NCBI GenBank assembly: GCA_017938695.1
Contig: JAGBBA010000020.1
Coordinates: 1 to 39,536, forward strand
Origin: Clostridia bacterium
GTDB taxonomy: Bacteria; Bacillota; Clostridia; Christensenellales; Aristaeellaceae
Reading direction: 5' to 3'
DNA length: 39,536 bases
Of the stretch, positions 1-39,536 are shown one piece after another. The notes below the pieces were generated by a model, which saw only the letters and a program-made list of their open reading frames with translations, was not told the origin of the DNA and ran no database searches. Position 1 is the first letter of the stretch. Each line of letters opens with the position of its first letter. The position numbers were made by a program, and so were the translations under genes.

Positions 1-615
1 TACATCATCGACCTGCAGAAGACCGTGAAGAAGATCGACGAAGCCTACGCTTTCATCCGTGATGTGGCGATGGAAGGCAAGTCCATCCTGTTCGTGGGCA
101 CCAAGAAGCAGGCCCAGGAGTCCATCGAGTCCGAGGCCAAGCGCTGCAACATGTTCTATGTGAACAACCGTTGGCTGGGCGGCATGCTGACCAACTTCCG
201 CACCATCCAGACCCGTATCAAGCGTCTGAACGAGATCGACCGCATGGAGCAGAACGGCCAGTTCGACGTGCTGCCCAAGAAGGAAGTCATCCAGCTGAAG
301 GCCGAGCGCGAAAAGCTGGAAGCCAACCTGGGCGGCATCCGCGAGATGAAGAAGCTGCCCGGTGCCCTGTTTGTGGTTGATCCCCGCAAGGAGCACATCG
401 CCGTGACCGAGGCCCGCATCCTGAACATCCCGATCGTGGGCATCGTTGACACCAACTGCGATCCCGACGAGATCGACTACGTCATCCCCGGCAACGACGA
501 CGCCATCCGCGCCGTGAAGCTGATCGCCGGCAAGATGGCCGACGCTGTGCTGGAAGGCAAGCAGGGCGAGCAGTCTGAAGTGGCCGAAGAAGCCGCCAAG
601 ACCGAAGAAGCCTAA
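1..615 (+). CDS. rpsB: 30S ribosomal protein S2, 5' truncated
   Basis: Structural protein of the small ribosomal subunit, needed to load S1-type factors and mRNA. The reading frame is open from base 1, so the N-terminal part lies outside the window; about 204 residues are present. The family signatures are visible: FVGTKKQAQ, the [12 protein letters not shown] segment and the late [14 protein letters not shown] and [24 protein letters not shown] stretches. The C-terminus is an acidic, alanine- and glutamate-rich tail typical of bacterial S2. It is followed after about 50 bases by tsf, the usual S2-EF-Ts operon. No terminator separates the two genes, so they are probably cotranscribed. Confidence 0.97.
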
Positions 616-666
616 TTCACAAGGCGCAAGCCTGAAACTCAACTACATCATAGGAGGTTGATTCCA

Positions 667-1596
667 ATGGCAGCTATTACTTCTGCTATGGTTAAGGAAC
701 TGCGCGAGCGCACCGCCGCTGGCATGATGGATTGCAAGAAGGCCCTGATGGCTACCGATGGCGACATGGAAAAGGCCATCGAGTGGCTGCGTGAGAAGGG
801 CCTGGCCCAGGCCGCCAAGAAGGCCAGCCGTATCGCCGCTGAAGGCGTTGTGGCCCAGTATGTCGCTCCCTGCGGCTGCACCGGCGTGATCGCTGAGATC
901 AACTGCGAGACCGACTTCGTTGCCAAGACCGATAACTTCAAGGATTTCGCCAACAACGTGGCCAAGCACATCGCTAAGGCTGATCCTGCCGATGTGGAAG
1001 CCATGCTGGAGCAGAAGTTCGTTGACGACGAGACCAAGACCATCTCCGACCTGATCAGCGACGCCACCGTTGCTATCGGCGAGAAGATCTCCGTCCGCCG
1101 TTTCGCCCGCTATAAGACCGAGGGCGTTGTGTCCACCTACATCCACATGGGCGGCAAGGTTGGCGTGCTGGTCGAAGTCGCTTGCGACGAGGCCCACAAG
1201 GACAACGAAGCCGTGAAGGAATTCGCCCACGACCTGGCCCTGCAGATCGCTGCCGCCAAGCCCGAGGCTGTCCGCCGCGAGGAAGTTGACTCCTCCAAGC
1301 TGGAGAAGGAAAAGGAAATCCTGCGCGCCCAGGCCATCAACGAAGGCAAGCCCGAGAAGATCGTGGACCGCATGGTGGAAGGCCGTATCGAGAAGTACTA
1401 CAAGGAAGTGTGCCTGATCGACCAGGCCTTTGTCAAGGACGGCGACAAGTCCATTGCCGCTTACATGGCTGAAGTTGCCAAGGCCACCGGTGCCACCCTG
1501 GACATCGTGCGTTTCACTCGCTTCGAGCGCGGCGAAGGCATCGAGAAGCGTCAGGACAACCTGGCCGAAGAAATCGCCAAGATGGCTCAGGCCTAA
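667..1596 (+). CDS. tsf: translation elongation factor Ts
   Basis: Guanine nucleotide exchange factor that recycles EF-Tu-GDP during elongation in the cytoplasm. The protein is 309 residues, normal for the family. It opens with the UBA-like N-terminal domain carrying the signature [16 protein letters not shown] (about residues 12-27), followed by the core repeat with [14 protein letters not shown] and the C-terminal dimerisation module. The start is set by AGGAGG at 652-657, nine bases before ATG 667; the in-frame TTG at 658 would leave almost no spacing and is rejected. A strong intrinsic terminator follows, ending the rpsB-tsf unit. Confidence 0.98.
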
Positions 1597-1606
1597 TGGC
1601 TTAACG

Positions 1607-1640
1607 AAAAAGGGAATCGCAGCGATGCGGTTCCCTTTTC
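1607..1640 (+). terminator. intrinsic terminator after tsf
   Basis: Ten-pair stem GGGAATCGCA (1612-1621) with TGCGGTTCCC (1626-1635), one G-U pair, GCGA tetraloop, then TTTT. A run of A precedes the stem. Confidence 0.85.
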
Positions 1641-1668
1641 CTATGGATGCGAAAAGGAGCGCAATGCG

Positions 1669-2148
1669 ATGCTGACACTCCGCCCCATGACCGCCGTCTA
1701 CCTCCTGCATGGCGACAAGATGCTGCTGCTCCACCGGGAGGGTTCCCGGGTGGCGGAGGGCAAATGGATCGGCGCGGCGGGCGGTCACATGGAGCCCCAT
1801 GAAATCGCCGATCCTACCGCTTGCGTCCTGCGTGAATTGCAGGAGGAACTGGGCCTCACCCCTGATGCCCTGGACGGCCTGACCCTGCGGTACATCACCC
1901 TGCGCAGGGCGGGGGAGGAGATACGCCAGAATTACTACTTCTTCGCCCAGCTGAAGGAAATGCAGCTTCTGACCTCCAACGAGGGTACCCTGCGCTGGTT
2001 CAGCCTGGACGAGCTGCCGGGCCTGGACATGCCCTTTTCCGCCCGGTTCATGATGGCCCACTACCTGCACACCGGCAGGCACAACGGCCATCTCTACACC
2101 GGCGTGGCTGACAGCCAAACCGTACACTTTACCGACATGGAGGGATGA
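1669..2148 (+). CDS. NUDIX hydrolase (MutT-like)
   Basis: Predicted pyrophosphohydrolase acting on a nucleoside diphosphate linked to another moiety; the substrate cannot be read from sequence. The 159-residue protein carries a NUDIX box around residues 38-62: GGHMEPHE, then RELQEELG. The spacing between the first Glu and the REL motif is two residues longer than the textbook GX5EX7REUXEEXGU, a variant I recall from Firmicute MutT-like proteins with a CVLREL core. ATG 1669 follows AAGGAG (1654-1659). It is the first of three small genes inserted between tsf and pyrH, and the next gene starts four bases after its stop. Confidence 0.85.
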   Translation: MLTLRPMTAVYLLHGDKMLLLHREGSRVAEGKWIGAAGGHMEPHEIADPTACVLRELQEELGLTPDALDGLTLRYITLRRAGEEIRQNYYFFAQLKEMQLLTSNEGTLRWFSLDELPGLDMPFSARFMMAHYLHTGRHNGHLYTGVADSQTVHFTDMEG

Positions 2149-2152
2149 CGCG

Positions 2153-2455
2153 ATGAGCATCACGGTGAACCTTTACTACACTGGCCGCAACGGCAGTGCT
2201 CGCCGTTTTGCCGAGGAAATGACGGCCTCCGGCATTGTGGATGCTGTGCGGGCCGAGGAAGGCAACGAACGCTACGAGTATTTCCTGCCCATGGATGACC
2301 CGGAAACCGTGCTGCTGATCGACCGCTGGCGCGATCAGGCCGCGCTGGACGTGCACCATAAATCCCCTATGATGGCGCAAATCGCCGCCCTGCGCGAGAA
2401 GCATCAGCTGCGCCTGCGGGTGGAACGCTACATCGACGAACCGAAGAAAGGATGA
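2153..2455 (+). CDS. ABM-domain protein (putative quinol monooxygenase family)
   Basis: Small (100 residues) protein of the dimeric alpha/beta-barrel antibiotic biosynthesis monooxygenase superfamily, related to YgiN-type quinol monooxygenases. Support is the overall length, an N-terminal beta strand (MSITVNLYYTG), a helix with RRFAEEM, the strand-turn YEYFLPMDDPETVLLIDRW and a final helix beginning HHKSP. Many members oxidise small aromatics and many have unknown function, so the reaction is not claimed. It lies four bases after the NUDIX gene and its stop codon abuts the following HD gene, so the three are likely one transcript. Confidence 0.7.
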   Translation: MSITVNLYYTGRNGSARRFAEEMTASGIVDAVRAEEGNERYEYFLPMDDPETVLLIDRWRDQAALDVHHKSPMMAQIAALREKHQLRLRVERYIDEPKKG

Positions 2456-2460
2456 TGCCC

Positions 2461-3018
2461 ATGGAACCCCGTAAGCTGCTGGAAGCCCTGCAGACCGCCG
2501 AGCGACTCAAGGACGCCACCCGCCACTGCTACACCGCCCAGGGCCGCCATGAAAGCGTGGCCGAGCACAGCTGGATGATGACGCTCATGGCCTTTTTCCT
2601 TTGGGAGGAATTCCCGGAGGCGGACATGGACAAGGTCATCCGCATGTGCATCATCCACGACCTGGGCGAGTGCTTTACCGGCGACATCCCCACCTTTGAG
2701 AAGACCCAGGCCCACGAGCAGACCGAGGAATCCCTGCTGAACGCCTGGGTGGCCTCGCTGCCCTCTTCCCACGGGGATGAAATGCTGGCCCTCTATCAGG
2801 AAATGGCGGAGCGCAAGACCATCGAGGCGAAGATCTACAAGGCCATCGACGGCCTGGAAGCCTTGATTCAACACAATATTTCCGATTTGAGCACCTGGAT
2901 CCCCAGGGAGTACGAGCTCAACATGACCTATGCCGATGACAAGGTGGCCTTTTCGGACTACCTCACTCGGCTGCGCGAGGAGATCCGGCAGGATACCATC
3001 AAAAAGCTTGCCGATTGA
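2461..3018 (+). CDS. HD-domain phosphohydrolase (YfbR/HDDC2-like 5'-nucleotidase)
   Basis: Predicted metal-dependent phosphohydrolase, most like deoxynucleoside 5'-monophosphatases of the YfbR/HDDC2 group. The HD metal-site pattern is present: H30/E35-H36 in HESVAEHSW, then the HD pair at about residues 66-67 (CIIHDLGE), and a downstream Asp in KAIDGLEAL. I place the start at ATG 2461 because AAAGGA (2447-2452) is eight bases away; upstream in-frame ATGs at 2452 and 2455 sit on or next to that site. With the NUDIX gene it forms a small nucleotide-processing cassette. Its stop codon lies inside the -35 box of the pyrH promoter. Confidence 0.8.
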   Translation: MEPRKLLEALQTAERLKDATRHCYTAQGRHESVAEHSWMMTLMAFFLWEEFPEADMDKVIRMCIIHDLGECFTGDIPTFEKTQAHEQTEESLLNAWVASLPSSHGDEMLALYQEMAERKTIEAKIYKAIDGLEALIQHNISDLSTWIPREYELNMTYADDKVAFSDYLTRLREEIRQDTIKKLAD

Positions 3019-3043
3019 CCAAACCAGGCCAATGCGCTATAAT
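3015..3043 (+). promoter_or_regulatory. sigma-A promoter of pyrH
   Basis: TTGACC (3015-3020), 17-base spacer, TATAAT (3038-3043). The -35 box overlaps the TGA of the HD gene. Transcription would begin near 3050, about 30 bases before the pyrH start. Confidence 0.85.
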
Positions 3044-3078
3044 ATTCCATAGTGTAACTTATGAAGGAGGTCTTTCCC

Positions 3079-3789
3079 ATGGCTGCCTACCAGCGTGTTC
3101 TGCTTAAGCTCTCCGGCGAGGCTCTTAAATCCGGTACCGACCTGTTCGATTTCGACAAGGTTCGTGAGACCGCTGAAATTATTCGTGAAATGCACAACCT
3201 GGGCACCGAGATCGGCGTGGTGATCGGTGCTGGCAACATCTGGCGCGGCCGTCAGGGCCCTGCCGCCAACATGGACGCCGTCACGGCTGACCAGATGGGC
3301 ATGCTGGGCACGGTGATCAACTGCCTGTGCGTGGCCGATGCCATGCGCCAGGCTGGCCTGGATGTGGTGGTCATGTCCGCTGTGGACATGAACCGCTTCT
3401 GCGAGCCCTTCAATGCCCAGGCTGCACGCCGTCATCTGGTGGAGGGCCGCATCGTGCTCTTTGCAGCCGGCAGCGGCAACCCCTTCTTCTCCACCGATAC
3501 CGCCGTGGCCCTGCGCGCCATTGAAATGCAGGTGGATGCCATCCTGATGGCCAAGAACATCGACGGCGTGTACACTGCCGATCCCAACAAGGATCCCAAC
3601 GCCACCCTCATCAAGGACATCACCTACCGCGAAGCCCTGGCCCAGAGCCTGAAGGTGATGGACGCCGCCGCCTTCGCCCTCTGCGCCGAGAACAACCTGC
3701 CCATGGTGCGTGTCTTCGGCCTGGACGATCCCAAGAACCTCATCAAAGTCCTCGAAGGCAGCGACATCGGCACCTTCGTTCACCCCTGA
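3079..3789 (+). CDS. pyrH: UMP kinase
   Basis: Phosphorylates UMP to UDP with ATP; hexameric amino acid kinase fold, cytoplasmic. The 236-residue protein shows the family landmarks: KLSGEAL (10-16), VIGAGNIWRG (48-57), the DQMGMLGTVINCL stretch and the nucleotide-binding AKNIDGVYTADPNKDP. ATG 3079 follows AAGGAGG (3064-3070) by eight bases. In most Firmicutes frr follows immediately; here there is no frr, and a hairpin array begins two bases after the stop codon. This gap is one end of the apparent inversion described in the findings. The gene has its own consensus promoter. Confidence 0.97.
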   Translation: MAAYQRVLLKLSGEALKSGTDLFDFDKVRETAEIIREMHNLGTEIGVVIGAGNIWRGRQGPAANMDAVTADQMGMLGTVINCLCVADAMRQAGLDVVVMSAVDMNRFCEPFNAQAARRHLVEGRIVLFAAGSGNPFFSTDTAVALRAIEMQVDAILMAKNIDGVYTADPNKDPNATLIKDITYREALAQSLKVMDAAAFALCAENNLPMVRVFGLDDPKNLIKVLEGSDIGTFVHP

Positions 3790-3790
3790 C

Positions 3791-3882
3791 CAGGGGCTTT
3801 GCCCCTGCCAGAGGGCTCTGCCCTCTGGACTCCCGGGAGGGGCGTTGCCCCTCCACCCCACGAAGGGCCTTCGGCCCTTTCG
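3791..3882 (+). repeat. hairpin array 1 (after pyrH)
   Basis: Four consecutive hairpins: 3791-3807 (CAGGGGC/GCCCCTG), 3808-3828 (CCAGAGGG/CCCTCTGG, followed by ACTCCC), 3836-3854 (GGAGGGGC/GCCCCTCC) and 3861-3882 (CGAAGGGCC/GGCCCTTTCG, followed by AAACCC). The array starts directly behind the pyrH stop and may double as a 3' stabiliser or terminator. It opens the 549-base gene-free stretch 3790-4338; the rest holds the elements listed next. Confidence 0.85.
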
Positions 3883-3922
3883 AAACCCATCCTGCGTAAG
3901 CATGCAGGGTGGGTTTTCTGTT

Positions 3923-3954
3923 GGGGTCACGGCGCATAACGGATGCGCCGCGAC
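3923..3954 (+). repeat. GTCACGGCGC hairpin, copy 1
   Basis: Left arm GTCACGGCGCAT (3926-3937), right arm ATGCGCCGCGAC (3943-3954), preceded by GGG. The same hairpin with compensatory changes at the loop end occurs at 11650-11678 and, reversed, at 37062-37091. Confidence 0.8.
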
Positions 3955-4033
3955 GCAGGGCAAGGAGCACCTTGGCTCCCCTTGGGGGTGAGCGATGCGA
4001 GCGTCGCCAGTGGCGACAAAGAGCGAGCTGAGC

Positions 4034-4178
4034 GAATCAACCGAAACGAGCAAACGAGCGTGAGCGAGAGTGCGATGATTGAGGTTGCGGATAGTTGTCG
4101 CCGTAGGCGACTGAGAGGGGTAGCTTCCATTGTGCAAAGGGAGGTGTCAGCCGCTTGCGGCTGACGGAGGGATTGCCT
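4034..4178 (+). repeat. degenerate intergenic repeat (MITE-like module)
   Basis: A stretch rich in GAGCGAG-type words, then a hairpin around GTCGCC/GGCGAC (about 4097-4112) and the segment GGGAGGTGTCAGCCGC with its partner GCGGCTGAC (about 4140-4165). The last part matches, in reverse, 36982-37010. No protein-like reading frame was found. Confidence 0.55.
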
Positions 4179-4219
4179 GCTGCATCTCCCGCAGCGTACC
4201 TTGTTTGCCCAGCCCACAC

Positions 4220-4258
4220 TTAATTCCGCATTCCGCAATCTGCATTCCGAATTCACTC
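4220..4258 (+). repeat. heptamer array upstream of ppk2
   Basis: Degenerate seven-base repeat reading ATTCCGC, ATTCCGC, AATCTGC, ATTCCGA on the plus strand. It ends about 20 bases before the ppk2 -35 box. It has the same sense relative to the downstream gene as the arrays before eamA, pyrK, ispG and dxr. Confidence 0.7.
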
Positions 4259-4279
4259 ATCTCCTCCCGTTTTCAGTGG

Positions 4280-4308
4280 TTGTCATTTTTTCGACAAAGG
4301 TGTATAAT
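4280..4308 (+). promoter_or_regulatory. sigma-A promoter of ppk2
   Basis: TTGTCA (4280-4285), 17-base spacer, TATAAT (4303-4308). Transcription would begin near 4315, about 24 bases before the start codon. Confidence 0.85.
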
Positions 4309-4338
4309 AAAATGACTATGATGTGAGGAGCGTTTACC

Positions 4339-5202
4339 GTGTCTGCAAAAGAGTATCGCTATGATGGTTCCCGCAAGCTTTGCCTGAAGGATGTGCCCAC
4401 CACCGCTGGCGAGCATAAAAAGGACAAGGCGGAGCTGATCGAGAAGACCGCTGAAAATATCGCCCGTGCCGCTTTGCTGCAGGAGAAGCTGTACGCAGCA
4501 GGAGAAGAGGGCCTGGTCATTGCCTTGCAGGCGCGTGATGCTGCTGGCAAGGACAGCCTGATCAAGAAGGTGTTTTCCGGGCTGAACCCTGCGGCCCTGG
4601 AGGTCAATTCCTTCAAGGCCCCCAACTCCACCGAGCTGAGCCACGACTATCTGTGGCGCATCAATCAGGCCCTGCCGCCCCGCGGCAAAATCGGCCTGTT
4701 CAACCGCTCCCACTATGAGGATGTGCTGGCCGTGCGTGTGCACCATCTGGAGAAAAATTATCGCCTGGCCAAGCGGTGCGTGACGGAGGATTTCTTTGAC
4801 CGCCGTTTCCGCCAGCTGCGGCACTGGGAGGAGTACCTGTACGAGAACGGCCTGCGCATGGTGAAGATTTTCCTCAACGTGAGCCGCGACGAGCAGCGTC
4901 GCCGCTTCCTGGACCGCCTGGAGCTGGAAGAGAAGCACTGGAAGCTTTCCACCTCCGACATGAAGGAGCGCGCCCTGTGGGCCGAGTATGATGCGGCGTA
5001 TGAGGATTGCATCAACCAAACGGCCACGCCGGAATGCCCCTGGTATGTGCTGCCGGCGGACAACAAGTGGTACACCCGCTACCTGATGAGCGAGATCCTG
5101 GTGGATATCCTGGAAGAGATGGATCCTCAGTTCCCGCCGCTGGATCCTGCCGAGGCAGCGAAGATCCCTCAGATCATGGTGGAACTGGAAATGGATGATT
5201 AG
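4339..5202 (+). CDS. ppk2: polyphosphate kinase 2 family protein
   Basis: Transfers phosphate between inorganic polyphosphate and nucleotides (AMP/ADP/GDP classes exist; the class is not decided here). The 287-residue protein is of normal single-domain length. It contains the Walker A-type loop QARDAAGKDS (64-73), the Walker B region GLFNRSHYEDVL (119-130), and the lid region with basic residues RDEQRRRFLDRL. The start is GTG 4339, set by GAGGAG (4325-4330) with eight bases of spacing. It is a single-gene transcript: strong promoter upstream, strong terminator downstream. A Ppx-type polyphosphatase lies at 28023-28931, so both synthesis/use and hydrolysis of polyphosphate are encoded here. 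Confidence 0.92.
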   Translation: MSAKEYRYDGSRKLCLKDVPTTAGEHKKDKAELIEKTAENIARAALLQEKLYAAGEEGLVIALQARDAAGKDSLIKKVFSGLNPAALEVNSFKAPNSTELSHDYLWRINQALPPRGKIGLFNRSHYEDVLAVRVHHLEKNYRLAKRCVTEDFFDRRFRQLRHWEEYLYENGLRMVKIFLNVSRDEQRRRFLDRLELEEKHWKLSTSDMKERALWAEYDAAYEDCINQTATPECPWYVLPADNKWYTRYLMSEILVDILEEMDPQFPPLDPAEAAKIPQIMVELEMDD

Positions 5203-5217
5203 AAACCAGATGTGACA

Positions 5218-5254
5218 AAGAGGACGGCAAAAAGCATGTGCCGTCCTCTTTTTT
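5218..5254 (+). terminator. intrinsic terminator after ppk2
   Basis: Twelve-pair stem AAGAGGACGGCA (5218-5229) with TGCCGTCCTCTT (5239-5250), nine-base loop, T-run through 5254. Confidence 0.95.
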
Positions 5255-5338
5255 AATATATTTGTAACGAATAGACGTTTTTGCCCCATATTATACAAAA
5301 TGAAGGAAAAGTTTCATATACTTTCATTTTGAACGATG

Positions 5339-5352
5339 TGATAACGTTACCA
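5339..5352. promoter_or_regulatory. cre-like operator 1
   Basis: TGATAACGTTACCA matches 13 of 14 positions of the catabolite-response consensus TGWAARCGYTWNCW. It lies 62 bases (centre to centre, about six helical turns) upstream of the second site. It could bind CcpA or another LacI-family regulator. Confidence 0.6.
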
Positions 5353-5399
5353 ATTGCATAAAAACATTGTAAAAACATGAAAAACTTGCAGGAAAAGTA

Positions 5400-5428
5400 T
5401 TGACAACGTTTTCGAAGTCTGCTATGAT
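5400..5428 (+). promoter_or_regulatory. promoter of the HPr-like gene, overlapping cre-like operator 2
   Basis: TTGACA (5400-5405), 17-base spacer, TATGAT (5423-5428). The -35 box and the spacer contain TGACAACGTTTTCG (5401-5414), 12 of 14 to the cre consensus, so binding there would block RNA polymerase. Confidence 0.75.
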
Positions 5429-5434
5429 GTGCTC

Positions 5435-5512
5435 GTCAGCAGGAAAGAAAATGCTGACAAGGCAACCACCTGATGGAAAATCAGGTAAACGGGATTTGCC
5501 GCAGGAGCGGCA
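5435..5512 (+). promoter_or_regulatory. structured 5' leader of the HPr-like gene
   Basis: Three hairpins follow the transcription start: GTCAGC/GCTGAC (5435-5458), ACCTGAT/ATCAGGT (5468-5486) and TGCCGC/GCGGCA (5497-5512). In addition GGCAA (5461-5465) can pair with TTGCC (5496-5500), enclosing the second hairpin and excluding the third. No T-run follows, so if it switches it would more likely act on stability or translation. I do not recognise a known riboswitch class. Confidence 0.5.
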
Positions 5513-5542
5513 GATCAGTGTGTGACGAGAGGAGTAATGAAC

Positions 5543-5797
5543 ATGAGCGAAAAGCTGTACACCCGTGCACATATCCGCCTGAACAACCAGGCCGAAGTGA
5601 TCACCTTCATCCAGGATCTGTGCAAGTTTGAAGATACGTTCTCCATTGAAAATGCCGCTGGCAACCACCGCGTGGACGCCAAGTCCGTGATCGGTGTGAT
5701 GTACACCATGCTGGATTTCCCGGACGAAATGTATCTGGTGAACGACACCCACAACGGCGTGGTTCCTTCCTTCGTGGACGCTTACCGCGTGCTGTAA
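5543..5797 (+). CDS. HPr/Crh-like protein lacking the PTS histidine
   Basis: Eighty-four residues with the size and strand-helix order of HPr. The segment HRVDAKSVIGVM (42-53) aligns with the HPr/Crh regulatory region KSIMGVM, so S48 corresponds to Ser46, the HPr kinase target. The catalytic loop of HPr (GIHARPA, His15) is replaced by LNNQAEV around residues 13-19; no His is available there. That combination is what defines Crh in Bacillus, a CcpA corepressor that does not transfer phosphate, but many clostridial HPr-fold proteins of this kind are uncharacterised. ATG 5543 is eight bases from GGAG (5531-5534); ATG 5537 would be too close. The gene stands alone between its own promoter and terminator. 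Confidence 0.75.
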   Translation: MSEKLYTRAHIRLNNQAEVITFIQDLCKFEDTFSIENAAGNHRVDAKSVIGVMYTMLDFPDEMYLVNDTHNGVVPSFVDAYRVL

Positions 5798-5806
5798 GGA
5801 TGCAAC

Positions 5807-5840
5807 AAGAAAAAGACCTCCATTAGGAGGTCTTTTTCTT
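5807..5840. terminator. bidirectional terminator between convergent genes
   Basis: Fourteen-pair perfect inverted repeat AAGAAAAAGACCTC (5807-5820) and GAGGTCTTTTTCTT (5827-5840), six-base loop. The flanking A and T runs give a terminator in both directions; its right end meets the stop codon of the minus-strand phosphatase gene. Confidence 0.92.
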
Positions 5841-6405
5841 ATGCCAGCACATCGATGGACTGAATGTCCGTGCACTGCATGCCGTCAAAGGTGAAGCGCA
5901 CCACCCAGGGCATCAGGCGGCGGATGCGGTTGAAGCCGTCAAAGCCGAAGGAGGGGTCGTAATGGTGGATAATGGTGCTCAGGGCTGTGCCGTGGCTGCC
6001 GATGACCACCGTCTGCCCGGCATGCTGCTGCAGCACATGGTGCAGCGCAGCCACGTTGCGCTGCTGCACTTCGCGCAGGGATTCGCCGCCGGGAAGCTTG
6101 TAGTCAAAATCGGCCCACTGGGCCTGGCAGTAGCTGTTGAAATCCGCGATCCACTCACCGGTGATGCACCGCTCCCGGAAATCGCTGACCTCCTGCACGG
6201 CGAGGCCGCGCTGATCCGCCACGGGCTGTACGGTGTCCACAGCGCGCTTGTAAGGGCTGGACAGCACCGCGTCCACCGGCACATCGGCCAGCAGATCCCG
6301 CACCAGCAGGCGGTCTTGCAGGCCCTTGGGAGTCAGCTCGCGGGTCAGGTCGTCATGGTTGTCAAAGTTGGGCTGGGCGTGGCGCACAAAGTAGACGGTG
6401 GTCAT
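5839..6405 (-). CDS. histidine phosphatase family protein
   Basis: Phosphoglycerate mutase-like phosphatase using a phosphohistidine intermediate. The 188-residue protein starts MTTVYFVRHAQ with the catalytic RHA (8-10), has SSPYKRA (49-55), an acidic ERCITGEW stretch and the second histidine in GSHGTAL (H138). The physiological substrate is unknown; relatives act on phosphosugars, nucleotides or cobalamin intermediates. The start at 6405 overlaps the stop of the upstream acetyltransferase by four bases (ATGA), implying translational coupling. An upstream extension to 6450 would begin inside the acetyltransferase and lacks family similarity. Confidence 0.88.
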   Translation of the reverse strand: MTTVYFVRHAQPNFDNHDDLTRELTPKGLQDRLLVRDLLADVPVDAVLSSPYKRAVDTVQPVADQRGLAVQEVSDFRERCITGEWIADFNSYCQAQWADFDYKLPGGESLREVQQRNVAALHHVLQQHAGQTVVIGSHGTALSTIIHHYDPSFGFDGFNRIRRLMPWVVRFTFDGMQCTDIQSIDVLA

Positions 6406-6956
6406 GCGTTGCGCTCCTCGGCCAGCAGGGCGTAGTAGCAGGCATCGCAAATGCCCTGGTTGTTCCAGTCAGACTGGCGCAACGTGCCTTCGTACTTCAT
6501 GCCGCATTTCTTCATCACGCCGCCGGAGTGAGGATTCCTCGGTTCATGCCTTGCTTCAATGCGGTTCATGCCCACTTCATCAAACAGGAAGTCCATCACG
6601 GCCTGCAGGGCTTCGGTCATGATGCCCTGGTGCCACCACTTGCGGCCCATAGCATAGCCCACATGCGCCTTGGATGCCCGGTCGTCATGCTCCACCACAG
6701 CAATGCTGCCGATGGGCTGCCCCAGGTCCTTGAGCACAATGGCCCACTGGTAATAGTCAGGCTTCTCGTACTCCGGGCACCACTGGGAAAGCACCCAGCG
6801 GCTTGCCTCCACACTGCTGTGGGTGGGCCACATGAGGTACTTGGTCACTTCCGGATCGCTGGCCCAGTTGTCATACATGGCCTGGGCATCCTCCATCGTA
6901 AACCGCCGCAAAATCAGCCTATTGGTTTCAATGGTACACGTTCCCTTATGCTGCAC
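6402..6956 (-). CDS. GNAT family N-acetyltransferase (RimJ/RimL-like)
   Basis: Acetyl-CoA-dependent acetyltransferase of the RimJ/RimL type, which modify N-terminal amines of proteins or small amines; target unknown. Typical features are the opening IETNRLILRRFTMEDAQAMY, the strand GSIAVVEHD, the acetyl-CoA region MGRKWWHQGIMTEALQAV and the conserved KCGMKYEGTLRQ near the C-terminus. I place the start at GTG 6956 because GGGAGG (6969-6964) precedes it by seven bases; no ATG is as well positioned. It is coupled to the histidine phosphatase gene. Confidence 0.85.
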   Translation of the reverse strand: MQHKGTCTIETNRLILRRFTMEDAQAMYDNWASDPEVTKYLMWPTHSSVEASRWVLSQWCPEYEKPDYYQWAIVLKDLGQPIGSIAVVEHDDRASKAHVGYAMGRKWWHQGIMTEALQAVMDFLFDEVGMNRIEARHEPRNPHSGGVMKKCGMKYEGTLRQSDWNNQGICDACYYALLAEERNA

Positions 6957-7029
6957 AGAAACACCTCCCAATCAGTAAGAAAAATGCGACCTTCTATGCG
7001 AAAGTCGCCGCTTTTTCGGGGTGGCGCGG

Positions 7030-7078
7030 GGAAGGTCAAGCTGCGCCGCCAGTGGCGGATGCAGCAGCTTGGCCTTCC
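7030..7078. repeat. long imperfect stem-loop between ftsY and the acetyltransferase
   Basis: GGAAGGTCAAGCTGC (7030-7044) pairs with GCAGCTTGGCCTTCC (7064-7078); inside is a second hairpin CCGCC/GGCGG (7046-7058). A separate palindrome GGCTTTTTCT/AGAAAAAGCC lies at 7141-7161, close to the ftsY stop, but lacks a T-run on the minus strand. Together they fill most of the spacer 6957-7177. Confidence 0.6.
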
Positions 7079-7177
7079 AATGAGGCACAGAGTCCAGCCG
7101 GCTTATGCTGGATGGACGACAATGCCGAATTGAGGGGTAGGGCTTTTTCTCAGAAAAAGCCGCCCTCCCGAGTCACA

Positions 7178-8092
7178 TCAAAACAATGCCTCTACAAAGT
7201 CCTTGGCGACGAAGGGCTGGAGGTCGTCGATGCCCTCGCCCACGCCGATGTACCAGACAGGGACTTCCAGCTCCTGGCGGATGGCCAGGGCGATGCCGCC
7301 CTTGGCGGTGCCGTCCAGCTTGGTGAGGATGATGCCGCCGATCTCGCACACTTCCTTGAAGGCGCGGGCCTGGGCCAGGCCGTTCTGGCCGGTGGTGGCG
7401 TCCAGCACCAGGATGCAGCGCACGTCGGCCTCGGGGTATTCGCGGTCGATGACGCGGCGCATCTTGTTCAGCTCGTCCATCAGGTTCTTCTTGTTGTGCA
7501 GGCGGCCAGCGGTGTCCACGATGAGCAGATCGGCGTCCTGGGCCTTGGCGGACTTCACAGCGTCGAAGACCACGGCGGCGGGGTCGGCACCCTCTTCGTG
7601 CTTCACGATGGGCACACGGGCGCGGTCAGCCCAGATGGACAGCTGCTCGGCAGCGGCGGCGCGGAAGGTATCGCCAGCGGCCAGCATGACCTTGCGGCCG
7701 ATGGACTGGAAGCGCAGCGACAGCTTGCCGATGGTGGTGGTCTTGCCCACGCCGTTCACGCCCACGACCAGCATCACCATGGGCCACTTCAGCGGAGGAC
7801 GGGGGATGTCCATTTGCTCTACCATGATCTGCTTGAGGATCTCCTTGGCCTGGGCGGCGTCGGTGATCTTGCCGGCCTTGACGCGGTCGCGCAGCTCGTC
7901 CATGATGGCGGTGGTGGCCTTCATACCGCAGTCGGAAAGGATCAGGATATCTTCCAGCTCTTCATAAAAATCTTCGTCGATCTTGCGGGTCTCCTTCACC
8001 AGCACGTCAACCTTCTCGGTCAGGTTGCCGCGGGTCTTGCTCAGACCTTCGCGCAGGCGGGCAAAGAGGCCCTTCTTTTTCGTTTCGCTCAT
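7178..8092 (-). CDS. ftsY: signal recognition particle receptor FtsY
   Basis: GTPase that docks the SRP-ribosome complex at the membrane. The protein is 304 residues with the N domain (about 1-95) and G domain. Visible motifs are the P-loop GVNGVGKTTT (111-120), DTFRAAA (141-147), VDTAGR (192-197) and TKLDGTAKGG (257-266). It lacks the long acidic A domain of enterobacteria, as is normal in Firmicutes. The start MSETKKKG at 8092 is set by GGGAGG (8106-8101) with eight bases of spacing; a longer N-terminal extension to 8152 would include the promoter. Its usual neighbours smc and ffh are not in the window. Confidence 0.97.
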   Translation of the reverse strand: MSETKKKGLFARLREGLSKTRGNLTEKVDVLVKETRKIDEDFYEELEDILILSDCGMKATTAIMDELRDRVKAGKITDAAQAKEILKQIMVEQMDIPRPPLKWPMVMLVVGVNGVGKTTTIGKLSLRFQSIGRKVMLAAGDTFRAAAAEQLSIWADRARVPIVKHEEGADPAAVVFDAVKSAKAQDADLLIVDTAGRLHNKKNLMDELNKMRRVIDREYPEADVRCILVLDATTGQNGLAQARAFKEVCEIGGIILTKLDGTAKGGIALAIRQELEVPVWYIGVGEGIDDLQPFVAKDFVEALF

Positions 8093-8123
8093 GGGTATAA
8101 CCTCCCGGGGTTTGATATTGGAT

Positions 8124-8152
8124 AGTGTATCACATTTGCGGGTTTTGGGCAA
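8124..8152 (-). promoter_or_regulatory. promoter of ftsY
   Basis: Read on the minus strand: TTGCCC (8152-8147), 17-base spacer, TACACT (8129-8124), with TG one base before the -10 box (extended -10). It lies directly after the eamA stop codon. Confidence 0.7.
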
Positions 8153-8153
8153 G

Positions 8154-9047
8154 TCAGCTGTCCTGGTGCTTGACGGAGCCCAGCAGGTACATGGTCAGAC
8201 CAATGAGCACCACTGCGCCGCCGATGATCAGCAGCGGGGTGGGGATCTCGCCGAACATGAGCATGCTCCACAGCATGGCACCCACGGGCTCGCCCAGAAT
8301 GGCGAAGGACACCACCGTGGCGGAAACCTTGCCCAGGGCGATGGTGAACATCAGGTGGCCCAGCAGGGTGCATCCCGCGGCCAGGCCGAAGGCATAGAGC
8401 CAGGATTGGCCGGTCATCTGGAAGCCGCCGGTCAGGGGCATGGTGAGAAGGAGCAGCAGGGCCGTTTGCGCATAGAGCAAAAAGGCGAAGGGCTCGGCTT
8501 CGGTGGTGCGGCGGGCGTAGCGGTTGCACAGCCAGTGCCCGGCCATGCAGGCGGCTCCGGCCAGGGCCAGCAGATCGCCGCCGATGTCGCCGCTCATGCC
8601 GGTGAGGCTGTTCAGGCCGATGAGCCCCGCGCCGATCAGGGCAACAATGGCCCCGGGGATGGCCTGCCGGGGCATGCGCTCCTTCAGGAACAGGCCGCTG
8701 ACTGCCGCCACAAACAGCGGCTGGGTGCACACCAGGGCTACCGAGGCAAAGGTGCTGGTGGCATCCAGGCTGGTCATCCAGGTGAGGTAGTGCACGGCCA
8801 GAAAGCCGCTGGCGGCCAGGCTCCACAGCCACTGGGTCCGGGTCATGCGGCGCAGGCTGCGGATGGGGGCCTCGCTCTGCCCCTTGCGGCGGATGCACAG
8901 CAAGGGCAGCATCATCAACGCGCTGAGAAGCATCCGCGTAAAGGCCATGGAGGCCGGGTTAGCCCCGGCCAGCAGGCCGCCCTTCACCAGCGGCCCGGAG
9001 TAGGACACCATGACAACGCCGAGTAAAACTAACAGATAGGAAGACAT
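8154..9047 (-). CDS. EamA/DMT family transporter
   Basis: Ten-helix drug/metabolite transporter superfamily protein of 297 residues, inner membrane, substrate unknown. It shows two repeated EamA halves: the first begins at the N-terminus (LLVLLGVVMVSYSGPLVKGG) and ends near the KERMPR loop, the second starts near GDLLALAGAACMAGHW and ends near GGAVVLIGLTMYLLG. Each half contains a conserved Glu/Pro turn (FLKERMPRQ; LGEPVGAMLWSMLMFGE). A weak AAAGAAG lies before ATG 9047. It follows the GNAT gene in the same direction across a spacer with a heptamer array. Confidence 0.88.
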   Translation of the reverse strand: MSSYLLVLLGVVMVSYSGPLVKGGLLAGANPASMAFTRMLLSALMMLPLLCIRRKGQSEAPIRSLRRMTRTQWLWSLAASGFLAVHYLTWMTSLDATSTFASVALVCTQPLFVAAVSGLFLKERMPRQAIPGAIVALIGAGLIGLNSLTGMSGDIGGDLLALAGAACMAGHWLCNRYARRTTEAEPFAFLLYAQTALLLLLTMPLTGGFQMTGQSWLYAFGLAAGCTLLGHLMFTIALGKVSATVVSFAILGEPVGAMLWSMLMFGEIPTPLLIIGGAVVLIGLTMYLLGSVKHQDS

Positions 9048-9069
9048 AAAGGCACTTCTTTCTAATGAG

Positions 9070-9103
9070 GAATTCGAAATGCGGCATTCGGAATGTAGTT
9101 TGT
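9070..9103 (-). repeat. diverged heptamer array upstream of eamA
   Basis: On the plus strand GAATTCG, AAATGCG, GCATTCG, GAATGTA in a seven-base register; in the sense of eamA it reads as ATTCCGA-type units. It ends about 23 bases before the eamA start codon. Confidence 0.5.
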
Positions 9104-9131
9104 GGCGTGGCAGAAAGCTGCCTTTCGCTCG

Positions 9132-9584
9132 TCACTCAAGCGAATGCAGGGGCAGCTTCATTTCATTTTCACCGTGTTCAAATACGCCGGTGGGTGCGAA
9201 GCCCAGCTTGCGATAAACGTGCTCGGCGATGTGGTTGTCCGGCGCGCAGCCCAGGAGTATGGAATCATACTTGCCGCTTTCACGGGCCAGGCGGATGATC
9301 TCCCGGATGGCGGCAGTGCCATAGCCCTTGTTCTGGTGCTCCGGCGGAAACATGATGCGCCAGATGATCAGGCACCGCTCGTCGGTATCCTCGTCCAGCA
9401 TCATAAAGCCCACAGGAGTATCGTCGTCATAGATGGCGAAGGGGTACACATCGCCGGCATCGCGGTAGAGCCACGCCTGGGCCAGCGAGTAGGCGTTGGA
9501 CGCGACAAAATGCTCGTCATCCGGGCGTTTCATACGGATGACCGCATCGAAATTGTCTTCTGTAATCCTGCGAAACTGGATCAT
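9132..9584 (-). CDS. GNAT family N-acetyltransferase
   Basis: A 150-residue single-domain acetyltransferase with acetyl-CoA motif A visible as PPEHQNKGYGTAAIREI, followed by LLGCAPDNHIAEHVYRKLGF, the usual C-terminal signature. The substrate is unknown; related sequences are annotated as spermidine or small-molecule acetyltransferases, which I do not assume here. GAGG at 9595-9592 supports ATG 9584, seven bases on; a GTG at 9596 would lie within that site. It starts 16 bases after the mnmG stop and is probably cotranscribed with it. Confidence 0.85.
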   Translation of the reverse strand: MIQFRRITEDNFDAVIRMKRPDDEHFVASNAYSLAQAWLYRDAGDVYPFAIYDDDTPVGFMMLDEDTDERCLIIWRIMFPPEHQNKGYGTAAIREIIRLARESGKYDSILLGCAPDNHIAEHVYRKLGFAPTGVFEHGENEMKLPLHSLE

Positions 9585-9600
9585 TTCTGGCCTCACTAAC

Positions 9601-11454
9601 TTAATTCCTGGCTTTCTCCAGCCACACCATCAGCACAGCGATATCTGCCGGGGACACGCCGGGGATGCGGCTGGCCGCGGCCAGGGAACGGGGACGCTGA
9701 CGGGTCAGCTTCTGCCGGGCTTCCAGGCGCAGGGTGGAAATGCTGTTGTAGTCGGCGTCCTCGGGCAGGAGCATGTCCTCCATGGCCCGGGCGCGGCGGA
9801 TCAGCGCGTCCTGCTTGTCCAGGTAGCCGGCGTATTTCACGGCGATCTGCGCCTGCTCCCGGGCAGGGGCGGAGTGCTCCGCCAGGGAGGGGGTCAGCTC
9901 GGCCAGATCATTCAGGGTGATTTCCGGGCGGCGCAGCAGTTCCTCGGCACTCAGGGAAGTGGCGGCGATGGGCTGGCCGTGCTGCTCCAGCCAGGCGTCC
10001 CGGCTGGCACCGGGGGCATAACGGGTGTGCTTGAGCTCATCCAGCAGCTGGGCGGTTTCCTGCTGCTTGCGCCGGGTGCGCTCCATGCGCTCTTCGGTGA
10101 CCAGACCGGCCTCATAGCCCAGGTGAGTCAGGCGCAGGTCGGCGTTATCCTGGCGGAGCTGCAGCCGGTGCTCGGCGCGGGAGGTCATCATGCGGTAGGG
10201 CTCGTCAGTGCCCTTGGTGGTCAGGTCGTCGGTCATCACGCCGATGTAGGCCATGTCCCGGGTGAGGATCAGCGGCTGCTTGCCCTGCATTTGCAGCGCG
10301 GCGTTCATGCCGGCGATCAGGCCCTGGCAGGCGGCCTCTTCATAGCCGCTGGTGCCGTTGATCTGCCCGGCGAAGAACAGCCCGCCGATCCGTAGGCTTT
10401 CCAGGGTGGGGCGCAATTCGCGGCTGTCGATGCAGTCGTACTCGATGGCGTAGGCCAGGCGGGTCAGCTGGCAGCGGCGCAGGCCGGGCACGGAGCGGTA
10501 CATCTCCCACTGCACGTCCTCGGGCAGCGAGGTGGACATGCCCTGCACGTACCACTCCCGGCTTTCCCGGCCCTCCGGCTCCAGAAAGACCTGGTGCCGG
10601 TCCTTGTCGGCAAACTTGACGATCTTGTCCTCAATGCTGGGGCAGTACCGGGGCCCCACGCCGTGAATCTGCCCGGAATAAAGCGGTGCCCGGTGCAGGT
10701 TGCGGCGGATGATCTCGTGGGTTTCGGGGGTCGTCCAGGTCAGGTAGCACTGGTGGGTGTTGTGCAGCTCCCGGTCGGTCATGAAGGAGAAGGGCACCAC
10801 GGGCTCGTCGCCGGGCTGGGGGGTCATTTCATCAAAGTCGATGGAGCGCACGTCCACGCGGGCCGGGGTGCCGGTCTTGAATCGGCGCAGCTCGAAGCCC
10901 AAGTCAAGCAGACTGCCGGATAGCCCGGTGGCGTTCATCAGGCCCTGGGGGCCGCCGTCCTGCTGGTGCTCGCCGATGATAATGCGGCTCTTGAGGTACA
11001 CGCCGCTGGCCACCACCGCCGCCTGGCAGGGGATGCGCTGGCCGGTCATGGTGGTCACAGCCTGTACGCGGCCGTTCTCCACCTCGATGGACGCGGCCTC
11101 GCCCTGGCGCACAGTGAGCCGCTCCTGGCTCATCAGGGCCTTGCGCATGCGGTTTTGATAGGCCTGCTTGTCGGCCTGGGCGCGAAGGCTGTGCACCGCA
11201 GGGCCCTTGCTCAGGTTCAGCATGCGGCTCTGCAGAAAGGTATCGTCAATGGCGCGGCCCATTTCGCCGCCCAGGGCGTCCAGTTCGCGCACCAGATGCC
11301 CCTTGGCCGAGCCGCCGATCACCGGATTGCACGCCATCAGGGCGATGCCGTCCATGTTCAGCGTCAGCAGCAGCGTGTCCATGCCCATGCGCGCCGCAGC
11401 CAGTGCCGCCTCGCACCCTGAATGTCCGCCGCCGATCACAACAATGTCCGCCAT
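9601..11454 (-). CDS. mnmG: tRNA uridine-5-carboxymethylaminomethyl modification enzyme MnmG
   Basis: FAD-dependent partner of MnmE in wobble uridine (U34) modification of tRNA. The 617-residue length is normal. It starts MADIVVIGGGHSGCEAA, the Rossmann FAD loop, and retains NPVIGGSAKGHLVRE, the GTPARVDVRSIDF stretch, GQINGTSGYEEAACQG and the C-terminal helical domain with YAGYLDKQ for MnmE binding. AAGGAGG (11468-11462) precedes ATG 11454 by seven bases. The frame stays open for 103 more codons upstream, but that stretch is the hairpin array and is not coding. It has its own promoter; its common neighbours mnmE and rsmG are absent here. Confidence 0.97.
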   Translation of the reverse strand: MADIVVIGGGHSGCEAALAAARMGMDTLLLTLNMDGIALMACNPVIGGSAKGHLVRELDALGGEMGRAIDDTFLQSRMLNLSKGPAVHSLRAQADKQAYQNRMRKALMSQERLTVRQGEAASIEVENGRVQAVTTMTGQRIPCQAAVVASGVYLKSRIIIGEHQQDGGPQGLMNATGLSGSLLDLGFELRRFKTGTPARVDVRSIDFDEMTPQPGDEPVVPFSFMTDRELHNTHQCYLTWTTPETHEIIRRNLHRAPLYSGQIHGVGPRYCPSIEDKIVKFADKDRHQVFLEPEGRESREWYVQGMSTSLPEDVQWEMYRSVPGLRRCQLTRLAYAIEYDCIDSRELRPTLESLRIGGLFFAGQINGTSGYEEAACQGLIAGMNAALQMQGKQPLILTRDMAYIGVMTDDLTTKGTDEPYRMMTSRAEHRLQLRQDNADLRLTHLGYEAGLVTEERMERTRRKQQETAQLLDELKHTRYAPGASRDAWLEQHGQPIAATSLSAEELLRRPEITLNDLAELTPSLAEHSAPAREQAQIAVKYAGYLDKQDALIRRARAMEDMLLPEDADYNSISTLRLEARQKLTRQRPRSLAAASRIPGVSPADIAVLMVWLEKARN

Positions 11455-11482
11455 GGAAGCCCCTCCTTTAACACAATGCCTT

Positions 11483-11511
11483 ATTATAGCACAAGCTTCC
11501 CCGAATGAAAA
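11483..11511 (-). promoter_or_regulatory. promoter of mnmG
   Basis: Minus strand: TTTTCA (11511-11506), 17-base spacer, TATAAT (11488-11483). Leader of about 20 bases. Confidence 0.8.
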
Positions 11512-11516
11512 CCCCG

Positions 11517-11604
11517 CCAGAGGGGACTCCGTCCCCTCTGGACTCCCCGGCCAAAGGGGCTCTGCCCCTTTGGAAACCCCGCTTAAGGGTCTTCGACCCT
11601 TAAG
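11517..11604 (+). repeat. hairpin array 2 (between mnmG and cwlD)
   Basis: Three hairpins, one of each type: 11517-11541 (CCAGAGGGG/CCCCTCTGG, then ACTCC), 11551-11573 (CCAAAGGGG/CCCCTTTGG, then AAACC) and 11582-11604 (CTTAAGGGT/ACCCTTAAG, then AATCC). The array lies in the 303-base divergent spacer 11455-11757, between the mnmG promoter and the cwlD start. Confidence 0.88.
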
Positions 11605-11646
11605 AATCCCGTTCGGGGAAGGGCGTTGCTGGGTGATCTCCGAGTT

Positions 11647-11678
11647 GGGGTCACGGCGCGCGGAGGGCGCGCCGCGAC
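11647..11678 (+). repeat. GTCACGGCGC hairpin, copy 2
   Basis: Left arm GTCACGGCGCGC (11650-11661), right arm GCGCGCCGCGAC (11667-11678), loop GGAGG. The same A/C mismatch near the base is present in all three copies while the loop-proximal pairs differ and still match. Confidence 0.8.
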
Positions 11679-11757
11679 GCGGGGAAAGCAGCGAAGGTGT
11701 GTAGCTGGACGCATGCTCCGTCCTTCCTGTGCATATCATCCCGTGGAGGTGATCCTG

Positions 11758-12519
11758 ATGCAATGGCTGCCAGGCAAAAAGGGAGAACGCAAGCTGACCA
11801 TGGCGGTGCTGCTGGTGGTGCTGCTGGGGATCTTCACGGCGGTGGCGGCCTTCCGGCAGAATCTGCCGAAGCAGCCCGATCCGGTGGTGGCGGAGTCACC
11901 GGCGGCGGTGCTGCCCCTCAGCGGCTGGCGCATCGTGGTGGATCCGGGCCATGGCGGCTACGATGGCGGTGCCCGGGCCCGGGACAGCGGCGTGTGGGAG
12001 AAGGAGATCAACCTGGCGGTGGCCAGGCAAGTAGAAAAGGCCCTCACCCAGCGCGGCGCGGCGGTGTTCATGACGCGCACGAAGGATGAGGACCTGTGTA
12101 CCGATGCCCGTCCCGCTGGCAAAACCATGAAGCGTGAGGACATGGAGAACCGGGTAGCCCTGGCGGTGGAGGCCAAGGCGGATATGGTGCTGTCCATTCA
12201 CATGAACGAGTATCGGGATCGCAGCCAGTCCGGGCCCCAGGTGTTTTACCGGCAGGGGTGCGACAGCGGGCGGCTGCTGGCCGGTGCCATGCAGGAGACA
12301 CTCATCGCTCAGCTTTCACCCCAGAAGCGCCGCGCCGCCCTGGCCGGGGATTACTTCATCCTGCAATTGGATGTGCCCTCGGTGCTGATCGAGTGCGGCT
12401 TCATTTCCAACGCTGCCGAGGAGAAGCTGCTGCTTTCCAAGGATTATCAGGAAAAGCTGGGGCAGGCGGTGGCCCAGGGGGTGGAGAGCTATGCGGCACT
12501 TTCTCAGGGCATTAAGTAA
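11758..12519 (+). CDS. cwlD: N-acetylmuramoyl-L-alanine amidase (CwlD-like)
   Basis: Zinc amidase of the Amidase_3 family that cleaves the lactyl-amide bond of peptidoglycan; CwlD makes the muramic-delta-lactam precursor in spore cortex. The 253-residue protein has an N-terminal membrane anchor (about 13-32), then zinc ligands H65 in DPGHGG, E83 in KEINL and H148 in SIHMNEY, and catalytic E212 in LIECGFISN. ATG 11758 follows GGAGGTGA (11745-11752). The CwlD assignment rests on size, single anchor and sporulation genes elsewhere in the window; a vegetative amidase is possible. Its last 16 bases overlap the end of the convergent sigma factor gene. Confidence 0.82.
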   Translation: MQWLPGKKGERKLTMAVLLVVLLGIFTAVAAFRQNLPKQPDPVVAESPAAVLPLSGWRIVVDPGHGGYDGGARARDSGVWEKEINLAVARQVEKALTQRGAAVFMTRTKDEDLCTDARPAGKTMKREDMENRVALAVEAKADMVLSIHMNEYRDRSQSGPQVFYRQGCDSGRLLAGAMQETLIAQLSPQKRRAALAGDYFILQLDVPSVLIECGFISNAAEEKLLLSKDYQEKLGQAVAQGVESYAALSQGIK

Positions 12520-14111
12520 CACATGGTGAGGAACTCGCCGTCGCGCTGGTCTTGCGGCTCGTAGAGGTACCCTGCCTTGAAGGCGATGAGCTCTGTCATG
12601 AAGCCGATGTCCATCAGGGCCAGCACCTCGTCCAGCGGCGCAAGGCGGTGCAAGTGCTTGGGCAGGGTGCGGAGGCTCAGCTGGTGGAGGTCCTCGGCCA
12701 CGCGCAGCAGGGAAGGCTGGAGGGCATCCGCCAGGGGCTGGAAGATTTGCTTTTGCAGCTGATCATACTGCTTATTGCTGAAAATGACAAAGTTGGGTTC
12801 TGCCTTGCCCTCGTGCATGAGCACAAAACCTTTTTCCACCAGCTGGGCCAGGCGGTATTGCTCCTCGCCGGTCACGCAGGCCAGGTCAAAGCCGTGCCTG
12901 ACCAGCTTTTCCAGCAAAAGGCGCAGGGCGTTCCACTCCGGAGTGTAGCTGTCTATCAGATGTTCGATCTCGCTGCTGCCAAAATTGTACAGGCCAAACC
13001 AGCAGAAGCCGTAGCCTTCCATGCTGCCGTTGTAGGCCCAGCGGTCATCCAGGAACCGTTCGGGGCGGTGGCTGCGGTCGAAGCCCAGGGGATTGTAGTG
13101 TCCGCCATCCGGCCGGAGGGGCGGCGTGGGCTTTTCCAGCGGCAGGGGGAGCGAATAGGTGGTGAAGTGGTAGAGCAGCAGCCACAAAAGCTTATCCATG
13201 GGCTTGTCGCAGCCGATGAAACCCAGCGCGCGGATGTCGGCCTCGTGCTCCGTCAAATAGCGGACGATGGCCAGCGACACGCTCTCCTGATGATTGAAGA
13301 AGATCTGGCATATGTCGTTGCGGTGGTTAGCGTCATGGATAAGGAAGGTGGTCGTGTACCTTCCTTTTTCTTCAGTGACGAACTCCTGCTCCGTCAGCCA
13401 CTGCAGGTCGTTTTCCACATAGGCGGCGGCCACGCCCAGCGCGGCGGCGATTTCCTGCACGGTGCGGCCCTGCTGGTAGCAATGCAGCAGGATGTTCTGC
13501 ATTAAAAGACTCTGGTTGATGCGCTTGATATCCAATTCCGGCACGGGCATGCCGCACACGGCCATGTGCAGCCTGCCGGGGCGGTAGACGTAATCGGTGG
13601 TTGTTGGTGTCATGGTTTGATGCTCCTCTCTCAGCTTGCGGCGGGTATCGAACAGGTGCCAGCGCACCGCGCCTTCGGTGATGTTCAGCCGGGCGGCGAT
13701 GTCCTTTTGCGGCAGCTGGTCGATGTAATACAGGATCATGATCTCCCGCTGGGTGCGGCTCAGGTGCAGGATGCGCTGGTGCAGCCAAGCGGTAAGGTGC
13801 TGCTGCTCGTCCTGATCGGCCAGGACCTGGGCAAAGTCGGGCTCGGCAGGGGCGAAGGCGGCCAGGTCAGGGCGGTGCTTGTCCTGGCGCAGCTGCTTGC
13901 ACCACACATATTTGGCGATGCGCCACAGAAAGTGCTCTGGCTGGGCAACGGAGCGGCCCTGGGCTTCCTCGCGGTGCACCGCGGAAAAGAATTGCAGCCA
14001 CACCTCCTGGGCCAACTCCTCTGCCTGATGGCTGTTGCCGGTCTTGCCCATGGCCCAGCGCAGCAGCGGCAGGGCGTATGCATCCACCCATGCGCTGAAA
14101 CGGCTATCCAT
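12504..14111 (-). CDS. ECF-type sigma-70 factor with large C-terminal extension
   Basis: The first 165 residues of this 535-residue protein are an ECF sigma factor: region 2 (about 8-80, with HQAEELAQEVWLQFF and FLWRIAKYVWCKQLRQ) and region 4 (about 108-162, with LSRTQREIMILYYIDQLPQKDIAARLN and TEGAVRWHL). A typical ECF factor stops there. The remaining 370 residues begin with a winged-helix-like segment (about 195-258, TVQEIAAALGVAAAYVENDL) and continue into a region I do not recognise. No membrane segment or anti-sigma gene is adjacent, so the extension may be the regulator. ATG 14111 follows AGGAGGT (14125-14119). A possible AAC-type -35 (AACGTT, 14161-14156) precedes TACTAT (14141-14136), but the spacer is only 14 bases. 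Confidence 0.82.
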   Translation of the reverse strand: MDSRFSAWVDAYALPLLRWAMGKTGNSHQAEELAQEVWLQFFSAVHREEAQGRSVAQPEHFLWRIAKYVWCKQLRQDKHRPDLAAFAPAEPDFAQVLADQDEQQHLTAWLHQRILHLSRTQREIMILYYIDQLPQKDIAARLNITEGAVRWHLFDTRRKLREEHQTMTPTTTDYVYRPGRLHMAVCGMPVPELDIKRINQSLLMQNILLHCYQQGRTVQEIAAALGVAAAYVENDLQWLTEQEFVTEEKGRYTTTFLIHDANHRNDICQIFFNHQESVSLAIVRYLTEHEADIRALGFIGCDKPMDKLLWLLLYHFTTYSLPLPLEKPTPPLRPDGGHYNPLGFDRSHRPERFLDDRWAYNGSMEGYGFCWFGLYNFGSSEIEHLIDSYTPEWNALRLLLEKLVRHGFDLACVTGEEQYRLAQLVEKGFVLMHEGKAEPNFVIFSNKQYDQLQKQIFQPLADALQPSLLRVAEDLHQLSLRTLPKHLHRLAPLDEVLALMDIGFMTELIAFKAGYLYEPQDQRDGEFLTMCYLMP

Positions 14112-14171
14112 GCCGATCACCTCCTGTTTGCCTTGATAGTACCGCGAAAGAGAGAAACGTTAGGGCGAAAT

Positions 14172-14197
14172 GGAAAAAATCCGCCGGATGGGCGGAT
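14172..14197 (-). terminator. intrinsic terminator after rluD-type gene
   Basis: Minus strand: ATCCGCC (14197-14191) with GGCGGAT (14185-14179), five-base loop, followed by a run of T (14179-14174). It separates the operon from the sigma factor gene. Confidence 0.85.
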
Positions 14198-15111
14198 CAA
14201 AGGTCAATGCCGTGGCTGTGCAGGCCCTTCACAAACTCCGCAGGCAAGGGAGCGGTGAAGGTCATGCGCTGGCCGGTGGCAGGGTGGGTGAAGCTGAGGG
14301 AGTAGGCGTGGAGCATCAGCCTGGGAACCTTCGCGCCCCGGGGGCTGCCGTAGATGGGGTCTCCGCAGACGGGGTGGCCCAGGTGCTTCATGTGCACGCG
14401 AATTTGATGGGTACGCCCGGTGAGAATATGCACGTCCACCAGCGTAACGCCCCGGCCACGGGCCAGCACCTGCCAATCGGTGATGGCTTCCCGGCCCTCG
14501 GGGTCGATGGCCATCTTCTTGCGGTCCTTCTTGCTGCGGGCGATGGGCTCGTTGACCCGGCCGGAGTCCTCCTTAAAGCCGCCATCCACCAGGGCGCGGT
14601 AGTGCTTTTCCATCAGCCGATCCTGGAGCTGCTGGCTCAGAGCCAGCTGGGCGGCGTCGTTCTTGGCCACCAGCAGCAGGCCGCTGGTATCCTTATCCAG
14701 CCGGTGCACAATGCCCGGGCGCAGCTCGCCGCCGATGCCCCCCAGGCTGTCCAGGTGGTGTAAAAGGGCGTTGACCAGGGTGCCGTCCTCATTGCCGGCG
14801 GCAGGATGCACCACCATGCCGCAGGGCTTCACCACCACGGCCAGGTCGGCATCCTCGTAGATGATCTCCAGGGGGATGTCCTCCGCCTGGGGGGTGGCAG
14901 GCTTGGGGGCGGGCAGGGTGAGGGTCACCTGCTGGCCGGGCTTGGCCTTGGTGCCAGCCTTTTTTTCGGGCTTGCCGTCCACGGTGCACAGGCCGTCCTC
15001 CATCAGGGAGGCCACCCGGGAGCGGGTCAGTCCCGTGGCTTTGGACAGCATCACATCCAGGCGGCGGCCGTCGCCGGTAAGTTCAAACAGGGTCTCCTTT
15101 GGTGCTTCCAT
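14197..15111 (-). CDS. RluA-family 23S rRNA pseudouridine synthase (RluD/YlyB-like)
   Basis: Isomerises uridine to pseudouridine in rRNA. The 304-residue protein has an N-terminal S4 RNA-binding domain (about 16-66, RLDVMLSKATGLTRSRVASL), then the catalytic domain with HRLDKDTSGLLLVAK (D139 catalytic) and the GRTHQIRVHMKHLGHPVCGD signature. Position just downstream of lspA matches the Bacillus lspA-ylyB order, so YlyB is the likely counterpart. The start at 15111 lies 29 bases inside the end of lspA; GAGAAG precedes it. A terminator follows the stop. Confidence 0.93.
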   Translation of the reverse strand: MEAPKETLFELTGDGRRLDVMLSKATGLTRSRVASLMEDGLCTVDGKPEKKAGTKAKPGQQVTLTLPAPKPATPQAEDIPLEIIYEDADLAVVVKPCGMVVHPAAGNEDGTLVNALLHHLDSLGGIGGELRPGIVHRLDKDTSGLLLVAKNDAAQLALSQQLQDRLMEKHYRALVDGGFKEDSGRVNEPIARSKKDRKKMAIDPEGREAITDWQVLARGRGVTLVDVHILTGRTHQIRVHMKHLGHPVCGDPIYGSPRGAKVPRLMLHAYSLSFTHPATGQRMTFTAPLPAEFVKGLHSHGIDL

Positions 15112-15559
15112 GCTTCTCGCTCCAATCCTCGGGCCTGAACAGCAGCGACCAGGCCATCAGCGCGCAGCCCACTGTGAGGGCTGCGTCCGCCACGTTGAAA
15201 ATGGCAAAATCCACAAACAAAATCTCGAACATGTCCACCACATAGCCGTTCAGCAGCCGGTCGATCATGTTGCCCACGGCACCGCCCAGCATCAGCATGG
15301 CGGCGATGCTGGCCAGCGTGCCCAGGCGGTAGCGGCGCAAAACCAGCCAGCCAGCCGTGATCAGCACGGCGGACAGAATGCCCAGCAGCCATGGCCTGCC
15401 GGAAAGCAGGCTGAAGGCCATGCCGGTGTTTTCGGCATAGCGCAGCCCCACTACGCCGGGGATGAGCACCACCGCCCCGGTCAGTTGCCGGGCGGCCAGC
15501 TTGCTCAATTGATCCAGGATCAGCGTCAATAGCGCGATCCAGCCGAATTTACGCATCAT
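15083..15559 (-). CDS. lspA: lipoprotein signal peptidase II
   Basis: Membrane aspartyl protease that removes signal peptides from prolipoproteins. The 158-residue protein has four predicted membrane segments (about 5-22, 56-74, 82-97, 122-142). It keeps the catalytic aspartates D100 in GNMIDRL and D125 in FNVADAAL plus the ENTGMAFS motif. The start codons ATG 15559 and ATG 15556 are adjacent; GGAG (15565-15562) fits the second slightly better. The first overlaps the stop of the DUF5665 gene (TAATG), so the two are coupled, and its 3' end overlaps the pseudouridine synthase gene. Confidence 0.96.
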   Translation of the reverse strand: MMRKFGWIALLTLILDQLSKLAARQLTGAVVLIPGVVGLRYAENTGMAFSLLSGRPWLLGILSAVLITAGWLVLRRYRLGTLASIAAMLMLGGAVGNMIDRLLNGYVVDMFEILFVDFAIFNVADAALTVGCALMAWSLLFRPEDWSEKHGSTKGDPV

Positions 15560-15843
15560 TACTCCAATCTCCGCTGCACCACGGTGACGATCTGCGCCAG
15601 AAAATCGCCGATGAGGGGCAGATTCTGCTCGGCCAGGCGGCGCAAAAGGATCACCAGCACTGCGCCCAGCACGGTGAAGCCGATGGCCATGCCCACGCCC
15701 CGGGCCAGCCCGGACAGAAAGTGCGAGCGGATCAGCCGCCTGCGGTCGCTGACATAGGCAATGTACTCCGCCAGGCGGAGCTGCTCCATGCGCTGCAGGT
15801 GTTCCTCCATCTTTTTCGCCAAATCATCCTGCCATTCCTTCAT
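15559..15843 (-). CDS. DUF5665-like small membrane protein
   Basis: Ninety-four residues: an N-terminal charged helix that looks coiled-coil forming (KKMEEHLQRMEQLRLAEYIAY), the conserved DRRRLIRSHFLSGLARGVGMAIGFTVLGA stretch leading into one membrane segment (about 48-67), and a C-terminal amphipathic piece with NLPLIGDFLAQIV. This pattern matches proteins carrying DUF5665 in Firmicutes, from memory. Function unknown. GGGAGG lies ten bases before ATG 15843. It heads a three-gene unit with lspA and the pseudouridine synthase. I do not call a promoter: TTGAAA and TAAAAT are present, but 20 bases apart. Confidence 0.7.
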   Translation of the reverse strand: MKEWQDDLAKKMEEHLQRMEQLRLAEYIAYVSDRRRLIRSHFLSGLARGVGMAIGFTVLGAVLVILLRRLAEQNLPLIGDFLAQIVTVVQRRLE

Positions 15844-15890
15844 GGATGTGCAACCTCCCGGATTTTAGGATGTACAAAAGGCGGCGGTTT

Positions 15891-15920
15891 CAAACGGAAA
15901 GGGCGGCCCGAAGGCCGCCC
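15891..15920 (-). terminator. terminator of the pyr operon
   Basis: GGGCGGCC (15920-15913), TTCG tetraloop, GGCCGCCC (15908-15901), then TTTCCGTTT on the minus strand. The T-run is broken, so efficiency is uncertain. Confidence 0.7.
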
Positions 15921-15929
15921 GTGCTGTTG

Positions 15930-16352
15930 TTACTTCTTTTTCTTTTCAGAATCGCAGTAGATGCAGCGGTAGATCTGCCGGTTCTTGTCGGCCAGGCGGA
16001 AGATCTGGTCCAGCTCCGGCTCCACCGAGGTGATGCAGCGGGGGTTCTTGCAGCGGATCACGTTGGTCAGCTTTTCGGGCAGCTCCAGGTGCTTCTTTTC
16101 CACGATCACCCCGTCCTCGATGATGTTGACGGTGATGCCGGGGTCGATGTAGCCCAGCACGTCCAGGTCGATGGTGATGTCATCGTCGATCTTGATGATG
16201 TCCTTGCGGCCCATGGCGTTGGACTTGACGTTTTTGATGATGGCTACGGAGCATTCCAGCTCGTCCAGGTGCAGGGACTTGTAGATGTCCATGCTGCGGC
16301 CTGCCTTGATGTGATCCAGCACGATGCCGCGCTTGATAGAATCAATATTCAT
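15930..16352 (-). CDS. pyrI: aspartate carbamoyltransferase regulatory subunit
   Basis: Binds CTP/ATP and holds the catalytic trimers together in the dodecameric ATCase. The 140-residue protein has the N-terminal allosteric domain ([14 protein letters not shown]) and the zinc domain with C101, C106, C130 and C133 (CKNPRC and CIYC). The last residues are a run of lysines. It overlaps the end of pyrB by 11 bases, so the two subunits are translationally coupled. Bacillus-type bacilli lack PyrI, whereas many clostridia have a separate pyrI, which agrees with the proposed lineage. The operon ends here with a hairpin. Confidence 0.95.
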
Positions 16353-17262
16353 TGCATGCCTCCAGAAGGGTCTTGATCAGTGCCATGCGCACGAAGCGGC
16401 CGTTGCGCACCTGCTTGAAGTACACCGCACGGGGATCGTCGTCCACCTTGACGGAGATCTCGTTCACGCGGGGCAGGGGGTGCATGATGCTCAGGCTTTC
16501 CTTGGCGGTGCGCAGCTTCTCGGGGTCGAGGATGTAGGTATCCTTCAGGCGGATGTAATCAGCCTCGTTGAAGAAGCGTTCGCGCTGCACACGGGTCATG
16601 TAGAGCACGTCCAGCTTGGGCATGGCCTCTTCCATGGTTTCCACCTCGGTGAAGGGGATGCCGCGGTCGCTGAGGTTCTGGGTGATGTAGGCAGGCACCT
16701 TCAGTTCCGGCGGAGAGATCAGCACAAACTCGATGCCCTCGTAGCGGCTCATGGCACCGATGAGGCTGTGCACCGTGCGGCCGAATTTCAGGTCGCCGCA
16801 CAGGCCCACCACCATGTTGTTCAATCGGCCCTTCTCCCGGCGGATGGTCATCAGGTCGGTGAGGGTCTGGGTGGGGTGGTTGTGGCCGCCGTCGCCAGCG
16901 TTGATGATCGGCACGGTGCTCTTGAAGCTGCCGGCCATGGGCGCGCCCTCCTTGGGGTGACGCATGGCGATGATATCAGCATAGCAGCCCACGGTGCGGA
17001 TGGTATCGGTGAGGCTCTCACCCTTGGCGGCGGAAGAGGAATCAGCCGAGGAGAAGCCCAGCACAGAGCCGCCCAGGCTGAGCATAGCGGATTCGAAGGA
17101 CAGCCGGGTACGGGTGGAGGGCTCGAAGAACAGGGTGGCCAGAATCTTGCCCTTGAGGCAATCGCCGTAAGCGGCAGGATCGGCGATCATCTTATCGCCC
17201 AGATCCAGAATGGCCTCGATCTCCTGCACGGAGAAATCGGTGATATCAATCAGATGACGCAT
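16342..17262 (-). CDS. pyrB: aspartate carbamoyltransferase catalytic subunit
   Basis: Condenses carbamoyl phosphate with aspartate. The 306-residue protein has the carbamoyl phosphate loop FFEPSTRTR (45-53), K80 in the mobile 80s loop [15 protein letters not shown] (127-132) and [10 protein letters not shown] near the C-terminus. ATG 17262 is chosen because AAGGA lies about seven bases before it, inside an upstream in-frame ATG at 17277. A longer reading to 17364 would run into the hairpin array that separates pyrE from pyrB. Domain order and length are standard. Confidence 0.97.
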
Positions 17263-17318
17263 ATAGCTTCCTTTCATCTTACGCAGATTAACACAGGAGA
17301 GCGCAAAAAAACGGGAGT

Positions 17319-17411
17319 CCAGAGGGCCGAACGGCCCTTTGGTGGTGGAGTCCAGAGGAGGCAACGCCTCCTCTGGTCAGGGGATTCCTAAGGGGATGAA
17401 ATCCTCTTAGG
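17319..17411 (-). repeat. hairpin array 3 (between pyrE and pyrB)
   Basis: Minus-strand order: 17411-17387 (CCTAAGAGG/CCCCTTAGG, then AATCC), 17376-17352 (CCAGAGGAGG/CCTCCTCTGG, then ACTCC), 17342-17319 (CCAAAGGGCC/GGCCCTCTGG, then ACTCC). The first hairpin contains the pyrE stop codon. The third has mismatched arms: an AAAGGG left arm with a CTCTGG right arm. It may tune expression of pyrB relative to pyrE. Confidence 0.85.
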
Positions 17412-18063
17412 CCTTCGCGCCGTTCACGGCCAGGTAGTTCTTGATGCGCTGCACGTTCTCGGCGTTCTTCTCGTCCTGCTCCAGGTACTCGATGATGTCG
17501 TACACGTCCACCACGGAGTAGACAGGGAAGCCGAACTCGTCCTGCACTTCGGCCATGGCAGACTTCTCGGTCTTGCCCTTTTCCTTGCGGTCCACCATGA
17601 TGAAGGTGGCGGCCACCTTCACGCCCTCCAGGTTGCCCAGGATGGCCATGCTCTCGCGGATAGCGGTACCGGCGGTGATCACGTCTTCCACGATGACCAC
17701 TTCCTCACCGGCCTTAGGCACATAGCCCACGAACACGCCGCCCTCGCCGTGATCCTTCACTTCCTTGCGGTTGAAGAAGAAAGGCACGTCCAGGCCCTGC
17801 TTGCTCAGTGCCACGGCAGAGGACACCGCGATGGAGATGCCCTTGTAGGCGGGGCCATAGAGCACGGTGCGCTTGTTGCCGATCTTCTCCATGTAGGCGC
17901 GGGCGTAGAACTCGCCCAGCTTGGCGATCTGGTCGCCGGTCTTGATATCGCCAGCGTTGATGAAGTAGGGGATCTTGCGGCCGGACTTGGCGGTGAAATC
18001 GCCGAACTTCAGCACGCCAGCGTCTTCGAGGAACTTGATAAACTCATGCTTGTAAGCTTCCAT
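17407..18063 (-). CDS. pyrE: orotate phosphoribosyltransferase
   Basis: Transfers the ribose-5-phosphate of PRPP to orotate giving OMP. The 218-residue protein has FGDFTAKSGRKIPYF (20-34), the LYGPAYKGI loop (68-76), the flexible-loop segment FFFNRKEVKDHGEGG (95-109) and the PRPP motif VVIVEDVITAGTAIRE (122-137). AGGAG precedes ATG 18063 by eight bases. The stop codon TAA is the start of a hairpin arm of array 3. Gene order pyrF-pyrE within the operon is the common one. Confidence 0.96.
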   Translation of the reverse strand: MEAYKHEFIKFLEDAGVLKFGDFTAKSGRKIPYFINAGDIKTGDQIAKLGEFYARAYMEKIGNKRTVLYGPAYKGISIAVSSAVALSKQGLDVPFFFNRKEVKDHGEGGVFVGYVPKAGEEVVIVEDVITAGTAIRESMAILGNLEGVKVAATFIMVDRKEKGKTEKSAMAEVQDEFGFPVYSVVDVYDIIEYLEQDEKNAENVQRIKNYLAVNGAKA

Positions 18064-18102
18064 GGTATTGTCTCCTTTATATTTTCAAAATAGGTGATTG
18101 CC

Positions 18103-18220
18103 GAAGGTTTCCAAAGGGCATTGCGTAGGTGCGACTCCCCGGTGGGGAGTTGCCGAAGGCAAAGCACCAAGCGATGTTCAGTATCGGAAAGCCCTTTGGT
18201 CGCCTCCGCAGAGGCGAAAT
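18103..18220 (-). repeat. repeat copy between pyrF and pyrE
   Basis: Plus strand: TTTCCAAAGGGC (18110-18121) pairs with GCCCTTTGG (18191-18199) around a variable insert; this is followed by TCGCCTCCGCAGAGGCGAAA (18200-18219), itself a small hairpin. The latter recurs exactly at 19013-19033, so pyrF is flanked by direct repeats. Confidence 0.75.
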
Positions 18221-18222
18221 TC

Positions 18223-18921
18223 TTATTCGCCCAGGAAATCGTGGATGCAGCGTTCATAGGCGGCAACGGGGTTTTCCGCCGCGGTAATCGGCCGTCCCAC
18301 CACGATGTAGTCGCTGGCGGCGCGGGCCTTTTCGGGGGTCATGATGCGCACCTGGTCGCCCACGTCGCCGTCAGCGAAGCGGATGCCGGGGGTCACGGTC
18401 ATGAAGTCGGGGCCGCAGGCTTCCTTCACCAGCGCAGCCTCCAGGGGGGAGCACACCACGCCCATCAGGCCAGCGGCCTTGGCGTTCTGGGCGTACTTCT
18501 TGACGGTGTCGGGCATGGTGGCGTTGATCAGCAGCTCATTCTGCATGCGCTCCTCGCTGGTGGAGGTGAGCTGGGTCACGGCCAGCAGGGTGGCGCAGGA
18601 GCCGTCCTCCTTGGTGAGGCCTTCCTTGGCGGCTTCCATCATGGCGATGGTGCCGGAGGCGTGCAGGTTGGTCATGTCCACGTCCAGGTGGCGCAGCACC
18701 ATCATGGCCTTTTTGACGGTGTTGGGGATGTCGTGCAGCTTCAGATCCAGGAAGATCTTATGGCCGCGGGCCTTGATCTCCTTCACGATGGCAGGGCCTT
18801 CGGCGTAATACAGCTCCATGCCGATCTTCACGAAGGGCTTGCGGCCGGTGAACTGGTCGAGGAAAGCCAGGGTCTTTTCCTTGTTTTCAAAGTCCAGGGC
18901 AATGATGACGTCCTTAGCCAT
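18223..18921 (-). CDS. pyrF: orotidine 5'-phosphate decarboxylase
   Basis: Decarboxylates OMP to UMP, the last step of de novo pyrimidine synthesis. The 232-residue TIM barrel keeps the catalytic set K32 (FVKIG) and D59-K61-D64 (DLKLHD), plus [15 protein letters not shown] and the terminal [12 protein letters not shown] phosphate-binding loop. AGGAGG lies nine bases before ATG 18921. The gene is flanked on both sides by copies of the same repeat, and its stop codon is two bases from one of them. Confidence 0.97.
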
Positions 18922-18977
18922 GATGGGTGTCCTCCTTATATGTACATTCCTTTGGCGTTAATAGAGTTGTTTGCACC

Positions 18978-19110
18978 GAAGGGGTGGAGGGGGCGATCGG
19001 AAAGCCCCCTCCTCGCCTCCGCAGAGGCGAAATCTTTTTGTAACGCAGGGGTTTCGCGCCTGCGGGCGCGACCAAAGGGCTTTCCGGTCGCCCTTTGGAA
19101 ACCTTCGGCG
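18978..19110. repeat. inverted pair of repeat copies between pyrD and pyrF
   Basis: Left copy GGAAAGCCC (18999-19007) through TCGCCTCCGCAGAGGCGAAA (19013-19032); right copy in reverse, about 19052-19105, containing CCAAAGGG (19072-19079) and CCCTTTGG (19092-19099) followed by AAACC. The pair can fold into one long branched hairpin. The spacer 18922-19120 holds nothing else recognisable. Confidence 0.7.
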
Positions 19111-19120
19111 TGCGAAAAAA

Positions 19121-20032
19121 TCACACGCGCTGGATGTCGCTGAGCTTTTCAATGCCCAGCTTCTCCATTTCCACGGGCAGTTGTTCAATGATGGTCTTGC
19201 AGGCGTAGGGATCCACCAGGTTAGCGGCACCCACCTGCACAGCCTTGGCACCGGCCATCATCATTTCGATCACGTCCCGGGCGGTGGAAATGCCGCCCAT
19301 GCCGATGACGGGGATCTTCACCGCGCCGGTGACCTGATAGACCATGCGCAGGGCCACCGGGAAGATGCCGGGGCCGGAGTAGCCGCCCATCACGTTGGCC
19401 AGCACGGGCTTGCGGTGTTTGAGGTCGATGCGCATGCCCAGCATGGTGTTGATCAGGCTCAGGCCGTCCGCGCCCGCATCCTCGCAGGCCTTGGCGATGG
19501 ACACGATGTCCGTCACGTTGGGGGAGAGCTTGATGTACACGGGCTTGGTGGCCACTTTCTTCACCGCGCGGGTGATCTCAGCCGCTGCCTCGGGGCTGGT
19601 GCCGAAGGCCATGCCGCCGCCGTGCACATTGGGGCAGGAGATGTTCACCTCCAGCAGCTCCACCTGGTCTTCTTTGGTCAGCAGCTCCACGCAGTGGACG
19701 TATTCATCCACCGAGAAGCCGCTGATGTTGGCCATGATGGGCTTGCGGAAGGTTTTGCGCAGCTGGGGCAGCTCGTGGGCGATAACGTGCTCCACGCCGG
19801 GGTTCTGCAAGCCCACGGAGTTCAGCATGCCATTGGGGCACTCAGCAATGCGGGGCGTGGGGTTGCCGAAGCGGGCCTCGCTGGTGGTTCCCTTGAAGCT
19901 CAGGGAGCCGAGGATGTTGATATCGTAGTAGGGCAGGAATTCCTGGCCGAAGCCGTAGGTGCCGCTGGCCGGGATGATGGGGTTGTCCAGCTTGACGCCG
20001 GAGAGGGTAACGGACAGGTCTTTCACGATCAT
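19121..20032 (-). CDS. pyrD: dihydroorotate dehydrogenase B, catalytic subunit
   Basis: FMN enzyme oxidising dihydroorotate to orotate. The 303-residue protein is class 1B: the catalytic base is C133 in VNISCPNV, and GLQNPGV and NTMLGMRID are present. The electron acceptor is NAD through PyrK, encoded two genes upstream. GGAGG lies a few bases before ATG 20032. The start overlaps the stop of the nucleotidyltransferase gene by four bases (ATGA), so that gene is coupled to pyrD. Confidence 0.97.
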   Translation of the reverse strand: MIVKDLSVTLSGVKLDNPIIPASGTYGFGQEFLPYYDINILGSLSFKGTTSEARFGNPTPRIAECPNGMLNSVGLQNPGVEHVIAHELPQLRKTFRKPIMANISGFSVDEYVHCVELLTKEDQVELLEVNISCPNVHGGGMAFGTSPEAAAEITRAVKKVATKPVYIKLSPNVTDIVSIAKACEDAGADGLSLINTMLGMRIDLKHRKPVLANVMGGYSGPGIFPVALRMVYQVTGAVKIPVIGMGGISTARDVIEMMMAGAKAVQVGAANLVDPYACKTIIEQLPVEMEKLGIEKLSDIQRV

Positions 20033-20430
20033 TTGACCTCCTCTTGGGTTTCGTGGACGGAAAGATATTTTTCAATCAGGCGGATATCGCGCAGATCCTT
20101 TTCGCGGCCAAGCTCCTGCTTCATCTGGATCAGGCCGGGCAGGGAGATGGTGGGGATGCCATCCACGATGACCACCCGGTCGTAGAGCCATTCCTCGAAT
20201 ATCTCGATGTCCGGTGCGTAGCAGAGCTTCCGTGTGCCATCGCTCATGCGAACGGTGGGGCAGCCAGCGGCTTCCAGCTGGTCGGCCAGGCTGCGGGTGC
20301 AGCCCAGGTCGATATCATTGGTGACGCTTCTGATGCCGTGCAGCACCATGGCACCGCCTGCTACCAGCCAGTAATCTTCAAGGGCGAAGGGCAGCGCTTG
20401 CATCCGCTGGAGCAATTCATATCGGTTCAT
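20029..20430 (-). CDS. minimal nucleotidyltransferase-fold protein inside the pyr operon
   Basis: A 133-residue protein with the nucleotidyltransferase pattern GGAMVLHGIRSVTNDIDLG (about residues 24-42): the GG helix followed by the D-x-D metal pair in NDIDL, and a possible third acidic residue in DIEIFEEW. It resembles the AbiEii-like/DUF1814-type nucleotidyltransferases that include toxins and antitoxin-like enzymes, but is about half their length. No partner antitoxin or toxin is adjacent. The start ATG 20430 lies four bases after the pyrK stop; the end overlaps pyrD by four bases. It is an unusual insertion into an otherwise standard pyrK-pyrD pair. Confidence 0.7.
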   Translation of the reverse strand: MNRYELLQRMQALPFALEDYWLVAGGAMVLHGIRSVTNDIDLGCTRSLADQLEAAGCPTVRMSDGTRKLCYAPDIEIFEEWLYDRVVIVDGIPTISLPGLIQMKQELGREKDLRDIRLIEKYLSVHETQEEVK

Positions 20431-20434
20431 GCGC

Positions 20435-21157
20435 TTACCAGATGATCTCTTTGCGAACCAGCACCGGCCCATCCTTGCAGATGCGCTTGTTGCCGTACTT
20501 GGTCTTGCAGCTGCAGCCCATGCAGGCACCGAAGCCGCAGCCCATGCGCTCCTCAAAGGAGAACTGGCCGGGGACTTCCGCGGCGTTGTACACGGCCTTC
20601 AGCATGGGTTCGGGGCCGCAGGTGGCGATGCTGTCGAAGTCAAGCTCCTTCATCGCATCGGTGACCAGGCCCTTCACGCCAGCGGAGCCGTCCATGGTGG
20701 CCAGCACGAAGGTGGCACCCATCTGCTCCACCGTATCCTTGAGGAACACTTCTTCAGCGGTGTTGAAGCCAGCCAGCACCACGGGATGCTTGCCTTCTTC
20801 GATCAGGGCGCGGCACAGGCCGATCATGGGGGGCAGGCCCACGCCGCCGCCGATCAGCAGGGGCTTATCGCCGCACAGGCTGGTGTCAAAGCCGTTGCCC
20901 AGGCCGGTGAGTACGTCCATCTCAAAGCCGGGCTGCATCTTGGCCATGGCCTCGGTGCCCTGGCCCACCACCTTGTACACCAGGGTGATGGTGTTCTCCG
21001 TCCAGTCGCAGACGGAAATGGGGCGGCGCAGGTAGAACTCCGGCAGCTTCAGCTGCACGAACTGGCCGGGCTTGGTGATGCCCGTGGCGTCGCCCTCCAG
21101 CTTCATCTGCCACACGGTGGCGGTGAGCTGGGTGTTTTCGATGATTTTGAAAAGCAT
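20435..21157 (-). CDS. pyrK: dihydroorotate dehydrogenase B, electron transfer subunit
   Basis: FAD and [2Fe-2S] subunit that passes electrons from PyrD to NAD. The 240-residue protein shows the FAD-binding LRRPISVCDW (43-52), the NAD-binding GGGVGLPPM (103-111), and the cluster ligands C207, C212, C215 and C227 (CGFGACMGC...C). AGGAGG (about 21169-21164) precedes ATG 21157 by seven bases. The frame is open further upstream, but through a heptamer repeat, so the longer version is rejected. Confidence 0.96.
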   Translation of the reverse strand: MLFKIIENTQLTATVWQMKLEGDATGITKPGQFVQLKLPEFYLRRPISVCDWTENTITLVYKVVGQGTEAMAKMQPGFEMDVLTGLGNGFDTSLCGDKPLLIGGGVGLPPMIGLCRALIEEGKHPVVLAGFNTAEEVFLKDTVEQMGATFVLATMDGSAGVKGLVTDAMKELDFDSIATCGPEPMLKAVYNAAEVPGQFSFEERMGCGFGACMGCSCKTKYGNKRICKDGPVLVRKEIIW

Positions 21158-21171
21158 GGCAACCTCCTTGT

Positions 21172-21285
21172 GAATTCGGAATTCGGAATGCGTAATGCGG
21201 AATTTGGTTTGTGTTCTAAACGCTGGAAAGCGCACAGAGCCAGTAATAATTCCGAATTCCAAATTCAGCATTCCGAATTAATTCT
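21172..21285. repeat. inverted heptamer arrays between pyrC and pyrK
   Basis: Left arm 21172-21208 (GAATTCG, GAATTCG, GAATGCG, TAATGCG, GAATTTG) and right arm about 21247-21285 (ATTCCGA, ATTCCAA, ATTCAGC, ATTCCGA) can pair into a long stem with a 38-base loop. The right arm contains the pyrC stop codon at 21278-21280; the left arm ends at the pyrK ribosome binding site. Confidence 0.75.
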
Positions 21286-22546
21286 CGTACGCAATCTTGT
21301 CGCCGCAGATGGTGTATCTGCACCTCGCGTCCACCTGCCAGCCCTCAAAGGGGGTGGCGTGGCCCTTGGAGAGGAAGTCCTCGGGGTTTACGGTGGAGGG
21401 CGCGTTCAGGTCGAACACGGTGATCTCGGCCCGGTCGCCCACGTTCAGGCCACCATCCAGGCGGAAACGCTGCCGGGGGGCGGTGGTCAGGGCTTCGACC
21501 AGCTGGGCCAGGGTGATGATCCCCGGCTTCACCAGGTGGGTGTACAGCAGCGGGAAGGCCGTTTCGATGCCCACCACGCCCATGGCGGACTTGGCCAGGC
21601 CCTTGCCTTTTTCCTCAGCGGAGTGGGGGGCGTGGTCGGTGGCGATCATGTCGATGGTGCCGTCCAAGAGGCCTGCGATCAGGGCTTCCTGGTCGGCCTT
21701 GTCACGCAGGGGCGGATTCATCTTGAACCGGCCTTCGTCCTGCAGGTCGTCCTGGCACATCAGCAGGTAGTGGGGGCCGGTTTCGCAGGTGATGTCCAGC
21801 CCGGCGGCCTTGGCCTGACGGATGATCTCCACGCTTTCCTTAGCAGAAACGTGGCACACATGGTAGCGGCAGCCGGTTTCGCGGATCAGCTCCACATCCC
21901 GGGCAATGGGGCCCCACTCGCTCTGGGAGGGAATTCCGGGAATGCCGTGCTCCCTGGCGAAGCTGCCATCGTGGATGGCACCGCCAGCCGGGATGAGGCT
22001 CATGTCCTCGCAGTGGGCGGCGATGATGCTGTCTACTGCCTTGCAGTTCAGCATGGCCTCGCGCATGGTTTCGCGCTCCTTCACGCCGCGGCCGTCGTCG
22101 GAGAAGCCGCACACGCGGGGGGCCAGCGCAGCCATGTTGGTGAGCTCGCCCTCGCCCTTCTGGCCCAGGGTGATGGTGCCGTAGGGCAGCACGCGGATCA
22201 CTGCATTCTGCTGGATGAGCTTTTCCTGCTCGCGCAGGTGCTCGTCGCTGTCCGGGGCAGGATTAAGATTGGGCATGGCGCACACGGTGGTGTAGCCGCC
22301 CCGTGCGCAGGCCCTGGTGCCGGTGGCGATGGTCTCCTTATAAGAAAAACCCGGCTCCCGCAGATGTACGTGCACATCCACGAAACCGGGAAAAACATGA
22401 AGACCGCTCACATCGAGCACTCGGTCGTATTCAGTTGCGGAAATAGAAGCACTACGGGCGGTAACGACACCGTCCGTTACTTCGATGTCCATAGGAACGA
22501 AGGTACCTTGGTCGTAAACCTGACCGCCCTTGAGCAGCAATTTCAC
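21278..22546 (-). CDS. pyrC: dihydroorotase
   Basis: Zinc amidohydrolase cyclising carbamoyl aspartate to dihydroorotate. The 422-residue class I enzyme has the metal motif DVHVHLREPG (57-66; H59 and H61), HCED, HVCHVSAKES and ATDHAPH, the canonical set of ligands. GTG 22546 follows AGGAGG by six bases. It is first in the operon and has a consensus promoter with a leader of only about 22 bases, too short for a PyrR-type attenuator. The last codons GAGAATTAA coincide with the edge of a heptamer repeat. Confidence 0.97.
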   Translation of the reverse strand: MKLLLKGGQVYDQGTFVPMDIEVTDGVVTARSASISATEYDRVLDVSGLHVFPGFVDVHVHLREPGFSYKETIATGTRACARGGYTTVCAMPNLNPAPDSDEHLREQEKLIQQNAVIRVLPYGTITLGQKGEGELTNMAALAPRVCGFSDDGRGVKERETMREAMLNCKAVDSIIAAHCEDMSLIPAGGAIHDGSFAREHGIPGIPSQSEWGPIARDVELIRETGCRYHVCHVSAKESVEIIRQAKAAGLDITCETGPHYLLMCQDDLQDEGRFKMNPPLRDKADQEALIAGLLDGTIDMIATDHAPHSAEEKGKGLAKSAMGVVGIETAFPLLYTHLVKPGIITLAQLVEALTTAPRQRFRLDGGLNVGDRAEITVFDLNAPSTVNPEDFLSKGHATPFEGWQVDARCRYTICGDKIAYEN

Positions 22547-22575
22547 AGGCCATCCTCCTTTGCTCTATCCTATTT

Positions 22576-22604
22576 ATTATAGCGGATATCAGGAGGAATT
22601 GCAA
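22576..22604 (-). promoter_or_regulatory. sigma-A promoter of the pyr operon
   Basis: Minus strand: TTGCAA (22604-22599), 17-base spacer, TATAAT (22581-22576). It lies in the 88-base spacer behind the GGDEF gene. Confidence 0.85.
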
Positions 22605-22634
22605 TACCCATTCCGTGATTTTACAGGAAAAACA

Positions 22635-24557
22635 TCAGTCCTTGCGCTGCACCTTTTTCTGCACCTTGTTTTCGTACATCTTGGCGTCGGCGATGCGGAT
22701 GATACCCATCACCGTCATGCCGCTGGACAGGGGGATGCAGGCACTGCCCACGCTGGCAGAAAGCTGGTAGGGCTTGTTCAGCTGGGCGTTGGCGGCATCC
22801 AGGGCAGCGTAGAAGCGGTCGATGCGGCGTTGGGCTTCGGTGGCTTCGTAGCTGCCGATGCCGATGACGTAGAACTCGTCGCCGCCGGCGCGGACGCACA
22901 GTTCGCCGTCGTTGGTCATGCTCATGGTGGCGTTGCTGATGGCGGTGATGCCTGCATCGCCGTCGGCATGGCCGAAGGTGTCGTTGATGAATTTCAGCCT
23001 GTCCATGTCAATGACGAAGGCCAGCACGCTGTCATCGGGCTTGGCGCGCTGGAGCATGTGATCCAGCATCAGCTCCATGCCCCGGCGGTTGTAGGCACCG
23101 GTCATGCCGTCGCGGGTGGAAAGGGATTCCAGCCGGTGAGCGGTGCGGGCGATGTGCAGGCCGGAGTTGACGTTTTTTAGCCAGTTGCGGACGATGCAGG
23201 TCACCTGCCGGGTATCCTCCAGCCCGTAGCGAAGCACCGCATAGCCCATGGTGTGATCCAGGAAGTGCACCGGCACAAAATAGAAAATGGAGGCTTCTCT
23301 GTCCTGCTCGTGCAGCTGGGGGATCATCTGGGCGGTGTCGAACAGCGGGCCGTTCTCGCAGTGGCCGGAGCCCAATTGGGGCGTGGTGTGCACGGCCAGC
23401 TTGATCCTGCTGGGATAGCCCACCTTGGCGCACAGCTCGGCATTGAGCCAGTTTTCATCAAGGCAGAGGTAAAAATCCCGGTAGGGCCGGAGCAGATAGG
23501 TTTTCAGGAAGATCTGCTCAATGCACTCCTGGGGGGAGGTGGTATCGGACATGTATTCGGTCATGTTGCTTTCCAGCAGGAGGCCGATATCCACCGCATC
23601 GTTTTCATCGGAGAAATCATGGCTGATGTTGTAGACGGACTCGCGCATCGTGGCCATGATGTTGGGCACGTTGAAGTTGCAGCCGCAGCTCATGCCCAGG
23701 GCGAGATGCTCTGCCGCATTGGAAACAAAGGGTGCCGGCTGGGCGCCGGGTTCCATCATGCCGCGAAGGTGGTCGATGGCGCGGGCGGCCACACCCTGGG
23801 TGTCAGGGGTGGCACTGGAAATGGTCACCTGGTTCACGATGCCCTCGGGGGTGGCGTCAAAGCCGGTGACGATGATGTCCTCGGGTACGCGCACGCCGTG
23901 GCGGAGCAGGTATTTCGTCAGGCCGATGGCCATGTGGTCGCTGGCGCAGATCACCGCTTCGGGCCGCTCAATCTCGCCATCGACGATCCGCTGGCCCAGC
24001 TTCGCACCGCCGGGATACCAGAAATCGCCGTAGATGACCATGCTCTCGTCATAGGGGATATCCCGGGCGGCCAGTGCGTCGGCAAAGCCAGCCAGGCGGT
24101 CGGTGGCGTCGGGGTCGCCCTGGGGGCCGGTGAGGCAATACAGCTTGCGGCAGTGATGGGCATCGATCACATGCTCGGTGATCTCCTTCAATAAAAGCCG
24201 GTTGCTGGTGGTGAAGGTGGGGTACTCCGGCATCAGCGGGCCCAGGCACACCACGGGCTTTTGGCATTTTTCCTTCAGCAGCCGGGGGATCTCGGGGATG
24301 ATCTGTCGGGAGGCGCTGTCCATCAGGGAAAGGGTGTCCACGATCACGCCGTCCAGGATATCGAAATTGATGAGATTATAGATGTTCCGCTCGCCCGTCA
24401 GATAGTTCTGCTGGGACAGGGAACAGTCCGCCAGCATGGAAACAACGGCCACGTCGTAGTCGTACACTTGGCAGCGTTCGCAAATGCCCTTGATGATACG
24501 GGTGGCGTAAATGGTTTCCGGGGTGGCGGTGATAAAGCCGATAATCTTGCGCGACAT
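22635..24557 (-). CDS. LacI-type sensor/GGDEF diguanylate cyclase, copy A
   Basis: Predicted cytoplasmic c-di-GMP synthase controlled by a sugar-type ligand. Residues 1-285 are a LacI-type periplasmic-binding fold without the HTH headpiece: the hallmark is CASDHMAIGL (204-213) followed by GVRVPEDIIVTGFDATPE (221-238). Then comes a conserved MSCGCN (289-294), a region of unknown fold (295-480), and a GGDEF domain (483-640) with DGMTGAYNRRG and an intact GGDEF (558-562). No RxxD inhibitory site is seen before GGDEF. No signal peptide or membrane segment. AGGAGG precedes ATG 24557. It follows copy B by 48 bases and is probably cotranscribed with it. Confidence 0.9.
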   Translation of the reverse strand: MSRKIIGFITATPETIYATRIIKGICERCQVYDYDVAVVSMLADCSLSQQNYLTGERNIYNLINFDILDGVIVDTLSLMDSASRQIIPEIPRLLKEKCQKPVVCLGPLMPEYPTFTTSNRLLLKEITEHVIDAHHCRKLYCLTGPQGDPDATDRLAGFADALAARDIPYDESMVIYGDFWYPGGAKLGQRIVDGEIERPEAVICASDHMAIGLTKYLLRHGVRVPEDIIVTGFDATPEGIVNQVTISSATPDTQGVAARAIDHLRGMMEPGAQPAPFVSNAAEHLALGMSCGCNFNVPNIMATMRESVYNISHDFSDENDAVDIGLLLESNMTEYMSDTTSPQECIEQIFLKTYLLRPYRDFYLCLDENWLNAELCAKVGYPSRIKLAVHTTPQLGSGHCENGPLFDTAQMIPQLHEQDREASIFYFVPVHFLDHTMGYAVLRYGLEDTRQVTCIVRNWLKNVNSGLHIARTAHRLESLSTRDGMTGAYNRRGMELMLDHMLQRAKPDDSVLAFVIDMDRLKFINDTFGHADGDAGITAISNATMSMTNDGELCVRAGGDEFYVIGIGSYEATEAQRRIDRFYAALDAANAQLNKPYQLSASVGSACIPLSSGMTVMGIIRIADAKMYENKVQKKVQRKD

Positions 24558-24605
24558 GGGGGAGCCTCCTGAGAGCGAGTGATCTTTGAACGGGGCACAA
24601 AGGCG

Positions 24606-26528
24606 TCAGTCCTTGCGCTGGAGCTTCTTCTGCACCTTGTTTTCGTACATTTTGGCATCGGCGATGCGGATGATGCCCATCACCGTCATGCCGCTGGCCA
24701 GGGGGATGCAGGCACTGCCGATGCTGGCGGAAAGGGCATAGGGCTTGTTCAGCTGGGCGTTGATCTTTTCGATCTGCTCCTGGAAGCGGCCGATGCGCTG
24801 CTGAGCCTCGGCGGGATCATAGCTGCCGATGCCGATGACGTAGAACTCGTCGCCGCCTGCGCGGACGCAAAGCTCGCCCTCTTCCGTGATGCTCATGGCG
24901 GCAGCGCAGATGGCGGTGATGCCTGCATCGCCGTCGGCATGGCCGTAGGTATCGTTGACGTACTTCAGCCGGTCCATGTCGATAACGAAGGCCAGCACGT
25001 TATCTTCGGGCTTGGCGCGCTGGAGCATATGATCCAGCATCAGCTCCATGCCCCGGCGGTTGAAGGCACCGGTCATGCCGTCACGGGTGGAGAGGGACTC
25101 CAGCCGGTGGGCGGTGCGGGTGATGTGCAGGCCGGAGTTCACGTTCTTCAGCCAGGTGCGCAGCACACAGGTCATGCGGTGGGGTGCATCGAGGGTGTAG
25201 CGTAGGGCGGCGTAGCCCATGGGCAGATCCAGGAAATGCACCGGCATAAAGAAGAACACCGAGGGCTCGTGGCTTTCGCTGCCCAGCTCCGGCAGCATGA
25301 GGGCGGTATCGAACACGGGGCCGTTTTCGCAGTAGCTGGCTTCGCTTTCGAAAATGTTGCGGATCACCTGCTGGATGCGCTTGGGATAGCCGGTTTTGCA
25401 GCACAGCTCGGCGTTCTGCCAGTTTTCATCCAGGCAGAGGGAAAACTCGCTGTACTGATCCAGCAGATAGGTGAAGGCGTTGATCTGCCGGATACACTCC
25501 TGGGGCGTGCTGCTTTCGGAGAGGTACTCCAGCATGTTGCTTTCGTTCAGCGTACCGATGTCCACCTTGCGGTGATCGGAGGAGAAGTCGGGGTTGGTAT
25601 AGTAGAAATACTCGCCGTACTGCTCCATGATCTGCGACAGGTCGGGGTTGCAGCCGCAGCTCATGCCCATGCGCAGGTGCTTGCTGGCGTTGGACTGATA
25701 GGGCAGCAGGGGCGCATCGGGCTCCATGGTGCGGCGCAGCTCGTCAATGGCCATGGCGGCCACGGACTCGCAGTCCGGTTCGCAGCTGGTGATGGTGATG
25801 CGGTTGATGGCGGCCTCTCTGGTGGCATCGAAGCCGGTGACCACGACGTCGTCCGGCACGCGGATGCCGCTTTCGATCAGCCGGTTGGTCAGGCCCAGGG
25901 CCATGTGGTCGCTGGCGCAGACGATGGCCTCGGGCATGGGCAGCTCGCCGGCGATGATCTGCTTGGCCAGGTTGGCACCGCCGAAGTACCAGAAGTCGCC
26001 GTAAATGATCTTGTCTTCTTCAAAGGGGAGGCCGCAGGCGGCCAGGCCGTCCTTGAAGCCGTTCAGGCGGTCGATGGACTCGGGGATATCCTTGGGGCCG
26101 GCCAGGAAATACAGGTTACGGCGGTGATGGACGTTGACCACATGCTCGGTGATCTCCTGGAAAACCCGGCGGTCGCTGGCCACAAATGCCGGATAATCCT
26201 CCACCTTGGCACCGATGGTCACCAGCGGCTTGTTGCATTTTTCGTGCAGAAGCTTGGTGATGGGGGCCATCAGCCGATGGGTGAGGCTTTCCATCAGGGA
26301 GGGAGCATCCAGCACAACGGCGTCCAGCCGGTCGAAATTGATCAGGTTGTAGATGTTCATTTCGCCTGCCAGGAATTTCTCCTGGGGCAGGCCGGGGGAG
26401 CACAGCGCGCCGAAAACCGCCAGCTCGTAGCCGTAATCCTGGCAACGGGAACAAACGCCGTCGATCAGGCGTGAGGCGAAATCAGATTCCGGGGCAGCGG
26501 TGATCAGGCCGATGACCTTGCGGGCCAT
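24606..26528 (-). CDS. LacI-type sensor/GGDEF diguanylate cyclase, copy B
   Basis: Paralogue of copy A with exactly the same length (640) and domain order. The sensor keeps CASDHMALGL and GIRVPDDVVVTGFDATRE, the link motif is MSCGCN, and GGDEF is at 558-562. By eye the GGDEF halves are nearly identical while the sensor and middle parts differ at many positions, so the two probably respond to different ligands with a common output. AGGAGGA lies eight bases before ATG 26528. The promoter faces away from the xylanase gene, across a 212-base divergent spacer, which suggests a carbohydrate ligand. Confidence 0.9.
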   Translation of the reverse strand: MARKVIGLITAAPESDFASRLIDGVCSRCQDYGYELAVFGALCSPGLPQEKFLAGEMNIYNLINFDRLDAVVLDAPSLMESLTHRLMAPITKLLHEKCNKPLVTIGAKVEDYPAFVASDRRVFQEITEHVVNVHHRRNLYFLAGPKDIPESIDRLNGFKDGLAACGLPFEEDKIIYGDFWYFGGANLAKQIIAGELPMPEAIVCASDHMALGLTNRLIESGIRVPDDVVVTGFDATREAAINRITITSCEPDCESVAAMAIDELRRTMEPDAPLLPYQSNASKHLRMGMSCGCNPDLSQIMEQYGEYFYYTNPDFSSDHRKVDIGTLNESNMLEYLSESSTPQECIRQINAFTYLLDQYSEFSLCLDENWQNAELCCKTGYPKRIQQVIRNIFESEASYCENGPVFDTALMLPELGSESHEPSVFFFMPVHFLDLPMGYAALRYTLDAPHRMTCVLRTWLKNVNSGLHITRTAHRLESLSTRDGMTGAFNRRGMELMLDHMLQRAKPEDNVLAFVIDMDRLKYVNDTYGHADGDAGITAICAAAMSITEEGELCVRAGGDEFYVIGIGSYDPAEAQQRIGRFQEQIEKINAQLNKPYALSASIGSACIPLASGMTVMGIIRIADAKMYENKVQKKLQRKD

Positions 26529-26569
26529 AGATAGCTTCCTCCTTGAGTAACAAAACGGTTGTTTGCTAT

Positions 26570-26578
26570 ATTATACCA
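26570..26578 (-). promoter_or_regulatory. extended -10 promoter of the GGDEF pair
   Basis: Minus strand TGGTATAAT (26578-26570). No good -35 box at 16-18 bases, typical of an extended -10 promoter that may need an activator. Confidence 0.65.
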
Positions 26579-26666
26579 TAAGTAACAGAAATAAGAAAGC
26601 AATAAAAGGGGATTATTTTGTGTTTTTTCAGCAAGAAATAACCATTAATTCACTGGATTTGTATAG

Positions 26667-26720
26667 CCGGATGTTTTCCGGACTGGTATAATAACGGTAG
26701 AGAGTATCCGTGAACCGGAT
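26667..26720 (+). promoter_or_regulatory. extended -10 promoter of the xylanase gene with two flanking dyads
   Basis: TGGTATAAT (26684-26692) without a clear -35. Two 5-5-5 inverted repeats flank it: CCGGA-N5-TCCGG (26667-26681) where the -35 would be, and ATCCG-N5-CGGAT (26706-26720) just after the likely start site. Both look like operator half-sites for a dimeric regulator. Confidence 0.55.
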
Positions 26721-26740
26721 CGTTTTGGAGGTGCTGACAA

Positions 26741-27961
26741 ATGAATCAATGGGCACATCGTCAATCCAAGAGCGTGATCACCCTGAAGGACGCTAAGGGC
26801 AATCCTATGCCCGGCCGCAAGGTGCAGCTGGATCTCACCAAGCATGAATTCCTGTTTGGTACGGGTGCGTTCTGGTCTGCCCCGCTGGCTGACCCTGCCA
26901 CCAAGCCCGAGCAGCGCGCCTATCTGGAGAAGATCTGGGATTCCTGGCACAAGCTGTTCAATTATGGCACACTGTCCTTTTATCAGGGCACCTATGAGCC
27001 CCGTGAGGGCGAACCCCGCGAAGAAACCACCATGCACGGTGCCAAGTTCCTGCAGGCCCACGGCGTGACCACCAAGGGCCATCCCCTGTGCTGGCACACC
27101 GTTGCCGCCAAGTGGCTGATGGGCCGCACCCCCGAAGAGGTGCTGGAGAACCAACTGGCTCGCATCCGCCGCGAGGTGGGCAACTTCAAGGGCGTGGTGA
27201 ATTTCTGGGACGTGATCAACGAAGTGGTGATCATGCCCATCTTTACTGCCGAGGAGAACGCCATCACCCCCCTGTGCCAGAAGCTGGGCCGCGTGGGTCT
27301 GGTGAAGGCCGTGTTCGACGAGGCCCGCAAGACCAACCCCGACGCTACGCTGCTGCTGAATGACTTCAACACCAGCGAAAAGTACCGCCAGCTGATCGAG
27401 GACTGCCTGGCCGCAGGCGTGTCCATCGACGTGATCGGCATCCAGAGCCACCAGCATCAGGGCTTCTGGGGCCTGGAAAAGCTGCATGAGGTGCTGGAAC
27501 GCTTCGAAAGCTTCGGCATGCCCATCCATTTCACCGAGAACACCTTTGTTTCCGGCGACCTGATGCCGCCCCACATCGTTGACCTGAACGACTGGAAGGT
27601 GCCCGAGTGGCCCACCACCCCCGAAGGTGAGGATCGTCAGGCCCGCGACTGGCTGGCCCTGGCAGACACCCTGTTCGCCCATCCCCTGGTGGAGGCCATG
27701 ACCGGCTGGGATTACATCGACGGTGCCTGGCTGGGCGCACCCTCCGGCCTGGTGCGCAAGGACGGCAGCGTGAAGCCCTCCTGGGAAGCATTGAACCAGC
27801 GCATCAACCAGGAATGGAGCACTCATGTCACCCTGATGACCGACGAAAACGGTCAGCTGACCCTGGAAGGCTACCGCGGCGAGTACACCCTGAAGGTGGA
27901 CGGCCAGGAGGCCAAGCTGACCCTGAAGAAGGATCAGCCGGAAGTGACGGTGCAACTGTAA
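26741..27961 (+). CDS. GH10 family endo-1,4-beta-xylanase, cytoplasmic
   Basis: Retaining glycoside hydrolase that cleaves xylan or xylo-oligosaccharides. The 406-residue protein shows the GH10 signatures GHPLCWH (113-119), FWDVINEV with acid/base E161, and HFTEN with nucleophile E266, plus TGWDYIDGAW near the end of the barrel. About 70 C-terminal residues form a small beta-rich tail. There is no signal peptide, so it probably trims imported oligosaccharides inside the cell. The HFTEN sequence departs from the usual ITELD at the nucleophile strand. GGAGGTG (26727-26733) lies seven bases before ATG 26741. Single-gene transcript with a strong terminator. Confidence 0.9.
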   Translation: MNQWAHRQSKSVITLKDAKGNPMPGRKVQLDLTKHEFLFGTGAFWSAPLADPATKPEQRAYLEKIWDSWHKLFNYGTLSFYQGTYEPREGEPREETTMHGAKFLQAHGVTTKGHPLCWHTVAAKWLMGRTPEEVLENQLARIRREVGNFKGVVNFWDVINEVVIMPIFTAEENAITPLCQKLGRVGLVKAVFDEARKTNPDATLLLNDFNTSEKYRQLIEDCLAAGVSIDVIGIQSHQHQGFWGLEKLHEVLERFESFGMPIHFTENTFVSGDLMPPHIVDLNDWKVPEWPTTPEGEDRQARDWLALADTLFAHPLVEAMTGWDYIDGAWLGAPSGLVRKDGSVKPSWEALNQRINQEWSTHVTLMTDENGQLTLEGYRGEYTLKVDGQEAKLTLKKDQPEVTVQL

Positions 27962-27973
27962 GCAACGCCAATC

Positions 27974-28008
27974 AAAAAGCAGAGGATCGTGAGATCCTCT
28001 GCTTTTTT
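27974..28008. terminator. bidirectional terminator between xylanase and ppx
   Basis: Fifteen-pair perfect stem AAAAAGCAGAGGATC (27974-27988) with GATCCTCTGCTTTTT, GTGA loop, T-runs on both strands. Confidence 0.95.
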
Positions 28009-28022
28009 GCATGCGTGCATGC

Positions 28023-28931
28023 TTAAATGCTTTCAGTCAAGTTATATTTCTCTTTCAGATACCCGTCCAGGTTGCCGTATTCGCTCACGGTGATCTCCTG
28101 GATGCCCAGGCGTTTCATGGCGGCGGAAAGGATGCAGATGCCGTGCACCACGATATCGGCGCGGTGGGGCTGCAGGCCGGGGAGCTGCAGGCGTTCCTCC
28201 ATGGGCATGTCGGAGAGCAACAGGGCCTGCTGTTCTACTTCCGCCAGGGTGAGGCGGGTGCCGTGCATGTAGGTGCGGTCTGTCCAGCGGATGCCCTTGA
28301 CCATGGCGGCCAGGGTGGTGAAGGTGCCGCCCGTGCCGATCCAGCGGTCGGGGAAGTTCAGGGTGGGGTGGTGCGCCAGCTTTTGTTCCAGGATGTCGGT
28401 GGCCAGCTGCTCCACGGCAGGCAGGTCGCCGTGACCGGTGATGGGGGCTTGCTGGAACAGGCGTACCGCGCCCATCTGGCAGGAGAAAGCGCACACCAGG
28501 TGCGTGCCCTGACCCACCACAAACTCGGTGGAGCCGCCGCCGATGTCGATCACGCCGCTGTAACCGCCGTCGGTAGCGCCAAGGAAGGACAGCTGCGCCT
28601 CGCGGTAGCCGGAGCAGATTTCCAGCTCCACCTGGGCCTCGGCCAGGAGGCGGGCGGCGAACTCGGCCTGGTTGGCAGCGTCGCGGGTGGCGGAGGTGGC
28701 AAAGAGGTGCACCTGTTCTGCGCCATCTTCCCGGGCCTCGCGGGCCATGCGGGCCACGGCGGCGATGGTGGCATCCATGGCGGACTGGCTCAGGTTGCCG
28801 CTTTGGTCCAGCCCGGCAAACAGGCGCGTGCCTTCCCTGTCGCGGCGCAAACGGCGGAAGGTGCTGCCTTCCGTTTCGATGAGCAGCATTCTCACGGAGT
28901 TGGAACCAATGCCGATGGCTGCAACTTTCAT
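28023..28931 (-). CDS. ppx: Ppx/GppA family exopolyphosphatase
   Basis: Hydrolyses terminal phosphate from polyphosphate or pppGpp; the two activities cannot be separated by sequence here. The 302-residue protein is the short, two-lobe ASKHA form: phosphate-1 motif AIGIGSNSVRMLLIE (5-19), an ATSATRDA stretch, and the phosphate-2 motif VIDIGGGSTEFVVG (about 125-138). AAGGAGG precedes ATG 28931. It lies downstream of divIC behind a terminator, which I have the impression is a recurrent neighbourhood in clostridia. Confidence 0.9.
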   Translation of the reverse strand: MKVAAIGIGSNSVRMLLIETEGSTFRRLRRDREGTRLFAGLDQSGNLSQSAMDATIAAVARMAREAREDGAEQVHLFATSATRDAANQAEFAARLLAEAQVELEICSGYREAQLSFLGATDGGYSGVIDIGGGSTEFVVGQGTHLVCAFSCQMGAVRLFQQAPITGHGDLPAVEQLATDILEQKLAHHPTLNFPDRWIGTGGTFTTLAAMVKGIRWTDRTYMHGTRLTLAEVEQQALLLSDMPMEERLQLPGLQPHRADIVVHGICILSAAMKRLGIQEITVSEYGNLDGYLKEKYNLTESI

Positions 28932-28950
28932 GGGCGTGTCCTCCTTATGT

Positions 28951-28985
28951 AAAAAAGGAAGGAGCCGCGCAAACGGACTCCTTCA
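28951..28985 (-). terminator. terminator after divIC
   Basis: Minus strand: GAAGGAG-T-CCG (28984-28974) with CGG-CTCCTTC (28967-28958), then TTTTTT (28956-28951). The stem overlaps the divIC stop codon. Confidence 0.8.
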
Positions 28986-29333
28986 ATACACATTGACCTG
29001 AATTTCCTGCATGAGGATCTTCATTTCTGCCTCGGTGTACCCTTCAAGGCAATCGGGGTTGACGATCTCGAAACGCAGTTCGCCCGGCTTGAGGAAGGAA
29101 TAATCCTCGCGGGCGCGGTTTTCGATGTAGCTGGACGTGCCGACCTGCTCCAGCTCGCTGGACAGGGCGACCTGGTCGTTCTGCAGGCGGGTGAGGGTGC
29201 GCTGCAGGGCGGCCTGCTGGTTATTGACGGCCTGCATGTCCTGCCGGTTGCGCCAGAAGGCCCAGCCGAAAAGAGCCAGCAGCACCACGCATACCAGCGC
29301 GAAGGCCTGCCAACGAACCACGATGCGATCCAT
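28983..29333 (-). CDS. divIC: septum formation initiator family protein (DivIC/FtsB)
   Basis: Bitopic division protein of the FtsL-DivIB complex. The 116-residue protein has one membrane segment (about 8-27), a coiled coil (about 30-62, with NNQQAALQRTLTRLQNDQVAL) and a conserved YIENRAREDYSFLKPGE motif. ATG 29333 follows GAGGTG by six bases; GTG 29342 would overlap that site. Position directly downstream of yabP and yabQ matches the conserved Firmicute order yabP-yabQ-divIC. Confidence 0.9.
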   Translation of the reverse strand: MDRIVVRWQAFALVCVVLLALFGWAFWRNRQDMQAVNNQQAALQRTLTRLQNDQVALSSELEQVGTSSYIENRAREDYSFLKPGELRFEIVNPDCLEGYTEAEMKILMQEIQVNVY

Positions 29334-29348
29334 GCCGCTCACCTCTTT

Positions 29349-29726
29349 TCATCCTGTTGTACTTGTTGATTCATCATCCGGCTGGGGTTTTCCTGCTTTT
29401 GGCCGGCGGGAATTCTTATCTTTTTGCAAATGCTTTTCCAGCGCGTGCAGGGGTTGGGCCAATCCGGCAAGATACAGCAAAATGCCCAGCAATATCCCCA
29501 GCATGCCGTAGGCCCGAAGCCCGGTGTGGTAGCGCAGCATAACGGCCAGGGCCATGCCGCCGCCCAATAGGGCGGTGAGCACATCCCAGATGCTGCTCAG
29601 CAGCGGATGCCCCCGGCGGATGTATGCGCCAATGTGCAGCATTAGACCCAGCACAAGGCCGCAAAGCATCAGCGACAGAAAGGCCTGCTCCTGGCTTTGA
29701 TGGGCGAAGAGGGTCTCCAGCATCAT
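29349..29726 (-). CDS. yabQ: spore cortex biosynthesis protein YabQ-like
   Basis: Membrane protein required for spore cortex in Bacillus. The 125-residue protein has three or four hydrophobic segments (about 15-35, 45-63, 70-92) and a hydrophilic tail ending in Ser/Thr. Sequence similarity within the family is weak, so the call leans on topology, length and its place between yabP and divIC. Its start overlaps the yabP stop by four bases (ATGA). Confidence 0.8.
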   Translation of the reverse strand: MMLETLFAHQSQEQAFLSLMLCGLVLGLMLHIGAYIRRGHPLLSSIWDVLTALLGGGMALAVMLRYHTGLRAYGMLGILLGILLYLAGLAQPLHALEKHLQKDKNSRRPKAGKPQPDDESTSTTG

Positions 29727-30004
29727 CCCAGGGCCCTGCGCAGGAAGCTGCCGCGCCGTTTGGCGGAGGGGCCGTCGTACACGGCGGAGTCGATGGCTCC
29801 GTCCAGTAGGAGCTTGCCGTCCTCCAATTGCAGGCTGGATACATGCAGTCCGCTGCCGGAGAGGATCAGCCGACCGCCGTGGGTGTGAAGGATCACGGTG
29901 TTTTCGTCAAAGCTCTCCACATCGGTCACACCGGTGAGGGTGGCCTTGGCGCGGCGGTCGATGGACAGGGCAAAGGGTTTTTCCTGGGGCGTGGCTTTCT
30001 GCAT
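29723..30004 (-). CDS. yabP: sporulation protein YabP
   Basis: Small soluble YabP/YqfC-family protein needed for sporulation in Bacillus. The 93-residue protein has the expected segments: RAKATLTGVTDVESFDEN, ILHTHGGRLILSGSGLHVS and LEDGKLLLDGAIDS. ATG 30004 is chosen because AGGAGGG lies seven to eight bases upstream; ATG 30010 is too close to it. Usually preceded by the S4 protein gene yabO; here an unrelated gene of unknown function lies upstream. Confidence 0.88.
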   Translation of the reverse strand: MQKATPQEKPFALSIDRRAKATLTGVTDVESFDENTVILHTHGGRLILSGSGLHVSSLQLEDGKLLLDGAIDSAVYDGPSAKRRGSFLRRALG

Positions 30005-30049
30005 GGGCATCCCTCCTTGATAGGATACCCTATGCGCTGCGAAGGCCGC

Positions 30050-30856
30050 TTATTCCCCGGTGTGCTCCTGCCAGGCTTCCTGCACGGCCTCCAGGCAAGC
30101 GATCCACCGGGCGTTGTGCTCGGTTTCCCACAGGGCGGTTTCGCCGATGCGGGCGATCATCTCAAACAGCAGGTCAAAGTCCTGCTGCTCCTTGGCTGCC
30201 TGCAAGCTTTCAGCGGTGATGTCGCTGGTGTCGCCCAGGTATTCCAGGTTTTCCACGCAGCTTTCCAGAAGCTCGGAAATGGACATGTCAAAGTCCTCGC
30301 GCTCCAGGGTCTTTTCCAATTTGGCCAGGCGTTCCACGGCCTCCTCCGGGGGATAGCCGAACTCGTACTGGTGCAACAGCCACAGCCAGCTTTCCGCCAT
30401 GCGGTCCCAGTTGTCGTGGATGCGGCCGCCGGAGATGATCACCAGGCCCTTGTCGGCGGCAAAGTCCCAGCCGGCGCGCAGGGCCAGCATGGGCATCATG
30501 CCGCAGCGTTTGTGCAGGGAGAGCCAGTCCTCGGGCTGGAAGGCCGTTTCGCCCTCATAGGCGAAGCAGGCAGTGTAGAGGCCGCAGCTCTCCTGGCGCA
30601 TGGTGTAGCGGCAGGATTCATCGGTGGCTTCGCCGAAGGGCATGGCGGTGACCATGTCGTAGAGGAAGGTGCTGTCCGCCGTGCCCTCGAACTGGGCGCG
30701 TTCATGCACCTGGCGGTAGAGCTCCTCTAAGGTCAGCGCAGGGCCGTCCTCGGGTTCTTCCAGCCAGTCCTGGGTCGTCAGCAGGGCTCGGTTGAGGCGG
30801 ATCATATCGGCTTCGGTGCCGATGGCCACCACGCGGGCGCGATGCAGGCTTGCCAT
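30050..30856 (-). CDS. protein of unknown function upstream of yabP
   Basis: A 268-residue acidic protein. I do not recognise the family. Seen: no signal peptide or membrane segment; tryptophan- and glutamate-rich; an N-terminal RARVVAIGTEADMIRLNRAL strand-helix, a RYTMRQESCGLYTACFAYEGE segment, a basic patch around SLHKRCGMMPMLALRAGWDF, and a helical C-terminal half. AGGAGGT lies about nine bases before ATG 30856 and the codon use matches its neighbours, so it is a real gene. It lies 45 bases upstream of yabP and may share its transcript. Confidence 0.7.
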   Translation of the reverse strand: MASLHRARVVAIGTEADMIRLNRALLTTQDWLEEPEDGPALTLEELYRQVHERAQFEGTADSTFLYDMVTAMPFGEATDESCRYTMRQESCGLYTACFAYEGETAFQPEDWLSLHKRCGMMPMLALRAGWDFAADKGLVIISGGRIHDNWDRMAESWLWLLHQYEFGYPPEEAVERLAKLEKTLEREDFDMSISELLESCVENLEYLGDTSDITAESLQAAKEQQDFDLLFEMIARIGETALWETEHNARWIACLEAVQEAWQEHTGE

Positions 30857-30912
30857 GGTTAGGGTACCTCCTTAGGGTGTATCATTGGTTATTTGGTGGT
30901 ATATGCTGCGTT

Positions 30913-31029
30913 CCACCTCATCAGTCAGCGCAGGCGCTGACAGCTTCCCCTCAAGGGGAAGCCATTGGCGGGGACCGCATTTGAAGCCTTCCCCTTGAGG
31001 GGAAGGTGCCCGAAGGGCGGATGAGGTGG
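30913..31029. repeat. MITE-like element with CCACCTCATC ends
   Basis: Terminal inverted repeats CCACCTCATC (30913-30922) and GATGAGGTGG (31020-31029). Inside are four hairpins: GTCAGCGC/GCGCTGAC, CTTCCCCT/AGGGGAAG, CCTTCCCCT/AGGGGAAGG and GCCC/GGGC. No coding frame. A shorter relative is at 35669-35740. It nearly fills the spacer between polC and the unknown gene. Confidence 0.75.
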
Positions 31030-31053
31030 CATGCCGGGTCATAACCCAGCTGC

Positions 31054-34000
31054 TTAGAAGAACATGCTGACCTGGCTGGTTTCGCTCAGGCCTTCCAGGG
31101 CACCCTGGGCGCGGAGGAGCTCCACCACGGCACTGCCCACGTGGGCGCGGTCCTGCAGATCCTCCACGGAGATGAAGGGGCGTTCCTCCCGGGCGGCCAC
31201 GATGGGCAGTGCGGCGGATTCACCCAGTCCGCCCAGGCTGGTGAAGGGGCAGCGCAGGTTGCCGTCCTCAATGACGAAGCGGTTCACCTGGCTCTTGTAC
31301 AGATCCACCGGCAGGAACTTGATGCCGCGCATGTTCATTTCCAGCACCAGTTCCAGGGACGTTTGGGCTTCCTTGTCCTTGGCGGTGGCCTTGTCGTTGT
31401 TCTTGATATCCCGGATGCGCTGGCGCAGGGTATCAGGATCGCAGAGCATGGTGGCGGCGTCGAAGCCGTCGCCGCGAACGGTGAAGTAGGCGCAGTAGTA
31501 GGCCTGGGGATGATGTACCTTGAACCAGGCGATGCGCAGCGCACTGGTCACATATGCCACGGCGTGGCCCTTGGGGAACATGTACTTGATCTTTTTGCAG
31601 CTGTCGATGAACCACTGGGGCACGTTGTTGTCGTACATGGCCTGTTCCATTTCAGGCTTCAGGCCCTTGCCCTTACGCACGCTCTCCATGGTGGTAAAGG
31701 CCAGCTTGGGCTGCACGCCCTTATCGATCAGGTAATTCATGATGTCGTCGCGGCAGCACACGCATTCGCGCAGCACAGCCGTGCCGGAGCGGATCAGATC
31801 CTGGGCGTTGCCCAGCCACACGTCCGTGCCGTGAGAGAGGCCGGAGATGCGGATCAATTCCTCCATGGTGGAGGGCTTGGTGTCGTCCAGCATGCCGCGG
31901 ACGAAGGCGGTGCCGAACTCCGGTATGCCGAAGGTGCCGGTGGTGCAGTCGATCTGCTCTTTGGTCACGCCCAGGGCCTCCGGGGACTGGAACAGGCTGC
32001 GCACCTTGGGGCAGTCCAGGGGGACCTCCGTGGGCGGGATGCCGGTGAGCTCTTCCAGCATGTGGATCACTGTGGGATCATCATGGCCCAGGCAGTCCAG
32101 CTTGACCAGAATATCGTGCATGGAGTTGAAGTCGAAGTGAGTGGTGGTAAAGTCGCTGTTCAGGTCGTCGGCCGGGTGGTTGACGGCGGTGAACTGGTAG
32201 ATCTCATATTCCTTGGGCACAACGACCATGCCGCCGGGGTGCTGGCCGGTGGTGCGCTTCACGCCCACGCAGCCTGCCATCAGGCGTTCTTTCTCGGTGT
32301 TGCCAGCCTGGATGCCGCGTTCTTCCATGTACTTGGCTACATAGCCGTAGGCGGTCTTGTCCGCCAGACCGGAAATGGTGCCTGCGCGGAACACATGGTC
32401 GTGGCCGAACAGTTCTTCAACATAATGGTGGGCGCGGTTCTGATATTCGCCGGAGAAGTTCAGGTCGATATCAGGCACCTTGTCGCCCTCGAAGCCCAGG
32501 AAGACCTCGAAGGGGATATCGAAGCCGTCCTTGGTGAGGGGCTTGCCGCAGATGGGGCAGTCTTTGTCCGGAAGGTCAACGCCTACCTGGTATTTGGACT
32601 TGTCCACGTCGAAGAAGCCCTTGCGGCAGTGGGTGCAGCGGTAGTGGGGCGGCAGGGCGTTCACCTCGGTGATACCGCAGAAGCGGGCCACCAGGCTGGA
32701 GCCGACGGAGCCGCGGGAGCCCACCAGATAGCCGTCGTCGTTGGACTTTTTCACCAGCTTCTGGGCGATGTTGTACAGCGTGGCAAAGCCGTAGCCGATG
32801 ATGGACTTCAGCTCCTTCTCGATGCGCTTCACCACGATCTCGGGCAGGTCGTCGCCGTACATTTCCCTGGCGGTGCCCCAGGTCATGTTCTGGATATTGT
32901 CGGCGGCGTCCTCCCACAGGGGCTGGAAGGTATCCTCGCCCTTGGGGTGGATGGGGAACAGCTGCAGCTTGTCCACCTGGTCGGCGATCATCCGCGGATT
33001 GGCGATAACCACCTCATAGGCTTTTTCCTTGCCCAGGTAGGCGAACTCGTCCAGCATTTCGTTGGTGGTTTTGAAGTACAGCGGAGCCTGCTGGTCGCAG
33101 TCGTCAAAGCCCATGCCGGCCTGGATGATGGCGCGGTTCATGGCGTTATGGGGATCCATAAAGTGCACGTCGCCGGTGGCGACCACGGGCTTGCCTATTT
33201 CCTCGCCCAGCTTGACGATGGTGCGGTTCAGGTCGCGCAGGCCTTCAACGTCCTTCACCATGCCGTTTCGGAGCATGAACTCGTTGTTGCCGATGGGCTG
33301 GATCTCTAAATAGTCATACCACTCGGCGATCTCCTTCAGCTTGTCCCAGCTTTCGCCCTTGAGCACCGCCTGGAACAGTTCGCCCGCCTCGCAGGCAGAG
33401 CCGATGATAAGGCCCTCGCGGTACTTTTGAATGATGTTCTTGGGCATGTGGGGGCGGCGGCGGAAGTAATCCAGGTGGCCGATGGACACCAGGCGGTTCA
33501 GGTTCACCAGGCCCTCCTGGGTCTTCACCAGCAGGATCACATGATAGCTCTCGCCGATGGCGCCGCCCTTCAGGGTGTTCAGCCCTTCCAGGGTGGTGAT
33601 GCCGTGCTTCTCCTCGGCCTCCTTGTACATGCGGGCCAGGATCTGCGCGGTGGCGGTGGCGTCGTGCACGGCGCGGTGGGCGTTTTTCAGGCTCACGCCC
33701 AGCTGCTTGCATACGCTGCCCAGCTTGTGGCTCTTCATTTCGGGATAGAGCTTGCGGGAGAGGGTCAGCGTGTCCAGCACGGGGGCGGAGAATGTGCGGC
33801 CCAGGCGGCGCAGCTCGGCCTTGAGCACCGCCACGTCAAAGCTGGCGTTGTGGGCGGCGATGGGACTGTCGCCGATGAAATCCATCAGCGCAGGGATAGC
33901 GGTTTCGGCGGTTTCCTTGTCGGCCAGCATGTTGTCGCTGATGCCGGTGATCTCGGTGATCTTGGGCTTCAGGGGCTGCTTGGGGTTCACCAGCACGGAC

Positions 34001-35484
34001 ATACTGTCCGCCACTGTGCCGCCAATCAGCTTCACCGCGCCGATCTCGATCACGCGATCCGTCTGGGTATTCAGGCCGGTGGTTTCAAAGTCCAGCACCA
34101 CGATGGGCTCGTCCACGCTGCGGCCGTCGGCATCCTGCACGACGAGGGCCTCGTTGATCAGATACCCTTCGCAGCCGGGGATCAGCTTGATGGGCTGCTT
34201 TTTCACCGCATTGAAGGCGGCAGGGAAAGCCTGCACCACGCCATGATCGGTGATGGCCACGGCCGGGTGGCCCCACTTGATGGCGCGCTTGATCAGATCG
34301 CCAGCGGGGGTCAGGGCGTCCATGGTGGACATGTTGGTGTGCATGTGCAGCTCGATGCGCTTTTCCTCGGCGGTGTCCTCGCGCTCGATCTTTTCCATGG
34401 GTACGATGTCGCGCACAGAGATGGATAGCTCCTTGGCAAAGCTGTCGTACAGGCACTCGCCGCGCACCTTCACGTTCATGCCCATTTTGATCTGCTCCAC
34501 CTTGTCCATAACCGCCTTGCGCTCCTCCTCGGTGATGGGCGGCGGCGGTGCATCCTCGTCAGCCTTTTTGCCGAAGTGCTGGTTGCGGAAGCGCATGAAC
34601 GTCTTGCACAGGATGGACGAAGTGTAGTCGGTGATGGCGAAGGTCAAAAGCAGCAGCTCGCCGCCCTTGAGCTCCTTGGTCTCCACCTTGAAGATATCGC
34701 CCTGCACCACCACCAGGCCGCTGTCGCTGGCCAGCTCCTTCATTTCGATGGGGCGGTCGGCGATGCCGCGGCCCATGATGGGCTTGCCCAGGGCGGTGTT
34801 GGTCATCTGGGGGAAGATGGAATCCTTCTTCTTTTCGGGGGCAGCCTCGGGCTTGGGTTCCCTGGGCTGACGGGGTGCGGCAGGCTTGCGTTCCTTCTTT
34901 TCAGCGGGGGTCTGGGCGTTGCGCTTGGCCAATTCTTCCATGGAAATGGCCTGGCTGTGCTCCTTTTCGCGTTCTTCGCGCAGGGCGGCCAAGCGGGCTT
35001 CCTGGTCGCCTGCCACGGTGAGCTCCACCTTTACCTCGGCGGAGAAAATGTCCTTCACGGCCTGGGCCAGGCGGGCGGATACATTCTGCCTGCCCATGTA
35101 TTCCAGGGAGAAGGGGTCGGGGAAGGTGAGGGTAATGCGGTCGCCCTCGCACCGCCAGTCGATCTGGTCCATCCAGCTGATGGAGGCCGGGTAGTTGCGC
35201 TTGAGGAAGTCGGTCAGCACCTGTTTGTACGCGCTGATATTCTCCAGAAAATCTTCTTTCAGGCCGGGGCTGACCACGCGCAGGGCCAGGGGCTTTTGCG
35301 GAAAGATGCGCCGCAGGAGGCTCTCCAGCTTGAGGAAGGTCTTTTCTTCCACCAGCGTCAGGCTGTCGAAGGTAATGTACACCTTCTCCTGGGCCTTGAC
35401 GTACACCACCCTGGGCGATTGCAGCTGGCCCTTCAAATGGGGCAGTTCCTGATAAATCTGCCCCAGCAAATCTTCGTAGCTCAT
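31054..35484 (-). CDS. polC: DNA polymerase III PolC-type alpha subunit
   Basis: Gram-positive replicative DNA polymerase with built-in proofreading. The 1476-residue length is normal. Order of parts: N-terminal domain, OB-fold region, PHP domain beginning near residue 378 (ELHMHTNMSTMDAL), DnaQ-type 3'-5' exonuclease inserted in the PHP domain (VVLDFETTGLN near 461 to AHRAVHDATATA near 605), then the polymerase core with GSRGSVGSS, a zinc-binding pair CTHC and CPIC near 948-970, and the catalytic PDIDLNFSGEYQ near 1006. ATG 35484 follows GGAG; the open frame upstream is repeat DNA. Classic neighbour of ispG. Confidence 0.98.
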   Translation of the reverse strand: MSYEDLLGQIYQELPHLKGQLQSPRVVYVKAQEKVYITFDSLTLVEEKTFLKLESLLRRIFPQKPLALRVVSPGLKEDFLENISAYKQVLTDFLKRNYPASISWMDQIDWRCEGDRITLTFPDPFSLEYMGRQNVSARLAQAVKDIFSAEVKVELTVAGDQEARLAALREEREKEHSQAISMEELAKRNAQTPAEKKERKPAAPRQPREPKPEAAPEKKKDSIFPQMTNTALGKPIMGRGIADRPIEMKELASDSGLVVVQGDIFKVETKELKGGELLLLTFAITDYTSSILCKTFMRFRNQHFGKKADEDAPPPPITEEERKAVMDKVEQIKMGMNVKVRGECLYDSFAKELSISVRDIVPMEKIEREDTAEEKRIELHMHTNMSTMDALTPAGDLIKRAIKWGHPAVAITDHGVVQAFPAAFNAVKKQPIKLIPGCEGYLINEALVVQDADGRSVDEPIVVLDFETTGLNTQTDRVIEIGAVKLIGGTVADSMSVLVNPKQPLKPKITEITGISDNMLADKETAETAIPALMDFIGDSPIAAHNASFDVAVLKAELRRLGRTFSAPVLDTLTLSRKLYPEMKSHKLGSVCKQLGVSLKNAHRAVHDATATAQILARMYKEAEEKHGITTLEGLNTLKGGAIGESYHVILLVKTQEGLVNLNRLVSIGHLDYFRRRPHMPKNIIQKYREGLIIGSACEAGELFQAVLKGESWDKLKEIAEWYDYLEIQPIGNNEFMLRNGMVKDVEGLRDLNRTIVKLGEEIGKPVVATGDVHFMDPHNAMNRAIIQAGMGFDDCDQQAPLYFKTTNEMLDEFAYLGKEKAYEVVIANPRMIADQVDKLQLFPIHPKGEDTFQPLWEDAADNIQNMTWGTAREMYGDDLPEIVVKRIEKELKSIIGYGFATLYNIAQKLVKKSNDDGYLVGSRGSVGSSLVARFCGITEVNALPPHYRCTHCRKGFFDVDKSKYQVGVDLPDKDCPICGKPLTKDGFDIPFEVFLGFEGDKVPDIDLNFSGEYQNRAHHYVEELFGHDHVFRAGTISGLADKTAYGYVAKYMEERGIQAGNTEKERLMAGCVGVKRTTGQHPGGMVVVPKEYEIYQFTAVNHPADDLNSDFTTTHFDFNSMHDILVKLDCLGHDDPTVIHMLEELTGIPPTEVPLDCPKVRSLFQSPEALGVTKEQIDCTTGTFGIPEFGTAFVRGMLDDTKPSTMEELIRISGLSHGTDVWLGNAQDLIRSGTAVLRECVCCRDDIMNYLIDKGVQPKLAFTTMESVRKGKGLKPEMEQAMYDNNVPQWFIDSCKKIKYMFPKGHAVAYVTSALRIAWFKVHHPQAYYCAYFTVRGDGFDAATMLCDPDTLRQRIRDIKNNDKATAKDKEAQTSLELVLEMNMRGIKFLPVDLYKSQVNRFVIEDGNLRCPFTSLGGLGESAALPIVAAREERPFISVEDLQDRAHVGSAVVELLRAQGALEGLSETSQVSMFF

Positions 35485-35507
35485 GGTACTCCTTTCGCCT
35501 TCGGCGA

Positions 35508-35612
35508 CCAAAGGGGCTTTGCCCCTTTGGAAACCCCACCAGAGAGGGCTCTGCCCTCTCTGGACTCTCCTGCGAAGGGCCATTCGGCCCTTTCGAAACC
35601 CGTTTTTTCGGG
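35508..35612 (+). repeat. hairpin array 4 (between ispG and polC)
   Basis: Plus-strand order: 35508-35530 (CCAAAGGGG/CCCCTTTGG, then AAACC), 35539-35563 (CCAGAGAGGG/CCCTCTCTGG, then ACTCT), 35573-35595 (CGAAGGGCC/GGCCCTTTCG, then AAACC), then CCCG-T6-CGGG (35599-35612). It begins 13 bases from the polC ribosome binding site and lies opposite in orientation to polC. The 316-base spacer 35485-35800 also holds the next two elements. Confidence 0.85.
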
Positions 35613-35668
35613 CGTGTTGCTTGGGGGTGTATGTAGGGGCGATCTGTGATCGTCCGCGTTTCGGAGCG

Positions 35669-35740
35669 TTCCACCTTGATGGAAAGCCTTCCCCTTGAGG
35701 GGAAGGTGGCCGAGCGTAAGCGAGGCCGGATGAGGTGGAA
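35669..35740. repeat. short MITE-like element related to 30913-31029
   Basis: TTCCACCT (35669-35676) and AGGTGGAA (35733-35740) as ends; inside CCTTCCCCT/AGGGGAAGG and GGCC...GGCC hairpins, the former identical to the right half of the larger element. Confidence 0.65.
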
Positions 35741-35762
35741 ACGACGGCAGCGGAATGCAATG

Positions 35763-35790
35763 ATAGGGGCTGCATGGCAGCAGCCCCTAT
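35763..35790. repeat. hairpin after ispG
   Basis: Eleven-pair perfect stem ATAGGGGCTGC (35763-35773) with GCAGCCCCTAT (35780-35790). A T-rich tail exists only on the plus strand, so on the ispG strand it is more likely a processing or stability hairpin than a terminator. Confidence 0.6.
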
Positions 35791-35800
35791 ATTTTACTTG

Positions 35801-36853
35801 TTACTTGGTTTCAGCAATGCGGCGGGCAGCCTTGATGAGGGCTTCGGCCAGGTCGCCGTCCACGCGCATGGCGGTCTGGCCCTTCACGAACAGCGCGCCG
35901 CCGGTCTTGCCGCCAGCAATGCCCACGTCAGCTTCGCGGGCTTCGCCAGGGCCGTTGACCACACAGCCCATCACGGCCACCTTCAGTGGCACCTTGATAT
36001 CGCTGAGCTCCTTTTCCACCCGGGCGGCGATGCCAGCCACGTCGATGCAGGTACGGCCGCAGGTGGGGCAGGAAATCAGCTGCACGCCCTGGGTGCGCAT
36101 GTTTAGTGCGCGGAGGATATCCCAAGCGGCCTTGGCTTCGGGCAGGGGGTCGCCGGTGAGGCTCACGCGGATGGTGTTGCCGATGCCGCGCACCAGCAGG
36201 CCGCCGATACCGATGGCACTCTTGATGGTGCCCTGGCCGGGAAGGCCGGCCTCGGTAACGCCTACGTGCAGGGGGTAATCGCACTTCTGGGCGGCCAGCT
36301 CGTAGGTATCCACGGTGAGCTTCACGTCGCTGGCCTTCATGGACAGAACAATGTCCTCAAAGCCTTCCTTTTCCAGCATACGGGCGTGCTGCAGGGCGGA
36401 TTCCACCATGCCCTCGGCGCAGGGGCCGCCGTACTTGGCCAGGATATCCTTCTCAATAGAGCCGGAGTTCACGCCGATGCGGATCGGGATGTGGTGCATC
36501 TTGGCGCAGGCGGCCAGCACCTTCACGTTGCCCTCGCCGCCGATGTTGCCGGGGTTGATGCGCAGCTTGCTGATGCCGTTCTCCGCAGCCATCACGGCCA
36601 GGCGGTGATCGAAGTGGATATCCGCCACCAGCGGCACGGGGGACTGATCCACCAGCTGGCGCACGGCCAGGGCGCAGGCCTCGTCATACACAGAAATGCG
36701 GACGATGTCGCAGCCAGCCTCGGCCAGAGCCTTGATCTGGGCCAGGGTAGCCTCCACATCGCGGGTATCGGTATTGGTCATGGACTGAACCCACACGGGG
36801 TTATGTCCGCCCATGGTCAGGCGGCCGACGGAAACGAGGCGAGTGTTGTACAT
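35801..36853 (-). CDS. ispG: 4-hydroxy-3-methylbut-2-enyl diphosphate synthase
   Basis: Iron-sulfur enzyme of the MEP pathway converting MEcPP to HMBPP. The 350-residue bacterial short form has the TIM-barrel start VGRLTMGGHNPVWVQSMTNTDT, LRINPGNIG, and the [4Fe-4S] ligands C262, C265 and C297 with E304 in GCVVNGPGE. GGAGG lies seven bases before ATG 36853. The frame continues upstream only through repeat sequence. It sits between rseP and polC as in other Firmicutes. Confidence 0.97.
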   Translation of the reverse strand: MYNTRLVSVGRLTMGGHNPVWVQSMTNTDTRDVEATLAQIKALAEAGCDIVRISVYDEACALAVRQLVDQSPVPLVADIHFDHRLAVMAAENGISKLRINPGNIGGEGNVKVLAACAKMHHIPIRIGVNSGSIEKDILAKYGGPCAEGMVESALQHARMLEKEGFEDIVLSMKASDVKLTVDTYELAAQKCDYPLHVGVTEAGLPGQGTIKSAIGIGGLLVRGIGNTIRVSLTGDPLPEAKAAWDILRALNMRTQGVQLISCPTCGRTCIDVAGIAARVEKELSDIKVPLKVAVMGCVVNGPGEAREADVGIAGGKTGGALFVKGQTAMRVDGDLAEALIKAARRIAETK

Positions 36854-36870
36854 GGTGAAGCCTCCATAAG

Positions 36871-36906
36871 TAATTCGGAATTCGGAATTCGGAATTAGAA
36901 ATTGAG
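36871..36906 (-). repeat. heptamer array upstream of ispG
   Basis: Plus strand (GAATTCG)n with a final GAATTAG; in the ispG sense ATTCCGA units. It ends about ten bases before the ispG ribosome binding site. Confidence 0.8.
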
Positions 36907-36981
36907 AGTGCAGACCGGGCGAATGCAGTTCGCCCCTGCAGGGACAGGGAAAGCCTGACGTTGGAACAAGCGGCAGAACCA

Positions 36982-37056
36982 CTCCTTCCGTCAGCCACAA
37001 GCGGCTGCCACCTCCCTCGGGGAGGGAGGCGTTTGGCGGCGCGAAGCCTTACAGTC
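36982..37056 (-). repeat. MITE-like module, copy 2
   Basis: Read on the minus strand it contains GGGAGGTG, then CAGCCGCTTGTGGCTGAC, then GGAAGG, matching the module at about 4140-4170. A further hairpin CCTCCCTC/GAGGGAGG is at about 37011-37029. Confidence 0.6.
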
Positions 37057-37061
37057 CCCGC

Positions 37062-37091
37062 GTCGCGGCGCAACCGTATTTGCGCCGTGAC
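37062..37091 (-). repeat. GTCACGGCGC hairpin, copy 3
   Basis: Minus strand GTCACGGCGCAA (37091-37080) with TTGCGCCGCGAC (37073-37062). The loop-end pairs differ from copies 1 and 2 but remain complementary. Confidence 0.8.
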
Positions 37092-37118
37092 CCCAGCTTA
37101 TATGCGCGTCCCATGCCA

Positions 37119-37240
37119 TCCCCGAAAGGGATTCTTAAGGGCTGAAAGCCCTTAAGCGGGTTGTCAGGGCAGAGCCCTGACCGGGAGTCCAGAGGGCAGA
37201 GCCCTCTGGTGGGGATTCTAAAGGGGCAAAGCCCCTTTAG
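37119..37240 (-). repeat. hairpin array 5 (after rseP)
   Basis: Minus-strand order: 37240-37218 (CTAAAGGGG/CCCCTTTAG, then AATCC), 37209-37189 (CCAGAGGG/CCCTCTGG, then ACTCC), 37181-37163 (GTCAGGG/CCCTGAC, then AACCC), 37156-37134 (CTTAAGGGC/GCCCTTAAG, then AATCC), plus a short ATCCC/GGGAT. The first arm contains the rseP stop codon. With the elements above it fills the 383-base spacer 36854-37236. Confidence 0.88.
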
Positions 37241-38307
37241 TGGAACAGACGCATTACGTCTTTGAAGGTGAAGAAGATCATCAGGGCAAAGAGGAAGAGC
37301 ATGCCGATGAGGTGCACGACGGCTTCCTTCTGGGGGGCGATGGGCTTGCGGCGGATGGCCTCGATGATCATGAAGATCAGGCGGGAGCCGTCCAGGCCGG
37401 GGATGGGCAGCAGGTTCATGATGCCCAGGTTGATGGAGATGACCACCAGGTAGTTGATGAAGGCCTCCAGGCCGCCGGACTGCACCTCTTCAGACACCAT
37501 GGAAACCACGCCCACGGGGCCGGAGGTCTGGTCCAGGCCTTCGCCGGTGGTGACCAGGTCCTTCAGCGCGCCGATGATCACGCCGCCAGCGTACACGCAG
37601 GTGTCCCAGCTCTGGTAGAGGGCTTCGCCCGGGCCGCAGGGGCGCACCACGGTGCGATAGCGGCCAGCGATGGTCACGCCCACGCGGTACTTGCCTTCAG
37701 CTTCGTCCCAGAAGGGGGTCATTTCGGTTTCAAAGGTGGTATCGCCCCGGCGGACGACCATGCGCAGGGGTGCATCGCCCTGCTGATAGCCGCTGATGGC
37801 GTTCAGCAGGGTTTCGGTGGTGCCGTCCAGCACGTTGACGCCGTTGACGGACTCGATGATGTCGCCATCCTGCAAACCGGCGGAATAGGCAGGCCCGGCA
37901 GCGGCCACCTGGTGGATGTAGGGGTCAATGCCCGTGACCTCGGAAATGCCGCCGATCCAGAAGAACGCCACCAGCACCACAAAGGCCAGCACGAAGTTCA
38001 TCACGGGGCCCATGGCTACGGTGAAGATGCGCTTCCACACGTTTTGACGGTTGTAGGCGCGAGGATCGTCGAGGTGCTTGCCCTGTGCGTCATCCTCGCC
38101 GTAAAAGGCGCAGAAGCCGCCTACGGGGATCAGCCGCAGGGAGAAAACGGTGTCGTGCTTTTTGCTTTTCCAGCTCACCAGCTTCGGCCCCATGCCGATG
38201 GCGAACTCCATAACATCAATGCCGGTGATGCGGGCCGCCATAAAATGGCCCGCTTCGTGAACGGTGATCAATATGCCCAATAAAAGCAGGGCGATCAATA
38301 CATACAT
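37237..38307 (-). CDS. rseP: RIP metalloprotease RseP (site-2 protease)
   Basis: Intramembrane zinc protease that cleaves anti-sigma factors and signal peptide remnants. The 356-residue protein has the active-site HEAGH (17-21) in the first membrane segment, a PDZ domain (about 120-200, with GPAYSAGLQDGDIIESVNG), and the third ligand region NLLPIPGLDGSRL near residue 300, followed by a last membrane segment. AAGGAA precedes ATG 38307. Its stop codon is the first base group of a hairpin of array 5. Order dxr-rseP-ispG-polC is conserved in Firmicutes. Confidence 0.96.
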   Translation of the reverse strand: MYVLIALLLLGILITVHEAGHFMAARITGIDVMEFAIGMGPKLVSWKSKKHDTVFSLRLIPVGGFCAFYGEDDAQGKHLDDPRAYNRQNVWKRIFTVAMGPVMNFVLAFVVLVAFFWIGGISEVTGIDPYIHQVAAAGPAYSAGLQDGDIIESVNGVNVLDGTTETLLNAISGYQQGDAPLRMVVRRGDTTFETEMTPFWDEAEGKYRVGVTIAGRYRTVVRPCGPGEALYQSWDTCVYAGGVIIGALKDLVTTGEGLDQTSGPVGVVSMVSEEVQSGGLEAFINYLVVISINLGIMNLLPIPGLDGSRLIFMIIEAIRRKPIAPQKEAVVHLIGMLFLFALMIFFTFKDVMRLFH

Positions 38308-38333
38308 AGGGTTCCTTTCGTCGATAAGGGTCG

Positions 38334-39485
38334 TTAATGCAGCGTGGGCAGCAGCTCGGCCACGGCGGCGCGGGCGGCGGCATCGGCTGCAAAGATGTCG
38401 TCAAGGTTATTGGCAGGCAGGCCGCAGAGCTTCTCCACCGCGCCTTCCACCAGGGTGGAAATGGCACCGAAGGGGATCTCCTCCCGGAGGAAAGCGGCCA
38501 CGGCGGCCTCGTTGGCACCGTTGAGCACGGTGCAGGCTGCGCCGCCTGCGTTGAGGCACTCCACGGCCAGGCGAAGGGCCGGGAAGCGCACGGGATCGCC
38601 GGGCTCGAAGGTCATCTGGCCCAGGGCGAAGAGATCAAGGGGCTTGGAGCCGGTGGGCAGACGCTCGGGGTAGGTCATGGCGTACTGGATGGGCACGCGC
38701 ATGTCCGGCACGCCCAGCTGAGCGATGACCGCGCCATCGACAAACTCCACGGCGGAATGAATGATGGACTGGGGATGCACCACCACCTGGATTTTCTCCG
38801 GGGGCATGTCGAACAGCCAGCGGGCCTCGATGATCTCGAGGGCCTTGTTGAACATGCTGGCGGAGTCGATGGTGATCTTGGCACCCATGCTCCAGTTGGG
38901 GTGGTTGAGGGCCTCGGCGCGGGTGGCCTTGGCCATGCGCTCCTTGTCCCAGGTGCGGAAGGGGCCGCCGGAAGCGGTGAGCAAGAGCTTCACCGGCTGA
39001 TTGTCCGCAGCACCCTGCAGGCACTGGAAAATAGCACTGTGCTCGCTGTCTACAGGCAGGAGCGGCTTGCCGATGCGCCGGGCGGCATCCATCACCAGAT
39101 GACCGCCGGTGACCAGGGCTTCCTTGTTGGCCAGCAGCACCTGGCGGCCGGCGTTCAGGGCGTCCATCACGCTTTGCAGGCCGGCGATGCCCACCACGCT
39201 CACCAACACCTGGTCGGCTTCGACCTCGGCAGCGGCGACGCGCAGGGCATCCTTGCCCATGACCCAACGGCAGAACCGCAGATCGGCAGGGATGTCCTCC
39301 ATGGGGATGGGCTGCGTCAAGGCCGCCATTTCCGGGCGGAACTCGCGCACCTGCTCGAACAGCAGCTGCGCATTGCTGTGGGCAGTCAGTGCCTTGACGG
39401 TGAAACGGTCGGGGTGCAGGCGAACCAATTGCAGTGCCTGGGTACCGATGGAACCGGTGGAACCGAGAATGTTGATGGCGGACAT
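38334..39485 (-). CDS. dxr: 1-deoxy-D-xylulose-5-phosphate reductoisomerase
   Basis: First committed step of the MEP isoprenoid pathway, NADPH-dependent. The 383-residue protein starts INILGSTGSIGTQALQL (NADPH loop), keeps ANKEALVTGG, PVDSEHSAIFQCL, LTASGGPFR and the metal-site DSASMFNKALEIIEARWLF, then HPQSIIHSAVEF. GGAGG lies four bases before ATG 39485. cdsA normally lies upstream and would be just outside the window. Confidence 0.97.
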   Translation of the reverse strand: MSAINILGSTGSIGTQALQLVRLHPDRFTVKALTAHSNAQLLFEQVREFRPEMAALTQPIPMEDIPADLRFCRWVMGKDALRVAAAEVEADQVLVSVVGIAGLQSVMDALNAGRQVLLANKEALVTGGHLVMDAARRIGKPLLPVDSEHSAIFQCLQGAADNQPVKLLLTASGGPFRTWDKERMAKATRAEALNHPNWSMGAKITIDSASMFNKALEIIEARWLFDMPPEKIQVVVHPQSIIHSAVEFVDGAVIAQLGVPDMRVPIQYAMTYPERLPTGSKPLDLFALGQMTFEPGDPVRFPALRLAVECLNAGGAACTVLNGANEAAVAAFLREEIPFGAISTLVEGAVEKLCGLPANNLDDIFAADAAARAAVAELLPTLH

Positions 39486-39498
39486 ATTTCCTCCGGGA

Positions 39499-39536
39499 GA
39501 ATTAGGAATTAGGAATTATGAATTATGAATTATGAA
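39499..39536 (-). repeat. heptamer array upstream of dxr, reaching the window edge
   Basis: Plus strand GAATTAG twice, GAATTAT three times, then GAA at the edge; seven-base period. It abuts the dxr ribosome binding site. Confidence 0.8.

Follow-up and report, generated by a model that had tools for sequence, protein, structure and literature searches.

Intergenic hairpin arrays in a Clostridia genome (order Christensenellales) are built of modules in which the right arm of each hairpin is mirrored by the short tag that follows it, and we judge it probable (roughly 0.65) that the modules are potential class I purine-motif intrastrand DNA triplexes. The window, by which we mean the whole 39,536-nt stretch analysed, holds five such arrays. 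Read on the G-rich strand, a module consists of third strand, short turn, purine arm, loop and pyrimidine arm, and the triplex code on that strand is G.G:C, A.A:T and T.A:T; the mirrored third strand suggests, as far as sequence comparison can tell, that the ability to fold into a triplex has been kept by evolution. We hold more tentatively, as possible though on balance doubtful, a wider proposal: that at least two bacterial phyla carry ordered strings of triplex modules, often behind stop codons, that the covariation of arm and third strand reflects selection for the intrastrand triplex, that the arrays are a probable template-strand barrier at gene ends, and that the last module is specialised.

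The arrays lie where a preliminary description had placed them (3791-3882, 11517-11604, 17319-17411, 35508-35612 and 37119-37240; Table 1), and all of the arm/tag pairs claimed there are present (14/14): in array direction, within the window, arm CTCTGG is followed by ACTCC or ACTCT (6/6), TTTGG or TTTCG by AAACC (4/4), and TTAAG, TTAGG or TTTAG by AATCC (4/4). Three more hairpins belong to these arrays (3790-3807, 3836-3854 and, on the minus strand, 37163-37181), the first of which (arm CCCCTG) has no tag ahead of the next hairpin and is an exception to the rule. As had been proposed, it is the right arm, not the left, that predicts the tag, in chimeric hairpins too (13/13); in the TTTCG type the left arm (CGAA) is one base shorter than the right, so that the stem is bulged and the tag (AAA) fits the right arm, not the left. 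The source genome has about a dozen arm types rather than three main ones, and in it CYCTGGANTCC has 144 matches (a few are CCCTGG forms) and CCTTTSGAAACC has 109, with none for either backward pattern. Our sample comprised 439.5 kb, namely the window and 400 kb of this 2.53-Mb genome in five contigs picked, non-randomly, as long ones; here CTCTGG after (G/C)C occurs 43 times, including some occurrences that are not hairpin arms, with ACTCC next in 18 and any other 5-mer in at most two. The rule has exceptions: AATCC also occurs after CCAAAGGGC..GCCCTTTGG (locus L015), and ACACC after CTCTGG in some copies.

Table 1. Hairpins and modules of the five arrays, in array direction (left arm-loop-right arm); triads are read on the G-rich strand.
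Position	Strand	Feature	Tag	Remarks
3790..3807	+	hairpin CCAGGGGC-TTT-GCCCCTG		right behind stop codon (3787-3789) of an amino-acid-kinase-family (AA_kinase) gene; untagged
3808..3834	+	module CCAGAGGGC-TCT-GCCCTCTGG	ACTCCC	minus strand GGGAGT cc AGAGGG .. CCCTCT, six triads
3836..3859	+	module GGAGGGGC-GTT-GCCCCTCC	ACCCC	arm CCTCC
3861..3888	+	terminal module CGAAGGGCC-TTC-GGCCCTTTCG	AAACCC	left arm 1 base short
3883..3916	+	second hairpin		left side is the reused AAACCC tag, end GGGTTT; terminator-like by eye only
3926..3954	+	hairpin GTCACGGCGC..GCGCCGCGAC		found behind arrays
11517..11548	+	module CCAGAGGGGAC-TCC-GTCCCCTCTGG	ACTCCCC	
11551..11580	+	module CCAAAGGGGC-TCT-GCCCCTTTGG	AAACCCC	minus strand GGGGTTT cc AAAGGGG .. 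CCCCTTT, seven triads
11582..11610	+	terminal module CTTAAGGGTC-TTC-GACCCTTAAG	AATCCC	
17380..17411	-	module CCTAAGAGGAT-TTC-ATCCCCTTAGG	AATCCCC	one A/C mismatch; upstream gene's stop TAA inside left arm
17344..17376	-	module CCAGAGGAGGC-GTT-GCCTCCTCTGG	ACTCCACC	plus strand GGTGGAGT cc AGAGGAGG .. CCTCCTCT, eight perfect triads, A.A:T and T.A:T both present
17313..17342	-	chimeric last module, left CCAAAGGGCC, right GGCCCTCTGG	ACTCCC	tag goes with right arm
35508..35537	+	module CCAAAGGGGC-TTT-GCCCCTTTGG	AAACCCC	minus strand, seven triads
35539..35570	+	module CCAGAGAGGGC-TCT-GCCCTCTCTGG	ACTCTCC	
35573..35601	+	terminal module CGAAGGGCC-ATTC-GGCCCTTTCG	AAACCC	then T run
37211..37240	-	module CTAAAGGGGC-TTT-GCCCCTTTAG	AATCCCC	plus strand, seven triads; left arm holds stop TAA of an M50-peptidase (rseP-like) gene
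37183..37209	-	module CCAGAGGGC-TCT-GCCCTCTGG	ACTCCC	plus strand, six triads
37158..37181	-	module GTCAGGGC-TCT-GCCCTGAC	AACCC	arm TGAC
37128..37156	-	terminal module CTTAAGGGCT-TTC-AGCCCTTAAG	AATCCC	

The tag had been taken for an arbitrary label of each type; it is instead the right arm in mirror image, offset by two bases, such that arm C gives tag C and arm T gives tag A or T, an arrangement that fits a reverse-Hoogsteen third strand. Among 71 modules of the source genome the code is kept at offset 2 at 346 of 366 arm-purine positions (0.945 vs. 0.699 on average and 0.765 at most in 500 tag shuffles), while offsets 0, 1, 4 and 5 are not above their highest shuffle and offset 3 is just over it (0.661 vs. 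0.655). Species G008 agrees at 688/803 positions (0.857; shuffles 0.689, highest 0.726), with offsets 1 and 3 likewise exceeding shuffles, and G006, with eight modules, at 38/41 (0.927; highest shuffle 0.878). The offset-2 peak is absent from 273 readings of non-array hairpins (0.398 vs. 0.370, highest 0.412).

Tags also follow the arm within types. Counted after removal of exact repeats and of 12 rows whose flanks are equally rich in C, and with only the C-richer flank as tag side, the tag's C-run equals the arm's G-run in 86/106 (covariance reached by 0/5000 permutations), and interruptions are matched as well: arm AGAGG goes with ACTCC then G in 5/6, AGAGGAGG with ACTCC(A/T)CC in 3/3, AGAGAGGG with ACTCTCC in 2/2, and GTCAGGG with AACCC then G in 6/6. 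Opposite arm A away from the turn (n=87) the tag has A in 50, T in 34 and another base in 3, a mixture open to the purine motif and not to the pyrimidine motif; a pyrimidine-motif triplex on the C-rich strand, which fits 34/87 of these positions vs. 84/87 for the purine motif, was rejected, as was, by argument, a G-quadruplex, which needs G runs only and no mirroring of A positions. The turn bases T.T and T.C are non-standard triads. The commonest tags are common by descent, and tag positions are therefore not independent events.

Modules of the source genome have the class I order and third-strand code of the criterion of Holder et al. (2015, PMC4666352). Class I motifs (stem of at least 6, no mismatch, loops of 1-6) number 29 in the 439.5 kb vs. 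0-2 in 20 first-order shuffles, six with perfect triads lying in the window, and class II motifs are few (4 vs. 0 in one shuffle). That criterion names 6-15 triads and loops of 1-6; types with short arms, whose tags are ACCC or ACCCC, reach only 4-5 triads.

The modules could instead be copied REP-like families, each arm type being one old repeat with its own flank, the tag copied along and the mirror a chance result of arms being G-rich and flanks C-rich. We think this unlikely: coincidence would not yield a single offset across about a dozen types, nor would it make tags of one type change in step with the interruptions and run length of the arm, even though same-type copies are near identical, arm types recur across many species and, in Clostridia beyond the window's relatives, several neighbouring offsets exceed shuffles. 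REP/BIME elements are likewise short palindromes in intergenic clusters, also between operon genes. BIMEs alternate in orientation, whereas every cluster with at least two tag words in our sample has a single orientation (33/33).

Agreement at offset 2 extends to other genomes, where per-taxon module counts are to be read as at least the number given, and one 26-base module is present in Desulfovibrionaceae too. Across loci of named genomes, with the searched module excluded and the better of two flanks taken, offset 2 has, among the matches listed, the highest z in all three groups: z 9.4 for 44 hairpins of 11 loci like the window's genome, that is, with the GGGTCACGGCGC hairpin, z 6.7 for 66 hairpins of 35 Desulfovibrionaceae loci, and z 11.5 for 185 hairpins of 63 other loci. 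In these 63, raw agreement is 0.746 at offset 1 and 0.742 at offset 2, and offsets 3 and 4 also exceed shuffles; the two-base offset is thus less exclusive outside the genus and, since neighbouring offsets are raised both here and in G008, C-rich flanks may explain part of the signal there. Other genera of the same family (99.8 kb) gave only four clustered rows, a 27.8-kb stretch of G012 gave none, and at one Desulfovibrionaceae locus (L097) adjacent modules stand, by eye, in opposite orientation. Lone matches in metagenome-assembled genomes of SAR324, Spirochaetota, Actinomycetota and Fibrobacter may be contamination.

The arrays had been described as exchangeable arm-loop-arm-tag modules; the modular form and the varied combinations hold up, and free order does not, because one hairpin class nearly always ends the array: TTC-loop hairpins are the last module in 25/29 arrays of the source genome. 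Intergenic multi-module arrays lie downstream of a same-strand gene in 23/30 cases, and 16 of the 26 arrays or single modules behind such a gene start between -7 and +5 relative to its stop codon, gene positions coming from a crude codon-based caller and the array start being set 16 nt ahead of the first tag word. A minority of the 33 listed arrays end, by eye, in a T run or a GGGTTTTT hairpin, and a T run directly after the hairpin was not seen for inner modules, again by eye. The core word of the GTCACGGCGC..GCGCCGCGAC hairpin falls at most 160 nt downstream of a module in 19 of its 21 copies in the sample, and a consensus terminator scan of the first array, the only one scanned, found none, the hairpin at 3883..3916 included. 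In most arrays the upstream gene has the G-rich strand as its template.

Placement behind same-strand genes and near stop codons, the fixed last hairpin and the occasional T-run or GGGTTTTT ending would also suit an RNA element, with 3'-UTR hairpins and C-rich single-stranded linkers serving mRNA-end protection, protein or Rho binding, or termination. Such an element has no need of the mirror rule; a pyrimidine-motif triplex is at odds with tag A opposite arm A, and RNA reportedly does not adopt the purine motif. We hold this reading to be distinctly improbable. The recurrent stem mismatch of left A and right C (13 distinct hairpins vs. 3; 12 vs. 2 in a second, partly shared set) would be A.C in mRNA and a G.T wobble on the G-rich strand, a bias that is suggestive only, because most cases are one chimeric type. 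Rfam families were set aside, as at gathering score there were no matches in the window and only two tRNAs in 10 related loci.

IS200/IS605 ends consist of a hairpin and a short flank, and the modules, as hairpins with a short type-specific flank, resemble them; the source genome also encodes one Y1 protein. That the modules are targets of a Y1 (HUH) transposase such as RAYT, with hairpin-adjacent bases guiding cleavage, is nevertheless very improbable, and we rejected such mobility: Y1 genes do not follow copy number as in REP/RAYT systems, where a Y1 transposase is expected in repeat-rich genomes (no Y1 match in G008, with 113 CTCTGGACTCC copies in a 94% complete draft, or in G015, with 51 in an 84% complete draft, yet two in G009, with 9), and guide pairing predicts no mirror. 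Phage carriage (CCAAAG module on no viral contig, CCAGAG module on one) and plasmid carriage (one array searched; partial matches only, at most 38% of its length, E-value at least 0.06) were also dismissed.

Triplex repeats as such are already known. Although the preliminary description knew of no named family, potential intrastrand triplex elements (PIT/BoxC/TMECO; Holder et al., 2015, PMC4666352, with Hoyne and Maher cited in it) have the same anatomy: like the modules described here they are multi-copy, G/C-rich and intergenic, with a purine-motif intrastrand triplex code, short loops and large differences in copy number among related genomes. TMECO, however, is class II, with the pyrimidine arm first, has one highly conserved sequence and forms inverted-orientation pairs in five cases, whereas the modules described here are class I, have about a dozen arm sequences with matching third strands and stand head to tail in ordered arrays, often adjoining stop codons. 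The first two stems of the TMECO/BoxC pattern CCCTCNCCC N3-6 GGGNGAGGG N3 GGGNGAGGG occur exactly in 0/234 loci, and its two G-rich stems match the window only with 3 mismatches, at 5 places (1.8 by chance; 3/100 shuffles reach 5), none in arrays. The main text of PMC4666352 contains no occurrence of Clostridi-, Firmicutes or Ruminococc-, and in the open-licence literature we found no description of covarying triplex modules in ordered arrays, often abutting stop codons.

A second likeness is to the GC-rich gaps, termed 'intractable', in the genome sequence of Desulfovibrio desulfuricans ND132 (Hurt et al., 2012, PMC3409199). By the account given there, these gaps lie at or close to gene junctions, like the arrays; the end of gap 2, whose template was prepared with 7-deaza-dGTP, is CCCCCTCTGGACTCCC, the right arm and tag of the CCAGAG module. 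In its main text the paper reads the gaps as GC-rich secondary structure and does not use the word 'triplex'.

Under the triplex reading, the tag bases on the G-rich strand would be a reverse-Hoogsteen third strand that folds back over a turn of 2-4 bases and occupies the major groove of the stem in antiparallel orientation, G pairing on G:C and A or T on A:T. The fold would form transiently while the G-rich strand is unpaired, in the wake of RNA polymerase or at a replication fork, and once formed may present polymerases with a barrier at the ends of genes; stalling of polymerases and slippage of the template within arrays could then account for module gain, loss and chimera formation. DMS footprinting of TMECO in cells showed no triplex (Holder et al., 2015, PMC4666352), and earlier work cited in that paper found PIT elements inactive both as promoters and as terminators and without effect in vivo. 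No function has so far come to light for the best-studied triplex repeat; that repeat is nearly invariant in sequence, so that selection for the triplex is indistinguishable from simple copying. The arrays described here offer many arm sequences, each with a matching third strand, to which the compensatory-change logic used for RNA helices can be applied; they allow a direct test of the importance of intrastrand triplexes in living cells, and are a possible cause of some hard stops in genome sequencing.

The preliminary description had reported five intergenic arrays with 14 arm/tag pairs in the window, and all five arrays and all 14 pairs were recovered here; each module comprises a hairpin and the few bases after its right arm (the tag). 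Across the 2.53 Mb draft genome in which the window is contig C70, pattern searches gave 144 matches for CYCTGGANTCC and 109 for CCTTTSGAAACC, and the reversed controls of both gave 0. CTCTGGACTCC was present in 18/18 searched genomes of the genus, at 1 to 137 copies each, and in 22/40 genomes searched overall, with 0-3 copies outside the genus. In nine contigs of the same draft genome (C7, C10, C12, C14, C22, C42, C47, C52 and C53), modules lay <=200 bases from the contig's first base, as if module arrays break assemblies.

From 400 kb of this genome (20 stretches, five long contigs) we collected clustered hairpins blind to the tag, with orientation set by the pyrimidine loop, which gave 90 hairpins, of which 71 modules were scored once hairpins of the CGAA type, in which the left arm is shorter by one base, had been removed. 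With the outermost stem pair numbered as position 1, offset 2 sets the k-th tag base against stem position k+2, and at this offset the tag mirrored the left arm: G was met by tag C in 220/236 positions, and A by A in 93, T in 33 and anything else in 4 of 130. Agreement reached 346/366 positions (tags shuffled among modules: mean 0.699, top of 500 shuffles 0.765), and, judged by eye, misplaced stem ends account for part of the disagreement. None of offsets 0, 1, 4 and 5 exceeded its top shuffle, and offset 3 (0.661) lay slightly over its own (0.655). The rule was seen again in species G008, where arms are partly different (688/803 at offset 2; 0.857 vs. 0.689 shuffled); offsets 1 and 3 likewise exceeded their shuffles there, less strongly than offset 2. 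Hairpins outside arrays had no offset-2 peak, and only 4 rows of clustered hairpins were found in 99.8 kb of stretches from other genera of the family and 0 in 27.8 kb of the relative G012. Because there are only about a dozen types and their copies are related, the strength of the mirror rule rests on the types and the changes within them, not on 366 independent positions.

We recounted such changes within the genus over 106 modules belonging to four arm types, with repeats dropped and the C-richer flank taken as the tag side. AGAGG arms were accompanied by ACTCC then G in 5/6, AGAGGG by ACTCCC in 17/21 as listed, AGAGGAGG by ACTCCACC or ACTCCTCC in 3/3, AGAGAGGG by ACTCTCC in 2/2, and GTCAGGG by AACCC then G in 6/6. 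The tag's C-run equalled the arm's G-run in 86/106 modules, and 0/5000 within-type permutations reached the observed covariance. The earlier proposal that the right arm predicts the tag held in chimeric hairpins with a CCAAA left and a TCTGG right arm, found without regard to the tag: 13/13 carried ACTCC, the right arm's tag, and the single hairpin of reverse make-up carried AAACC, again matching its right arm.

Of the explanations considered, only a putative third strand would predict this arm/tag rule. Read on the opposite strand, modules take forms such as GGGAGT cc AGAGGG cagag CCCTCT and GGTGGAGT cc AGAGGAGG caacg CCTCCTCT, and in sequence they match the class I purine-motif intrastrand triplex, which the available text of Holder et al., 2015 defines as a reverse-Hoogsteen strand, then a purine arm, then a pyrimidine arm, with G.G:C, A.A:T and T.A:T triads (PMC4666352); the mirror rule had been derived from the sequence before this comparison. 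Opposite arm A, with the turn excluded, the tag had A in 50, T in 34 and another base in 3 cases (n=87); the purine motif allows either base at such positions, which a pyrimidine-motif triplex on the C-rich strand does not. Earlier work, as cited in the same text, reports that RNA is unable to form the purine motif (PMC4666352), a constraint that points to DNA. Under criteria like those of Holder et al. (stem >=6, no mismatch, loops 1-6), class I motifs numbered 29 in 439.5 kb (the 400 kb plus the window) vs. 0 to 2 in each of 20 shuffles, and short-arm types reach the triplex length limit weakly. Stem mismatches were asymmetric (13 vs. 3 and 12 vs. 2 distinct hairpins, mainly of one chimeric type; about 10 vs. 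5, by eye, with that type counted once), which would favour the G-rich strand.

The analogue 7-deaza-dGTP is without the N7 that Hoogsteen pairing needs, and plain GC-rich hairpins are likewise loosened by it. As given in the accessible part of Hurt et al., 2012, the printed sequencing gap 2 of Desulfovibrio ND132 ends in CCCCCTCTGGACTCCC, the gap 1 and gap 2 templates were prepared with 7-deaza-dGTP, and a strand-displacing polymerase was used on all gaps (PMC3409199). Because of both properties of the analogue, the gap chemistry described there fits a triplex without proving one.

Exact matches to AAAGGGGC NNN GCCCCTTTGGAAACC occurred in at least 109 stretches; among the matches listed, titles named Clostridia, Clostridiales, Oscillospiraceae or Ruminococcus in 70, Desulfovibrionaceae (including Solidesulfovibrio and Desulfovibrio) in 35, and SAR324, Spirochaetota, Actinomycetota and Fibrobacter in 1 each, and viral contigs gave 0. 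We excluded the searched module and scored the remaining hairpins in the listed loci, where z peaked at offset 2 in each of three groups: Desulfovibrionaceae (66 hairpins, 225/317, z 6.7), window-like relatives (44 hairpins, 171/210, z 9.4) and the remaining loci (185 hairpins, 691/931, z 11.5). In these remaining loci offset 1 agreed equally (695/932, z 7.1), and the shuffles were likewise exceeded at offsets 3 and 4; the offset is less exclusive outside the genus. A shorter generic form with other arm bases was found in 29/297 genomes searched (reversed control 0), and the wide spread may reflect either transfer or convergence. On contig C3 of one searched genome (G187), 13/13 listed copies (36 in the genome) of a GGGGC NNN GCCCC (C/T)AT ACCCC module lay on one strand, which may reflect replication direction.

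By crude gene calls made for this analysis, 23/30 intergenic multi-module arrays lay behind a same-strand gene (16 co-directional, 7 convergent) and 7 lay otherwise; set aside were 3 further arrays located at the ends of stretches and 18 single hits, of which 12 fell inside genes. Where an array or a single module followed a same-strand gene, its start fell within -7 to +5 of the stop codon in 16/26 cases, and the stop codon lies inside some first stems (e.g. at 37237-37239 and in array 17313-17411). Module orientation was uniform in 33/33 of the genome's clusters. TTC-loop hairpins were terminal in 25/29 of its arrays and non-terminal only twice (0/10000 within-array permutations), and the CGAA type was terminal 19/19 times; in G008 the TTC rule was weaker (terminal in 11/38 arrays, non-terminal 7 times) and the CAAG type was terminal in 30/38. 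The proposed triplex mechanism leaves room for an RNA role of the terminal TTC-loop hairpin. The GGGTCACGGCGC hairpin trails arrays, with 19/21 copies <=160 nt after a module. Elsewhere in the window, inverted repeats around an OMP-decarboxylase-like gene look like a second repeat family sharing the CCAAAGGG hairpin; their end CCTTTGGAAACCTTCGG was seen again in another locus, L019. The AATTCCG/CGGAATT repeat is visible by eye in relatives too.

Repeats and genes of the window beside the arrays
Feature	Window position	Remark
GGGTCACGGCGC hairpin, loop variable	3926-3954, 11650-11678, 37062-37091	tied to arrays
Inverted repeats, exact over 20 bp and 89% over 35 bp	18100-18219, 19052-19109	flank OMP-decarboxylase-like gene 18223-18921
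Two adjacent similar genes, 640 aa each	22635-24557, 24606-26528	periplasmic-binding-protein-like domain + GGDEF
Separate intergenic repeat of AATTCCG/CGGAATT units	4221-4258, 9063-9109, 21173-21284, 36858-36917, 39500-39531	

Between an rseP-like gene and ispG the window's species carries 4 modules, and behind the same gene its relatives G015, G006 and G012 carry 3, 2 and 3, all four sets being different. The array is absent there in G004, G013, G011, G005 and G008, where the distance to the next start codon is about 15-50 bases (neighbouring gene and spacing assessed by eye); in G002 modules lie farther downstream, and the remaining relatives have different neighbours or incomplete contigs. 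Entire arrays are therefore gained and lost at one site within a genus.

For the triplex repeat TMECO of E. coli, the available text reports that a triplex was not detected in cells and cites earlier work that found neither promoter nor terminator activity, no in vivo effect, and a block of DNA polymerase in vitro (PMC4666352). These negative results count against the mechanism we propose, the in vitro block notwithstanding. Under this mechanism, a module would fold when its G-rich strand is bared, and the folded module would stall polymerases; such stalling may in turn underlie both an action at gene ends and the module's own gain, loss and recombination.
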